The notes under the pieces: model-generated
Told to the model about the DNA's origin: nothing
What the model saw: only the letters and a program-made list of their open reading frames with translations
The model's database searches: none
Shown: one piece after another, positions 1 to 50,049 of the stretch
Layout of the letters: every line of letters begins with the position of its first letter
How positions within the stretch are numbered: position 1 is the stretch's first letter
Origin: Paracoccaceae bacterium
Lineage (GTDB): Bacteria; Pseudomonadota; Alphaproteobacteria; Rhodobacterales; Rhodobacteraceae
NCBI GenBank assembly: GCA_027484915.1
Contig: JAIXSA010000033.1
Location: 1 to 50,049 of the forward strand
Direction of reading: 5' to 3'
DNA: 50,049 nucleotides
Made by a program: the position numbers and the translations under genes

Positions 1-1158
1 GAAGATCCGGGTCAGCAGCGTGGTGTGTTCGGGGCCGGAGGAGGAGCGGAAATCGGGGATGCGGCAGACGTCCCACAGAAGCTGGACGCGTTTCGGCTCG
101 GTCAGGCGGTCCTGCACTTCGGGCAGGGCGGCCAGGGCCTTGAGGGCAAGCACATCGTCGGCATCCCGCGCGCGGGTGAGCCATTCATTGTCAGTCGGGG
201 CTTCGAGGCTGCGGATCAGGCGGTCGGCGCTGGCGAAATCCATCGATTCGTTGCGCCAGTGCAGTTTCTTGACCGGAGCGAAGCGGTGGGTCTCTATCGC
301 CTCGACCAGGTCTTCGTCGAAGGGCCGAGCTTCGCCGGTGACGCCGAAGGTCCCATCCTCGGTGTGCCGCCCGGCGCGGCCGGCGATCTGGGCCAGCTCG
401 TGCGGGTAAAGTGCGCGCATCCGGCGGCCGTCGAACTTGGCGGTGGCCGAAAACGCCGCGTGCTTGATGTCGAGGTTGAGGCCCATGCCGATGGCATCGG
501 TGGCCACCAGGTAATCGACGTCGCCATTCTGGTAGAGCGCGACCTGAGCGTTACGGGTGCGGGGCGACAGCGCGCCCATGACCACGGCACAGCCGCCCTT
601 TTGGCGGCGGATGAGTTCGGCGATGGCGTAGACGTTTTCGACCGAGAAGCCGACGATGGCCGACCGTTCCGGCATCCGGCTGATCTTCTTCGATCCGGCG
701 TACTTCAGCGTCGACATCCGGTCGCGCTTGAGGAAGGTCACATGCGGCACGAGGCCAGCGATGGCCCCGCGCATGGTGTCGGAGCCGAGGAACAGGGTCT
801 CGTTCAGGCCCCGGGCGCGCAGGAGGCGGTCGGTGAAGACATGGCCCCGGTCTGCATCGGCGCAGAGCTGGATTTCATCGACGGCCACGAAATCGGCACC
901 GATTTCCAGGGGCATCGCCTCGGTCGTGCAGACCCAGTACTGGGTGCGGTCAGGGACGATGCGTTCTTCGCCGGTGACCAGCGCCACGACGGACGGGCCG
1001 ACGCGGGCGACGATGCGGTCATAGACCTCGCGCGCCAGAAGCCGCAAAGGCAGGCCTATGACGCCGGTCCGATGGGCCAGCATCCGCTCGATCGCGTGAT
1101 GGGTCTTGCCGGTGTTCGTCGGCCCGAGGACCGCCGTCACCCGCCGCGGGGCATCCAT
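1..1158 (-). CDS. SUV3-type DNA/RNA helicase, partial (3' end off the left edge)
   Basis: Superfamily 2 helicase resembling the mitochondrial degradosome RNA helicase SUV3, which alphaproteobacteria carry as a stand-alone protein. The reading frame is open from an ATG at 1158 to base 1, so about 386 N-terminal residues are present and the C-terminus is missing. Visible motifs are Walker A GPTNTGKT (residues 12-19), a DEIQ Walker B box near residue 91, a TDAIGMGLNLD segment and the motif VI AGRAGR near residue 257. DEIQ rather than DEAD is typical of SUV3. The expected role is ATP-driven unwinding of RNA or RNA/DNA hybrids in the cytoplasm; the substrate is unknown. The gene starts 3 bp after the stop of the upstream TPR gene on the same strand, so the two are probably co-transcribed. 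Confidence 0.9.
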   Translation of the reverse strand, partial: MDAPRRVTAVLGPTNTGKTHHAIERMLAHRTGVIGLPLRLLAREVYDRIVARVGPSVVALVTGEERIVPDRTQYWVCTTEAMPLEIGADFVAVDEIQLCADADRGHVFTDRLLRARGLNETLFLGSDTMRGAIAGLVPHVTFLKRDRMSTLKYAGSKKISRMPERSAIVGFSVENVYAIAELIRRQKGGCAVVMGALSPRTRNAQVALYQNGDVDYLVATDAIGMGLNLDIKHAAFSATAKFDGRRMRALYPHELAQIAGRAGRHTEDGTFGVTGEARPFDEDLVEAIETHRFAPVKKLHWRNESMDFASADRLIRSLEAPTDNEWLTRARDADDVLALKALAALPEVQDRLTEPKRVQLLWDVCRIPDFRSSSGPEHTTLLTRIF

Positions 1159-1161
1159 GAC

Positions 1162-1725
1162 TTAAAGCTCCTGGCCCTCGGCCTCGGTCTCGAGACGCTC
1201 GATTGCCTCGGATGCGCCTTCAAGATGGGGATGGATGGCGAGAGCGGCCTTGTAAACCTCCAAAGCGCGTTCGGGCTTGCCGGATTCTTCCAGAATCATC
1301 GCCAGGCCCGAAAGCGCGCCGAAGTGTCGGGGGTTCAGGGTCAGGACCTTGGCGATGTCGGCGACCGAAGGCCCGAACTCGCCTGCCATGTAGTAGGCGG
1401 TTGCCCGTGCGTTCCAGGCTTCGGCAAAGTCGGGGGACTGGTCGATGACGGCAGTGAAGTGTTCGATGGCCGCAGCGGTATCGCCCAGGGCCATCGCATC
1501 CTTGCCGCGCTGGAGCAGGAGATCCATCGCGGGCGAGCCGGATTTTGACCATTCGATCCAGATTTCCGTCTCGATCCGGCCTGCCTCAGCCACCTCGGCG
1601 GTCTTCAGCCGTTCGAAGAGACCGTCGAGCTTGGCAGTGTCGTCGGCAAAGGCCACGGCGCAAGTCAGGAAAAACGGCACAAATGCCGCTACGATACGAT
1701 TGAGAATGGCGGCACGGACACCCAT
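1162..1725 (-). CDS. Exported tetratricopeptide-repeat protein
   Basis: A 187-aa protein with an N-terminal hydrophobic signal (about residues 8-28, ending CAVAFADD) and roughly three TPR units between residues 75 and 175. The repeats show the usual A-x-x-x-G and terminal-Pro pattern, for example AIEHFTAVIDQSPDFAEAW. TPR units mediate protein-protein contacts; no enzymatic residues are apparent. The likely location is the periplasm. It is the first gene of a two-gene unit with the SUV3-type helicase, 3 bp apart, although a periplasmic TPR protein and a cytoplasmic helicase need not act together. Only 66 bp separate its start from the divergent SCP2 gene, so the promoters overlap. The partner is not identifiable from the sequence. 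Confidence 0.85.
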   Translation of the reverse strand: MGVRAAILNRIVAAFVPFFLTCAVAFADDTAKLDGLFERLKTAEVAEAGRIETEIWIEWSKSGSPAMDLLLQRGKDAMALGDTAAAIEHFTAVIDQSPDFAEAWNARATAYYMAGEFGPSVADIAKVLTLNPRHFGALSGLAMILEESGKPERALEVYKAALAIHPHLEGASEAIERLETEAEGQEL

Positions 1726-1791
1726 AACGTGAAAGTAACCGATCCGCGCCAGATATCCAGTGCTGCAAGGGTCACGAACCGGAGACTTGTG

Positions 1792-2079
1792 ATGAGCGAA
1801 ATGATCGATGCCGCCGTAAGGGCGCTGAGTGCGAAACTGACGGGCGGATTCGACGGCCTGGCCAAGTTCGTCATCCCCGGCGAGGGGGCGATCATGCTGG
1901 ACGCTGACGGAGTGCGGGCGGGTGACGAAGAGGCGGACGTGACCCTGACTGCCGAGGCGGAGGTGTTCCGCGCGATTCTGGAGGGCGAGATGAACCCGAC
2001 GATGGCCTTCATGACTGGCAAGCTGTCGGTCGACGGCAACATGGGGCTGGCGATGAAGCTTGGCTCGGTGCTGGGGTGA
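1792..2079 (+). CDS. SCP2 sterol-binding domain protein
   Basis: A 95-aa protein made entirely of one SCP2 (sterol carrier protein 2) domain: an alpha helix, then strands including KFVIPGEGAIMLDADGV, and the typical ending in which a lysine-rich segment GKLSVDGNMGLAMKLGSVL closes the lipid tunnel. These proteins bind lipids or acyl chains in the cytoplasm. An in-frame ATG at 1729 would add 21 residues, but the start at 1792 is preferred because GGAGA lies at 1781-1785 and the domain begins directly after it. The stop overlaps the GTG start of the hydrolase gene by 4 bp (GTGA), which implies translational coupling and a shared lipid-related role. Confidence 0.88.
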   Translation: MSEMIDAAVRALSAKLTGGFDGLAKFVIPGEGAIMLDADGVRAGDEEADVTLTAEAEVFRAILEGEMNPTMAFMTGKLSVDGNMGLAMKLGSVLG

Positions 2080-3020
2080 AGGACGGCGCGCCGCCCGAAG
2101 CCCCGTTCCATGCCGGGGTGGCTGACGGTCCGCCGGGCGTGGTCGCGGTCTGGCTGCAGGCTGGCGCAGCGCGCATCCGGGTGGCCTGGTGGAAGGCGGG
2201 AAGCCGGGGGACGGTCGTGCTGTTGCCCGGGCGGACCGAATGCGTCGAGAAGTACGGGCGCGCGGCGGGTGACATGGTGGAGCGGGGGTTTTCCGTCATC
2301 ACCATTGACTGGCGCGGTCAGGGCCTGGCGGACCGGGCGCTGCCGGACCCGATGACGGGGCACGTCGACAGCTTCGACGAGTATCAGCAGGATCTGGACG
2401 CCATGCTTGCCGAAGCGCGGCGTGCGGGGCTGCCGGAACCTTTCTACCTGATGGCTCATTCGATGGGCGGCTGCATCGGACTGCGTGCGTTGATGCGGGG
2501 CCTGCCGTTCAAGGCGGCTGTGTTCTCGGCCCCGATGTGGGGGATCGCGATGGCGGCCTGGCTGCGGCCCGTCGCCTCGGTCGTGGGGGTATTGGCACGG
2601 CCGCTTGGGCTGGCGCACCGCTACGCGCCGACAACGGGCGGGCAGGCCTATCTTGTCGCCCAGGCCTTCGAGGGCAACGTTCTGACGACTGACCGCGAGA
2701 TGTGGGACTATATGCGCCGTCAGGTCGTCGAGGTGCCCGAGCTTGCGCTCGGCGGACCATCGATCAGCTGGCTGCAGGCCGCGTTGCGGGAATGCGCCGC
2801 GCTGGCCGCGCTGCCTGCGCCAAGGGTGCCGGTCGTTTGCAGCCTTGGCACGGCAGAGAAGGTGGTGGACGTGCCGCCGATCCATCTGCGGATGGCGGGG
2901 TGGGGGACGGGGCAACTGGACCTTTATCCCGGGGCCGAGCACGAGATCATGATGGAAGGCCCGGCGGCCCGCGCCCGCTTTTTCGACCGCGCCGCCGCCT
3001 TGTTCGAGGCCAACCGCTAA
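2076..3020 (+). CDS. pldB: Alpha/beta hydrolase, lysophospholipase (PldB-like)
   Basis: A 314-aa serine hydrolase of the alpha/beta fold, close to lysophospholipase L2/monoacylglycerol lipase. The nucleophile elbow is AHSMGG with Ser129. An oxyanion-type VVLLPGRTE strand-turn lies at about residues 47-55, IDWRGQG at 77-83, and the C-terminal catalytic His is likely in GAEHEIMMEG near residue 288. It probably releases fatty acids from lysophospholipids or monoacylglycerols; the exact substrate cannot be read from sequence. It starts with GTG inside the stop codon of the SCP2 gene, so the lipid-binding protein and the lipase are made together. Its TAA stop lies at the left edge of the inverted-repeat element at 3019-3198. 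Confidence 0.88.
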   Translation: MKDGAPPEAPFHAGVADGPPGVVAVWLQAGAARIRVAWWKAGSRGTVVLLPGRTECVEKYGRAAGDMVERGFSVITIDWRGQGLADRALPDPMTGHVDSFDEYQQDLDAMLAEARRAGLPEPFYLMAHSMGGCIGLRALMRGLPFKAAVFSAPMWGIAMAAWLRPVASVVGVLARPLGLAHRYAPTTGGQAYLVAQAFEGNVLTTDREMWDYMRRQVVEVPELALGGPSISWLQAALRECAALAALPAPRVPVVCSLGTAEKVVDVPPIHLRMAGWGTGQLDLYPGAEHEIMMEGPAARARFFDRAAALFEANR

Positions 3021-3198
3021 GGGAAGGTGGGCGGATCGCCCACCCTACGCCCGATCCTTGCGCGCGGCCGCAGCATCTGGAAGCCGCCGCCTTGTGTCCC
3101 TGCGCAAGTCGCCTGCCTACGACCCCGAACCCCGCCCCAAGCGGCCGGTGTCGCAGGGGAGCGGTGTCGTAGGGTGGGCGATCCGCCCACCGTCCCTT
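3019..3198. repeat. 180-bp intergenic element with 31-bp terminal inverted repeats
   Basis: The gap between the convergent lipase and channel genes is bounded by two copies of the same 31-bp sequence in opposite orientation: 3019-3049 and, inverted, 3168-3198, with one mismatch. Each copy contains a perfect hairpin, GGTGGGCG-GAT-CGCCCACC (3026-3044 and its mirror 3173-3191). The 118 bp between the copies has no convincing ORF. The layout fits a small non-autonomous mobile element (MITE-like) or a paired REP-type sequence that also serves as a bidirectional terminator, because it fills the whole gap up to both stop codons. No target-site duplication was identified. Confidence 0.75.
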
Positions 3199-3200
3199 TG

Positions 3201-3974
3201 TCAGGCGCGTGTGTCGAGCTTCGCCTCGATGGCTGCCAGACGCTCCATCACCTTGGCCTCGAAGGCCTGGTCGCGCTGTTCCTCGGCCTCGCTGGCCGCT
3301 TCCTGCATCGAGTTCACGATGAGGCCGACGATCAGGTTCAGGACCGCGAAGGTAGTGATCAGGATGAAGGGCACGAAGAACGCCCAGGCATAGGGATAGA
3401 CCTCCATCACCGGGCGGACGATCTCGCCCGACCAGCCCTCCAGCGTCATGATCTGGAAGAGGGTGAAGGAGGTGGCGGTCAGGCTGCCGAACCATTGCGG
3501 GAAGCTTGCCCCGAAGAGCTTCGTCGCCATGACGGCGGCGATGTAGTAGATGATGAGGATCAGCAGGAAGACCGAGCCCATCCCCGGCAGCGCGCGGCCA
3601 AGACCATCGACCACCCGCCGCAGGGACGGCACCGCAGAGACCACCCGCAGCACCCGCAGGATGCGCATTGCCCGCAGGACCGAGAAGCCGCCCGTGGCGG
3701 GCAGCAGCGAGATGCCGACGATCACGAAGTCGAAGATGTTCCAGCCCGACCGGAAGAAGCGCAGGCCAAGGGCATATAGCCGGAGTGCCAGTTCGACGAC
3801 GAAGATCGTCAGGCAGATGCGGTCGATCGCAAGGATAAGGCCACCAGCGCGGGCCATCACCTCGGGGAAGGTTTCCAGTCCCAGCGTGACGGCGTTGACC
3901 AGAATGACGGCGATGATGAAGCGCGAGACGGTCGGGCGGTCAAGGAAGGCGGCAACGGCGGAACGGGCGGACAT
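3201..3974 (-). CDS. Bacterial voltage-gated sodium channel (BacNav, ion transport protein)
   Basis: A 257-aa six-helix ion channel subunit of the NaChBac/NavAb/NavSp1 family, expected to form homotetramers in the inner membrane. S1-S3 span about residues 17-95. The S4 sensor has arginines at 101, 104, 107 and 110 at the standard every-third spacing. The pore helix and selectivity filter read TLEGWS (177-182), compared with TLESWS in canonical sodium-selective members, so the filter Glu is kept and the Ser is replaced by Gly. S6 (about 195-221) ends in an Asn (NLIVG), followed by a C-terminal coiled coil rich in Glu, Gln and Arg (225-257). It is a single-gene unit. Sodium selectivity is inferred from the filter Glu. 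Confidence 0.92.
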   Translation of the reverse strand: MSARSAVAAFLDRPTVSRFIIAVILVNAVTLGLETFPEVMARAGGLILAIDRICLTIFVVELALRLYALGLRFFRSGWNIFDFVIVGISLLPATGGFSVLRAMRILRVLRVVSAVPSLRRVVDGLGRALPGMGSVFLLILIIYYIAAVMATKLFGASFPQWFGSLTATSFTLFQIMTLEGWSGEIVRPVMEVYPYAWAFFVPFILITTFAVLNLIVGLIVNSMQEAASEAEEQRDQAFEAKVMERLAAIEAKLDTRA

Positions 3975-4049
3975 GGGACCTCGGGGAACCGGGAAAGCTG
4001 CAGCGGATATGAGTTGCCGACCCGCCCGCGTCCAGCCCCGGGGCGTTGG

Positions 4050-4493
4050 TTAACCGCCGTCCTGTGGCGCGCACGTCGTGCAGAGGGAAAGGCCGCCCGT
4101 CAGGTCGCGCGCGAATTCCAGGCTGCGGCCATTGAGTCCGGTCAGGACCAGGGTTCGATCATCGGCCCGGTCAAGACGGGTCATGACAGTCAGGGCGTCG
4201 AAATAGGTCTGTTCATCGTCCAGCCGGTCACAGGCCATCCGGGTCGCGCGCAAGGCGGTCAGGTTCATTTCGGGAAGCGTGGCACGGTTCTGGCCGCCAT
4301 AGCTGTTGCAGGGCGCCTTGCCGGACACATCGCCGCTTGCCGTCATTGTCAGCGTCGCGGGGATGTCGACGATGTGGCCGTCAATGGCCAGAAGCTGCCA
4401 TTCGACACCGGTCGGGTCCGGGGTCGGGTCCTGGGCTTGGGCCGTGGTGCAGGCGGTCATCGCAAGGGCGGCAAGCAGGGAGAGAAGACGCAT
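4050..4493 (-). CDS. META domain lipoprotein (HslJ-like)
   Basis: A 147-aa secreted protein with a lipoprotein signal. The lipobox is AMTAC with the lipid-modified Cys at residue 15, followed by a short Thr/Gln/Pro linker. The rest is one META domain: VEWQLLAIDG at its start, the GKAPCNSYGGQ turn, LRATRMAC, and a Leu-rich C-terminal strand pair. META/HslJ domains occur in envelope-stress and motility-related lipoproteins; the biochemical role is unknown. Two further cysteines near the C-terminus (LCTTC) could form a disulfide or bind metal. The TAA stop sits in a GGTTAACC palindrome at 4048-4055. It is followed on the same strand by neither a close upstream nor downstream partner. Confidence 0.85.
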   Translation of the reverse strand: MRLLSLLAALAMTACTTAQAQDPTPDPTGVEWQLLAIDGHIVDIPATLTMTASGDVSGKAPCNSYGGQNRATLPEMNLTALRATRMACDRLDDEQTYFDALTVMTRLDRADDRTLVLTGLNGRSLEFARDLTGGLSLCTTCAPQDGG

Positions 4494-4534
4494 GGCACGG
4501 GATCCTTCATCGCTGGAGATGATCCTTCGACGCG

Positions 4535-5005
4535 TCAGAAAGCCTCGGGCTTGGCTTCGCGCGCCATGTGGTCAAGGACGGCGTTTACGAACTTCGGCTC
4601 TTTCCCGTCGGGGAAGAAGGCCTTGGCCACGTCCACATATTCTGTGATCGCGACCTTGGGGGGCGTTGCCATGTCGACGAGTTCCGCCCCGGCGGCGCGA
4701 AACAGGGCGCGCAGGACCGGGTCGATCCGGTCGATCGGCCAGGCCGCGACCAGGGCACGGTCGGTCAACTGGTCGATCTTCGCCTGCCAGTTCACGGCGG
4801 CGCCAACGACGGCGCGGAAATGGCCCGCGTCGCCCTCGGCAAACTCGCCTTCCTCGTAGGTCGCGCCGAAACGGTGCGTCTCGAACTCGCGTGTCACGGC
4901 CTCGACCGTCTGGCCCGAGACCTCCATCTGGAAGAGCGCCTGCACGGCGTAAAGCCGGCTTGCGGATTTCATCTGGCGCTTTTCGTCGCGTTTGGCCGTG
5001 GTCAT
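4535..5005 (-). CDS. nusB: Transcription antitermination factor NusB
   Basis: NusB binds boxA RNA together with ribosomal protein S10 to build antitermination complexes, mainly on rRNA operons. The 156-aa product is all-helical, with the family's KRQMKSASRLYAVQALFQ start and the C-terminal segment VAITEYVDVAKAFF. The start at 5005 is chosen because its ATG overlaps the TGA of ribH by 4 bp (ATGA). An upstream start at 5041 would add 12 residues unlike the family. The ribBA-ribH-nusB order is common in alphaproteobacteria and couples riboflavin synthesis to a growth-related factor. Confidence 0.95.
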   Translation of the reverse strand: MTTAKRDEKRQMKSASRLYAVQALFQMEVSGQTVEAVTREFETHRFGATYEEGEFAEGDAGHFRAVVGAAVNWQAKIDQLTDRALVAAWPIDRIDPVLRALFRAAGAELVDMATPPKVAITEYVDVAKAFFPDGKEPKFVNAVLDHMAREAKPEAF

Positions 5006-5502
5006 GCCCGGAAACCGATCCCCTTGGTCTTCCCGGCCCATTTGCGCGAGAGGGCGACCAGATGCAAGGCCGCCGCTGCGGCACCGCCGCCCTTGTTCTG
5101 GCCTGCGGGGTCAGCCCGAACTTCGGCCTGGGCGCGGTTTTCCACAGTGAGGATGCCGTTGCCGATGCAGGCGCCTTGCAGGCCCAAAAGGCTGATCGCG
5201 CGCGAGCTGTCGTTGCAGACGGTGTCGTAATGCGTCGTCTCGCCGCGGATAACGCAGCCAAGGGCGACGTAGGCGTCATAGTCCGCCAGCCGTTGCGCCA
5301 TCGCGATCGCCGAGGGGATTTCCAAGGCTCCGGGGACTTCCACAAGGTCGACCTCGGCCCCGCAGGCCGCACCGACGGCACGGGCGCCGGCGACCAGATT
5401 GTCTGCGATGTCCTTGTAGTAGGGGGCGACAACGATCAACAGCTTGACCGGCTTGTCGAAGCTGGGGAGCGGCAGCGTGTAATGCGTCTCGGCGGTTGCC
5501 AT
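5002..5502 (-). CDS. ribH: 6,7-dimethyl-8-ribityllumazine synthase
   Basis: RibH condenses 5-amino-6-ribitylamino-uracil with 3,4-dihydroxy-2-butanone 4-phosphate to give 6,7-dimethyl-8-ribityllumazine, the penultimate step of riboflavin synthesis. The 166-aa protein shows the VPGALEIP substrate loop (57-64), the GCVIRGETTHYD block with the catalytic His91, and the GGGAA phosphate-binding region near residue 140. It lies 4 bp downstream of ribBA and overlaps nusB by 4 bp, so the three form one minus-strand operon. No FMN riboswitch is visible upstream of ribBA in the 115-bp gap after cobS. Confidence 0.96.
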   Translation of the reverse strand: MATAETHYTLPLPSFDKPVKLLIVVAPYYKDIADNLVAGARAVGAACGAEVDLVEVPGALEIPSAIAMAQRLADYDAYVALGCVIRGETTHYDTVCNDSSRAISLLGLQGACIGNGILTVENRAQAEVRADPAGQNKGGGAAAAALHLVALSRKWAGKTKGIGFRA

Positions 5503-5506
5503 AGGG

Positions 5507-6589
5507 TCACTCCTTCAGCGCGCGGGTGCCCGCGATGGTCAGGTCGTAGCCCTCCAGCCCGATCAGCTTGGGCGCGGCAGAGTTGGTGACCAGCGTGATC
5601 GCCGACAGGCCCAAGGCCGAGAGGATCTGCGCGCCGATGCCGTACTGGCGCAGCGTCTGGGGCGAATGCTCGCCGTCTTCAACCATCTTCATCGCGGTGT
5701 CGCGAAGAAGGACAACGACGCCGCGCCCCTCGGCGGCGATGATCCGCATTGCGGCGGGCAGGTCGCTGCCTTCCCCAAGGCCCAGCACATCTTCGAGAGG
5801 GTTCAGCGCATGGACACGGACCAGCACCGGTTCGGGGGTGGACAGGTCGCCCTTGGTCAGTACGACATGGTCAGCCCCCTGCAGATCGTCGACGAAGACC
5901 CGCATCAGCCAGTCGCCGCCATGCACCGAGGTCACGGCCTTGACCGAGCGTTCCTTGACCAGGTTGTCATGCTTGCGGCGGTAGGCGATCAGGTCGCTGA
6001 TCGTGCCGATCTTGATGCCGTGCTTCTGGCCGAACTTGATCAGGTCGGGCAGGCGGGCCATCGTCCCGTCGTCGTTCATCACTTCGCAGATCACGCCCGA
6101 GGGGTTCAGCCCCGCCAGACGCGAGACGTCCACGGCGGCCTCGGTATGGCCCGCGCGGACCAGGACGCCACCGTCGCGGGCGCGCAGCGGGAAGATGTGG
6201 CCGGGGCTGGCGATGTCGGACGCGCGCTTGGTCGGGTCGGTGGCCACCGCCACGGTCCGCGCGCGGTCGGCGGCGGAAATGCCGGTGGAAATGCCCTCCA
6301 CGGCCTCGATCGACAGGGTGAAGGCGCTGGAATGGCGGCTGGAGTTCTTCCGGTCCATCAGCTGAAGGCCAAGCTGGTCGACCCGGTCCGAAGTCAGCGC
6401 CAGGCAGATCAGCCCGCGGCCATGCGTCGCCATGAAGTTGATCGCATTCGGGGTGCACATCTGTGCCGGGATGACGAGGTCACCCTCGTTCTCGCGGTCT
6501 TCGTGGTCGACAAGGATGAACATCCGCCCGTTGCGGGCGTCCTCGATGATCTCTTCGGTCGAGGAAATGGCGTCAGAATATTCGGACAT
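5507..6589 (-). CDS. ribB: 3,4-dihydroxy-2-butanone 4-phosphate synthase with degenerate GTP cyclohydrolase II domain
   Basis: A 360-aa RibBA-type protein. The N-terminal domain (about 1-205) is an intact DHBP synthase, with DHEDRENEGDL (28-38) supplying the metal and acid residues and RAGHTEAAVD for substrate binding; it converts ribulose 5-phosphate to DHBP and formate. The C-terminal domain (about 210-360) aligns with GTP cyclohydrolase II, but where the family has a zinc-binding Cys-x10-Cys-x-Cys block after VRVH this protein reads VRVHALNPLEDVLG without any cysteine. That half is therefore unlikely to hydrolyse GTP and may be structural. A separate ribA should exist elsewhere. The start at 6589 is set by the conserved MSEYSDAISSTEEII; the frame is open further upstream but without family-like sequence. 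Confidence 0.93.
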   Translation of the reverse strand: MSEYSDAISSTEEIIEDARNGRMFILVDHEDRENEGDLVIPAQMCTPNAINFMATHGRGLICLALTSDRVDQLGLQLMDRKNSSRHSSAFTLSIEAVEGISTGISAADRARTVAVATDPTKRASDIASPGHIFPLRARDGGVLVRAGHTEAAVDVSRLAGLNPSGVICEVMNDDGTMARLPDLIKFGQKHGIKIGTISDLIAYRRKHDNLVKERSVKAVTSVHGGDWLMRVFVDDLQGADHVVLTKGDLSTPEPVLVRVHALNPLEDVLGLGEGSDLPAAMRIIAAEGRGVVVLLRDTAMKMVEDGEHSPQTLRQYGIGAQILSALGLSAITLVTNSAAPKLIGLEGYDLTIAGTRALKE

Positions 6590-6704
6590 GGGGGCGGCCT
6601 CGCAAGCTCTCCCGGCCCATGTATCGCGGGGCGGGCGCAAAGGCCAGAGGGTGGCCCGTGCAGAGCGTCTGTGCATTCCGGCCGCGCAGCGCCGGTGCGG
6701 CGCG

Positions 6705-7463
6705 TCAGGTCCGCGCCGAAAGAACTGCCAGGCAGGCGACCTCGGCCAGTTGCTGGGTGGCGCCGAGGATGTCGCCGGTCTGGCCGCCGATCTTCCGCAG
6801 TGCGACGAAGGCGAGAAGAATCGCGGCGGCCAAGGTGGCAAAGACCAGAGCAACTGCCGTCCAGCCGCTCAGCGCCCCGGCAATCGCCGCAGCCACGGCC
6901 AGCGCGACCAGCGCCGTCGCCGGGCCGGGCTGCCCGGTGGCGTGGCTCAACCCCGCCCCGCGCGCGTTTGGCAAGAGCGCCATCACCAGGGCCATCGGCG
7001 CGCGCGAGAGCGACCCGGCGGCAATCAGCGCCGCCCAATGGCCGCCATGGACAAGGACTGCCGTCAGCGCGGACCACCGGGCAAGGCTGACCAGCACGAG
7101 GGCAAGGACACCGTAGCTGCCGACCCGGCTGTCCTTCATGATTTCAAGCCGACGTTCCCTGGTCCAGCCGCCGAAGAGCCCGTCCGCGGTGTCGGAGAGT
7201 CCGTCCTCATGCAGGCCTCCGGTCAGCATCGCCGAAAGCGCCAGGACAAGGGCAGCCGTCACGCCCGGTGTCACGCCAAGCCACAGGGCCCCGCTCGCCA
7301 GGGCCGCCCCGAGTGCCCCCAGCACCGCGCCGACCAGCGGCCAGGCCCAGGCCGAGGAGGCGCCTGTCGCCCGGTGGTTCGGCAGCGGCAGGCGCGAGAG
7401 GAGCGCGAAGGCGGACATGATGTCGCTGGGCAACCGAAGGGCGATGTCGCGGATTGGGGTCAA
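6705..7463 (-). CDS. cobS: Adenosylcobinamide-GDP ribazoletransferase (cobalamin synthase)
   Basis: CobS (CobV) joins alpha-ribazole to adenosylcobinamide-GDP, the final assembly step of the lower ligand of cobalamin, in the inner membrane. The 252-aa product is strongly hydrophobic with six or so membrane segments and carries the hallmark metal-binding motif [11 protein letters not shown] starting at residue 85. A second Asp-containing block, [19 protein letters not shown], follows. It is divergent from cobT, whose product makes the alpha-ribazole phosphate precursor; only 77 bp separate the two starts. This pairing is typical of Rhodobacterales. Confidence 0.95.
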
Positions 7464-7540
7464 AGCGGCTTATCCCGGCTGGCGTTCACATGGGCCTTGG
7501 GGTAGCCCCAGACGGGAAAAGGTGCAATCCGGAGAACACG

Positions 7541-8548
7541 ATGCCGTTCCAGACCCTTGCCGATGTCCGCGCGATGCTGGCCCGGCTTCCCGCCCCCGAT
7601 CAGGCATCGATTTTGGCGGCCGAAGCACGGAACGGGCAACTGACCAAGCCGCCGGGCGCGCTGGGACGACTGGAGAAGCTGGCAATCTGGATGGGCGGCT
7701 GGCAGGGCACCGACAAGCCGACCGCCGACAAGCCGCAGATCGTGATCTTTGCGGGCAATCACGGGGTTACCGCCAAGGGCGTGTCGGCGTTCCCGGCCGA
7801 GGTGACTGCCCAGATGGTGGCGAATTTTGCCCACGGTGGGGCGGCGATCAACCAGCTGGCGCGGGCCTTCGGGGCCAAGCTCGACGTCCATGCACTTGAT
7901 CTGGGGACCCCGACGGCCGACTTCACCGAAAGCCCGGCGATGACCGAGGACGAGGTCGTGGAGGCCATGCGCCGGGGGTATGAGGCGGTCAACCTCGAAG
8001 CCGATCTTTTCGTCGCCGGCGAGATGGGCATCGGCAACACCACGGCGGCGGCGGCCATTGCCACGGCGCTTTTTGGTGGCGTGGGCTGGGCCGGGCGCGG
8101 GACGGGGGTGGATGATGCGGGCCTGCGCCGCAAGGAAGCGGCCGTCGCAGCAGGGCTTGAGCGGCACAAGGCGGTTCTGGACGATCCGCTGCAGGTCCTG
8201 CGCTGCCTGGGCGGGCGCGAGATCGCGGCGATGGCCGGGGCCTATCTTGGCGCGCGGATGGGCCGGGTGCCGGTGATCCTGGACGGGTTCATCGCCTGTG
8301 CGGCGGCGGCAGTGCTGGAGAAGGCCGCGCCGGGGGCGCTGGATCACTGCGTCGCGGGCCACCAGAGCGCCGAGGGGGCGCATGCGCGGCTGCTGGAGAA
8401 GCTGGGCAAGGAGCCGCTGCTGTCGCTGGGCCTGCGGCTGGGCGAAGGGTCGGGCGCAGCGCTTGCGATCGGGGTCGTGCAGGGGGCGGTGGCTTGCCAT
8501 TCCGGGATGGCGACCTTTGCCGAGGCCGGGGTCGCGGCAGGGGCCTGA
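7541..8548 (+). CDS. cobT: Nicotinate-nucleotide-dimethylbenzimidazole phosphoribosyltransferase
   Basis: CobT (CobU) transfers the phosphoribosyl group of nicotinate mononucleotide to 5,6-dimethylbenzimidazole, giving alpha-ribazole 5'-phosphate for cobalamin. The 335-aa protein shows the family blocks RLEKLA near residue 45, [16 protein letters not shown] (about 68-83), [13 protein letters not shown] and, close to the C-terminus, LGEGSGAAL with the catalytic glutamate. The start at 7541 is preferred over the in-frame ATG at 7454 because GGAGA lies at 7531-7535 and the longer form would run into the divergent cobS start. No complete cobalamin riboswitch is seen in the 77-bp gap. Confidence 0.95.
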
Positions 8549-8556
8549 CCCCGCGT

Positions 8557-8619
8557 GCCCACGCGTGGGCATTGTCTTCGCCTGTGCAAAATCAAAGGCT
8601 TACGCGGGGACATTTACGG
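8557..8619 (+). repeat. Three-copy intergenic element, copy A
   Basis: Copy A lies between the convergent cobT and 967-aa genes. A 14-bp palindrome GCCCACGCGTGGGC (8557-8570) is followed by 17 nt, then AAAATCAA (8588-8595), then 17 nt, then TTTACGG (8613-8619) and TTTAGCAAG. Copies B and C show the same parts at identical spacing. It cannot be a normal promoter for either flanking gene, since both converge on it. The palindrome may also terminate cobT transcription. The function is unknown. Confidence 0.7.
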
Positions 8620-8706
8620 TTTAGCAAGCATGGCGCGTCGGAGATTTCGTCGCTCTTCGCAGGTCGTCTGCGAGGCGGAGACGGCGTTGAATGAGGAGCC
8701 TGTCCG

Positions 8707-11610
8707 TCAGGCCTTCGGCATCTTCAGGCTGATCAGCCGACCACCCTTCTGGTAGCGGACCTCGGTCTCGGTGATCGCCTTGATGGTGCCGCCGTCGATC
8801 TTGTCGCCGACCTTGACCTTCTTGTACTTGCCGTTCGACTGCCGGACCAGCGCATAGCGGCGCGAGTCGGTGCCGTAGGTCCCGATCAGGTTGATCTTCG
8901 ACAAGTTGATCGCATTCGCGAAAGTCGCCTGTTTGGCCACGCTGGCCTTGGTCGGGATCGAGGGTGCGGCGCGCTCAGTCTCGGGCTCGTCGAGTTCGGC
9001 GATCTCTTCGGGCTTGGCATCCGGGGCTGGCGCGGCGGCGGCGACCTCGACTTCGGGTTCCGGAGCAGGCTCGCGGACGGCGGCGGCGACGGCGGCCTCG
9101 ACGGCAGAGGTGAAATCGTTGGGACGCGCAGCGGGCCGCATCGAGATCGCGATGATCGAGGGGTTCTGGGCCTCAAGCGCGGCGGCTTCGGCCAGCTTAG
9201 CCTCGGCTTGGGCGGTCAGCGAGGCGGCCTGCGCGCCCAAGTCGGCGGTTTCGGTCGGGGCGGCGGCGGCTGCGGCGGCGGTCACGCTTGCGGGGCGCGG
9301 CAGCGGGCGCGGGCCAGCGAATTCTGTGGCGGTCTCGGGCGTCAGGGCGGCGTCGTCCGGCAGCGTCGCGGGCACCAGTCCCTCGGGGCGGGGACGGGGG
9401 CGGAAGCCGGCCAGCGCCGGATCGGCGGGCGGCAGCTCGACAGCGGGCGCGCTATCGCCGGCGGTGACAAGCGACGCATCGGCGGTCGTCGCGGCGGCAG
9501 GTGCTGCATCGGCGGCGGGGGCTGGAACGGGCGCGGCCGCCAAGGCGGCGGCCGTTGCGACTTCGCTGCGCGATGGCGGTATGAGGGGCGGCTTCCCTGC
9601 GATGAGGAACACGCCCTCGGGACTCATGATGCCGTCAGGGGTTGGCATCAACAGGCCGTTGGCGTCGAACTTGTAGACAGTGCCGGGGGCCGGGGGCGGC
9701 ATCACCGGATCTGGCAGGGTATCCCGCGTATCGGCCAGGGCGGGCAGGGCGAGAGCGTCAAGCGCCGGGGGCGGCGCCTCCATCGCGGACAGGAAGATTT
9801 CATCCTGATCCTCGACCGGGGCAGCGGCAGCAGAGACATCTGTCGCGACCACCGTATCCGGAGCCGGTTCCGGCGTGGGTTCCGGCGCAAGATCTGCGGT
9901 CGTGGCTTCGGTGTCTTCAACAGGCTGCGCCGCCGGGTCTTCGGTCACGGCCAGGTCGTCTGCGGCTGCGGGGTCAGGCTCGGTCGCGGCGATGTCGGCG
10001 GTGTCCTCCCCGCCCATGTTCACCGGAAGGCTTTCCGTCGCCAGGTCCTCGACGCTGGCAGCTGCCGTGCCCTCGGCCTCGGGGATGGGATCGGTCATCC
10101 CCTCCGGGTCCTGCATGTCGGCCAGCATCTCGTCATCGACGCCCGGCACGACGTCGGTCGCGGCGGCGGTCTCTTCGGTGGGGGCGCCGTTGCCGCCGAC
10201 GAAATACGAGGCCCAGGCCGCGACGAGGGCAAGGAACAGAAGGAGTAGCCCGACCATCACCATGAACACGGTCCCGGTCCGCTTCTTGACGGGGGCTACT
10301 GTGCCGAAGGTGCCGCCGGGGCGGGCGGGGGATTTCACCGTGGTCGGCCCGCCAATGGGGGGACGCGGAATCTCGCTGTTCTTGAGCTTGGGCTTCGCAC
10401 GGGTTCCGGGGATGGTCGGCGAGGTCACAAGGCCGGGGAAGCCCTTGCCGTTGGCGGGACGCGCCGCCGGGGCGGGTCTGGCGCTGGCGGGGGGTGGCGC
10501 GGCGCGGGTCACCCCTTCCATCGGCCGTGCCGCACTTTCGGCGGCGCTGCGGCGGCTGGCGAAGGCGACCATCGCGGCAGAGGGCGGGGCAGGGGGAATT
10601 TCGTCGTCGAGGTCATCGGCCGCGAGCGTTGGCGCACTGGGCGATGCGGCCCGACCGTCGCCTTCGGGGAAGGCGGAGGTGTCGGTGACATGCGCGAAGG
10701 GCGCTTCCTCGGCCTCGGGGGCCGGGGCGGGTTTGGCGGCGACTTCAGGTTCGGCCGCTGGGGGGGCAGGTGGCGCTTCGGCGATGGCTTCGCGTGCCAG
10801 AATCGTCTCTGGCTCTGGCGCGGGGTCCGCATCGACCAGATCGGCGAAAGGATGGGATGAGACCGGCGCGGGGTCCGTTGCTGGCGCGGCCTCTTCAGGA
10901 ACCTCGGCGCTCAGGGCTTCGGCGAGGCCGGGAAGGTCTTCGTCGGCCTGGGGAGAAGGCGCGGCTGCGACCGGTTCCGGCGTGGGCTCAGGTTCAGCGA
11001 CGGGTGGGGCGACCGGCGCCGACGGAGCGGCCTCTTCCTCGCCCGGTTCGGCCTTGGGAAGTTCGCGGTGGAGGATCGAGACCGGCTCGCGGTCGCGGTC
11101 GACGGTTTCGTCTTCGGCCAGGATCGAGGAGGCGGCGGCGCTCGGGCCGAACCAGGGCTCGCCGACAAAGGTGCCCTCCTCGGGGATGGCGACGAACGAG
11201 ACCGGGTTAAGCCGATGTTCGACAGCGAATCCTTCCGCCTGTTCAAGGGTTTCGCGGGCGATGACGGCGACCTTGAGCGTGGTGCCCTTGCCGGACCAAT
11301 CGAAAACCAGATCCTCGACCGCGTAGGGTGTGCGGCCTTCCAGCGCCACGGCGATCTGGCGGCGCTTTTCTTCGCGGCTGGGGCCGGGGGCGTAGATCTC
11401 GGTGTAGAGGATCTGGCTGTTCGGCAGGATCAGTTTGGTCGCGACACCAAGCGGCGACAGACCCAGCGCGGTCTTGCGCAGGTAGTCCATCGCCTCGGGC
11501 AGGTCGGGGGCATCGAAGGCAACCTCGCCGATCGAAAGCCAGCCTTTTGGCGTCCGGTGCAGGAGACCAATGGTCTCGCGGGTCAGGTCAAGGGCAAATG
11601 TCGGTTTCAT
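8707..11610 (-). CDS. Pro/Ala-rich single-pass membrane protein with GspL/PilM-like N-terminus and GspC/PilP-like C-terminus
   Basis: A 967-aa protein I do not recognise by name. Residues 1-175 look like the actin-like fold of GspL/PilM (FALDLTRETIGLLHR; a TPYAVEDLVFDW block). Residues 180-440 are low-complexity Pro, Ala and Glu. One membrane helix lies at about 448-472 (VFMVMVGLLLLFLALVAAW). A second Ala/Pro/Glu-rich stretch of about 420 residues follows, presumably crossing the periplasm. The last 65 residues form a compact beta-rich domain (LIGTYGTDSRRYALVR, KKVKVGDKIDGG) similar to the GspC/PilP homology region. This topology would join cytoplasmic and outer-envelope parts of a secretion or pilus machine in one chain. 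No other type II secretion or type IV pilus genes are nearby. Long antisense frames over the repeats are composition artefacts. Confidence 0.8.
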   Translation of the reverse strand: MKPTFALDLTRETIGLLHRTPKGWLSIGEVAFDAPDLPEAMDYLRKTALGLSPLGVATKLILPNSQILYTEIYAPGPSREEKRRQIAVALEGRTPYAVEDLVFDWSGKGTTLKVAVIARETLEQAEGFAVEHRLNPVSFVAIPEEGTFVGEPWFGPSAAASSILAEDETVDRDREPVSILHRELPKAEPGEEEAAPSAPVAPPVAEPEPTPEPVAAAPSPQADEDLPGLAEALSAEVPEEAAPATDPAPVSSHPFADLVDADPAPEPETILAREAIAEAPPAPPAAEPEVAAKPAPAPEAEEAPFAHVTDTSAFPEGDGRAASPSAPTLAADDLDDEIPPAPPSAAMVAFASRRSAAESAARPMEGVTRAAPPPASARPAPAARPANGKGFPGLVTSPTIPGTRAKPKLKNSEIPRPPIGGPTTVKSPARPGGTFGTVAPVKKRTGTVFMVMVGLLLLFLALVAAWASYFVGGNGAPTEETAAATDVVPGVDDEMLADMQDPEGMTDPIPEAEGTAAASVEDLATESLPVNMGGEDTADIAATEPDPAAADDLAVTEDPAAQPVEDTEATTADLAPEPTPEPAPDTVVATDVSAAAAPVEDQDEIFLSAMEAPPPALDALALPALADTRDTLPDPVMPPPAPGTVYKFDANGLLMPTPDGIMSPEGVFLIAGKPPLIPPSRSEVATAAALAAAPVPAPAADAAPAAATTADASLVTAGDSAPAVELPPADPALAGFRPRPRPEGLVPATLPDDAALTPETATEFAGPRPLPRPASVTAAAAAAAPTETADLGAQAASLTAQAEAKLAEAAALEAQNPSIIAISMRPAARPNDFTSAVEAAVAAAVREPAPEPEVEVAAAAPAPDAKPEEIAELDEPETERAAPSIPTKASVAKQATFANAINLSKINLIGTYGTDSRRYALVRQSNGKYKKVKVGDKIDGGTIKAITETEVRYQKGGRLISLKMPKA

Positions 11611-11770
11611 GTCGCGGGTCTAGCACGGAGTCTGGAGGTGCTGGAACGTCCGCCAGCGGTCCCGCGCAGGTTTAGAGCAGCTTTTCGCCGAAGGGAAGGA
11701 AAACGGCCAAGGAAGTCGTTGCGGCATGCGTCACAACTGCGAAATGTCACGCAAATCGAAGGAGACCCCC

Positions 11771-12463
11771 ATGCGTGTTCTGTCCGCCCTGATCCTGACC
11801 ACCGCGCTGGCTGTGCCGCTGGCCGCCCCCGTCATGGCCGATGAGGTGACCCGAACCATCAGCGTGACCGGCACCGGCACCATCGAGGCGGTGCCCGACA
11901 TGGCGACGCTGATGATCGGCGTGACCACGCAAGGCGCCACTGCCGCCGAGGCGCTGGCCGCGAATTCGAAGGCCACCGATGCGGTGATCGCAAGGCTCGC
12001 GGCCTCCGGCGTCGAGGCGCGGGACATGCAGACGTCGAACCTGTCGATCAACCCGAACTGGACCGGCTATGACAGCTCTACCCCCACGATCTCGGGCTAT
12101 GTGGCGATGAACATGCTGACCGTGCGGGTCCGGGCGCTGGACACCACGGGGGCTGTGCTCGATGCGGCGGTGGCGGACGGGGCCAACACGCTGAACGGCA
12201 TGTCTTTCGGGCTGGCGGACCCCGAGCCCGCCTACGACGAGGCGCGGAAGGAAGCGGTTGCCGATGCCCGCGCCAAGGCCGAGCTCTTAGCCACTGCTGC
12301 CGGGGTCAAGCTAGGGCAGGTCGTCTCGATCAGCGATGCAGGCGCGATGACCGATCCGGCGCCGATGTACCGTGATGCCGTCTCGGCCGCGCCGGTGCCG
12401 GTGGTGGGGGGCGAGCTGGGCCTGGTCGCAAACGTCGCCGTGACCTGGGAAATCGCCGAGTAG
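11771..12463 (+). CDS. SIMPL domain periplasmic protein (DUF541)
   Basis: A 230-aa secreted protein: signal peptide at residues 1-23 (ending APVMADE) followed by one SIMPL/DUF541 domain. Family hallmarks are the start RTISVTGTGTIEAVPDMATL, the alternating strand pattern, and the C-terminal helix EARKEAVADARAKAELLA followed by GVKLGQVVSISD. SIMPL proteins (for example BP26 of Brucella, YggE of E. coli) form large periplasmic or outer-membrane assemblies linked to oxidative stress; the molecular activity is not established. The start at 11771 is supported by a purine-rich GAAGGAGA at 11758-11765. The gene is monocistronic and closed by the hairpin at 12481-12508. Confidence 0.9.
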   Translation: MRVLSALILTTALAVPLAAPVMADEVTRTISVTGTGTIEAVPDMATLMIGVTTQGATAAEALAANSKATDAVIARLAASGVEARDMQTSNLSINPNWTGYDSSTPTISGYVAMNMLTVRVRALDTTGAVLDAAVADGANTLNGMSFGLADPEPAYDEARKEAVADARAKAELLATAAGVKLGQVVSISDAGAMTDPAPMYRDAVSAAPVPVVGGELGLVANVAVTWEIAE

Positions 12464-12480
12464 GCGCACCGGCGCAACAG

Positions 12481-12508
12481 CCGGCGGAAAGCGCGGGGAT
12501 TCCGCCGG
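12481..12508 (+). terminator. GC-rich hairpin after the SIMPL gene
   Basis: A 9-bp perfect stem, CCGGCGGAA paired with TTCCGCCGG, with a 10-nt loop, lies 18 bp after the SIMPL stop. Only a short TT-rich tail follows, so it is an imperfect intrinsic terminator. It separates this gene from the next plus-strand pair. Confidence 0.55.
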
Positions 12509-12582
12509 TTCTGTCATGATTTGGCCCAAGTCGCCGGGCAAACAGGCACAAAAGAAAGCCTGGCCTGAGCAGAGGTTACATT

Positions 12583-13761
12583 TTGTTTCGCAGTCCTCTC
12601 GGGGTGATCATCTTGGTGATTGGTGCCTTGATCGGCATCGGCTTTGCCGTCCTGCGGTATCAGGTCCTGGATGCTTTCATCCCGAAGGAAGCCCTCGCCG
12701 CGATCGAGAAAGCCAGGACTGCCCTTGGCGACGTAGGGGAACTGACCGCGCAGGGGGCCAAGCGTGTCGTTGTCTCTTCGACGAAGGAAGGCCCTGGCCA
12801 GTACCTGATCGACGGTCCAGACGGGCTGAGTGTCGAAGGTCCGATTGCCGCGATGGCGGGTAATTGGCCGGTGTTGATCAGCGACGTGATCGATGGCTAC
12901 GGCACCGAGGTGGGTTCGGATGCGCCGGCGGAGGTGATGACGATCCGGCCCATCTCGGGCTGCCGGCTGACACCGCCGCTGGAGGGGACGGAAGTGGGGC
13001 ATGTCACCGCCGGGGTGACCGGTCTGGACCTGCCGATCCTGACCTACAACGACACCGACCTTGCCGCTGCCGTCCAGCTTTTCGTGAACCTCTACCGGGA
13101 GGCTGGAAATGCCGAGATCAGCCCGCCTGCGGAATTGGCCTACGAGGTCTATGACGTCGCGGTGACCGAAACGCGGGCTCCGGTCTATCTGGTGCTGGAA
13201 AGCTTCGTGCGCAACCGGATATGGAATATCCACCTTGCCCCCGGCGCACGGATCGAACGGGTGGTTCTTCTGGGCGGGATGCATTCCGGGGTGGCAAATC
13301 TGGACCCCGTCGTTCCGGTCGAGGTGTTGCCCAAGTCCGAGATGACCGCCTGCGGGATCGAACCCGCCTATGAGTTGAACCGGGGCCACCGATTCTTCCA
13401 GATCCTGGCGGACGGGAGTGCGACCGAAAAGGCAGAGGCGGAAGCGCGCTACGCGGCCCTGCAGGACGCCATCGCCGCCTACAACACCTGGTTCCGTGAC
13501 AGCTTCGGCGTCGTGGCCGATACCTCGCGGGCGGGGTTCGGCGGCACCATCTCGGTGGTGGGGCCGCAGCCGGGGGCGCAGGATCCCAAAGCCGTCTATG
13601 CCTCGATCCAGGGCTCACGCATCCGGATGACGCAGGATGTTTACGTCGAACTGCAGGGCCAGGTTGCGAAGGGCGAGGATTTTGCTGCGCGCGTCCGGGC
13701 CATTGCCAAGACTTTCGCATTTGGCGATCTGACGACCCTTCGCCAGGGGGTGAAGTTCTGA
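12583..13761 (+). CDS. Membrane-anchored protein of unknown function
   Basis: A 392-aa protein not recognised from any characterised family. It starts at TTG (12583) with AGAGG at 12571-12575. An N-terminal membrane helix (about 5-26, GVIILVIGALIGIGFAVL) would anchor it with the remainder in the periplasm. The body is mixed alpha/beta with four visible blocks: ISGCRLTPPLEGTEVGHVTAG, ILTYNDTDLAAAVQLFVNLY, PGARIERVVLLGGMHSGVANL, and an Ala/Glu helix (430s in nucleotide terms 13425-13480) before FGGTISVVGPQPGAQ. Two cysteines (SGC, TACGIEP) may pair. Its TGA shares a base with the ATG of the next gene, so the two are translationally coupled. Likely restricted to Rhodobacteraceae; that is my inference. 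Confidence 0.8.
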   Translation: MFRSPLGVIILVIGALIGIGFAVLRYQVLDAFIPKEALAAIEKARTALGDVGELTAQGAKRVVVSSTKEGPGQYLIDGPDGLSVEGPIAAMAGNWPVLISDVIDGYGTEVGSDAPAEVMTIRPISGCRLTPPLEGTEVGHVTAGVTGLDLPILTYNDTDLAAAVQLFVNLYREAGNAEISPPAELAYEVYDVAVTETRAPVYLVLESFVRNRIWNIHLAPGARIERVVLLGGMHSGVANLDPVVPVEVLPKSEMTACGIEPAYELNRGHRFFQILADGSATEKAEAEARYAALQDAIAAYNTWFRDSFGVVADTSRAGFGGTISVVGPQPGAQDPKAVYASIQGSRIRMTQDVYVELQGQVAKGEDFAARVRAIAKTFAFGDLTTLRQGVKF

Positions 13762-14546
13762 TGCTGCGGCTTCTGATCGGCACAGGGGTGCTGCTGATGA
13801 CGGTCGGCTTCGGCGCGGCCGGGTGGCAATACTGGCAGTCGTTGCCCAAGTCCGCTCCGGCCGAGCCTGTGGCGGCGGCCGTCGCCGTCCCGGCCCCAGG
13901 TGTGCAAAGCTGGCTGATCTCGCCTGCTGGTGGCCTGATCCCGCAAGCCGAGGTGCAGGCCTATCTTGCGCAGGATCGGTTCGTCCCGACCCGCACGGTC
14001 CGGATTGAGCGTCAGGCGAACCTTGTCGACCTTCTGGCCGCGGGCGAAAAACTGCCCGAGCCGGCCTTCCTGCAGGTCCTGGCCGACATCCGCGCGCCCA
14101 AGGTGGCCGACGGGCTGTGTCCTATCCTGAAAGAGGCGCTGGCCGAGGACTGCGCCGTGCAATCGGCCCGGGTGGTCGAAGGCAGCGTCGATCCGGTGCA
14201 AGGCACCGCGCTGTTCCAGATCGAACTGGTCTATCGGCTGCGGACCGAAGGCGTGGAAATGCCCGACCTTGCGGCGCATGTGCTGCGGTCGGATGACTTG
14301 GCTCTGGACCTTGAGGCGGGGGCCGAGGGCACGGCCAGTCCCGAGGCTGCCTTGCGGGCCACGCTGGCTGCGGTATCCGAAGCCTGCGCGGCCGAAACCG
14401 TGGGGGAAATCTGCCGACCGATGCTGATTGGCTTCGACTGGACGCCAGGACAGCCCGTTTCGGCGCGGGCCGGGATTGCGTGGCTTGACCCGCTGCCGAA
14501 GGGAATGTTCGTGGCCCCGCCGCTGGATACCGCTCCGGGCGGCTGA
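13761..14546 (+). CDS. Membrane-anchored protein of unknown function, partner of the preceding gene
   Basis: A 261-aa protein with an N-terminal hydrophobic segment (residues 3-24, LLIGTGVLLMTVGFGAAGW) that could be a signal anchor, then a Pro/Ala linker and a predicted periplasmic domain. Repeated Cys residues (GLCPILKEALAEDCAV; SEACAAETVGEIC) suggest two disulfides. No known motif is seen. The ATG overlaps the TGA of the upstream gene by one base, so the pair is likely made in equal amounts and may form a complex. The gene ends 14 bp before the convergent metY stop. Function is unknown. Confidence 0.8.
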   Translation: MLRLLIGTGVLLMTVGFGAAGWQYWQSLPKSAPAEPVAAAVAVPAPGVQSWLISPAGGLIPQAEVQAYLAQDRFVPTRTVRIERQANLVDLLAAGEKLPEPAFLQVLADIRAPKVADGLCPILKEALAEDCAVQSARVVEGSVDPVQGTALFQIELVYRLRTEGVEMPDLAAHVLRSDDLALDLEAGAEGTASPEAALRATLAAVSEACAAETVGEICRPMLIGFDWTPGQPVSARAGIAWLDPLPKGMFVAPPLDTAPGG

Positions 14547-14559
14547 GCGGCGGGACGGT

Positions 14560-15849
14560 TCAGGCGGTGGCCTTGGCCAGCGCCTGGTCGAGGTCGGCGA
14601 TGATGTCGCGCACGTCCTCGATCCCGATGGACACGCGCACCGAATCCGGTGCGGCCCCGGCCTTGACCTGGGCGTCCTCGGTCAGCTGTCGGTGGGTGGT
14701 CGAAGCCGGGTGGATGATCAGGCTGCGGGTGTCACCCAGGTTGGCGACATGAGAGAAAAGCTTCACGTTGTCGATCAGCTTCACGCAGGCCTCGTAGCCC
14801 CCCTTGATCGTGAAGGTGAACAGCGCGCCGGGACCCTTGGGCGTGATCATCTTCGCCAGGTTGTGGTAGGGCGAGGACTTGAGGCCCGGATAGGTGACTT
14901 TGCCCACCCGAGGGTCCTGTTCCAGGTATTCCGCGACGATCTGCGCGTTCTCCACATGCCGCTGCATCCGCAGGGCCAGCGTCTCGATCCCCATCAGCGT
15001 GTAATGCGCGCCCTGCGGGTTCATGGTCATCCCAAGGTCGCGCAAGCCGATGGCGATGGAGTGGAAGGTGAAGGCCATGTTGCCCAGCGTCGGATGGAAG
15101 ACGAGGCCGTGGTAGGCGGGCTCGGGCTGGGAGAGGGAGGGAAACTTGTCGTCCTTCGACCAGTTGAAGTTTCCAGAGTCCACCACGATCCCGCCGGTGA
15201 CGGTGCCGTTCCCGGTCAGGTACTTCGTGGCCGAATGGACCACGAGCGTCGCGCCGTGCTCGATGGGGCGGCAAAGGTAGGGCGACGCTGTAGTGTTGTC
15301 GACGATCAGCGGGATGTGCGCCTGGTTCGCCACGCGGGCGATGGCGGGAAGGTCGCTGAGCGCGCCGCCGGGGTTGCAGATCGTCTCGCAGAACAGGGCG
15401 CGGGTGTCGGCGTCGATAGCGGCCTCGATGGCTTTGGGGTCGTCGAAGTCGACGAACTTGGCGGACCAGCCGAACTTGCGTATCGTGTTGGAAAACTGCT
15501 GGATCGTGCCGCCGTAGAGCTTGGTGGAGGCCACGATGTTGCGGCCGGGGGCCATGATCGGGAAGAGCGCCATGATCTGCGCCGCGTGGCCCGAGGAGCA
15601 GGCGATGCCGCCCGCGCCGCCTTCGAGGGCCACCACGCGGTTCGCAAGCGCGGACACGGTGGGGTTCGTCAGGCGGGAGTAGATGTAGCCGACCTCTTGC
15701 AGGTTGAAGAGCTTGGCCGCGTGGTCGGCGTCGCGGAAGACGAAGGCGGTGGACTGGTAGATCGGAACCTGCCGGGCGCCGGTGGCGGGGTCCGGCGCGG
15801 TGCCGGCGTGAATGGCAAGCGTCTCGAAGCCGAGGGGTCTGTCGGTCAT
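14560..15849 (-). CDS. metY: O-acetylhomoserine aminocarboxypropyltransferase (sulfhydrylase)
   Basis: A PLP enzyme of the Cys/Met-metabolism family, 429 aa, matching the length of O-acetyl-L-homoserine sulfhydrylases rather than the shorter cystathionine enzymes (about 390 aa). It makes homocysteine from O-acetylhomoserine and sulfide in the cytoplasm. The PLP lysine is K209 in HSATKYLTG. YSRLTNPT (about 57-64) supplies the phosphate-binding Tyr/Arg of the neighbouring subunit, and GGAGGIACSSGHAA forms the cofactor loop. A strong GGGAGGA precedes the ATG at about 15855-15861. It is monocistronic, and its 220-bp upstream gap holds copy B of the three-copy element. No SAM riboswitch structure is evident there. 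Confidence 0.94.
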   Translation of the reverse strand: MTDRPLGFETLAIHAGTAPDPATGARQVPIYQSTAFVFRDADHAAKLFNLQEVGYIYSRLTNPTVSALANRVVALEGGAGGIACSSGHAAQIMALFPIMAPGRNIVASTKLYGGTIQQFSNTIRKFGWSAKFVDFDDPKAIEAAIDADTRALFCETICNPGGALSDLPAIARVANQAHIPLIVDNTTASPYLCRPIEHGATLVVHSATKYLTGNGTVTGGIVVDSGNFNWSKDDKFPSLSQPEPAYHGLVFHPTLGNMAFTFHSIAIGLRDLGMTMNPQGAHYTLMGIETLALRMQRHVENAQIVAEYLEQDPRVGKVTYPGLKSSPYHNLAKMITPKGPGALFTFTIKGGYEACVKLIDNVKLFSHVANLGDTRSLIIHPASTTHRQLTEDAQVKAGAAPDSVRVSIGIEDVRDIIADLDQALAKATA

Positions 15850-15910
15850 GGGGTCCTCCCTTGTTTGGGGCGAGGGTAGGGGGGAACGGGGCGGCTGGCA
15901 ACGGGGAGCT

Positions 15911-15973
15911 CGCCACGCGCGGCGCGTTTCGCCGAGATAAGGAAATCAATGGCTTGGGCTCGGGCGTTTACGG
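15911..15973 (+). repeat. Three-copy intergenic element, copy B
   Basis: Copy B lies in the divergent gap between metY and the VOC gene. The palindrome-like CGCCACGCGCGGCG (15911-15924) is followed by 17 nt, GAAATCAA (15942-15949), 17 nt, and TTTACGG (15967-15973). The parts and spacing match copies A and C exactly. It is about 60 bp upstream of metY and 100 bp upstream of the VOC gene, so a regulatory role is possible here. Confidence 0.7.
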
Positions 15974-16069
15974 AAGATTCATCTTTTCCCGGAGGTTGTG
16001 GGAGAAGGAACATTGCGGGTGCGGGGCATTCCGTGGTTGGTTTGACCGCGCCTTTCCCGGAGACAAACG

Positions 16070-16483
16070 ATGCTGACCCCCTTCCACCTTGCCTATCACG
16101 TCACCAGCCTTGAGGAGGCGCGGGCCTTTTTTGGTGGGGTCCTGGGCTGCCGCGAGGGGCGGTCGACCGAGACCTGGGTCGATTTCGACTTCTTTGGCCA
16201 CCAGATCAGCCTGCATCTGGGGACGCCGTTCGCCACCACGAACACTGGCAAAGTCGGGGACAAGCTGGTGCCGATGCCGCACCTGGGGCTGGTGCTGCAC
16301 CTGCCGGCCTGGAAGGCGCTGGCGGACCGGCTGACAGCGGCGGGGGTGGAGTTCGTCCTGCCGCCGCAGGTCCGATTCGAGGGGCAGCCGGGGGAGCAGT
16401 GGACGATGTTCTTCCGGGACCCGTCGGGCAACCCCATCGAGGTGAAGGGGTTCGCGCGGATGGAGGCGGTCTTCGAGGGGTGA
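16070..16483 (+). CDS. VOC family protein (glyoxalase/bleomycin-resistance/dioxygenase fold)
   Basis: A 137-aa vicinal-oxygen-chelate protein with the two beta-alpha-beta-beta-beta modules of the fold. Candidate metal ligands are His6 or His10 (PFHLAYHV), the His pair in FGHQISLHLG, a His in VPMPHLGLVLHL and the Glu of GNPIEVKG near the C-terminus. The reaction cannot be assigned; members include glyoxalases, dioxygenases and resistance proteins. GGAGA at 16059-16063 supports the ATG at 16070. A degraded copy of its 3' end lies 43 bp downstream, pointing to an old tandem duplication. Confidence 0.9.
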   Translation: MLTPFHLAYHVTSLEEARAFFGGVLGCREGRSTETWVDFDFFGHQISLHLGTPFATTNTGKVGDKLVPMPHLGLVLHLPAWKALADRLTAAGVEFVLPPQVRFEGQPGEQWTMFFRDPSGNPIEVKGFARMEAVFEG

Positions 16484-16526
16484 CTGGTCCCCGCCAGACA
16501 TACTGACCGACGGACGTTCGGCTGCG

Positions 16527-16646
16527 CGTCCTGGCCACGGCAAGTCCGGTTGGCGGGGCGAGCGGAGAACCATGTTCTTTTTTGATCCGGGTGGGAACCC
16601 GAACAAACTGCAGGGGGTTTGCGACATGGCAGCGATGTTCCGCTGA
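16527..16646 (+). pseudogene. Remnant of a second VOC gene (3' end, frameshifted)
   Basis: The last 25 codons before a TGA at 16644-16646 read TMFFFDPGGNPNKLQG then VCDMAAMFR. This aligns residue for residue with the end of the intact VOC gene just upstream (TMFFRDPSGNPIEVKG then FARMEAVFEG). At DNA level the similarity extends back to CGTCCTG at 16527, equivalent to 16354 in the intact gene, but about 7 nt are missing just before the TMFF block, breaking the frame. Nothing like the first two thirds of the gene is present. A tandem duplication followed by decay explains this best. Confidence 0.75.
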
Positions 16647-16715
16647 CCAGAGCGGGGAAGGGCGAAACAAGGGCCGGTCCCCGGGTGTCAGGTGTAGACT
16701 TGGCGCGGACTGACG

Positions 16716-18110
16716 GTGTTGTTGCGACGAGGATACCCTCTGCCCACCAAGACTTCGCTGCGTCCCCCCGTGTCCGATATCATCGAGGGCGTCCAGATCG
16801 GCATCTATGTCTGGCTCCCGCCGACGGACGAACTTCACTGGTCGGCCGAGCTTGTCGGACTTTACGGCGTGACGGAAGCCCCAACCACCGAGCAGGAGTT
16901 TGCGAAGCTTCTGCACCCCTTGGACCGAACGCGCGTCGAGGGCGAGACGTCGACCTTTCTGGGGTCGGACGCGCAGGGCTACAGCCATTCCTTTCGCATC
17001 CTGCGGCCCGATGGCAGCGAGCGGATGATCCTGGATCGCGCGGTGATCCAGCGGGACGCGGCGGGAAAGGCGCAGGTCGTGCGGGGCGTCAACGTGGACG
17101 TGACGGACGACGTCCGCTTCATGGAGTCGCTGGAGGACCGGCTGCGGGCCAGCGAGGGACGCTATGCCAAGCTGTTCGATGCCATCGACGAAGGCTTCTG
17201 CATCGTCGAGGTGCAGCAGGCCCGGCCGGATGGCAGGGTCGACTACCGGGTCATCGAGGCCAACCCTGCCTTCTATGCCAGGACCGGCTTTCCGCCGGAT
17301 ATCCTGGGGGCCTGGCTGCGCGAGGCCGCGCCGGGACTGGAGGAACACTGGTTCGAAACCTATGGCCTGGTGGCGCGGACCGGCACACCGATCCGGTTTG
17401 CCGATGCCTCGAAGCTGCTGGGGCGCTGGTTCGACGTCTATGCCTTTCCCATCGACGCGCCGGGTGACAACCATGTGGCGATCCTGTTCAACGACATCTC
17501 GGCGCGCATGGCCCAGGAAGAGCACACCCAAGCGCTGATCGAGGAGATCAATCACCGATCAAAGAACATGCTGGGCGTGATCCAGGCCATTGCCCGGCAG
17601 ACCGCAGTCGCGGGGACCGAGGCGTTTCTGGACCGTTTCGGCAAGCGGATCTGGGCGCTTGCGGCCTCGAACGACCTTCTGGCGCGCAATGGGTGGGGCG
17701 CGGTCGCGCTGGAGGAGCTTATCAGGTCGCAGCTGACGCCCTTCGCCGACCAGATCGGCCAGCGCATCCTGCTGGACGGACTACATGTGCAGTTGAACGC
17801 CTCGGCCACGCGGTCGTTGGGGATGGCCTTCCATGAGCTTGCCACCAACGCCGCGAAGTATGGCGCGCTGTCGGATGTGGGTGGAAGCATCCGGATCGCC
17901 TGGTCGATCAAGCCGGAAGACCGCCGCATCCTGCGCATTTCCTGGGTCGAGTCCGGAGGTCCCCCGGTGATGCCACCGGAGCGGAGCGGTTTCGGCTCGA
18001 AGGTGACAAAGCAGATGGTCGAGGCCGAGACGAAGGGCCGCGTTACGGTGGATTATGCGGCGGACGGGCTGTGCTGGTGCCTTGAAGCGCCCCTTGACCC
18101 CTTGATCTGA
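16716..18110 (+). CDS. HWE-family sensor histidine kinase with two PAS domains
   Basis: A 464-aa cytoplasmic sensor kinase without membrane helices. Two PAS-like domains span about 20-135 and 145-265 (EGVQIGIYVWLP; FDAIDEGFCIVEVQ). The catalytic core is of the HWE/HisKA2 type: phospho-acceptor His280 in EEINHRSKNMLGVIQAIARQ, N-box HELATNAAKYGALS (373-386) and the diagnostic WVE at 410-412. The family often senses light or redox through PAS-bound flavin; the first PAS lacks the GRNCRFLQ motif of LOV domains. No response regulator is adjacent, so it is an orphan kinase. The GTG start at 16716 is uncertain because no good ribosome binding site precedes it. Confidence 0.92.
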   Translation: MLLRRGYPLPTKTSLRPPVSDIIEGVQIGIYVWLPPTDELHWSAELVGLYGVTEAPTTEQEFAKLLHPLDRTRVEGETSTFLGSDAQGYSHSFRILRPDGSERMILDRAVIQRDAAGKAQVVRGVNVDVTDDVRFMESLEDRLRASEGRYAKLFDAIDEGFCIVEVQQARPDGRVDYRVIEANPAFYARTGFPPDILGAWLREAAPGLEEHWFETYGLVARTGTPIRFADASKLLGRWFDVYAFPIDAPGDNHVAILFNDISARMAQEEHTQALIEEINHRSKNMLGVIQAIARQTAVAGTEAFLDRFGKRIWALAASNDLLARNGWGAVALEELIRSQLTPFADQIGQRILLDGLHVQLNASATRSLGMAFHELATNAAKYGALSDVGGSIRIAWSIKPEDRRILRISWVESGGPPVMPPERSGFGSKVTKQMVEAETKGRVTVDYAADGLCWCLEAPLDPLI

Positions 18111-18185
18111 CCCGTCGCCGTTTCGAATCCGATTGCCATTGCTGCGTGTCCGGCCAACTCTTGCCCGCAAACAAGGGGGTACGGC

Positions 18186-19943
18186 ATGGCGACGGAATCC
18201 GCGGGCGTTGATCTTGTTTCGGTGGTGACCTTGCTGGGCGCGGCCGTGGTGGCGGTGCCGGTGTTCAAGCGGATCGGGCTGGGGTCGGTCCTGGGGTATC
18301 TGGCGGCCGGGCTGGCGATCGGGCCGTTCGGGCTGGGGCTTTTCTCGGACCCGATGGCGATCCTGCATGTCGCCGAACTCGGCGTGGTGATGTTCCTTTT
18401 CATCATCGGGCTGGAGATGGAGCCGTCAAAGCTTTGGGCGATGCGGCGGGATATTCTGGGGTTGGGGCTGCTTCAGGTCCTTTTGTGCGTGGGCCTGTTG
18501 GGGCTGGTGGGCGTGGCGCTGGGCTATCCCTATGCGGGGTCGCTGATTGCGGGCGCGGGGTTCACGCTAACCTCGACCGCCATCGTGATGCAGATGCTGC
18601 AGGAGCGGGGGGATATTTCGGCGCCGAAGGGCCAGCGGATCGTCTCGATCCTTTTGCTGGAGGACCTGGCGATTGTGCCCTTGCTGGCGCTGGTCGCGTT
18701 TCTGGCGCCTGGCGGTGGGGAGGTCACGCTCATGGACCGTGCGCAGGGCATCGGGATCGGGCTTGCGGCGATTGCGGCGCTGGTGGTGGCGGGGGTGTAC
18801 CTGCTGAACCCGATGTTCAGGCTGCTGGCGGCGGCGCGGGCGCGAGAGGTGATGACGGCGGCAGCGCTGCTGGTGGTGCTGGGGGCCGCACTTTGGATGC
18901 AGCTTGGCGGGCTGTCGGCGGCAATGGGGGCGTTCCTGGCTGGGGTGCTTTTGTCGGAGTCGAGTTTCCGGCACCAGCTTGAGACGGATGTGGAGCCGTT
19001 CCGGGGGATCCTTCTGGGCCTCTTCTTCCTGGCCGTCGGCATGGCGCTGGACCTTTCGGTTATCGCAGACAACTGGCGGCTGATCGCCGTGAGCGTCCTG
19101 TCGCTGATGGTGCTGAAATCGCTGATCATCTATGCGGTGGCCCGGGTCAACAAGGCGACCCATGCCGAGGCGCTGGAGCGGACGGTGCTGATGGCGCAGG
19201 GCGGCGAGTTCGCCTTTGTCCTTTATTCGGCGGCGCTGGCGGTCGGGCTGCTGACCGGGGAGGACGCGGCGATCCTGAACGCGATCATCATCGTCTCGAT
19301 GGCGCTGACGCCCTTGATGGTGATCCTGCATGACCGGTTCCGCCGCGCGCCGCAGGTGTCGCTGGAGGGGATGGAGGCGCCCGACGGGCTGAAGGGGCAG
19401 GTGCTGGTCGTGGGCTTTGGCCGCTTTGGCCAGATCGCAAGCCAGCCCCTTCTGGCGCGGCGGGTGGAGGTCACGATCATCGACGATGACCCCGAGATGA
19501 TCCGCGCGGCCGAGACCTTCGGCTTCAAGGTTTGGTTCGGGGACGGGACGCGTTTGGACATCCTGAAGGCGGCGGGGGCCGAGACGGCGCGGGCGGTGCT
19601 GATCGCCACCGACAACAAGGAGACGACCACGCGGATTGCCAAGCTGGTGAAGCACGAGTTCCCCGGCGCGGTGGTGCTGGCACGCGCCTGGGACCGGGCG
19701 CATGCGCTGGAGCTGATCCGCGAGGGCGTCGATCACCAGATGCGCGAGGTCTTCCACTCGGCGCTGGCGCTGGGAAGCGAGGCGCTGGAGGTGCTGGGGG
19801 TCGACCCCGACGACATCGGGGCGATCCAGGAGGGCATCCTGCGGCGTGATGCCGAAAGGCTGGCATTGCAGATGACGGGCGACATCTATTCCGGCAAGAG
19901 CCTGATCATCGGCAATGCCGAACACACGGTGAAGGCGTCCTAG
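18186..19943 (+). CDS. Monovalent cation:proton antiporter-2 (KefB/KefC-type)
   Basis: A 585-aa CPA2 transporter, expected to exchange K+ (or Na+) for H+ across the inner membrane. About twelve membrane helices fill residues 10-385. The Kef-type regulatory loop HQLETDVEPFRG lies near residue 260. The C-terminus carries a TrkA-N/RCK nucleotide-binding domain (about 398-510) with the Rossmann signature VVGFGRFGQ and the acidic strand end IIDDD. In KefC this domain binds glutathione adducts, and opening protects against electrophiles. No KefF/KefG ancillary oxidoreductase is adjacent. AAGGGGG lies just before the ATG. The stop overlaps the convergent thioesterase gene by 4 bp. Confidence 0.92.
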   Translation: MATESAGVDLVSVVTLLGAAVVAVPVFKRIGLGSVLGYLAAGLAIGPFGLGLFSDPMAILHVAELGVVMFLFIIGLEMEPSKLWAMRRDILGLGLLQVLLCVGLLGLVGVALGYPYAGSLIAGAGFTLTSTAIVMQMLQERGDISAPKGQRIVSILLLEDLAIVPLLALVAFLAPGGGEVTLMDRAQGIGIGLAAIAALVVAGVYLLNPMFRLLAAARAREVMTAAALLVVLGAALWMQLGGLSAAMGAFLAGVLLSESSFRHQLETDVEPFRGILLGLFFLAVGMALDLSVIADNWRLIAVSVLSLMVLKSLIIYAVARVNKATHAEALERTVLMAQGGEFAFVLYSAALAVGLLTGEDAAILNAIIIVSMALTPLMVILHDRFRRAPQVSLEGMEAPDGLKGQVLVVGFGRFGQIASQPLLARRVEVTIIDDDPEMIRAAETFGFKVWFGDGTRLDILKAAGAETARAVLIATDNKETTTRIAKLVKHEFPGAVVLARAWDRAHALELIREGVDHQMREVFHSALALGSEALEVLGVDPDDIGAIQEGILRRDAERLALQMTGDIYSGKSLIIGNAEHTVKAS

Positions 19944-20392
19944 GCGGGCGCCCCTACAGCGCGACGCTCGGTCGGTTCGGGCGGGGTCATCAGGCTTTCC
20001 AGCTTGGCCTTTACCGCCTCGGGCCAGGGCATCGAGGTATGCTTGTCGAGCCAGGAGGCCGCAAGGACCTGTTCCACCGACCAGCGGTGTTCGTCGCCGC
20101 AGTGGATGGTGTGGTGGAGGCGGACCGAGGATTTGCCGACCTTCAGGATCGAGATGCGGAAGGTCAGCTTGTCGCCGAAGAACGAGGGCTTCGAGAAGTC
20201 GCAGGACAGATGCACGGTGGGCGTGCCCCAGCGCTCGTTCCAGATGATCTCGTGCCAGGGCCAGCCGATGTGGGCCCAGAACTCCTCGACCACGCCGTTC
20301 AGGATGTTGAGATAGGCCGGGTAATAGGCGGTGCCCGAGATGTCGCAATCGCCGAAATGCAGCATGCGGTCGGTGGTGTAGCAGACGGTCAT
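19940..20392 (-). CDS. Acyl-CoA thioesterase, 4HBT hot-dog family
   Basis: A 150-aa single hot-dog-fold thioesterase. The active-site region HFGDCDISGTAYYPAYLN (about 12-29) holds the catalytic-type Asp (D15/D17) and the Tyr/Pro-rich turn of the 4-hydroxybenzoyl-CoA thioesterase group. A central helix (VVEEFWAHIGW) and later strands complete the fold. It hydrolyses an acyl- or aroyl-CoA; the substrate is not assignable, and no aromatic degradation genes are nearby. It is convergent with the antiporter gene (4-bp overlap). The 226 bp upstream, to the HxlR gene, hold no credible gene, only GC-rich inverted repeats such as GGCGGGTTTCGCCC. Confidence 0.88.
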   Translation of the reverse strand: MTVCYTTDRMLHFGDCDISGTAYYPAYLNILNGVVEEFWAHIGWPWHEIIWNERWGTPTVHLSCDFSKPSFFGDKLTFRISILKVGKSSVRLHHTIHCGDEHRWSVEQVLAASWLDKHTSMPWPEAVKAKLESLMTPPEPTERRAVGAPA

Positions 20393-20618
20393 TCCTGTCC
20401 CCCTTTTGCGCCAAGGGTGGCGGGTTTCGCCCGCTTGTCAATCCAGTGCAAGGCGGTGGTGTCCTTGGTCTGGCGCAGCAGGCAGTGGGCGGTGGAGGAG
20501 CGGAGGCCGCCCCGCCAAGACCCCCGACGCGGCGGGGTTTATCGGCTTGATCGGGGAGGGAGGACACGGTCTGGTGCGATCCGGTCGCCCGGCAGTGGCC
20601 GCCGGGCCGGCCCTTGGC

Positions 20619-21065
20619 CTAGATCGTGGGCGGGGTGCGGCGGCGGGCGACGACCGCCCCCACCTCTGGCGCTCGACCGTCCGCAGTCTGGAAGCCCAAG
20701 CTGACCTCGGCGCCGGTTGCGGCGTCGCGGAAGGTGACCGGACCGGGGCCCAGCCAGGCATCGCCCCATTGCGTCAGCGCAACGATCACCGGCTTGAGGT
20801 CCAGGCCCTTGCGGGTCAGGTGGTATTCGACGTGATCGGACCGTGACATGGGTGTCCGGATTTCCATCAGCCCGGCGGCGACCAGTCCCTCAAGCCTGCG
20901 GGCCAGGATGTTGGTCGCGATCCCCAGGCTTTCGGTGAACTGCGAGTAGCGGACATAGCCACGGAACATGGCGTCGCGCAGGATCAGCAGCGTCCAGCGT
21001 TCGCCGACGATTTCCAGCGCGCGGGCGGCCGAGCAGTCCTGTCCGGGGTAGGTCTTGCCAAGCAT
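20619..21065 (-). CDS. HxlR-family winged-helix transcriptional regulator
   Basis: A 148-aa DNA-binding protein. The HxlR winged helix-turn-helix occupies about residues 10-105. The conserved Cys11 in QDCSAARALEIVGERWTLLI is the residue used by many HxlR proteins to sense electrophiles or oxidants, RYSQFTESLGIATNILARRL forms the recognition helix, and VEYHLTRKG the wing. It is divergent from an atypical SDR gene. Two nearly identical palindromes in the 80-bp gap are its obvious operators, so it probably represses both genes. No Shine-Dalgarno sequence is seen before its ATG. Confidence 0.92.
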   Translation of the reverse strand: MLGKTYPGQDCSAARALEIVGERWTLLILRDAMFRGYVRYSQFTESLGIATNILARRLEGLVAAGLMEIRTPMSRSDHVEYHLTRKGLDLKPVIVALTQWGDAWLGPGPVTFRDAATGAEVSLGFQTADGRAPEVGAVVARRRTPPTI

Positions 21066-21085
21066 GGGCGCATCTAGCCGGTTAC

Positions 21086-21129
21086 GCTTGCATCATGCAA
21101 CAGGCTGTGCAAGCTTGCATGATGCAAGC
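21086..21129. promoter_or_regulatory. Two palindromic operators, probably for the HxlR regulator
   Basis: Site 1 centres on base 21094 and reads GCTTGCAT-C-ATGCAA (21086-21100). Site 2 centres on 21121 and is a perfect 17-bp palindrome GCTTGCAT-G-ATGCAAGC (21113-21129). The centres are 27 bp apart, a little under three helical turns. They lie 20-65 bp upstream of the HxlR ATG and just before the SDR ribosome binding site (GGAGGA at 21136-21141). A dimeric HxlR protein bound here would block both divergent promoters. Confidence 0.85.
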
Positions 21130-21145
21130 GAATATGGAGGATGAC

Positions 21146-21943
21146 ATGCGGTTCCAGGACAAGGTTGCGGTGGTGTTCGGTGGCAGTGGTGCGATCGGGG
21201 CGGCAGTGGCCGGGGTTCTGGCGCGGGAGGGGGCGACCGTCCACCTTGTGGCGCGGGGGCGGGACCGGCTGGACCGCATCGCCGGGGACATCGTGGCAGG
21301 GGGTGGCATTGCGCAATCCGTGCCAGTCGATGTGCTGGACGCGGACCGGCTGGGCAAGAGCATGTCCGCTGTCGCGGCAGAGGGCGGCGGGATCGACGTC
21401 GTCGTGAATGCCACCGCCTTTGCGCATGACCAGGGCAAGCAGCTGGCGCAGCTCTCGGCGGCAGAATTCAGCGCAGGTTTCGCGCCGGGGCTGATGGCCG
21501 CCTTCGGCATCGCGCAGGCGGTTGTTCCGCACATGGGGCGGGACCGCGCCGGGGTCATTGTGACCGTCGTCCCCCCCGCCGGACCGATGGCGATGCCGGG
21601 CCATCTGGGACATATCGCGGGCTGCGCAGGGTTGGAGGCGTTCTCGCGGGCGCTGGCCAGTGAGCTTGGACCGCAAAACATCCGCGTGCTGTGCCTGCGC
21701 AGCCATGCGATCCCCGAGGCGCTGGCGGCGGGGTCCTATACGCGCGACCTCTTCGCGCCGAAGGCGGCGGCGATGGGGCTGTCGGTCGAGGATTGGGTGC
21801 AAGGTGCCTCGAGCAGCACGATGCTGGGCCGCCTGCCCACCCTGGCGCAGGTCGCGGACACGGTGGCCTTCCTGGCCAGCGACGCGGCCGGGGCGATGAC
21901 CGCGGCCGTGGTGAACATGACGGCGGGGGCTGTGCCGGATTAG
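21146..21943 (+). CDS. Atypical short-chain dehydrogenase/reductase lacking the catalytic Tyr and Lys
   Basis: A 265-aa Rossmann-fold protein of the classical SDR size. The cofactor loop is GGSGAIG (12-18) and the strand DVVVNATAF replaces the usual NNAG block. Where active SDRs have Ser plus YxxxK, this one has TVVPPAG and H156-IAG-C160, so the Tyr is His, the Lys is Cys and the Ser is missing. Either the chemistry differs or the protein binds rather than converts its ligand. The ATG at 21146 with GGAGGA just upstream is preferred; the in-frame ATG at 21095 lies inside an operator. It is under apparent HxlR control, so it may serve in response to an electrophile or quinone. It ends in a 4-bp convergent overlap with the Lrp gene. 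Confidence 0.85.
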   Translation: MRFQDKVAVVFGGSGAIGAAVAGVLAREGATVHLVARGRDRLDRIAGDIVAGGGIAQSVPVDVLDADRLGKSMSAVAAEGGGIDVVVNATAFAHDQGKQLAQLSAAEFSAGFAPGLMAAFGIAQAVVPHMGRDRAGVIVTVVPPAGPMAMPGHLGHIAGCAGLEAFSRALASELGPQNIRVLCLRSHAIPEALAAGSYTRDLFAPKAAAMGLSVEDWVQGASSSTMLGRLPTLAQVADTVAFLASDAAGAMTAAVVNMTAGAVPD

Positions 21944-22392
21944 GCGCGGTCGTCCTTGGGGCTGCCCATCACGACGAAGGTGGTGATGGCGCGGACCTGG
22001 GGAAGGGTGCCAAGAACCTCGGTATGCCAGTGCTTGTAGGCGGCAAGGTCGGCGCATTCGACGCGGAGGAGGTATTCGACGGTGCCGGTGATGTTGTGAC
22101 ACTCCCTCACTTCCGGGGCGCGGGAAGCGGCGCGTTCGAAGGCCTCTTGCGCGACCTTGGTGTGGGTGCCGAGGCCGACGGTGACGTAGGCCACGAAGCC
22201 GATGCCAAGCTTCGTGGGGTCAAGGACGGCGCGGTAGGACTTGATGATGCCCGCCTTTTCCAGCGCCTGGACGCGGCGGAGGCAGGCCGAGGGCGACAGG
22301 CCCACACGGTCGGCGAGCGCCAGGTTCGGCTGGCGGGCGTCCCGGGCAAGTTCGCGCAATATCCGGTGGTCGATGTCGTCAAGTTTCGTCAT
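21940..22392 (-). CDS. Lrp/AsnC-family transcriptional regulator
   Basis: A 150-aa leucine-responsive-type regulator: helix-turn-helix at about residues 1-60 (DDIDHRILRELARDARQPNLALADRVGLSPSACLRRV, broken here only for description) and a C-terminal RAM/AsnC ligand-binding domain (about 70-145). These proteins bind an amino acid and act as octamers. The start at 22392 fits the family's MTKLDDIDHRIL opening; a codon further upstream at 22422 would add ten unrelated residues. It is divergent from a LysE-type amino-acid exporter 73 bp away, so it very likely controls that exporter in response to the exported amino acid. Confidence 0.93.
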   Translation of the reverse strand: MTKLDDIDHRILRELARDARQPNLALADRVGLSPSACLRRVQALEKAGIIKSYRAVLDPTKLGIGFVAYVTVGLGTHTKVAQEAFERAASRAPEVRECHNITGTVEYLLRVECADLAAYKHWHTEVLGTLPQVRAITTFVVMGSPKDDRA

Positions 22393-22465
22393 TTGTTGTG
22401 AAGATAGACGGTCATGTCGCATCTTTGCAATCCTTCGTCACGCCGGGCGCTGCAGGATTGTGGGC

Positions 22466-23065
22466 ATGACACACGAGTTGCTTCTTGCCCTGCTGGGCTT
22501 CGCCTTCGTCACCTCGGTCACGCCGGGGCCGAACAACATGATGCTCTTGGCGAGCGGGGTGAACTTCGGGTTCCGCCGGACGGTGCCGCATATGCTGGGG
22601 ATCAGCATGGGGCATGCGCTGATGGTGTTCCTGGTGGGGCTGGGGCTGGCGGGCGCGTTCAAGGCCTGGCCGCCGGCGCTTTTGGCGCTGAAGGTGGCCT
22701 CGGTGGCCTACATGCTGTGGCTGGCCTGGAAGATCGCGCAATCCGGTGCGCCGGGCGAGGGGCGGGCCAGGCCGCAGCCGATGACCTTCCTGCAGGCGGC
22801 GGCGTTCCAGTGGGTGAACCCGAAAGCCTGGGCAATGGCGCTGGGGGCTGTTTCGGCCTATGTGGTCGAGCCGTCAGCCCTGGCCTATGCCGCGGTGGCG
22901 GGGTCCTTTGCGCTGGTCAACCTGCCTTCGGTCGCGGTCTGGGCGGGTGCGGGACAGGTGGTCCGGCGTTGGCTGGAGGGGCCGGGGCGGCTGCGGGCGT
23001 TCAACTGGACGATGGCGGGGCTGCTGGTTCTGTCCCTTTGGCCGGTTGTCACGCTGCAAATCTAG
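22466..23065 (+). CDS. LysE/RhtB-family amino-acid exporter
   Basis: A 199-aa inner-membrane protein with about six hydrophobic helices. The LysE/RhtB signature TPGPNNMMLLASGVNFG (19-35) follows the first helix, and FQWVNPKAWAMALGA marks the second half. Such proteins export amino acids such as threonine, homoserine or leucine with proton exchange; the substrate is not readable. Its divergent Lrp-type neighbour is the probable regulator. The 73-bp gap has no obvious perfect palindrome. The start at 22466 fits the family N-terminus. Confidence 0.92.
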   Translation: MTHELLLALLGFAFVTSVTPGPNNMMLLASGVNFGFRRTVPHMLGISMGHALMVFLVGLGLAGAFKAWPPALLALKVASVAYMLWLAWKIAQSGAPGEGRARPQPMTFLQAAAFQWVNPKAWAMALGAVSAYVVEPSALAYAAVAGSFALVNLPSVAVWAGAGQVVRRWLEGPGRLRAFNWTMAGLLVLSLWPVVTLQI

Positions 23066-23149
23066 GCGGAGAAGGGCCGCGCGCTACTGCCGCTTATTGC
23101 GCTTGGTGCCGTCTCGGACCATTTGCCAACTGGTGACAAGGAGTGGCGC

Positions 23150-23725
23150 ATGGGTTGGGCAAGACGAATCCTTCGGGGGGGCTTGGCTCTCGCGGTCGTG
23201 GCCGTGGCAGGTTTGTGCGGCTATCTGAGCTATCTCGCGGTCACTGGAAACTTTCACCCGGTCGTGGCGAACGAGGTCTACCGGTCGGCGCAGGTGTCAG
23301 CAGAAGACATTGCCGCCTACCAGTCGGACTATGGCATCCGCAGCATCCTGAACCTGCGCGGGGCGGCCCCCGGCGAGGCTTGGTATGACGAGGAGGTTGC
23401 CGCCAGCGCGGCGCTGGGGGTGACGCATGTGGATTTCGCGATGAACGCCTCGGTCCAGGTCAGCGAGGCGGAGGCGGGCCGGCTGATCGCGTTGATGCGC
23501 GCGATGCCGAAGCCGCTGCTGGTGCATTGCCGGCACGGGTCGGACCGGACGGGGCTGGCGATGTCCCTGTATCTGGCGGCGATCAGCGGTGCGGATGAGG
23601 CGACGGCAGAGGGGCAGCTGTCGCTGTGGTACGGCCATTTCGCGGTGCCGGTGCTGTCGGACGCCTGGCCGATGGATCAAAGCTGGGAGCGGCTGGAAGA
23701 GGGCCTGGGCTTCGTCGAGAGCTGA
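23150..23725 (+). CDS. Membrane-anchored dual-specificity/tyrosine phosphatase
   Basis: A 191-aa protein with an N-terminal membrane helix (about 9-31, RGGLALAVVAVAGLCGYLSYL) and a cysteine phosphatase domain (about 40-190). The active-site loop is HCRHGSDRTG with Cys127 and Arg133, matching HCx5R. YRSAQVSAEDI and ILNLRG are typical of the group of bacterial phosphatases annotated as dual-specificity or SIW14-like. It would act on phosphotyrosine, phosphoserine or inositol phosphates at the periplasmic or cytoplasmic face; topology is uncertain. AAGGAG at 23138-23143 supports the ATG at 23150. Confidence 0.9.
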   Translation: MGWARRILRGGLALAVVAVAGLCGYLSYLAVTGNFHPVVANEVYRSAQVSAEDIAAYQSDYGIRSILNLRGAAPGEAWYDEEVAASAALGVTHVDFAMNASVQVSEAEAGRLIALMRAMPKPLLVHCRHGSDRTGLAMSLYLAAISGADEATAEGQLSLWYGHFAVPVLSDAWPMDQSWERLEEGLGFVES

Positions 23726-23728
23726 GGT

Positions 23729-24697
23729 CTAGCGGACCCAGAGGCTCTCGCGCTTCAGGGTGTTGCGGATCATCTGTTCGCGGCGGGGCAGGTTCGCCCG
23801 GTCAAACAGCGCCCGGGCCTTGGCGCCTTCGCCCTGGATCACCATGCGCTTGAAGGCGCCCCAGTGGCGCAGGTCTGGGCGAAGCTGGTCGGCCAGTGTC
23901 TCCAGCACCGCGACGGCCCGGTCGCGTTCGCGGGCATAGAGCAGCGGCAGAGTGCGGTAGTGGCAGGTGGCGCTGCCGTCGAGGGGGGCGAGGTCCGGGC
24001 CGGGGCGACCGCCGCCGAAGGAGTGGACGACGAGGGGCAGGGTGATCTGGTCGAGCCAGGGGTAAAGCTCCTGGCAGACCAGTTCCGGCGGCGGATTGGC
24101 GCGGATGTCCTTGGCCCAGGCGAGGAAGCGGTTGCCGAAGGCTCGCGGGCTTTCGTGGAAGAACCAGCCTGCGTTGAAGTAGAGGAAGCGCTGCCAGTAG
24201 TCCTCGGGGTGGCTGGGGTCGAGCGAGGTCTCGAAGTCGAGGTCAAAGCGGTCGTATAGCGACTTCCAGGTCTGAGTGGCGGTGGGGCCATAGAGTTCGA
24301 CCTTGGGCCAGGTGTTCTCGCGCCGCATCGAGGCGGAGGGTTTCGTGAAGTCGAAGGGGACCTGGCTGAGCGGGCCGGTGATCAGGGTGTCGGTGTCGAG
24401 AAAGAGGAAGGGCGCGTCGGGGAGTTCCGCCAGCGCCTCGATCTTGTTGCCGTTGGGATAGTCGGTCCCGAAGGCGCGGGTCTCGAAGGGCAGGATCGTC
24501 GCGCCGAGGGCTGTGAGCGTCTTGCGCGTGCGGTCGGAGATGCGGGGGTCGTCCTGCCATTTCGGCCCGGGTTGTGGTTCGGCAATGTAGAGGGTGCCGG
24601 GAAAGCCGGGGTCGGAGTGGCGGAGGGAGGCGGCGAGGAGGATCGCCTCATGCTCCAGGCGGCCGGCCTGGGCGATGGCGAGGAGGTTGAAGCTCAT
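23729..24697 (-). CDS. Glycosyltransferase-like protein (GT-A type DxD)
   Basis: A 322-aa cytoplasmic protein that I can place only by fold. The first third is a Rossmann-like half with alternating strands, ending in FLFLDTDTLI, where D101-T-D103 is a DxD-type metal/nucleotide-sugar motif. YFNAGWFFHESPRAFGNRFL near residue 175 is reminiscent of GT8-type transferases. No acceptor can be proposed. It overlaps the downstream end of the DDAH gene by 4 bp (ATGA), so the two are translationally coupled, although a functional link between arginine derivatives and sugar transfer is not obvious. Confidence 0.75.
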   Translation of the reverse strand: MSFNLLAIAQAGRLEHEAILLAASLRHSDPGFPGTLYIAEPQPGPKWQDDPRISDRTRKTLTALGATILPFETRAFGTDYPNGNKIEALAELPDAPFLFLDTDTLITGPLSQVPFDFTKPSASMRRENTWPKVELYGPTATQTWKSLYDRFDLDFETSLDPSHPEDYWQRFLYFNAGWFFHESPRAFGNRFLAWAKDIRANPPPELVCQELYPWLDQITLPLVVHSFGGGRPGPDLAPLDGSATCHYRTLPLLYARERDRAVAVLETLADQLRPDLRHWGAFKRMVIQGEGAKARALFDRANLPRREQMIRNTLKRESLWVR

Positions 24698-25485
24698 GAA
24701 GGGGTGAAGCGGAGCGAGAGGCAGGACATGCCGCCGTCAAGCTTGGCGCATTCGGAGTTGCCAATCTCGCGCACGGTCAAGCCTGCCTTGGCGATGGAAT
24801 CGCGGGTCCTGGGGAAGCCTGCGGGCATGAGGACGAGGTCGTTGAAGCGGATGGTGTTGGCGGCGGCTTCCTCGCCGTCGGGGACGTCGATGAGCTTGTA
24901 GCCCGCGAAGCAGCCCGAGGCGGAGAGGCGTTTGGTGGAGAGGATGGTTTCGGGGCCGAGGAGCGAGCAGTCGGTCTTGAAGTGGAGGACGCCGGGGGGT
25001 GTCAGGACTTCACGCAAGGTGTGGCCCCAGGGGGCGACGAGGCGGGTGAGTTCGGCGATGCCGGCGGCGTTGGTGCGGGCGGAGCGGCCGACGAGGATTT
25101 CGGTCTCGGTGACCAGGATGTCGCCGCCTTCGATGAAGCTGTCCGCGCCGGTGATGGCGACGACCTGGGTGTAGAGCGCCTTGAGGTGCGGGGCCATCTC
25201 GGCCGCTTCGCCAAGGCGGGAGGGCGCGCCCGGGCGCATGACGACGGCGCCTTGCGGCAGGCAAAGCGCGGTGTCCTCGACGAAGACGCTGTCGGGGTAG
25301 GCGTCGAGCGGGGGCAGTTCGACGACTGTGGCCCCGGTGTCGCGCAGGGTGGCGATGTAGGCGGCGTGGTGGGCCAGCATCAGGGCAAGGTCGGGGGTGC
25401 CGGTGTCGACGGCGCGCAGCCCTTGGGTGATCGAGGTCGCTGGGCGGCGGGTGATGGCATGGCTGAAGTGGGTGGAAAAGGACAT
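24694..25485 (-). CDS. Dimethylarginine dimethylaminohydrolase / amidinotransferase-fold hydrolase
   Basis: A 263-aa enzyme of the guanidino-group modifying (pentein) superfamily. Active-site residues visible are SVFVEDTA (66-73), EGGD (119-122), the catalytic His168 in LHFKTD and the nucleophile Cys255 in GGMSCLS. Bacterial DDAH hydrolyses N-omega-methylated arginines to citrulline and methylamines; arginine deiminases share the fold but are longer. It is the first gene of a two-gene minus-strand unit with the glycosyltransferase-like gene. The 116-bp upstream gap to map is divergent. Confidence 0.9.
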   Translation of the reverse strand: MSFSTHFSHAITRRPATSITQGLRAVDTGTPDLALMLAHHAAYIATLRDTGATVVELPPLDAYPDSVFVEDTALCLPQGAVVMRPGAPSRLGEAAEMAPHLKALYTQVVAITGADSFIEGGDILVTETEILVGRSARTNAAGIAELTRLVAPWGHTLREVLTPPGVLHFKTDCSLLGPETILSTKRLSASGCFAGYKLIDVPDGEEAAANTIRFNDLVLMPAGFPRTRDSIAKAGLTVREIGNSECAKLDGGMSCLSLRFTPS

Positions 25486-25601
25486 GGGGACCCCGGGTGA
25501 TGCGCGCCTTGTGTCGCATCAGGGCAGGGCCGCGCGCAAGAGGGAGGGACGCTGCGGCCGTGCTGTGCTAGGGGTGGGCAAAGGACGGACAGGAGTGCGG
25601 G

Positions 25602-26354
25602 ATGACCATCACCAATGCCGAGGAACTGGCGGGATTGCAGGCCATCGGCCGGATCGTCGCCGACACGATGCAGGGGATGGCGCGTGCGATGGAGCCGGGC
25701 ATGACCACGCGAGAGCTGGACGGGATTGGGCGGCGGCTGCTTGAGGCTGCCGGGGCGAGGTCAGCGCCGGAGGTGACCTACGGCTTTCCGGGGGCGACCT
25801 GCATCAGCGTGGGCGAGGAGATCGCGCATGGCATTCCGGGCGACCGGGTGCTGGCGGCGGGGGAATTGGTCAATATCGACGTCTCGGCTGAGAAGGGCGG
25901 GTACTTTGCGGACACCGGCGCAAGTTTCGCGCTGGGGACGGTGCGGCCCGAGGTGGCGAGATTGGCACGCGACGGGAAGCGGGCGATGGAACTGGGCGTG
26001 GCGCAGGTTCGTCCGGGGCGAGCCTTGGCAGACATCGGCAATGCGGTGGGGCGGTTCGCGTCGAAGCGGGGCTATTCGCTGATCCGCAACCTTGCGAGCC
26101 ATGGCGTGGGCCGCAAACTGCACGAGTATCCCGAGGAGATTCCGACCTGGCCCAACCGGGACCGCAGGCGCATCCATCGGGGATTGGTGATGACGGTGGA
26201 GCCGTTCCTGTCGCTGGGCGGACGCTTTGCGGTGGCGGACCGCGATGGATGGACGCTGCGCGCCGCGCCGCGTGCGCTGGCCGTGCAGTATGAGCATACG
26301 GTGGTGGCGACGGACCAGGGGCCGCTGGTGGTGACGCGGCCGAGTCGGGGCTGA
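25602..26354 (+). CDS. map: Methionine aminopeptidase, type I
   Basis: A 250-aa type I enzyme that removes the initiator methionine from nascent proteins using two divalent metals. All ligands are visible: Asp in NIDVSAEKGGYFADTG (two Asp), His in SHGVGRKLHEYP, Glu in VEPFLS and Glu in QYEHTVV; the substrate-side His is in EIAHGIPGD. The C-terminus stops soon after the last ligand, slightly short of the about 265-aa E. coli form. AGGAG lies 5-9 bp before the ATG. Rhodobacterales often have more than one map paralogue, so this may not be the essential copy. Confidence 0.93.
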   Translation: MTITNAEELAGLQAIGRIVADTMQGMARAMEPGMTTRELDGIGRRLLEAAGARSAPEVTYGFPGATCISVGEEIAHGIPGDRVLAAGELVNIDVSAEKGGYFADTGASFALGTVRPEVARLARDGKRAMELGVAQVRPGRALADIGNAVGRFASKRGYSLIRNLASHGVGRKLHEYPEEIPTWPNRDRRRIHRGLVMTVEPFLSLGGRFAVADRDGWTLRAAPRALAVQYEHTVVATDQGPLVVTRPSRG

Positions 26355-26520
26355 GCGCGACGACGGTTCGTCCGCGTCGGGAGAGGTGGGCTGGTGTCGC
26401 GGCGGCCTGACCAGTGGCGCCTTTTGCTGTGTGCGGGAGCCTCCGGCGGGGATGTTTTCGGACAGAAAATGGGGACGTACCTGCGCGTTTCCCGAGGTGT
26501 CCGGCCTTTTTGAGCGCGGC

Positions 26521-27534
26521 CTACCCGGCCCAGGGCAGGCTCAGGGCAGGGTGGAAGAGCCAGCGCCACCAGGCATGGTCAAGGAACTGCCCGGCGAGGA
26601 TCAGGAAGGCGGTGCCAAGCGTCGCGGCCATGGCGAGGCCATACCAGAGGGCGGTCATGATGCGCGACCGGGCGCGGGCGGGGGTCGCGGCCTCGGCGGC
26701 CTGGGTGCCGTCCCAGCGTCCCGGTCGCAGGCCCGCGGCGCGGGGTGCGGCGAAGGCGTAGGTCCGGGCGGCAAGGGCGCGCAGGGCCCAGGAGGTCAGG
26801 AAGGCCAAGGCGGCCAGAGCCAGGGTGATCTGACCCTGGAGTGCGGCGACCTCGTCCGGCGAGAGGTCCTGGATCCAGGGGGTCCAGTCGGGTGCCGTCG
26901 TCATCAGGCCGCGCGCTGCAAAGAACGGCACGGCGAAGATGGCGGTGAGAAGCGACAGCGCCGGGACGCGCCAGCCGGCCTGGGCCACGAGGCCGCGCAG
27001 GCGGCGAAGCTCGAAGGCGGCGGAGAGGCGGTCCTCGGTCGCGAGATGGGCAAGGACCAGGGGAAGGGCGGGCAGCACGAGGGCGGCAAGGATTGCGCCG
27101 AAGAGGAAGACGGAGGGGCCGACGAAGGCCTGCTCATAGCCCTTGTTGAAGGAATTCTCCCACCCCTCCCACCAGGCGCCGAGCCAGAGGAGGGTGAAGG
27201 GCAGGGTCCAGGCCAGAAGCGCGGTCAGCGCCATGAGCCCGGCGCGGATGTTGGCGGCAAGACCGCCCAGAGCGCGGGCGATGCGCCCGGTGGGGCGGCC
27301 CGAAGCCTCATGCGGGCCGAGAAGCCAGCCGGGGGCTTCTTCGGCGGCACCGAAGCGGTCGCGGGCGCGATGGCCCTGCCGACGGGTCAGCCAGCCAAGC
27401 GCGATCAGGGCGGTGACGGCGCCGGTACAGAGAAGGGTGCCGATCCCGGCGTTCAGCGCAAGGCGACCAAGGCGGGTCAGACGACCGGGGCCGTAGGTGG
27501 CGGGGCCGAGCACGGGTTCAGGGAGATGGGTCAC
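26521..27534 (-). CDS. Polytopic membrane protein of unknown function
   Basis: A 337-aa protein with about seven hydrophobic helices (for example near residues 28-48, 98-120, 140-165, 195-215, 240-258 and 295-315). A Gly/Arg-rich loop lies after the first helix (RRQGHRARDRFGAAEEAPG), and an Ala-rich cytoplasmic segment precedes the last one. No transporter signature is recognised. Its ATG overlaps the stop of the Tat-exported alkaline-phosphatase-superfamily gene by 4 bp, so the two are coupled and could cooperate in envelope chemistry. The 166-bp downstream gap to map contains a GC-rich segment with no gene. Confidence 0.78.
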   Translation of the reverse strand: MTHLPEPVLGPATYGPGRLTRLGRLALNAGIGTLLCTGAVTALIALGWLTRRQGHRARDRFGAAEEAPGWLLGPHEASGRPTGRIARALGGLAANIRAGLMALTALLAWTLPFTLLWLGAWWEGWENSFNKGYEQAFVGPSVFLFGAILAALVLPALPLVLAHLATEDRLSAAFELRRLRGLVAQAGWRVPALSLLTAIFAVPFFAARGLMTTAPDWTPWIQDLSPDEVAALQGQITLALAALAFLTSWALRALAARTYAFAAPRAAGLRPGRWDGTQAAEAATPARARSRIMTALWYGLAMAATLGTAFLILAGQFLDHAWWRWLFHPALSLPWAG

Positions 27535-28673
27535 AGGAAGATCTCCTCGACGGCGCGGCCCTCGGCCCGGTGGGCGGAAAAGCCCATGGCCGCGGCAATG
27601 GTAGGGGCGATGGCGGACTGGTCGACGGGCCTGTCCACGGTGCCCCTGCCGATGCCCGGACCGAAGATCACCGCCCAGGTTTCATGTGCCGAGCGGGAGT
27701 TGAAGTGGTGCTGGAACGGCACCTCGGCCAGCGGGTTCGCATCGCGGCCGCAGTCTGGGGTGATCACGAAGATCGTGTTGTCGCGGTAGAAGGGATCGGC
27801 GTCCGCCGCGCTGACCAGCCGCTGCAGGCCCTCGTCGATGATGGCGATGGCGCGGGTGTAGTGGCTGGGGTTGCCCCAGTGGACATAGTCGGGGTCCTGG
27901 TAGTTGACCATCAGGAAGCGGGGCTGCAGTTCGGCCATCGCGCGCACCGAAAGCTCGGTCAGGAGCCGGTCGCCGCGCGGGTTCTTCAGCCCGCTGTCCC
28001 CGTAGTCCTGTCGCCAGCGTTCCCAGAAGGCGGTGACGTCGGGCGAGGGGTCGGGCGTCGCGCCACGCGGGTCCTTGGTCAGGAGGGCATCGCGTTCTTC
28101 CTGGACCTGCTGGAGCTGGTCTTCGGGCAGCCTGCCTTCGGCCAGTTGCATCGCGGTGCGGTAAAGCTTGTACCGGTGCAGCGACAGCATTTCGGAGCGG
28201 TAGTCGATGCCGAAATGGTCCCCGGCCCCGAAGGTGAAGAACTCTTCCTGCGGGCGGTCCTCGCCGTTGACCAGCAGGACCTGGTGCGAGGGAATGTCGA
28301 AACTGCGGCGGAGGTATTCGAAGAGGGTGGGCTCGGTCGGTTCCAACTGGTCGCTGATCGTCGCAAGCTCGCGGTAGGCGAGGTAGCGTCCTGTCAGGAG
28401 GTTGAGCGTACCTTCTGCGTGGGAAGTGTTCACGCCCTCCAGCCGGTCGATCCGGAGGTCGGGGATGAAGGTGCCGCGCGGGGCGAGGACATGGCGCAGA
28501 TAGGGCGCCCAGGTCGCGGCTTCATCGATGGTCTCGGCCCGGCGGACACCACCGCCGAACCGGACGAGGATGACATTCGGGCCACGGTAGGCCGGCGATG
28601 CCGCAAGGGCGGGCCGGACGGCAAGGCTGGCTGCGAGACTGGCGGTTCCAAGCGTGAACTGGCGGCGGTCCAT
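27531..28673 (-). CDS. Tat-exported alkaline-phosphatase-superfamily protein (sulfatase/DUF1501-like)
   Basis: A 380-aa protein with a twin-arginine signal (DRRQFTLGTASLAASLAV, residues 2-19), so it is exported folded to the periplasm. The mature part has the alkaline-phosphatase/sulfatase fold: NVILVRFGGGVRRAE near residue 33, FMVNYQDPDYVHWG near residue 265 and metal-type ligands in ITPDCGRD and FQHHFN near residues 312-325. The usual nucleophile Ser/Thr/Cys after the first strand is not obvious (GGGVRR), so the activity may not be a standard sulfatase. It is co-transcribed with the downstream polytopic membrane protein. A GTTAAT/ATTAAC palindrome lies 18 bp upstream of its ATG. Confidence 0.8.
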   Translation of the reverse strand: MDRRQFTLGTASLAASLAVRPALAASPAYRGPNVILVRFGGGVRRAETIDEAATWAPYLRHVLAPRGTFIPDLRIDRLEGVNTSHAEGTLNLLTGRYLAYRELATISDQLEPTEPTLFEYLRRSFDIPSHQVLLVNGEDRPQEEFFTFGAGDHFGIDYRSEMLSLHRYKLYRTAMQLAEGRLPEDQLQQVQEERDALLTKDPRGATPDPSPDVTAFWERWRQDYGDSGLKNPRGDRLLTELSVRAMAELQPRFLMVNYQDPDYVHWGNPSHYTRAIAIIDEGLQRLVSAADADPFYRDNTIFVITPDCGRDANPLAEVPFQHHFNSRSAHETWAVIFGPGIGRGTVDRPVDQSAIAPTIAAAMGFSAHRAEGRAVEEIFL

Positions 28674-28690
28674 CGGGGCACCTCGCGTTT

Positions 28691-28705
28691 GTTAATGGTA
28701 TTAAC
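28691..28705. promoter_or_regulatory. Palindrome upstream of the Tat-exported protein gene
   Basis: GTTAAT-GGT-ATTAAC is a perfect 6-bp inverted repeat in an AT-rich stretch of an otherwise GC-rich genome, 18-32 bp upstream of the minus-strand ATG at 28673. Position and symmetry suggest an operator; the binding protein is unknown. Confidence 0.5.
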
Positions 28706-28839
28706 ATCGCATGGATTACGGACGATTTCGAGCGATTCCTTCCGGCAACAAACCGGTTTGGTCAGAAATGTCACAAAGCAGCCGTCTGGATGCCGTTTTT
28801 AACTTCCATACCAAAGATAGGTTGACTGCGCCTTGGGCC

Positions 28840-28856
28840 CAGATAATCGGTATCTG
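28840..28856. promoter_or_regulatory. Palindrome upstream of the glycan operon
   Basis: CAGATA-ATCGG-TATCTG, perfect 6-bp arms, ends 9 bp before the ribosome binding site (GGAGG at 28865-28869) of the first gene in the operon. A TTGACT lies 13 bp further upstream (28822-28827), but no good -10 follows at 16-18 bp. It could be an operator over the transcription start. Confidence 0.45.
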
Positions 28857-28874
28857 CGTAATATGGAGGCTGCA

Positions 28875-29231
28875 TTGAAGCGAATTGTAACACGTTTTCT
28901 TTTGACGATCGGGGCTGCGACCTTGGCGCCGTCGGCGGTTCTGGCACAGGAGGGCAGCGGCACGTCGATCAACGACGTCTGCTCGAAGCCAGAGTTCGCC
29001 GCGCAGAGCGCTAAGCTTTGGGAGTATGTCCGGCAGGTCGACAAGACCGAAGTCTACATCGCCTATCTGGAAGCCTGTGGCGACTCGCCCCTGACGGCCG
29101 AGTTCGCTGCCATCGCCCGCGACATCGTGGTGCAGCGGACGGCGAACTACAAGAATATGCCGACCAAGGTCGAGAAGCTGGTATGGGAGGACAGCAGTCC
29201 CAACGGGTTCATGTCGGTCTACGTCTACTGA
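28875..29231 (+). CDS. Small secreted protein of unknown function
   Basis: A 118-aa secreted protein. A TTG start at 28875 is chosen because GGAGG at 28865-28869 is optimally spaced and the product then begins with a clean signal peptide (MKRIVTRFLLTIGAATLAPS, cleaved after AVLAQ). The ATG at 28863 overlaps the ribosome binding site. The mature protein of about 95 residues has two cysteines (NDVCSKPEF; YLEACGDSP) and is helical in its middle. It is the first gene of a plus-strand unit with two large glycan genes 11 bp downstream, so it may be a periplasmic accessory of that pathway. No family is recognised. Confidence 0.78.
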   Translation: MKRIVTRFLLTIGAATLAPSAVLAQEGSGTSINDVCSKPEFAAQSAKLWEYVRQVDKTEVYIAYLEACGDSPLTAEFAAIARDIVVQRTANYKNMPTKVEKLVWEDSSPNGFMSVYVY

Positions 29232-29242
29232 CAGGCGGCCAG

Positions 29243-31480
29243 GTGCACGATCAGGTCTGCCGGGGGCGGGAGCGGGAGCTTCCGCCTTTTGCGTCCGAAG
29301 CGGGCGACCGTTTGCGGGCAGAGGCGGTCGAGTACCTGGATTTCCTTGCGCTCATCGACCGTGCCGAGGTGGATGGCGCGGATGAATGGCTGTTCTGGGC
29401 CGACCGCGCAGCGGTGCAGCGCTTTCCGCGGGACATGGAGCTGGTCGCGCGCTGGATGCTGCACGAGACGATCCGCGGCAATGGCCAGACAGTGCGGACG
29501 CTGCGGGCCGTCCTGTCCAGCCTTCCCCCAAGCGAGGGGCGCAAGCCGGTGATCCTGGACGCCCTGGCGCGGGCGGATTTCCTGCTGGGGGAGTGCGTCG
29601 CGGGGTCGGCAAGGCTGGCGCTTCTGGCCGATGTGGCGCCGGAGTTCGACCGGACGCGCACCGAGGCGGCGGAACTGCGCGGGCTTCTGGCAGCGGGTGA
29701 CGTCGCCCGCGCGCGGGAGCTGGCCGTGCTGCGGACGGCACCGGGCGCCGATCTGATGCAGGCGGTGTGCGAGGTGTTCGAGGCGGCCGGCGACCCGGCC
29801 GCTTTGGTGGGGGCAATCGCGGCACGGGGCGGATTTTCGGTGCTGGAGGGGCCGCAGGCGGCGCAGGCCGGTCTGGCGGCCCTGGAGGCCCTTGGTCGGC
29901 TGGAGGAGTGTCTGGCCGAGGGGTGCCGCTTTCTTGACCGGGATGCCGAGGCGTTCGGTGTGGCCCAGCTGCTCCGCCTGGTCGCGATCCGGCTGGACCG
30001 CCTGGCCGAGGTGACGCCGCTTCTGCGGAAGTCGGCCAGGGCGCTGTCCGGACGGCCGGTGGGACTGGAGTTGGAGGCGCTGATCGCCCTGGACGCGGAT
30101 GATTACCCAGCGGCACGGGCGGCGCTGGCCCAGCTTGCGGACCCTCGCGCGGAAAGTGCCTGCCGGGTGCGCTTGGCCATCGAGACGACGGACCCCTCGT
30201 CCGGGCGGCGGGCGGCGCGACGGGCCTGGCTGGCCTATCGCCGGTTGCGGGTGACCCATGCCGGCCCCGAGATGCAGTATGGCAGCTACCTGATGAACGC
30301 GGCCCGGTCGCGGGCGGATCTGCGCGAGGCGCTGGCGGTTGTTGCGGCCGGTCTGCCCAGAGCGCGGGGAAACCCGTATTTCCACCGGCTTTACCTGTCG
30401 CTGCTGATCGCCTGCGGACGCGAGGCCGAAGCGCGGGCGCATCTGTCCAGCCTGCCCGAGGGGCTGCGCTCGGCCCGGCTCCTGCGCGAGGTGGAGCTGT
30501 GTTTCCGGCAGGCCGAGGGCGACCATGCCGGGGTGCGGGCAGCCTGGACCAGCCACGCCCGCGAGGGCGGCTACCGTGTCTTCAACTGCGCGACGGACCC
30601 CGCTGTGCCGGTCCGGGCAGGTCCGGTCCGGGGCAAGGTGGTGGTCTTTGCCGTGGTGTTTAACGGCATCGACTATGTGCAGCCCTTCCTTGACCACTAC
30701 CGGCGGCTTGGGGTCGAGAGCTTCGTGATCGTCGACAATGCCTCGACTGACGGCACCCGCGAGTTTCTGGCCAGCCAGCCGGACGTGCTGCTGCATGAGC
30801 AGCCCGGCAGTTTCCGCGCGGCGGCGCATGGGGTGGCCTGGATCAATCCGCTGATTCAGGAACATGCCCAGGGCCGCTGGGCGCTGTTCGTCGACATCGA
30901 CGAGCATCTGGTCTACCCCGGCCTGTCTGCCGGGCGGTCGCTGTCCGATCTTGTGGCCTTTGCCGAAAGCCGGGGGGCGGGCTGCTTTCCGTCCTACATG
31001 CTGGACCTTTTCGCCACGCCCGCCTCGGCGCGCGAGGGTTTTGCGGGGCACCGCTATTTCGACCGCGAATACGTGAGTTTCCGGTCAGTCCTGCCGCCCT
31101 ACCGGATGATGCAGGGCGGCGTGCGGGGGCGGCTGACCGGCCGGCAGTTCCTGATCACGAAGTCGCCGTTGGTGAAGGTCGATCCTGGGGTGATCTTCCT
31201 GGAAAACAATCACTTGCACACGCATCTGCCGCCCTGTGAGGTGACGACGGCGCTGTTGCATTACAAGTTCGTGGGCGACGCGCAGGCGCGCTTTGTCGAG
31301 GCGGTGGAGCGGGGCGAGCACTTCCTGGGAGGCCGCTTCTACCGGGACATGCTGGCGCGACTGAAGGGCAATGGAATAAGACGGGGCCTTTGGGCGCGGC
31401 GGTATCGTGGGGACGCGCAGCTGACCGGGATGGGTCTTCTGCAAAGCGCGCCGGACTGGGACAGATGGAGAGCGAAATGA
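29243..31480 (+). CDS. Family-2 glycosyltransferase with large N-terminal helical-repeat domain
   Basis: A protein of about 745 aa. Residues 1-455 are Ala/Leu/Arg-rich helical repeats of TPR type (for example CREVFEAAGDPAALVGAIAA), a probable protein-interaction scaffold. The C-terminal glycosyltransferase domain starts near residue 463 (KVVVFAVVFNGIDYVQPFLD), with IVDNASTDGTREFL as nucleotide-binding loop and DIDEHL near residue 550 as the DxD-type metal site, as in the Glyco_tranf_2_4 group. An HLHTHLPP block near residue 660 resembles the acceptor-side motif of that group. The GTG start at 29243 follows AGGCGG; the frame is open further upstream inside the preceding gene, where it is a shadow. 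The stop overlaps the next gene by 4 bp (ATGA). Sugar and acceptor are unknown. Confidence 0.82.
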   Translation: MHDQVCRGRERELPPFASEAGDRLRAEAVEYLDFLALIDRAEVDGADEWLFWADRAAVQRFPRDMELVARWMLHETIRGNGQTVRTLRAVLSSLPPSEGRKPVILDALARADFLLGECVAGSARLALLADVAPEFDRTRTEAAELRGLLAAGDVARARELAVLRTAPGADLMQAVCEVFEAAGDPAALVGAIAARGGFSVLEGPQAAQAGLAALEALGRLEECLAEGCRFLDRDAEAFGVAQLLRLVAIRLDRLAEVTPLLRKSARALSGRPVGLELEALIALDADDYPAARAALAQLADPRAESACRVRLAIETTDPSSGRRAARRAWLAYRRLRVTHAGPEMQYGSYLMNAARSRADLREALAVVAAGLPRARGNPYFHRLYLSLLIACGREAEARAHLSSLPEGLRSARLLREVELCFRQAEGDHAGVRAAWTSHAREGGYRVFNCATDPAVPVRAGPVRGKVVVFAVVFNGIDYVQPFLDHYRRLGVESFVIVDNASTDGTREFLASQPDVLLHEQPGSFRAAAHGVAWINPLIQEHAQGRWALFVDIDEHLVYPGLSAGRSLSDLVAFAESRGAGCFPSYMLDLFATPASAREGFAGHRYFDREYVSFRSVLPPYRMMQGGVRGRLTGRQFLITKSPLVKVDPGVIFLENNHLHTHLPPCEVTTALLHYKFVGDAQARFVEAVERGEHFLGGRFYRDMLARLKGNGIRRGLWARRYRGDAQLTGMGLLQSAPDWDRWRAK

Positions 31481-33330
31481 CAGAGTTCCGGGAGATCCTG
31501 GTCCTGGGGTTGGGCCGGTCGGGGTCGAACCTGCTGGCGTCTATTCTGCGCAACCTTCGCGGCAACGCGGGCTTCTTCGAGATCTACTTCGAAACACAGT
31601 CTCAGGGTCTGAAGCATTTGCCGGAGGTGCTGGAGCATCTGGCGCAGTCCCTTGGTGTCCCGGCCGCACAGGATTCCCCAGAATTGGTGGCCGCCCGGGA
31701 TGCCGATCCGGTGGGATACTTCGAAAAGCTTTCCAGCGCGGCCCGCGCGCTGGGCTACCAGTCGATGAGCTGCAAGATATTCGCGCGCCAGATCACGAAT
31801 GAGACGCTTGAAGCCTTGCTGAAACGTCCGAACATCAGCGTCGTCTTCCTGAGCCGAGGCCGGATCGAGCGTTACATCTCGGCCCTGAAGGGTCAGATCA
31901 CCGGGCAGTATACCGGAAAGGATACGACCGATTTACGCCCGGCGCTTTCCCTTATGCAATTCCTGACCATGTCGTTCAAGAACGACCGGGAACTGGAGGC
32001 AATGCATGAGACGGTCCTTGCCAGCGGCGTGCCAATCGGTCGGCTGATCTACGAGACTGATCTCGACATCGAAGAGAGCCTGCGGATCGAACGGGTCACG
32101 GACGCGCTGCGAGCGGCGGCGGTCGAGCCGGACTTCGCGCGGACCGCAACCGACAAATGGGTGGTCAAGCAGGATGCCAACCGCGACTGGCGCGACAAGA
32201 TCGCGAATGGGTTCGAGATATCGGCAGCGCTGGCGGGATTGGGGCTTTTGGCCTATGCCGAAGGCGCGCCGCTGGATGACCGGCCGTTGCGGAAACCTGC
32301 CAAGGCCGCTCAGGCTGCGCCCCCGAGAGACGACAGTCTGTTGGACCAGGGCGGCTACAACATCGCGGTGTCGGCCGATCCGGTCATCACCTTCACGGCG
32401 ATCCAGTACGGCCGATCCTTCATGGCCGAGTGGATGGCGGGGCCGGACCCGGCATTCGGCAGACGGCACGGCGTGCATTTCCTGAAGCCGACCTGGACGA
32501 TGGAGACGACCGACTTGCGCCCCCTGGCCGAAACCCTGCGCCGGGCCGAGGCCTGCAATCCGGGTAACAACTTTGTGGCGATGCATGTCTCGGACCGCGA
32601 AGCGCAGAAATACCGCGAGGTCGGAATCCCTTCGGTGCCGGGCAATCCGAACATCTTTACCAACGAGGCCCATTTTGTCGGTGAAGCAGTCGCTCATCCG
32701 GACCTACCCGAAAGCGACGCGATCTATGTCGCGCGTTTGGCCCCCTGGAAGCAGCACGAGCTGGCCTCTGGGCTGCGGGACCCGCTGTTCATCTATGGTG
32801 ACCCCGTAGATCCATCCGAAGCCGAGCAATTCGAACGGCTGCGGGGTCAGTTCCCGCTGGGGTCCTTTATCAACCACCGGCTGGGCAAGGGGCGGTATCA
32901 TTATCTTGGGCGGCAGGAGCTGGCGTCCGTCATGGCGCGGACACGGGTTGCCCTGGCGCTGAGCAGCGAGGAAGGCTGCATGCGGGCTTCGGTCGAGTGT
33001 CTGCTGGCGGGCCTGCCCATGGTGTCGGTGCCCTCGATCGGGGGGCGGGACCTGTTGTTCACCTCGGACACCGCGCTGATCGTGGAACCGACGCCGGACG
33101 CGGTTCGCGCTGGGGTGGAAGCGATGCTGGCCCGGGGCCTTGGCCGCGACGAGGTGCGCCGTCTGACACTGGACCGCGTCCGCCAGGAACGGCAGCGCTT
33201 TCTGGAGGCGGCGAATCGTCACGTCGCCAGCAAGCTTGGCCCATTTGCGCCAAGACTGAAGATGGAACCACTGCTGGATTTCACCATCCGGTATGTTCCC
33301 CTGCGCAAGATGATCGAGGGACTGGCATGA
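31477..33330 (+). CDS. Sulfotransferase-glycosyltransferase fusion protein
   Basis: A 617-aa two-domain protein. Residues 1-260 resemble PAPS-dependent sulfotransferases: LGLGRSGSNLLASILRN (about 10-26) is the 5'-phosphosulfate loop, and VVFLSRGRIERYISALKG (about 124-141) carries the Arg/Ser of the 3'-phosphate site. A linker rich in Ala and Lys follows, then a GT-B type glycosyltransferase from about residue 294 (PVITFTAIQYG) to the end, with SSEEGCMRASVECLLAGLP near 494 as the nucleotide-sugar binding block and GGRDLLF after it. Such a fusion would add both a sugar and a sulfate to the same glycan. The start at 31477 gives an ATGA overlap with the upstream gene and has GGAGAG just before. 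The next gene again overlaps by ATGA. Confidence 0.8.
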   Translation: MTEFREILVLGLGRSGSNLLASILRNLRGNAGFFEIYFETQSQGLKHLPEVLEHLAQSLGVPAAQDSPELVAARDADPVGYFEKLSSAARALGYQSMSCKIFARQITNETLEALLKRPNISVVFLSRGRIERYISALKGQITGQYTGKDTTDLRPALSLMQFLTMSFKNDRELEAMHETVLASGVPIGRLIYETDLDIEESLRIERVTDALRAAAVEPDFARTATDKWVVKQDANRDWRDKIANGFEISAALAGLGLLAYAEGAPLDDRPLRKPAKAAQAAPPRDDSLLDQGGYNIAVSADPVITFTAIQYGRSFMAEWMAGPDPAFGRRHGVHFLKPTWTMETTDLRPLAETLRRAEACNPGNNFVAMHVSDREAQKYREVGIPSVPGNPNIFTNEAHFVGEAVAHPDLPESDAIYVARLAPWKQHELASGLRDPLFIYGDPVDPSEAEQFERLRGQFPLGSFINHRLGKGRYHYLGRQELASVMARTRVALALSSEEGCMRASVECLLAGLPMVSVPSIGGRDLLFTSDTALIVEPTPDAVRAGVEAMLARGLGRDEVRRLTLDRVRQERQRFLEAANRHVASKLGPFAPRLKMEPLLDFTIRYVPLRKMIEGLA

Positions 33331-33638
33331 TCGCATTCTACAGCCCTGAAGGCTCCGCCTTGCGCGCCTTGCAGCCATCGCCGAGCGCAATTGCCGCAAT
33401 CTGGTATCAGGCCGTCCACGATGGACGCGTCGACTGGGTGGACTGGGTGCGGGACGAACTTGCCGGCCAGCTTGGCGATGCCGATCTGGCGGCGATGCGC
33501 TTTGTCGAGGCGGCCATCAACGGCGAGGTCAAGCGTGCGCAGCAGCTGTGGGCCGTCCTCGGCTCATTCCCCGTCTCAGGACGGGAAAGCCACTTTGCCC
33601 GCGCCGCCCGCGAGTTGCGTGCATCCTTGCCGTTCTGA
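33327..33638 (+). CDS. Small cytoplasmic protein of unknown function, last gene of the glycan operon
   Basis: A 103-aa protein with no signal peptide or membrane helix and no recognised motif. It has Trp-rich helical segments (AIWYQAVHDGRVDWVDWV) and an Arg/Ala-rich C-terminal helix. It begins in the ATGA overlap with the sulfotransferase-glycosyltransferase gene, so it is translated in step with it and may be a subunit or chaperone. The gene ends 12 bp before the 3' end of the convergent tRNA-Tyr gene, with no clear terminator between. Confidence 0.72.
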   Translation: MIAFYSPEGSALRALQPSPSAIAAIWYQAVHDGRVDWVDWVRDELAGQLGDADLAAMRFVEAAINGEVKRAQQLWAVLGSFPVSGRESHFARAARELRASLPF

Positions 33639-33650
33639 TCGGACTTGGGA

Positions 33651-33734
33651 TGGTGGGCGATCCTGGAATCGAACCAGGCATGAGTCGCCTCGGCGGAGTT
33701 ACAGTCCGCTGCCACACCTTGTAGCATATCGCCC
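33651..33734 (-). tRNA. tRNA-Tyr (anticodon GTA), class II, CCA encoded
   Basis: Read on the minus strand: acceptor GGGCGAT/ATCGCCC, anticodon stem GCGGA/TCCGC around the loop CTGTAAC (anticodon GTA), a 14-nt variable arm with GAG/CTC pairing as expected for class II tRNA-Tyr, T arm CCTGG-TTCGATT-CCAGG, discriminator A and an encoded CCA (33651-33653). The D arm is unusually short: GCTAC/GTGGC with only AAGGT as loop, or a 4-bp stem with a 7-nt loop. The 84-nt gene is divergent from the RlmB-type methyltransferase gene. Confidence 0.95.
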
Positions 33735-33866
33735 ACTGCGGCGTCGTGTACTCAAGGGGGAGGGGGGCGTCAAGGGTGCTCGCACGGGGGATTGGCGAAG
33801 ATTTCGGCTTGCATCCGGCACGCTGTCCAAGCCAAGGTCCGGGCTGGTTTTCGAAGGGTTCAGGAC

Positions 33867-34655
33867 ATGGCAGCGGGCGGCAAGAAACCGGCCTGGGTGG
33901 TGGAAAAAGAGCGTGGCGAACGCCGCGAGGCGCGCGAGACGGTCTGGCTGTTCGGCCTGCACGCGGTGCGCGATGCGCTGATGAACCCCAAGCGCGAAAA
34001 GCTGCGGCTGGTTCTGACGAAGAACGCGCTCGACAAGCTGGAGGCGGCAGTCGCGGCCTCGGGCCTGGCGCCGGAAGTGGTCGAGCCGCGGCATTTCAAC
34101 GTTCCGATCGACGAAGGCTCGGTCCACCAGGGCGCGGCGGTCGAGGTCAGGCCGCTCAACTGGGGGAAGTTCACCGACGTCTGCGCGGCGGGTGAGGGGC
34201 TGCCGCTGGTCGTGCTTCTGGACCGGGTGACCGACCCGCACAACGTGGGCGCCATCCTGCGGTCGGCCGAGGTTTTCGGGGCGCGGGCGGTGATCGCGCC
34301 GAAGCACCATTCTGCACCCGAGACGGGTGCCCTTGCCAAGACCGCAAGCGGCGCGCTGGAGCGGCAGCCCTATCTGAAGGTCACCAACCTTTCCGAGGCG
34401 ATGGAGGCGTTGAAGGACATGGGCTTCACCCTGATCGGTCTGGATGGCGAGGCGACTGTCACCCTGGACGCCGCCGTGGCCGGGGTGGGTGGGCGTCCCA
34501 TCGCGCTGGTTCTGGGCGCGGAAGGTCCGGGGCTGCGAGAAAAGACGCGGGAAACCTGCGATGTGCTGGCGCGTATTCCCTTTGCCGGGGCTTTCGGCAG
34601 CCTGAACGTCTCGAACGCGGCGGCGGTGTCGCTTTATGCGGCGACGCGGACGTGA
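33867..34655 (+). CDS. rlmB: TrmH-family 23S rRNA 2'-O-methyltransferase (RlmB-like)
   Basis: A 262-aa SPOUT methyltransferase that 2'-O-methylates a guanosine of 23S rRNA with S-adenosylmethionine; E. coli RlmB acts on G2251. A basic N-terminus (AAGGKKPAWVVEKERGERRE) precedes a substrate-binding domain, LFGLHAVRDALMNP near residue 30. The catalytic knot carries the three SPOUT motifs: NVGAILRSAEVFGA, LVLGAEGPGLREKT and PFAGAFGSLNVSNAAAV. The ATG at 33867 is chosen over one at 33792 because the longer form has no family-like sequence. It is followed by the structured leader at 34659-34803. Confidence 0.92.
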   Translation: MAAGGKKPAWVVEKERGERREARETVWLFGLHAVRDALMNPKREKLRLVLTKNALDKLEAAVAASGLAPEVVEPRHFNVPIDEGSVHQGAAVEVRPLNWGKFTDVCAAGEGLPLVVLLDRVTDPHNVGAILRSAEVFGARAVIAPKHHSAPETGALAKTASGALERQPYLKVTNLSEAMEALKDMGFTLIGLDGEATVTLDAAVAGVGGRPIALVLGAEGPGLREKTRETCDVLARIPFAGAFGSLNVSNAAAVSLYAATRT

Positions 34656-34658
34656 TCA

Positions 34659-34803
34659 CGTCTTTGAGACGGGTCTTCAAACCCGACCCCGCCTTCCTAA
34701 ATGACAGTGAAGAGGCACGGGACCGGAACCCCGTACTTCTCTTCACTGTCCCTCGTTCCGCGACTTGGCGCCCGAGGTTATCCTTGGGCGCCATTTTCTT
34801 TTT
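34659..34803 (+). ncRNA. Structured leader or small RNA with four successive hairpins
   Basis: In 145 nt between rlmB and the CoA-binding protein gene four inverted repeats follow each other: CGTC-tttga-GACG (34659-34671), GGGT-cttcaa-ACCC (34671-34684), a 12-bp perfect stem GACAGTGAAGAG/CTCTTCACTGTC (34703-34714 with 34739-34750) that encloses an inner stem ACGGG/CCCGT, and the intrinsic terminator at 34767-34803. This is more than a terminator needs and resembles a cis-acting attenuator or a free-standing small RNA. No known riboswitch class was recognised. Confidence 0.5.
34767..34803 (+). terminator. Strong intrinsic terminator directly before the CoA-binding gene
   Basis: An 11-bp stem GGCGCCCGAGG/CCTTGGGCGCC (two G-U-type pairs) with a TTAT loop spans 34767-34792 and is followed by ATTTTCTTTTT. 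It ends at the ribosome binding site GGAG (34804-34807) of the next gene, whose ATG is at 34813. Transcription entering from rlmB should stop here unless the terminator is regulated. Confidence 0.85.
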
Positions 34804-34812
34804 GGAGTCCCC

Positions 34813-35220
34813 ATGCCAAGCGACGCCGACATCCGTGACATCCTGACATCGGTGAAGACCATCGCCCTGGTCGGCTGGTCGCCAAAACCCGACCGACCGA
34901 GCCACCGGGTGGCGGAGTTCCTGAAGCGCAAGGGCTACCGGGTGATTCCGGTGAACCCGGGCCACGCCGGGCAGCAGGCGCTGGGCGAGACGGTGGTGGC
35001 GACGCTGGCCGAGGCGGGGCAGGTCGACATGGTCGACATCTTCCGCCGGAGCGAGGAAGCGGGGGCCGTCGCCGACGAGGCAGTGCGGATCGGCGCGAAG
35101 GTGGTCTGGATGCAGATCGGTGTGGTCGACGAGGCTGCGGCGTCGCGGGCGCGGAATGCGGGTCTGCGGGTCGTGATGAACCGCTGTCCGGCGATCGAGA
35201 TCCCGCATCTGGGTTTGTAG
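34813..35220 (+). CDS. CoA-binding domain protein (YccU-like)
   Basis: A 135-aa protein of the CoA_binding_2 family, a small Rossmann fold related to succinyl-CoA synthetase alpha. TIALVGWSPKPDRPSHRVAE (about 14-33) is the nucleotide loop, GYRVIPVNPGHAG follows, and KVVWMQIGVVDEAA and VVMNRCPAIE near the C-terminus are typical. Members bind CoA; the cellular role is not established. The ATG at 34813 with GGAG at 34804 is preferred over 34765, which lies inside the terminator. Because the terminator ends just before the ribosome binding site, expression may be controlled by attenuation. Confidence 0.9.
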   Translation: MPSDADIRDILTSVKTIALVGWSPKPDRPSHRVAEFLKRKGYRVIPVNPGHAGQQALGETVVATLAEAGQVDMVDIFRRSEEAGAVADEAVRIGAKVVWMQIGVVDEAAASRARNAGLRVVMNRCPAIEIPHLGL

Positions 35221-35226
35221 GGCCTG

Positions 35227-35275
35227 CAAAATCCTTGAGTAAGGATTTTGGCAAATTTCTTACTTAAGAAATTTG
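35227..35275. repeat. Tandem AT-rich 24-nt hairpins between convergent genes
   Basis: Two perfect hairpins, each with 10-bp arms and a 4-nt loop: CAAAATCCTT-GAGT-AAGGATTTTG (35227-35250) and CAAATTTCTT-ACTT-AAGAAATTTG (35252-35275). They fill the gap between the CoA-binding gene and hisE and likely act as bidirectional terminator. The second resembles the inverse of the first. A pair of the same design occurs at 43032-43077. Confidence 0.8.
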
Positions 35276-35277
35276 GG

Positions 35278-35583
35278 TCAGCGCCCGGCTTTCTCGGCGA
35301 TGCCCGAGGTGCCTTCGCGGCGCTCAAGCTCGGCCAGCACGTCTTCCAGCGAAACGTCGCGCGCGGCGAGCATGACGAGGAGGTGGTAGAGCACATCTGC
35401 CGCCTCGGCTGTCAGGCGGGCGCGGTCGCCCTTCACCGCTTCGATGATCGCCTCGACGGCCTCTTCCCCGAACTTCTCGGCGCATTTCTCTGGCCCCTTG
35501 GAGAGAAGCTTGGCGGTCCAGGAGGTCTCGGGGTCCGCGCCCTTGCGGGAGGCGATGGTGGCGGCGAGTTTTTCCAGGCTCAT
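35278..35583 (-). CDS. hisE: Phosphoribosyl-ATP pyrophosphatase
   Basis: HisE hydrolyses phosphoribosyl-ATP to phosphoribosyl-AMP and pyrophosphate, step two of histidine synthesis. The 101-aa all-helical protein shows the MazG-like acidic helix [17 protein letters not shown] (about 37-53) and [19 protein letters not shown] (about 59-77), whose Glu and Asp residues bind magnesium. It is separate from HisI here. The ATG overlaps the TGA of hisF by 4 bp. It is followed by the tandem hairpins at 35227-35275. Confidence 0.95.
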
Positions 35584-36341
35584 CACAGCCTCACGGGGAT
35601 GCCGGCGGCGGCCATGTGGGCCTTGGCCTGACCGATGGTGAAGGTGCCGAAGTGGAAGATCGAGGCGGCGAGGACGGCGGAGGCGTGGCCCTCGGTGATG
35701 CCCTCGACGAGGTGGTCGAGCGTGCCGACGCCACCGGAGGCGATGACGGGGATGTCGACCGCGTCGGCGATGGCTCGGGTGAGGGGGATGTTGAACCCTG
35801 CGCGGGTGCCGTCGCGGTCCATAGAGGTGAGGAGGATCTCGCCTGCGCCCTTGGCGGCCACGGTGCGGGCGAAGTCGACGGCGTCGATCCCGGTCGCGCG
35901 GCGGCCGCCGTGGGTGAAGATCTCCCATTTGCCGGGGGCAGTGGTCTTGGCGTCGATGGCGACGACGATGCACTGGCTGCCGAACCGGTCGGCGGCCTCG
36001 GCCACGACATCGGGGCGGGCCACGGCGGCGGAGTTGAAGCTGACCTTGTCGGCGCCTGCGAGGAGGAGCTTCCGGACGTCCTCGGGCGTCCGGACGCCAC
36101 CACCGACGGTGAGGGGCATGAAGCACTGCTCGGCGGTGCGGGTGACGAGGTCGTACATGGTGGACCGGTTGTCCTCGGTCGCCATGATGTCGAGGAAGCA
36201 GAGCTCGTCCGCGCCGGCGGCGTCGTAGGCCTTCGCGGCCTCGACCGGGTCGCCAGCGTCGATCAGGTCGACGAAGTTGACACCCTTCACCACGCGGCCG
36301 TCGGCCACGTCGAGGCAGGGGATGATGCGGGTCTTGAGCAT
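35583..36341 (-). CDS. hisF: Imidazole glycerol phosphate synthase, cyclase subunit
   Basis: HisF is the TIM-barrel cyclase that, with ammonia from HisH, converts PRFAR to imidazole glycerol phosphate and AICAR. The 252-aa protein has the catalytic aspartates in [15 protein letters not shown] (D11 type) and IVVAIDAKT (D130 type), plus phosphate-binding GGGVRT and ASGGVG loops. It overlaps hisE by 4 bp. Its partner hisH lies about 6 kb away at 42.4-43.0 kb on the same strand, because other genes separate the his genes. Copy C of the three-copy element lies 45-107 bp upstream. Confidence 0.96.
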
Positions 36342-36385
36342 GGCGGAGGAATGCCGCGTGGGGGGCGGAAAAGCAAGCGGGATTG

Positions 36386-36448
36386 CGCCGCGCGTGGCGG
36401 GCTTTGCGGGCCTTGGAAAATCAAGGGGTTGGTTGTGGGCGTTAACGG
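36386..36448 (+). repeat. Three-copy intergenic element, copy C
   Basis: Copy C: CGCCGCGCGTGGCG (36386-36399), 17 nt, AAAATCAA (36417-36424), 17 nt, TTAACGG (36442-36448), then TCTGGTAAGG. It lies between the hisF start and the end of the DUF2867 gene, both minus-strand, so in minus orientation it sits 45 bp upstream of hisF and overlaps the DUF2867 stop codon. Confidence 0.7.
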
Positions 36449-36897
36449 TCTGGTAAGGTGCTGGTGGCCATCCGCGCCACGGCCCCGCGTGAGATCAGGA
36501 TGTGGAACGGCATCACAAGCCGCAGGTAGGCCCGGCCCCAGAGGTTATGGGGGTGGACCCAGGTCGACATGTAGATGCGGCCCTGGTCGCGGATAAGGCC
36601 GATGCGGAAGTTCAGGTGCTTGTCGTCGGTGCCGAGGATCAGCTCGTCCTCGGTCTCAAGGCAGGTGGGGAAGATCGGCTTGTCCGGCTCTCCGGTCTTG
36701 AGGCCGAAGGGGCGGACGAGGGTGTTGCGCAAGGAGAGGAGGGCGGCAGCCCAGCCGGGCAGGGCGAGGCCCAGGGTTGCGGCCTGGCGCAGGGTCAAGG
36801 TGGAGGGGACCGAGTAGCAGTCGAGGAAGTCGCCGGGGCGGTGGAGGGACCAGAGCGTGGAGGCTGGCGGCAGGGTATCGGTACGGGCTTTGGACAC
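36442..36897 (-). CDS. DUF2867 family protein
   Basis: A protein of about 151 aa of the DUF2867 family: [15 protein letters not shown] at about 15-29, [17 protein letters not shown] near 60-75, the acidic [13 protein letters not shown] strand pair and a C-terminal hydrophobic helix [15 protein letters not shown]. Function is unknown; members occur in Rhodobacteraceae as single genes. The GTG at 36897 fits the family N-terminus, but a TTG at 36903 is also possible and neither has a good ribosome binding site. The 175 bp upstream, to the methyltransferase stop, hold no credible gene; the open frame through it has no family-like sequence. Confidence 0.75.
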
Positions 36898-37072
36898 ATC
36901 CAACGGGATGAACCTATGGAAGGCTGCAGGGAATGCGGCGAAGGGACACGCTTGGACCAGTCTGCGGTGGAAAGGCACCGTCCCCAATTCCGTAGATTGA
37001 CCGATGCTACCGGAGACACAAACCGCAGCCGCACAATCGGCCTGGAAAGCGCCTGATCGGTGCCCGGACCGA

Positions 37073-37810
37073 CTAGCCGATAGTCGACAGAAACGTCTCG
37101 GCCTGGACGAAGTTGAAGCTGGAGTAGTGGTGCGCCGGGCCCAGGCTGACAAGATCCTGCAGCACGAACTCGGCAACAATCTGGTCGTAGAGCCTTACGA
37201 GGTTATCATTGCCAGGGTCGAGGTTCGTCACACAGCACAGGCCGGTACGAGCGGCTGGAAGCACCGAGACCACAAGGTCCGGCCTGTATCTATGCAGAAT
37301 GGGAACGATCTTCCAGATGTCGCCCGTCCAAGCGGTTCCCCGCGACAAGTAGGTGTCGTCACGTGTGGTCATCGGGCCGTTGAAGGGGCAGACATCATGC
37401 AGACAGATCACGCCCGCTGTTGTCATGGATCGTTCGCAGTTGATGAAGTCTCGCAGGGCATATTCGAACTGGTGCATCCCGTCGATGAAGGCGAAGTCCG
37501 GGACGATGCCCAGATGCTCAAGATGCCTGTCTGCGAAGAAATCGTCCGAGGTCTTGCGAAAGAAATGCATATCGCCAGTGCTGGCGAAATTGGCTGACCT
37601 GAGATTGAACACCGGGTCGACGGCGACGAAGCCGCATTTGCGCGGCATGAGCGACGTTCCGGTGCGTGAGCCGATTTCCAGATACCAGCGGGCAGCGAGG
37701 CGATCTTCGATCCCGGATAGCACATCCATGTAATGCATTCCGGATATAACTGGATAATCAGCGGCTTGTTCTTTTTCGCCCGTTTTCTTTTTCGCGCCGA
37801 ACAATGACAT
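37073..37810 (-). CDS. Class I SAM-dependent methyltransferase-like protein
   Basis: A 245-aa protein of the Methyltransf_24 type, as often found in surface-glycan clusters. The strand-loop YLEIGSRTGTSL (about 43-54) is the S-adenosylmethionine glycine loop, VAVDPVFNL (about 64-72) the acidic ribose-binding strand end, and FAFIDGMHQFEYALRDF (about 103-119) plus VICLHDVCPFNGPM the characteristic middle block with IDG-H. The substrate is unknown. The start at 37810 follows the upstream gene's stop by 1 bp and fits MSLFGAKKKTG. Base composition is visibly poorer in GC than in the his genes on both sides, suggesting acquisition. Confidence 0.82.
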   Translation of the reverse strand: MSLFGAKKKTGEKEQAADYPVISGMHYMDVLSGIEDRLAARWYLEIGSRTGTSLMPRKCGFVAVDPVFNLRSANFASTGDMHFFRKTSDDFFADRHLEHLGIVPDFAFIDGMHQFEYALRDFINCERSMTTAGVICLHDVCPFNGPMTTRDDTYLSRGTAWTGDIWKIVPILHRYRPDLVVSVLPAARTGLCCVTNLDPGNDNLVRLYDQIVAEFVLQDLVSLGPAHHYSSFNFVQAETFLSTIG

Positions 37811-37811
37811 G

Positions 37812-38756
37812 TCAGTCAAACCCCATAATAGCGGCCAGTTCCTGCACCCGCTGGGCCAGGGCCGGTCCACTCACTTCTTCCTTCAAGGCCGCAAGCCTTT
37901 CAAGGCCCGCAGCCCACTCGGGACTGTTGAAAAGCTCTTTGGCGCGGGAATGCGCATGCATGATGGCCGCGTCGGAGTTTCCGTCGGCGAAGAAGGGGTA
38001 GTCGTCACCGAGGAGCCGGACTGCATCCGGTACATCGCGGCTAGAGACCAGGTTGACGCCACACATGGCTGCCGTGATGCCCTTGGTGAAGGGTTTGACC
38101 AGCAGATCCGAGATTTCGCGGTCTTTCCGAAAGCAATAATGCAGGGGAAACCGTGCCAGTTCGGGAAGTGCTGCCCTAAAGCTGGCATGATTCCGTGTAT
38201 CCAGAACAGTAATCTCGCTGACTAGAGCCTCTGGGATGCGGGTTATCGAAGGTGTGCCGAAGTAGACCGTTGCGAACTGGTCACGACGCGGCACCGAAAA
38301 GGAGTAAAGATCATGGCTGGGGTTGTGCAGGATGACTTTGGTCGGTCCCGGAGCGAAGGCACCTTCCGCCTGCAATGTCTTGATCCGGTCTTCCTGAGCA
38401 TAGGACGAGCAGACGTGGACATCGGCCTTTTGCGAAGTACCGAGAGTCAGGTCGGAATCGACGTAGTCAAGTGCGATGCCCAGGCTGCGTCTGCGAAGAA
38501 TATCTGCCGCTTCGGGATCGATCGACTGAGCGGACTTGGTGAAGAAATAGATACCGCCCTTTGGCCTGGAACGCGCCCAGAGCCGTTGCAGACTGGGGTA
38601 GCGCGGGCCGGGCATGACGATGATGGACGGCGAAATCCGCTTGGAAAGATGGGGCGAAACAATACGAAGAAGATCGGTGCTACGCATATATGTGCTGCCC
38701 GAACCCGATTGGCCGTAGCGGGCGACGAAGTAAAATGGAAGACCGACTTTTCCCAA
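37812..38756 (-). CDS. Glycosyltransferase-like protein of unknown specificity
   Basis: A protein of about 314 aa. The N-terminus has a GT-B-like first strand, GLPFYFVARYGQSGSGSTYM, with a Gly-rich turn. A second half follows with KVILHNPSHDLYSF and TVYFGTPSITRIPEALV resembling the nucleotide-sugar domain of GT-B enzymes, then an NLVSSRDVPDAVRLLGDDYP block. I cannot name the family. The TTG start at 38756 is the only start-type codon between the hisA stop and the first internal ATG (about 38686), and it has no strong ribosome binding site, so the N-terminus is uncertain. It is followed 1 bp later by the methyltransferase gene; the pair forms a lower-GC insert in the his locus. Confidence 0.62.
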   Translation of the reverse strand: MGKVGLPFYFVARYGQSGSGSTYMRSTDLLRIVSPHLSKRISPSIIVMPGPRYPSLQRLWARSRPKGGIYFFTKSAQSIDPEAADILRRRSLGIALDYVDSDLTLGTSQKADVHVCSSYAQEDRIKTLQAEGAFAPGPTKVILHNPSHDLYSFSVPRRDQFATVYFGTPSITRIPEALVSEITVLDTRNHASFRAALPELARFPLHYCFRKDREISDLLVKPFTKGITAAMCGVNLVSSRDVPDAVRLLGDDYPFFADGNSDAAIMHAHSRAKELFNSPEWAAGLERLAALKEEVSGPALAQRVQELAAIMGFD

Positions 38757-38859
38757 TGCTGCACCATAACTTACTGGATAGCGGAGTAGCCGCCTGCGCG
38801 CCTGAAGTCCATACGCGTCTGGCCTCGGTCGGTGGCCCCAAGGGCAGGGCCCGTCGTCG

Positions 38860-39579
38860 TTATTCCTTGAGCGCCCGCAGCGCCTGGGCAAGGTCGATCG
38901 CCCCGTCGTAAAGCGCGCGGCCGGAGATTGCCCCGGCGATGACGCCGGTGTCGCGGAGGGCTATCAGGTCTTGCATCCGGCTGACGCCACCACTGGCGAT
39001 GACCGGGATCGTCACGGCGCGGGCGAGGGCTTCCGTGGCCTCGATGTTCGGGCCCTGCATCGCGCCGTCGCGGTCGATGTCGGTGTAGATGATCGCGGCA
39101 ACGCCGGCGTCCTCGAACGACCGGGCAAGGTCGGTGGCCATGACGTCGGTTTCCGTGGCCCAGCCCTTGGTGGCAACGCGGCCCTTGCGGGCGTCGATGC
39201 CGACGGCAACCTGGCCCGGGAAGGTTTTGGCGGCCTGGCGCACGAGGTCCGGGTTTTCGACGGCGACGGTGCCGAGGATGACCCGCGACAGGCCCTTTTC
39301 CAGCCACATGGCGATGGTGGCCATGTCACGGATGCCGCCCCCGAGTTGTGCGGGGACTTTGACGGCCTTCAGGATGGCTTCCACGGCAGCGGCGTTGACC
39401 GGCTGGCCCGCGAAAGCGCCGTTCAGGTCGACGAGGTGCAGCCATTCGCAGCCCGCCGTCTGGAATTTCAGCGCCTGCGCGGCGGGGTCGTCGCCGAAGA
39501 CGGTGGCCTCGGACATCTCGCCACGGAGGAGGCGGACGCACTGGCCGTCCTTCAGGTCGATGGCGGGGTAGAGGATCAT
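38860..39579 (-). CDS. hisA: Phosphoribosylformimino-AICAR ribotide isomerase
   Basis: HisA isomerises ProFAR to PRFAR by an Amadori rearrangement, the step before HisFH. The 239-aa TIM barrel shows the paired aspartates of the family, in [15 protein letters not shown] and [17 protein letters not shown], and the phosphate loops GGGIRD and ASGGVS. It is a paralogue of hisF. In the usual Rhodobacterales order hisA is directly followed by hisF; here two glycan-type genes and a DUF2867 gene intervene. The 145-bp gap to the divergent DUF2147 gene holds its promoter. Confidence 0.96.
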
Positions 39580-39724
39580 GGGCAGGCTCCGGCGCTGGTC
39601 GCGGGGTCTTTGGCATGGGGCGGGCCGAATGAAAAGCGGACAAAAGCGACCTGACGTCACGCTTGATCGGATTTGCAGGCGGGGCAATGTCGCGCGCAGG
39701 GACATTGCGGAGGAGGAACGCAGC

Positions 39725-40114
39725 ATGAAGGTTTTCGCTTTTGCCGCCGGACTGGCGATGATGGCCGGAGCGGCCTGGGCCGATCCGGTCGAGGGGGTCT
39801 GGCAGACCAAGCAGGACGACAACGGCAACTTTGGCCATGTCGAGATCAAGCCTTGCGGGCCGGCGTTCTGCGGCGTGCTGATCAAGGCGTTCGACAAGGA
39901 CGGCAAGCCCCGGGAAAGCGACAACATCGGGCGCAAGATCGTCTGGGACATGGTGGCCTATCCGGACGGCCTTTATGATGATGGGCAGATCTATTCGCCT
40001 GACCGCGACAAGACCTACAACGGTGACATGACGCTGGTCGGCGACAACCTTTCGGTGCGCGGCTGCGTACTGGGGATCTGCCGTGACGGCGGGACCTGGA
40101 AGCGGGTGAAGTAA
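39725..40114 (+). CDS. DUF2147 secreted protein
   Basis: A 129-aa secreted protein: signal peptide of 19 residues ([19 protein letters not shown]) followed by one DUF2147 domain. It begins [20 protein letters not shown] and contains [15 protein letters not shown] with a Cys pair, GRKIVWDM and the closing [17 protein letters not shown]. This domain forms a small beta barrel; some members bind lipid or act in envelope maintenance, but a general function is not established. GAGGAGG at 39709-39715 supports the start. It lies 48 bp upstream of a drug/metabolite transporter. Confidence 0.9.
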
Positions 40115-40162
40115 CGCAAGGATCGGGTCGTCTTTGCCTGTCAGATCGGGCAGAAGGGGGCC

Positions 40163-41038
40163 ATGAAACTGATCGACTGGATACTTTTGTGGACCCTCTC
40201 CCTGCTGTGGGGAGGGTCCTTTCTGTTCAACGAACTGGCGCTGGCCGGGTTGCCGCCTGTCACCATCGTCTGGGGCAGGGTGGCGCTGGCGGCGCTGCTT
40301 CTGGGGCTGGTGGTGCGGGCCTCGGGGCAGGGCATGCCGGGGCGTGCAGTCTGGCCGGCGCTGGCGGTGATGGGGGTGATGAACAACCTGGTGCCGTTCA
40401 CGCTGTTCGTGCTGGCGCAGGGGCAGATCACCGGGGCGCTGGCGAGCGTGCTGAACGCAACGACGCCCCTGTTCACAGTGCTGGTGGCGCATGTGGCGAC
40501 GTCGGACGAACGGCTGTCGCCGGTGAAGGCGGCGGGGGTGGGGCTTGGGTTCGGCGGAGTGCTGGTGATGATGGCGGGCGAGGACCTGGGCGGCGAGGGG
40601 ATGGCGATGCTGGCCTGCCTGGGCGCGGCCCTGTCCTATGGGCTGGCAGGGGTCTGGGGGCGGCGCTTCAGGGTGGCGGGGATCACTCCCCTGCAGACGG
40701 CGGCGGGGGTCGTCACCTGCAGTGCGGTGCTGCTGACGCCCGTCTGGCTGGTCGTGGATCGACCCTGGGCGCTGGGCTTTCCGGGCTGGTCGCCGGTCCT
40801 GGCTGTAGTGGCACTTGCGACACTGTCGTCGGCGGTGGCGTACCTGATCTTCTTCCGCATCCTGGCACGGGCCGGAGCGACTGCGATCTCGTTGGTGACT
40901 TTCCTGATCCCGTTCAGTGCGGCGGGGCTGGGGTGGCTGGTGCTGGGTGAGCGGCTGGAGCTGCGGCATTTCGCGGGGCTGGCGCTGATCCTGGGCGGGC
41001 TCGCGCTGATCGAGCGGAAGCGGGCCTCGGGCCGTTGA
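40163..41038 (+). CDS. DMT-superfamily transporter (EamA domains)
   Basis: A 291-aa inner-membrane transporter with ten predicted helices arranged as two EamA repeats of five. The first begins LLWTLSLLWGGSFLFNELAL (residues about 8-27), the second near LACLGAALSYGLAGVWG. Typical family positions include a conserved LNATTPLFTVLV and the C-terminal GLGWLVLGERLE with the Glu that ends repeat two. Members export metabolites, drugs or amino acids; the substrate is unknown. AAGGGGG precedes the ATG at 40163. It is a single gene, possibly co-transcribed with DUF2147 upstream and the VOC gene 31 bp downstream. Confidence 0.92.
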   Translation: MKLIDWILLWTLSLLWGGSFLFNELALAGLPPVTIVWGRVALAALLLGLVVRASGQGMPGRAVWPALAVMGVMNNLVPFTLFVLAQGQITGALASVLNATTPLFTVLVAHVATSDERLSPVKAAGVGLGFGGVLVMMAGEDLGGEGMAMLACLGAALSYGLAGVWGRRFRVAGITPLQTAAGVVTCSAVLLTPVWLVVDRPWALGFPGWSPVLAVVALATLSSAVAYLIFFRILARAGATAISLVTFLIPFSAAGLGWLVLGERLELRHFAGLALILGGLALIERKRASGR

Positions 41039-41069
41039 CGGAGGGGTGCGGCGGCGGCAGGATTTGGGT

Positions 41070-41474
41070 ATGACACCACGGGCAATCCTGGAAACGGCGG
41101 TCTACGCGGCTGATCTTGCAGCAGCGGAGGTGTTTTACCGGGATGTTCTGGGCCTGCCGGTGATTGCGAAGGTCGCGGGGCGGCACGTGTTCTTCCGGGT
41201 GGGTCCGGGGGTGCTGCTGGTCTTCGATCCCGCGGCGACGGAAGTGCCTTCGGGCAACCCGGATCTTCCAGTGCCCACACATGGCGCGCGGGGGCCGGGA
41301 CATGTGTGCTTTGCGGCCAGCCGGGACGAGATCGGCCGCTGGCGAGAGCGACTGACCGCGGCCAGTATCGAGATCGAGGCGGAGTTCGACTGGCCGAACG
41401 GGGCGCGGTCGCTGTACGTGCGGGACCCTGCAGGCAATTCGGTGGAGTTCGCCGAACCCCGGTTGTGGTCCTAG
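41070..41474 (+). CDS. VOC family protein (second, unrelated copy)
   Basis: A 134-aa vicinal-oxygen-chelate protein. Candidate ligands are Glu of [14 protein letters not shown] at the start, the His of [10 protein letters not shown] and the Glu of GNSVEFAE near the C-terminus. [10 protein letters not shown] marks the first helix. It is not closely related to the VOC gene at 16 kb. The ATG at 41070 is 31 bp after the transporter stop. Its stop overlaps the convergent glutaminase stop by 4 bp. The chemistry cannot be assigned. Confidence 0.88.
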
Positions 41475-42373
41475 CCGAAGATCGACCAGCCGGTGCGGCG
41501 GGCCAGCATCTCCAGCGCTTCGGTGCCAAGCTGGGAGTTGCCTTGGGCATTCAGGCCGGGGGACCAGACGGCGATCGAGGCGCGGCCGGGGGCGATGGCG
41601 AGAATGCCGCCGCCGACGCCGGACTTGCCGGGCAGGCCGACGCGGAAGGCGAACTCGCCCGAGCCGTCGTAGTGGCCGCAGGTCAGCATCAGGGCGTTGA
41701 TGCGCCGCACGCGTTCGGGCGCGATGAGGCGCTGGAACCCGGCGAGGAAGCGGCCGGAGCGGGCGAACTGCTCGACCGTCATAGCGATGGCGCATTGGTG
41801 GAAATAGGCGCCGAGGACGAGGTCGGGGGTGTTGGTCAGGTTGCCTTGTGACTTCAGGAAATGGGCGAGGGCAAAGTTGCGGTGGCCGGTTTCGGTTTCC
41901 GACTTTGCGATGGCGCGGTCGATGTGGATGTCCTCGTCCCCCGCGGCGGTGCGGAGGAAGGTCAGAAGCTCGGCCAGGTATTCCTTGGGCGGGTGGTGGC
42001 CCAGGGTCGCGTCGGTGGTGACAATGGCCCCGGCGTTGATGAATGGGTTGCGGGGGATGCCCTGTTCGCTTTCCAGCTGCAGGATCGAGTTGAAGGCAAG
42101 GCCCGAAGGTTCGCGCCTGACGCGGGTCCAGAGCTGGTCGCCCAGGCGGCCAAGCGCGATGGCAAGGCCGAAGACCTTGGAGACGGACTGGATCGAGAAG
42201 GGCGTGGCGCTGTCGCCGGCGGAAGCTTGCGTGCCGTCGGCAAGGGTGACGGAGATGCCGAACTGGTTCGCGTCGATTGCCGCAAGCTCGGGGATATAGT
42301 CGGCGGGCTGACCCCGGTCGGTGCGGGCGGCCATTTCGGCCGTGATCTCGGCAAGTGTCCGGGCGAGGGTCAC
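41471..42373 (-). CDS. glsA: Glutaminase (beta-lactamase-fold)
   Basis: A 300-aa glutaminase that hydrolyses L-glutamine to glutamate and ammonia. Active-site motifs: SVSK with the Ser63-x-x-Lys66 pair, and INAGAIVT, a Tyr/Asn-bearing YFHQCAIAM region and GKSGVGGG for the oxyanion. A GTG start at 42373 overlaps the TGA of hisH by 4 bp (GTGA), so translation is coupled to hisH, which encodes the glutamine amidotransferase subunit of imidazole glycerol phosphate synthase. Downstream of hisH a free glutaminase would share the same substrate; the coupling may be coincidental or serve ammonia supply. The start codon is inferred from the overlap and family length (about 308 aa). Confidence 0.92.
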
Positions 42374-43011
42374 GGGGTCCAGCGGAGGAAGTTGCCGATC
42401 AGGCGAAGGCCTGCAGCTTGGCTTTTCTCTGGGTGGAACTGGGTGCCGAGGATGTTGTCGCGCCCGACGATGGCGGTGATCGGGCCGCCGTAGTCGCAGA
42501 AGGCCAGCCGGTGCGCGGGGTTGGTGACGCGGAAGTGGTAGGAATGGACGAAATAGGCGTGGTCGCCGGTGCCGATGCCGTCGAGGACGGGGTGGGAGTG
42601 GTCGATGATGAGGTCGTTCCAACCCATGTGCGGGACCTTGAGGGCGCGGTCCTGCGGTTCGATCTTCACGACATCTCCGGCAATCCAGCCGAAGCCCGCA
42701 GTCTCGCGGTATTCGTGGCCGCGAGAGGCGAGCATCTGCATGCCGACGCAAATGCCAAGGAAGGGGCGGGCTTTGCGGATGACGGCCTCTTCGACGGCCT
42801 CGAAGAGCCCGCCGTAGGAGCCGAGGGCCTCACGGCAGGCCGGGAAGGCGCCATCGCCGGGCAGGACGATGCGGTCGGCGCGGGCGACGTCCTCGGGGCG
42901 GGAGGTGACGAGGATGTCACCGCCGCCAACCTCTGACGCCATGCGCTGGAAGGCTTTCTCGGCCGAGTGGAGGTTGCCGGAATCGTAATCGACAAGGACG
43001 GTCAGGGGCAT
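42370..43011 (-). CDS. hisH: Imidazole glycerol phosphate synthase, glutamine amidotransferase subunit
   Basis: HisH delivers ammonia from glutamine to HisF. The 213-aa class I amidotransferase has the nucleophile Cys88 in FLGICVGMQ, and the His/Glu of the triad in [10 protein letters not shown] near residues 196-198. The oxyanion strand VPHMGWND is the HisH hallmark. The start at 43011 is the first ATG; a TTG at 43035 would add eight residues. It overlaps glsA by 4 bp and lies 78 bp downstream of hisB, with a tandem AT-rich hairpin pair between them. Confidence 0.95.
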
Positions 43012-43031
43012 CGGGGTCGTCTCATGTGCGG

Positions 43032-43077
43032 GCAAGAGTTTTGGAAAACTCTTGCAAATCTTTTCGAAAAGATTTGC
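43032..43077. repeat. Tandem AT-rich 24-nt hairpins between hisB and hisH
   Basis: Two hairpins with 10-bp arms and 4-nt loops: GCAAGAGTTT-TGGA-AAACTCTTGC (43032-43055) and the perfect 24-bp palindrome GCAAATCTTT-TCGA-AAAGATTTGC (43054-43077), sharing the GC at their junction. In minus orientation they follow the hisB stop and precede the hisH start, so they may lower transcription into hisH or serve as processing site. Same design as 35227-35275. Confidence 0.8.
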
Positions 43078-43089
43078 GGCGCCCGGTGG

Positions 43090-43677
43090 TTACAGGGCGC
43101 CCTTGGTCGAAGGCAGCGCGTCGCCGAGGCGGGGGTCGGGCTCTACCGCCTGGCGCAGGGCGCGGGCGACGGATTTGAACGCGGCCTCGGCGATGTGGTG
43201 GCTGTTGAAGCCGTGGAGCTTGTCGACGTGCAGCGTGATCCCGCCGTGGGTGGAGAGGGCCTGGAAGAATTCGCGCACAAGCTCGGTGTCGAAGGTGCCG
43301 ATCTTGGGGGTGGGGAAGTCAACGGTCCAGATCAGGAAGGGCCGCGCGGAGAGGTCCAGCGCGGTGGCAATCTGGGCGTCGTCCATCGCCAGGCGGAAGT
43401 GGCCGTAGCGGCGGATGCCGCGCTTGTCGCCAAGCGCCTTGGTCAGGGCCTGGCCGAGCGCGATGCCGACGTCTTCCACGGTGTGGTGGTCGTCGATGTG
43501 GAGGTCGCCCTTGGCGCGGACGTTGAGGTCGATCAGGCTGTGGCGCGCGAGCTGGTCCAGCATGTGGTCGAAGAAGCCGACGCCGGTCTGGCAGTCGGAC
43601 TTGCCCGTGCCGTCGAGAGCGACGGTGACGGAAATCTCGGTCTCGGCGGTCTTGCGGGTGACGGTGGCCTGGCGCAT
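43090..43677 (-). CDS. hisB: Imidazoleglycerol-phosphate dehydratase
   Basis: HisB dehydrates imidazole glycerol phosphate to imidazole acetol phosphate. The 195-aa monofunctional form (no fused phosphatase domain) shows the duplicated fold with the two manganese-binding motifs: [13 protein letters not shown] and [14 protein letters not shown] in the first half, and [24 protein letters not shown] in the second (shown in parts: [19 protein letters not shown]). The ATG at 43677 is preferred to 43683 because CAGGGG is then correctly spaced. It is the first gene of hisB-hisH-glsA and divergent from manC, 229 bp away. Confidence 0.95.
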
Positions 43678-43906
43678 GGGCATCCCCTGGGTGACGCGGG
43701 CGTTATAGGACGCGGGGCGGCAGAGGGAAAGGCGGTTCGGGACGCTGGCACCGCAGGTGATGCAGCCCGGGCGCAGTGCGGTGGGGCCGAGCGGTGGTTG
43801 CAATCGGGTGGCAAATGATTATCCCCTTTGCCCAAGTCCGGGCATAATCTTGTCAGGACTTTCCGCGAGACATTCGTTGATATCCAGCTTGGAGCAGGCA
43901 TTGGTC

Positions 43907-45343
43907 ATGGCCGAACTTTTCCCGGTTCTTCTGTGTGGTGGGTCGGGGACGCGGCTTTGGCCCGTGTCGCGCAAGAGCTTTCCCAAGCAGTTCGTGCCGC
44001 TGGCGGGGGAAGGAACCCTGTTCCAGGCGGCGGCGGCACGGATGCGGGGGGCGGTTGGCGTTGCAAGTCCGCTGGTGATCACCAATTCCGACTTCCGCTT
44101 CATCGTGGCCGAGCAGCTGGCGGCGCAAGGACTGCGGCCGAGCGCGATCCTGATCGAGCCGTCGGCGCGGAACACGGGGCCAGCGATACTGGCGGCGGCG
44201 CTGCATCTGGCGGCGCAGGACCCCGAGGCGATGCTTCTGGTGATGCCGACTGACCATGCGATCCCGGATGTGGCGGCCTTCCGTACCGCCGTCGCCGCAG
44301 GCGTGCCGCGCGCGGAGGCGGGGCAGATCGTGACCTTCGGGGTCAGGCCGGACCGGGCCGAGACGGGCTATGGCTGGATCGAGGTGGCAGGGGCGGTGAC
44401 GGACGGCGCAGCCCATAAGGTGGCGCGCTTTGTCGAGAAGCCGGGTCTGGAGCGCGCGCAGGCGATGCTGGCCGAAGGGCGCTATCTGTGGAATGCGGGG
44501 ATATTCCTCGCCTCGGCCAAGGTGCTGATCGCGGCCTTCGAGGCGCATGCGGGTGACCTGGTGGGCCCGGTGTCGCAGGCGGTCCGGGGCGCGCGGGCGG
44601 ACCTGGACTTCCTGCGGTTGGCCGAGGCGCCGTGGGCGGGGGCGCGGGATATCTCGGTCGACTTCGCGGTGATGGAGAAGGCCGCGAACATCGAAGTGGT
44701 GCCCTTTGGCGCGGCCTGGTCCGATCTGGGCGACTGGAACGCGGTTTGGCGCGAGAATGGCAGCGGGACGGTCCGGCAGGGCGCGGTGACGGCGATCGAC
44801 TGCGAGGGGACGCTGCTGCGGTCCGAGGTCGAGGGACAGCATCTAGTGGGGATCGGGCTGACCGACCTTGTCGTCGTGGCGATGCCGGACGCGGTGCTGG
44901 TGGCCGACCGGTCGCGGGCGCAGGATGTGAAGCTGGCGGTGGCCGAGATGAAGGCCAATGCGGTGCGGCAGGCCGAGGTCTTTCCGCGCGATCACCGGCC
45001 CTGGGGCTGGTTCGAGACGCTGGCGCTGGCCGACCGGTTCCAGGTCAAGCGGATCGTGGTGAAACCGGGCGCGGCTTTAAGCCTGCAAAGCCACATCCAC
45101 CGGGCCGAGCACTGGATCGTGGTCAGCGGGACGGCTCAGGTCACGGTGGGGGATGAGGTGAAGTTGCTGAGCGAGAACCAGTCGGTCTATGTGCCGCTGG
45201 GCGCGATCCACCGGCTGGCGAACCCCGGCAAGGTGCCGGTGGTTCTGATCGAGGTGCAGACCGGCGCCTATCTGGGCGAGGACGATATCATCCGCTACGA
45301 AGACATCTATGCCCGGGGCGACGAGCAGGGGCCGAAGCGGTGA
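43907..45343 (+). CDS. manC: Mannose-1-phosphate guanylyltransferase / mannose-6-phosphate isomerase
   Basis: A 478-aa bifunctional enzyme making GDP-mannose for exopolysaccharide. The N-terminal nucleotidyltransferase has GGSGTRLWPVSRKSFPKQF (about 9-27) and FVEKPGLERAQAML; the C-terminal cupin isomerase (about 365-475) has RPWGWFETLALADRFQ, QSHIHRAEHWIVVSG and NQSVYVPLGAIHRLANPG with the metal-binding His/Glu/Gln. The ATG at 43907 is used; a TTG at 43901 is better spaced from GGAG (43891-43894) and would add two residues. It starts the plus-strand exopolysaccharide operon and overlaps the deacetylase gene by 4 bp (GTGA). A weak sigma70-like TTGCAA-N16-TATCCC lies at 43798-43825. Confidence 0.94.
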   Translation: MAELFPVLLCGGSGTRLWPVSRKSFPKQFVPLAGEGTLFQAAAARMRGAVGVASPLVITNSDFRFIVAEQLAAQGLRPSAILIEPSARNTGPAILAAALHLAAQDPEAMLLVMPTDHAIPDVAAFRTAVAAGVPRAEAGQIVTFGVRPDRAETGYGWIEVAGAVTDGAAHKVARFVEKPGLERAQAMLAEGRYLWNAGIFLASAKVLIAAFEAHAGDLVGPVSQAVRGARADLDFLRLAEAPWAGARDISVDFAVMEKAANIEVVPFGAAWSDLGDWNAVWRENGSGTVRQGAVTAIDCEGTLLRSEVEGQHLVGIGLTDLVVVAMPDAVLVADRSRAQDVKLAVAEMKANAVRQAEVFPRDHRPWGWFETLALADRFQVKRIVVKPGAALSLQSHIHRAEHWIVVSGTAQVTVGDEVKLLSENQSVYVPLGAIHRLANPGKVPVVLIEVQTGAYLGEDDIIRYEDIYARGDEQGPKR

Positions 45344-46173
45344 CCGACCCGGTGCTGTTCGACCGTCTGGCCATCGTCATGGCGCATCCGGATGACGAGG
45401 TGCTCTGGGCCGGATCGGCGCTGCGGGCGGCCGAGAAGATCGTGGTGGTCTACGGCGAGTTGCCTTGCGCGCGCGAGTTGACCGAGGGACGGAAAGCCGC
45501 GATGGCGGCCTTCCCGCTGCCGACGCTGGACTGGCTGGGGATGGTTGAGTCGGGGGTGTTCGACAGCGCCTCGTGGCCGACCCCGCTGGAGACGGAGTAT
45601 GGCGTCTTCCCGCACCGCGCGTTGCGGGTGTTGGACAGCTTTGATCCCGACCGCTACCGGCACCAGTTCGGCGAGTTGCGCACGGTGCTGCGGGACCGTC
45701 TGGCGGGGATGAGAAACGTGATCGCGCATGGCCCCTGGGGCGAATACGGGCACGAGGACCACATCCAGGTCTTCCGCGTGGTGGCAAGCCTTGCGGAAGA
45801 GATGGGCTTTCGGCTTTGGGTGCCGGGCTATGTGGCGCCCAAGGCCGAGGCGCTGATGCAGCGCAACCTGCGCTTCCTGGGCCGCCCGACCGTTCCCTTG
45901 CCGATCGACCCGGTCCTGGCCGACGAGATCGCCCAGATCTACAAACGCACGAAGACCTGGACCTGGTTCGACGACTATGTCTGGCCGGATGCCGAGCAGT
46001 TCCTTCCCTGGTATCCGCAGGGTGCGCCGGAGGGGCAGGCCGCTGTCGTCAAGGATATCCAGCGGATCCGGTTGCCGGCGGATTTCGAGGCCAACCCAAG
46101 GCCGTGGGAGAACCGTCGTCGCAGATGGGTTCGCCTGGCCCTGTCCTGGCTGAACGCGCGCAAGGCAGGCTAG
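45340..46173 (+). CDS. PIG-L family N-deacetylase
   Basis: A 277-aa enzyme of the PIG-L/LmbE family of zinc-dependent deacetylases acting on N-acetylglucosamine derivatives. The zinc motif is AHPDDE (14-19), with the second ligand pair in GEYGHEDHIQV near residue 135. The C-terminal half is basic with WVRLALSWLNARK at the end. In this operon a role in de-N-acetylating a lipid-linked or polymeric sugar is likely. The GTG start overlaps the manC stop (GTGA). The next gene's GTG begins right after the TAG stop. Confidence 0.85.
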   Translation: MTDPVLFDRLAIVMAHPDDEVLWAGSALRAAEKIVVVYGELPCARELTEGRKAAMAAFPLPTLDWLGMVESGVFDSASWPTPLETEYGVFPHRALRVLDSFDPDRYRHQFGELRTVLRDRLAGMRNVIAHGPWGEYGHEDHIQVFRVVASLAEEMGFRLWVPGYVAPKAEALMQRNLRFLGRPTVPLPIDPVLADEIAQIYKRTKTWTWFDDYVWPDAEQFLPWYPQGAPEGQAAVVKDIQRIRLPADFEANPRPWENRRRRWVRLALSWLNARKAG

Positions 46174-46761
46174 GTGGAGCTGCTTCAGACCTCGATTACT
46201 TGCGCCTTCACTCGCTGGAGCCCCGGTTTGGGCGACAACAATCTGATGGGCTGGTTGACGGTGCTGGTCTATCTGGCCGCAGGGATCGCGTCGGCCCGCG
46301 CGGCGCTGGCCTGTGGGGGCGACGGGCCAAAGGTGCTGGAGCGGCGCTTCTGGTGGACTGCGGCGGCAGTGATGTTGCTGCTGGCGGTCAACAAGCAGCT
46401 GGACCTGCAGTCGCTTCTGACGATGCTGGCTCGCTGCCATGCGTCTTTGGCGGGCTGGTACGGCCAGCGTCGCAGCCTGCAGCGCGCCTTCATCTTTCTG
46501 GTGGCCGGTGGCGGGTTTGGCCTGATGGTCCTCTTGGCCCTGCTTCTGCGCAGCATCCTTGACCGGGTCTGGGTAGCACTGGCCGGTTTGACCTTCGTCT
46601 GCGTCTTCGTGGTGATCCGGGCCGCGAGCTTTCATCACTTGGACGGTCTGATCGGGAGCGTCGCAATGGGCCTCGAGGTGAACTGGATTCTGGAACTGCC
46701 GGGACCGCTTCTGGTGCTTGGCACCGCCTGGCGCCGCCGAGCGACCCTCTCGGCGGCCTGA
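46174..46761 (+). CDS. Polytopic membrane protein of unknown function
   Basis: A 195-aa protein with four to five membrane helices (about residues 24-46, 56-74, 102-126, 131-152 and 168-185) and Cys/His residues in loops (CHASLAGWY; FHHLDGL). The GTG start (46174) directly follows the TAG of the deacetylase, so it is co-translated in the exopolysaccharide operon. No transporter, polymerase or acyltransferase signature is recognised. An export or assembly role is only suggested by position. Confidence 0.75.
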   Translation: MELLQTSITCAFTRWSPGLGDNNLMGWLTVLVYLAAGIASARAALACGGDGPKVLERRFWWTAAAVMLLLAVNKQLDLQSLLTMLARCHASLAGWYGQRRSLQRAFIFLVAGGGFGLMVLLALLLRSILDRVWVALAGLTFVCVFVVIRAASFHHLDGLIGSVAMGLEVNWILELPGPLLVLGTAWRRRATLSAA

Positions 46762-47297
46762 TCGAGCCCAAGCCGAATCGCGATTGAGCACGTTCATCGT
46801 CCGGGATGGGCCTCTTGCCCGTCGTTTGGGCAGACGCGGCACTCCGCCGGCCACCTTAACAAAAAATTCACCGTTTCGAGATTCCGCACAATTTCGTGCT
46901 TAAGACGCATGCGCCGGAAGGCATCTGTCACGGCCAAATGACGCAGTGCAGCGTAGTTGCGGCGGCCCGCCTGCCAAAACCCGTGGAAAAACATGGCAAT
47001 GGTGTGGCGAAACTTCGCTTTGTTGACAAAATCCGCTGGACTCGGGTTCGCAGCACCCGTTTCCAGCCGTGCGCTACCCCGATCCTGAATACAACCATAG
47101 CGTGTAACCCAATGAGAAGTAATCACTTTCTGTGCGTTTCGTCACTTATGGCGAGATTGCGGCAGTGGAACCTCGATGGTAGAAGCGTGTTGTGAAGCAG
47201 ACGGTGTAATCGGTGTCTGGTTCGGGACCGGGTCGGCAATATAGGGCCGGTTTGGCAAGATTTTGCTCAAGGATTGTACCCTTTCGGAGGCGGTAAA
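46762..47297. other. 536-bp intergenic region, promoter zone of the sugar transferase
   Basis: No credible ORF or RNA gene. The stretch is unusually AT-rich for this genome, with CTTAACAAAAAATT at about 46855-46868 and a TTGACAAAA at about 47034. The best sigma70-like promoter, TTGCGG-N17-TAGAAG, spans 47157-47185 upstream of the ExoY-type gene. AT-rich blocks of this kind are typical of exopolysaccharide regulators such as MucR/Ros or H-NS-like proteins, but no specific site was recognised. Confidence 0.6.
47157..47185 (+). promoter_or_regulatory. Sigma70-like promoter for the sugar transferase gene
   Basis: TTGCGG (47157-47162) and TAGAAG (47180-47185) are separated by 17 nt, with the start site expected near 47193, about 105 bp before the ATG. 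It is a modest match, the best in the gap. Confidence 0.35.
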
Positions 47298-47990
47298 ATG
47301 GATGTTCGTTCAGACCTAGGCGAGCAGAGTTTCGAGCGGCCTTCGATCACTGTCGGTCAGGGTTGGGTGCGCGTCCGCAGAGAGCCGCTGTATCGCCGGG
47401 TTCTGAAGCGCTGGGTGGATGTTGCCCTTGTGGTGCTTGTCGCGCCGTTCATCGTGCCGGTCGTGTTGGTTCTGGCTCTTGTGCTGAAGTTGACGGGTCA
47501 TTCCCCGTTCTTCTTCCAGGACCGCGTCGGCAAGGATGGCAGGATCTTCAAGCTATGGAAGCTGCGCACGATGGTGCCCGATGCCGATGCGCGGCTGCGG
47601 GCCTATCTGCAAAGCGATGCGAACGTGCGGCAGGAATGGGAAACCTTCCAGAAGCTGGCGCGAGATCCCCGTATCACCGAGTTTGGCCAGTTCCTGCGCA
47701 AAAGCTCGCTTGACGAGCTGCCGCAGCTTTGGAACGTGCTGGTCGGGGACATGAGCCTGGTTGGCCCGCGCCCGATGATGGTGGACCAGCAGGACCTGTA
47801 TCCGGGCAGCGCCTATTATGCCCTGCGGCCCGGGCTGACCGGCACCTGGCAGATTTCGGAACGCAACCACTCGACCTTCGCCCAGCGCGCCGAGTTCGAC
47901 GCCGAGTACGAGCGGAGCCTGACGTTCATCAGGGATTTGAAGATCCTGCTGGCGACTGTGGGTGTGGTGCTGAGGGCGACTGGGAAGTAA
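47298..47990 (+). CDS. Undecaprenyl-phosphate sugar-1-phosphate transferase (ExoY/WcaJ type)
   Basis: A 230-aa bacterial sugar transferase that starts repeat-unit assembly by moving a sugar-1-phosphate onto undecaprenyl phosphate. Features: one membrane/re-entrant helix (about 34-56, VDVALVVLVAPFIVPVVLVL), RVGKDGRIFKLWKLRTM (about 75-91), the Asp/Glu pair in SLDELPQLWNVLVGDMSLVG and the RPGLTGTWQISERN motif. The short length, without extra N-terminal helices, fits the ExoY/PssY group. GGAGG at 47286-47290 is 7 bp before the ATG. It is the likely first enzyme of the exopolysaccharide pathway that uses GDP-mannose from manC. Its 3' end overlaps the convergent small membrane gene by about 60 bp. 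Confidence 0.93.
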   Translation: MDVRSDLGEQSFERPSITVGQGWVRVRREPLYRRVLKRWVDVALVVLVAPFIVPVVLVLALVLKLTGHSPFFFQDRVGKDGRIFKLWKLRTMVPDADARLRAYLQSDANVRQEWETFQKLARDPRITEFGQFLRKSSLDELPQLWNVLVGDMSLVGPRPMMVDQQDLYPGSAYYALRPGLTGTWQISERNHSTFAQRAEFDAEYERSLTFIRDLKILLATVGVVLRATGK

Positions 47991-48183
47991 GCGGGGGTTG
48001 CGCGGCGCCTTCGCGCGGGCTGTACCTGATCCACGCGACAAGGGCCACGCCGGGCAGCAGGATCAGAAAGCCGGTCGCGGGATAGGCCAGCAGGACAGCC
48101 CAGAGTGGAAAGTCATAGATATACAGGACCACCGAGACGCTGGCAGCGCAAAACATCGCGATCAATACCAGGCCCAATGCCAT
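47929..48183 (-). CDS. Tiny two-helix membrane protein, paralogue 1
   Basis: An 84-aa protein starting at 48183 (MALGLVLIAMF) with two membrane helices (about 3-22 and 25-50). The second includes PLWAVLLAYPATGFLILLPG. A Pro/Ser-rich tail follows. It shares the pattern PLWAV-LAYP-G-LL with the 70-aa protein at 48403-48615, so the two are paralogues. Its 3' end overlaps the sugar transferase gene by about 60 bp on the opposite strand. No family is recognised. Confidence 0.6.
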   Translation of the reverse strand: MALGLVLIAMFCAASVSVVLYIYDFPLWAVLLAYPATGFLILLPGVALVAWIRYSPREGAAQPPLTSQSPSAPHPQSPAGSSNP

Positions 48184-48402
48184 CCATGACTCCCCAGTCG
48201 GAGCACCATCGTTACATAACCCAGGACAGTTCGACAACCTAGGCGTCCCGGGGCATTCGTCGAGACATTACGCGTGATTCAGGTTCTCGCCAAACGTCCT
48301 TCGGTCTGTCTTTGGCGGAACATGGCCGATGCTTTTCCGGAAGACCCGACTGGGTCACCTACGTCGCGGGCGTCTTCGGTGGACCTGCAGGGGCCGGATC
48401 GA

Positions 48403-48615
48403 TCAGGCCTGGGTGCGCAGGGTCCGTTCGGACGGGACGGACTGACGGGCGCGGATGCTCCACAATGCGGCGGTCAGGAGGAGCGTCAGGCTGCAGACGG
48501 CCGGGTAACTGATCACGACCGCCCAGATCGGAAGCGACAGGGCGAGGGTCATGGCCACGGCTGCAAGGCCGACCACTGCGGACACCAGAACCATTCCTGC
48601 CATCATTTCACGCAT
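48403..48615 (-). CDS. Tiny two-helix membrane protein, paralogue 2
   Basis: A 70-aa protein (start 48615, or an internal ATG at 48603) with two membrane helices. The central part LSLPIWAVVISYPAVCSLTL parallels the other small protein's DFPLWAVLLAYPATGFLILL. It ends in a basic RARQS tail. Two such paralogues on the same strand between exopolysaccharide genes suggest a local duplication and a possible regulatory role. The 219-bp gap between the two contains no gene. Confidence 0.6.
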   Translation of the reverse strand: MREMMAGMVLVSAVVGLAAVAMTLALSLPIWAVVISYPAVCSLTLLLTAALWSIRARQSVPSERTLRTQA

Positions 48616-49045
48616 CCCCTACGTGGTTTACAATCGCAGCGTGTTGGTGCGGCATGGCAAGATTATGGCCGTGCGTTGGAAAATCTGCGTCGGATCGAAA
48701 AGTGCAAGAGCCTCCTGTTCCGGTCGCGGGCGGGCGGGGCGGCGGCGGTGGCGCTTGCGCGGGCCAGTTCAGGGGTTGCCGGTGGGAAGGTCGACCTTTG
48801 GTGACCCGGAGGTGGAATGGAATTAAGCTATTGATACGGAATGACATAATGGAAGGTTTGGAGTGCGCGGCGGGGCTTGGCGGGGCAATCGGCGGCGCGC
48901 CTGCCGGTCGCAGGTCCGAGGGCGCGGCGACATGCCGCAAGGCGCAAGGGCCGTCCCCCCGGTCAAATCCGGAAGTTGCCAAGGATTGCCTTTCTTTTGT
49001 CATTCCGGGACAGCAAGGTAGGCCCGGACATTGGGGTGCAGTTCA
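48616..49045. other. 430-bp intergenic region before the ABC exporter
   Basis: Several overlapping frames are open, but none looks like a protein. A low-GC patch (about 48820-48855, GAATTAAGCTATTGATACGG then AATGACATAATGG) stands out and is the best place for the exporter's promoter. The following 150 bp are very GC-rich with imperfect inverted repeats. I see no RNA gene. Confidence 0.5.
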
Positions 49046-50049
49046 TTGATCGCCACATACCGCAAGCTTTTCGCATTGTTCGACGAAGTCGAGCGTCGGC
49101 GATTCTGGTTGCTTACCGGGCTGATGGTCATGGTCGCGATTGCCGAGATCATGGGGATTTCGGCTGTGCTCATGCTGCTGCAGGTCCTGGCCGAGCCGGA
49201 CATGGTGCAGACCAATGCGCGGCTGGCCGCGGTCTATGATTGGGTCGGGTTCGACAGCACCTTCACTTTCCAGGTGAGCCTTGCCGCTGGGGTCCTTGTC
49301 GTGGTGATGGGGGGATTGGCGGTCAAGGCGCTGGGGACCTATGCGCTGATCCGCTTTTCGACGATGCGGGGGTATACGGTGTCGACGCGGCTGCTATCGG
49401 CCTATCTCAGCCAGTCCTACGCGTGGTTTCTGGACCGCAACAGCGCCGAGCTGGGCAAGAACGTGCTGAACGAGGTCGATGGCCTGGTCGCGCGGGTGAT
49501 CCAGCCCTGCCTGCGGCTTGTAGCCAACGGGCTGATGGTCTTTGCGATTCTGTGCTTCCTGATGCTGGTCGATCCACTGGTCACCCTGTTCTCGGCCCTG
49601 GTGCTGGGGCTGGGCTACGGGCTGATCTACCTGCGCTTCCGGGGCCGGCTGCACCGGCTGGGCGAGGATATGATGAACGCCTACGAGGACCGCTTCGTGG
49701 TGGCGCAGGAAGCGACGGGCGGGATCAAGGACGTCAAGGTCATGGGCCTAGAGGCAGGCTATGTCGCGAGCTACGCCAAGGCGGCGCGCAAGGCGGCGCA
49801 TTCGGGCGCGACGATGGGCGTGATGGGGGAACTGCCGCGCTTTATCCTGGAGGCGATCACCTTCGGCACGCTTCTGGGGCTGATCCTGCTTCTCTTGTTC
49901 CGCAATGAGGGCAACATCACCGCCATCGTGCCGACGCTGGGGGTGATCGCGTTCTCGACCATGCGTCTTCTGCCGTCGCTGCAGCAGATCTACCATTCGC
50001 TGGTGTCGCTGCGCGGGGCGACGGCGATCCTGGACACGATCGTGCATGA
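49046..50049 (+). CDS. ABC exporter, transmembrane half (3' end off the right edge)
   Basis: At least 334 residues of an ABC transporter fusing membrane and ATPase domains. The TTG start at 49046 opens MIATYRKLFALFDEVERRRF. Predicted helices lie near residues 22-50, 70-90, 150-190 (LMVFAILCFLMLVDPLVTLF) and 260-320. EDRFVVAQEATGGIKDVKVMG (shown here only as VAQEATGGIKDVKVMG, about 220-235) is the coupling-helix region of the lipid-linked oligosaccharide flippase group (PglK/WlaB-like, MsbA fold). The Walker motifs lie beyond the window. Given the neighbouring sugar transferase, it may flip a lipid-linked exopolysaccharide unit. The start codon is tentative; GGGTG at 49034-49038 is the only Shine-Dalgarno candidate. 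Confidence 0.85.
   Translation, partial: MIATYRKLFALFDEVERRRFWLLTGLMVMVAIAEIMGISAVLMLLQVLAEPDMVQTNARLAAVYDWVGFDSTFTFQVSLAAGVLVVVMGGLAVKALGTYALIRFSTMRGYTVSTRLLSAYLSQSYAWFLDRNSAELGKNVLNEVDGLVARVIQPCLRLVANGLMVFAILCFLMLVDPLVTLFSALVLGLGYGLIYLRFRGRLHRLGEDMMNAYEDRFVVAQEATGGIKDVKVMGLEAGYVASYAKAARKAAHSGATMGVMGELPRFILEAITFGTLLGLILLLLFRNEGNITAIVPTLGVIAFSTMRLLPSLQQIYHSLVSLRGATAILDTIVH

Follow-up and report, generated by a model that had tools for sequence, protein, structure and literature searches.

The window analyzed here, a 50,049-nucleotide stretch of a Tabrizicola genome (3.84 Mb), carries three copies of an 84-bp element, all of whose parts are read on the forward strand. Using a covariance model with filters off, we found exactly three full-length copies in the window, scoring 61–75 bits; the next-best match there, a 31-base partial of 12.4 bits, is the hairpin of copy 2 on the opposite strand. 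Copy 1 (8551–8634, 61.2 bits) lies in the convergent gap between a cobT-like gene (7541–8548, forward strand; cobT-like on the basis of DBI_PRT) and a gene on the reverse strand (8707–11610). Its hairpin, TGCCCA-CGCG-TGGGCA (8556–8571), stands 7 nt past the cobT-like stop codon and is followed by the IHF consensus AATCAAAGGCTTA (a putative site, 8590–8602) and by a right arm, TTTA-N7-GCAA (8613–8627). Beside this copy and outside the element is another repeat, F2 (8636–8701, forward strand), which forms a long but imperfect inverted repeat; F2 and copy 1 invert together, in place. The F2 pattern matches at these positions but, taken alone, occurs in the window no more often than expected by chance. 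Copy 2 (15905–15988, 73.4 bits) occupies a divergent gap between genes at 14560–15849 (reverse strand) and 16070–16483 (forward strand), with its hairpin at 15910–15925, the putative IHF site AATCAATGGCTTG at 15944–15956 and the right arm TTTA-N7-TTCA at 15967–15981. Copy 3 (36380–36463, 75.3 bits) is found between a hisF-like gene (35583–36341, reverse strand; PF00977, HisA/HisF family) and a DUF2867 gene (36442–37179, reverse strand), the 3' end of which it overlaps; its hairpin is at 36385–36400, the putative IHF site AATCAAGGGGTTG at 36419–36431 and the right arm TTAA-N7-GTAA at 36442–36456. An initial annotation of these three gaps had listed a palindrome, a middle box and a TTTACGG box at constant spacings, in a convergent (8.6 kb), a divergent (15.9 kb) and a co-directional (36.4 kb) context. 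Boxes, spacings and contexts are as it described them, but the unit extends further, to a second, TTAA-like box.

The element had been presented as a three-copy one and a genome scan had been proposed; run in that form, the scan revealed about 125 copies instead of three alone. The covariance model returned 125 full-length matches at E ≤ 1.2e-5 and five further matches that are partial and weak (of 1987 candidates from the first look, 150 were scored), and the box pattern, with up to three mismatches, hit 42 genome sites versus none for the reversed pattern, which excludes chance. A local three-copy duplication is rejected by the genome-wide copy number, and the observation of a repeated gapped element is confirmed and larger than first described. 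Thirteen of the 125 copies, all scoring 44.8 bits or less, were left out, giving 112 analyzed copies; column counts were made on 101 of these, excluding the 11 that are not exactly 84 nt long.

The 42 box-pattern sites align without gaps, and CCRCGCGYGG falls at identical columns in 38 of them, though the hairpin was absent from the search pattern; the remaining four have variant palindromes at the hairpin columns. When a spacing of 10–60 nt was permitted between CGCGYGG and WATCAANNNNTTR, the 54 of the 112 analyzed copies that fit both strings had spacings of 21 nt (51 copies) or 20 nt (3 copies). This fixed spacing, together with a layout that is kept in other genera despite mostly different hairpins, bears out the suggestion that selection acts on the geometry. 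The accompanying claim, that recent duplication is not the cause, also holds: pairwise identity among the 101 copies has a mean of 0.58 and a maximum of 0.88, it drops to background immediately outside the element, and only 2 of 5050 pairs exceed 0.85.

A known Rfam RNA was rejected, since none of the Rfam 15 models reached its gathering score in the window. Viral sequences scanned with CGCGYGGN{20,28}AATCAANNNNTTG gave at least 80 matches, those listed spanning 40–48 nt with no cluster at 41, whereas lengths for the same pattern in the genus cluster at 41 nt; we read the listed viral matches as chance and reject a phage-borne element. In a search of 84,980 species, the strict pattern was found in 55 stretches, 14 of them in named Rhodobacteraceae, including seven Tabrizicola; the others look like scattered chance matches.

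Each element consists, in order, of a GC hairpin, a linker, AAATCAANGGNTTG and two boxes, TTNA-N7-TTAA. AAATCAANGGNTTG includes WATCAANNNNTTR, which we take to be the IHF consensus (the same string also occurs in the literature); the middle box first noted is conserved, as claimed, but is merely the left part of this longer motif. Exact WATCAANNNNTTR is present in 52 of the 101 full-length copies and AATCAANNNNTTG in 47 of the 112 analyzed copies; genome-wide, 48 of 60 AATCAANNNNTTG sites lie downstream of one of two hairpin types, so that a large share of IHF specific sites may be at gene ends rather than at promoters. IhfA and IhfB are both encoded in this genome, above NCBIfam cut-offs. The hairpin loop is CGCG in 101 of the 112 copies, and the stem, 6–7 bp in Tabrizicola copies, is imperfect, with 73% of cells paired. 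RNAalifold predicted only two pairs on 42 copies, perhaps because these are a mixture of several stem types. Across the 84 columns there is no second palindrome, so that each element has a single hairpin, and the consensus fold contains no pairing between the element ends of the kind that terminal inverted repeats would give.

Genes were called by a crude codon-usage script, in which starts are uncertain and stops firmer. The upstream gene is oriented toward the hairpin in 78 of 105 copies, with the hairpin starting a median of 2.5 nt past the stop codon and within 10 nt of it in 71 of the 78. Among 98 copies (six that overlap a predicted gene and eight with a missing neighbor being excluded), 44 lie between convergent, 51 between co-directional and 3 between divergent genes; convergent gaps are enriched (Fisher p 1.6e-6) and divergent gaps depleted (Fisher p 6.9e-9), and 95 of the 98 adjoin at least one gene end, that is, an end of a gene rather than of a transcript. 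These orientations do not fit a standard promoter, as the initial annotation had argued from the three gaps; with the weakness of the T tract, they also led us to reject promoter-only and terminator-only readings.

The proximity to stop codons could reflect an RNA device, in which the post-stop hairpin ends transcription or shields the trimmed end of the mRNA, with termination helped by a roadblock of IHF bound downstream, an explanation that we consider possible but improbable. It would account for the stem covariation score and paired-cell percentage, which are higher than in any of the 500 shuffles or any slid control (shuffles were not exceeded by two of five covariation measures, namely pairs changed on both sides and further pair types), and for the somewhat larger number of Ts among the six positions after the stem in gene-following copies (3.18, versus 2.52 in other copies; p 0.054). 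In genomes G089 and G230, moreover, CTTT(T) often comes after the hairpin and the stop-codon rule applies as well, the upstream gene reading in for 17 of 20 copies, 15 of these within 14 nt. However, only 21 of the 68 gene-following copies have at least four consecutive Ts after the stem, and in G011 an A-rich tract (GAAAATC) takes the place of the T tract in 7 of the 39 copies listed. Furthermore, 27 of the 105 copies have no gene reading toward the hairpin, and one such site, the divergent site of copy 2, is occupied in 16 of the 19 species regions (weakly in two). Pairing is alike with or without an incoming gene (4.99 and 4.84 of six stem pairs), which speaks for a function in DNA rather than one confined to the 3' UTR, and one would not expect ordinary terminators to share one stem-loop sequence within a species or to have an IHF site at a fixed distance.

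Within the genus, copies are kept at orthologous sites, and the hairpin is for the most part of one type throughout a species. Five of 20 species have no match at the convergent site of copy 1, and at the hisF-like site of copy 3 the element is recognizable in only 13 of 30 loci. At the copy 2 site, the IHF core with its preceding A is the best conserved of eight stretches in 16 sequences (0.89 mean pairwise identity, versus 0.54–0.73 in the flanks), while the hairpin, at 0.67, is not above the left flank (0.71–0.73); this profile leaves out G004, G005, G013 and G026. Copies are few in G002 (1), G026 (3), G013 (5) and G027 (7), which indicates that the element is dispensable, and these genomes also have fewer AATCAANNNNTTG sites (6, 12, 17 and 18, respectively, versus 60 here). 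Sites without the element, for example in G026 and G013, were read by eye and define no clean empty site. A number of observations count against the reading favored here: the hisF-like site of G018, a CGCG-type genome (20 to 1), has a CGG-type hairpin; in G023 the two types are mixed (6 to 10); strict matches of either hairpin type number no more than one in eight of the 32 genus genomes and fewer than eight in G028 and G030; and the element is missing or unrecognizable at part of the orthologous loci of copies 1 and 3, as given above. On a poorly resolved two-gene species tree, we saw no clustering of hairpin types. In other genera the hairpin is mostly different, while the IHF core, the right arm and the layout are kept: strict WATCAANNNNTTR is present in 18 of 20 copies, and 18 of 20 match at least six of the eight box letters, one of the 20 having a perfect TTAA-N7-TTAA.

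The roughly 125 dispersed copies and their scarcity in some species, hairpins that are nearly uniform within species and differ between them, as in REP families, and the inversion of copy 1 along with its neighboring repeat would also be consistent with a selfish or formerly mobile REP- or MITE-like repeat without host function, the IHF site and boxes having served an old transposition complex. We regard this as unlikely, given the scarcity of near-identical copies, the retention of copies at orthologous sites and an IHF core that is better conserved than its flanks at the one site measured. In addition, the Y1/RAYT transposase (PF01797) was above cut-off in none of the 32 genus genomes and below it in two (G017 and G023), while 5 of 14 control genomes were positive, so that a RAYT-driven REP is rejected; and no conserved GTAG or CGTC tag stands unpaired next to the stem in the alignment of copies, the CGTC letters of G089 and G230 being inside the stem.

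The right arm matches TTAA-N7-TTAA at six or seven of eight letters in 87 of 101 copies, versus 0.13% of intergenic positions, and 7 is the best spacer between its boxes. The box originally given as TTTACGG is conserved in position, but that is one of several forms (TTCA 41, TTTA 25, TTAG 24, TTAA 6 and others 5 of 101); the second, TTAA-like box, 11 bp past it, is part of the conserved unit. The two boxes appear close to a CtrA/OmpR-type site. A plain CtrA site is argued against by the lack of a perfect TTAA-N7-TTAA in any of the 101 copies in this genome and by the scarcity of TTAA in box 1 (6 observed versus 22.6 expected). A cell-cycle element to which CtrA and IHF bind jointly, as at alphaproteobacterial replication origins, its copies tying chromosome organization to the cell cycle, seems highly improbable, also because most copies, unlike full CtrA sites, are not placed like promoters with respect to a gene. 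In its favor, the right end is similar to the CtrA variant TTAACCAT, one of the motifs in the consulted part of PMC6180460, whose references include a paper titled on the CtrA and IHF sites of two origins.

The IHF consensus, its conservation across species, the right arm and the position at stop codons lead us to lean, with modest confidence, toward a DNA-level element at gene 3' ends, organized as a putative IHF nucleoprotein complex. IHF would bind the central WATCAANNNNTTR site and bend the DNA by about 160 degrees, bringing the hairpin or palindrome, about three helical turns upstream, beside the two boxes, about two and three turns downstream; this arithmetic of helical phase applies to one geometry. 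The boxes may be read by an OmpR-family regulator, for example CtrA, and the complex would mark or insulate the end of a transcription unit, via nucleoid folding or supercoil buffering, the hairpin possibly shaping the mRNA 3' end as well. Uniformity of the hairpin within a species could come from copying between copies or from a trans-acting partner. The earlier reading of the element is supported by these results; it had left both a protein complex and an RNA structure open and had missed the IHF consensus, the second box and the stop-codon rule. A role in DNA alone leaves the abutment of hairpins on stop codons unexplained.

More tentatively, and with more doubt than belief, we propose a Rhodobacteraceae-specific node of three parts (hairpin, IHF bend and OmpR/CtrA-type double box) at about 125 transcription-unit ends, the hairpin of which is read by a putative trans-acting factor. 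As the loci are fixed while the hairpin is rewritten genome-wide between species, the factor, if it exists, would have to change together with its many targets, and a comparison of gene variants with hairpin type over the genus could reveal it. Apart from this proposal, a small element that changes in concert without leaving its loci offers a good model for concerted evolution in which no transposition is visible.

The RIB/RIP elements of E. coli, which have an IHF site between two REP units in opposite orientation, are reportedly IHF-binding BIMEs (Boccard and Prentki, 1993, are said to have described them as such), and we know of no settled function for them. The element resembles them in having an IHF consensus inside a repeat and in adjoining gene ends; it differs in that a single hairpin takes the place of the two REP units around the IHF site, in its conserved right arm (TTNA-N7-TTAA), in a hairpin within a few nucleotides of the stop codon and in the lack of a RAYT above cut-off, and it belongs to another bacterial class. 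It is set apart from E. coli RIBs by description; on our reading it would work in the manner of the RIB/RIP class but probably arose independently of it. With a rigid counterpart in another class, and with its hairpin naturally variable between orthologous loci, the question of function becomes testable across species. Alphaproteobacterial CGTC-tagged REPs, in the portion of PMC3733652 consulted, are likewise short palindromes without a dedicated transposase, but they have an unpaired CGTC, TGTC or CCTC tag, 8–9-bp stems and 4–5-nt loops and are mostly head-to-head dimers, whereas the element has 6–7-bp stems, is untagged, occurs mostly as single copies and carries a putative IHF site at a fixed distance. 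The Correia/NEMIS repeats of Neisseria, one form of which has an IHF site and binds IHF in vitro, are also dispersed small repeats, but they are MITE-like and 107–155 bp long, and the part of PMC2229807 that we drew on describes no hairpin layout abutting stop codons. According to the same part of that source (PMC2229807), the Caulobacter CIR repeats are an alphaproteobacterial intergenic family with a stem-loop; they carry GANTC motifs, whereas the element described here carries a putative IHF site.

On re-reading, the boxes and spacings that the initial annotation had described in three gaps were present in all three, and the genome scan it had proposed for the gapped motif returned many more copies. 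Using a two-box pattern that excluded the hairpin (AAATCAANGGNTTN11TTTACGG, at most three mismatches), we matched 42 places in the window's own genome (3.84 Mb, 173 contigs), while the reversed pattern, used as a control on the same genome, matched none. Although the hairpin was absent from the pattern, CCRCGCGYGG stands at the same columns in 38 of the 42 matches and a variant palindrome in the remaining four; all 42 align without gaps over 84 columns. A covariance model built from these matches, with which 150 of 1987 first-look candidates were scored, identified 125 full-length copies in this genome (E ≤ 1.2e-5) and five weak partial matches. The designation "three-copy" is thus accurate for the window, where the model finds exactly three (8551–8634, 15905–15988 and 36380–36463), but not for the genome. 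Identity between copies falls to background just outside the element.

The hairpin (columns 6–21) consists of a stem of six pairs and a loop; among 112 copies from the window's genome, the loop belongs to the CGCG type in 101, to the CGG/CGC type in 4 and to neither in 7. Taken as seven pairs, the stem is paired in 73% of cells; its covariation score and paired percentage exceed those of all 500 shuffles and of every slid version, but two measures, pairs changed on both sides and further pair types, were not above shuffles. A linker with a T-rich patch (columns 22–38) leads to the core (columns 39–52), AAATCAANGGNTTG, containing WATCAANNNNTTR, which we take to be the IHF consensus. This string occurs in published papers and is present exactly in 52 of 101 full-length copies. 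The window contains four matches to WATCAANNNNTTR on both strands, three being the three copies; the only other strict match (TATCAATAGCTTA, minus strand, 48824–48836) has no element copy by the covariance model. AATCAANNNNTTG occurs 60 times in the genome, 44 times after a CGCG-type and four times after a CGG/CGC-type hairpin, and is contained in 47 of the 112 copies; the element-poor genomes of the genus (G002, G026, G013, G027) have 6 to 18 such sites. The genome encodes both IhfA (158.8 bits, cut-off 120.25) and IhfB (156.8 bits, cut-off 119.95), and IHF bends DNA by about 160 degrees (PMC9820253).

The right arm comprises TTNA (columns 63–66) and TTAA (columns 74–77), 7 nt apart and 11 bp from start to start. 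The full CtrA site is TTAA-N7-TTAA (PMC6180460): six or seven of its eight letters are present in 87 of 101 copies, versus 0.13% of intergenic positions, and 7 is the best-scoring spacer, yet none of the 101 copies is perfect. The first box is TTCA, TTTA or TTAG, TTAA being rare (6 seen versus 22.6 expected from column frequencies, 101 copies), which looks like avoidance of a perfect CtrA-type site; perfect sites do occur in G089, a relative's genome. By arithmetic from the alignment, hairpin, core and boxes are centred at roughly 0, 3, 5 and 6 helical turns, a spacing that is suggestive only. Variant forms were also seen: in G011, the AT patch after the hairpin exists in two opposite versions, mostly T-rich (e.g., GATTTTTCG) and GAAAATC in 7 of 39 copies, and at the hisF-like site of G005 (locus L417) the element seems to have lost the IHF segment, its hairpin being fused to the right arm.

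Gene contexts were assigned with a simple codon-usage gene finder to the 112 of 125 copies that had flanks. Among the 98 with two clear neighbours, 44 are convergent, 3 divergent and 51 co-directional, the last reading with the genes in 29 cases and against them in 22. A comparison of gaps ≥60 bp long within these loci showed that those with the element (45 convergent, 52 co-directional, 3 divergent) differed from those without it (16, 58 and 36, respectively): convergent gaps are enriched for the element (Fisher p 1.6e-6) and divergent gaps depleted of it (p 6.9e-9). For 78 of 105 copies, the preceding gene reads into the hairpin, and the median distance from its stop codon to the hairpin start is 2.5 nt (≤10 nt in 71 of the 78). 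The other 27 hairpins are upstream of an opposite-strand start codon, by 40–100 nt in 21 cases.

The main alternative to a DNA-level role, that the element is an RNA 3′-end device, explains this stop-codon rule better than our preferred reading, and is consistent with T being slightly more frequent in gene-following copies (p 0.054). However, it leaves the 27 copies outside 3′ UTRs unexplained, and accounts neither for the weak T tracts (four Ts in just 21 of 68) nor for the fixed distance to the IHF site.

A match to the cobT-like gene was present in 31 of 32 genus genomes; 20 of these were picked and their orthologous regions taken. Of the 19 regions that extend to the divergent site (copy 2), 16 carry the element there with its orientation unchanged, two of the matches being weak (G007, E 1.5e-4; G005, E 0.006). 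Across a set of 16 sequences from this site, mean pairwise identity is 0.89 in the IHF core, 0.77 in the boxes and 0.67 in the hairpin, with 0.51–0.53 in the linkers and 0.54–0.73 in the flanks. Matches at the hisF-like site (copy 3) came from 13 of 30 loci, counting that of the window itself; a further GGAAACCCGATGGTTAACGCC-like motif after the element is common there to several species (e.g., G022, G015, G009).

At the convergent site (copy 1), the element has the window's orientation in 2 of 20 species (G020, G001) and the opposite one in 13 (one a weak match: G031, E 0.006), with no match in five. In nine species the whole gap aligns to that of the window when inverted, scoring 73–108 where shuffled sequences reach at most 44; G020 (123) and G001 (131) align without inversion, G026 gives a partial match in that orientation (52 versus 36), and the other eight are ambiguous. 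By eye, the hairpin is usually a few nucleotides from the stop of whichever gene precedes it. The gap also holds F2 (8636–8701), a second dispersed repeat that takes the form of a long, imperfectly matched inverted repeat (CTCGTCGNNGACTTCGTCNCTCCTCGCG ... CGACGAGGAGACGAAGTCGAACGAGGAGC) and whose orientation flips between species along with that of copy 1. F2 also lies downstream of the element at L005, L008 and L015, and occurs in panel loci L192–L211; an arm pattern of it follows within 200 nt in 5 of 112 copies on the same strand and 2 of 112 on the other. A GGGGATATTTGGGCCAGNATGAAAGG-like sequence, perhaps yet another 3′-end repeat, follows 7 of the 112 elements within 250 nt and precedes none.

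The covariance model matches all 32 genus genomes (E ≤ 0.01), at least 74 times in 14 of them, a few times in G026 (3), G013 (5) and G027 (7), and once, at chance level, in G002. Loops of the CGCG and CGG/CGC types that precede an IHF core, counted strictly, number 44 and 4 in the window's genome, 36/0 in G001 and 45/0 in G020, versus 0/39 in G011, 0/18 in G008, 0/16 in G022, 1/17 in G021 and 2/18 in G009; reversed controls gave none. With "mainly" defined as at least eight hits, ≥84% of one type, nine genomes are mainly CGCG, twelve mainly CGG/CGC, one (G023) is mixed and ten have fewer than eight hits. Hairpin type is thus largely a property of the genome, G023 and the hisF-like site of G018 being exceptions. 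On a poorly resolved two-gene tree, no fewer than three changes of the CGCG label are required by the well-supported branches alone. The hairpin thus appears to have undergone rewriting at many loci, on more than one occasion.

Outside the genus, 10 of 29 genomes gave matches (best E 5.4e-4), which we take as chance. In a draw of 198 genomes from the family, 12 matched at E ≤ 1e-5: besides the window's genome and G001, ten from other genera. In twenty copies read from six of these genera, strict WATCAANNNNTTR is kept in 18 and the double box has six or seven letters in 17 and all eight in one. Their hairpins are mostly unlike those of the window's genome (e.g., GGCGTCCCACGGTGGGACGCT or GCGTCCGAGCTCGGACGC), a G095 copy with CCCACGCGTGGG being an exception. 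The stop-codon rule also holds in G089 and G230, the upstream gene reading in at 17 of 20 copies (15 of these within 14 nt).

Beside the observed parts, geometry, position, persistence and species-specific hairpins, we propose that IHF would bind the core and bend the DNA, that the hairpin may thereby contact the boxes, and that the element could insulate or fold the end of a transcription unit. No Rfam family matched the window, and no Y1/RAYT transposase scored above cut-off in the 32 genus genomes (two had a match below it). In the literature covered, which includes few subscription papers, we found no description of the element under REP/BIME/IHF, repeats of Rhodobacter, Rhodobacterales or Tabrizicola, IHF and termination, or CtrA and IHF. 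The RIB/RIP class of E. coli has a REP on each side of an IHF site. This class is the closest known in behavior, since both carry an IHF site at the 3′ ends of genes, but a REP on each side is absent here. We therefore call the element IHF-BIME-like but distinct: by analogy, it would work like an IHF-BIME without being one.
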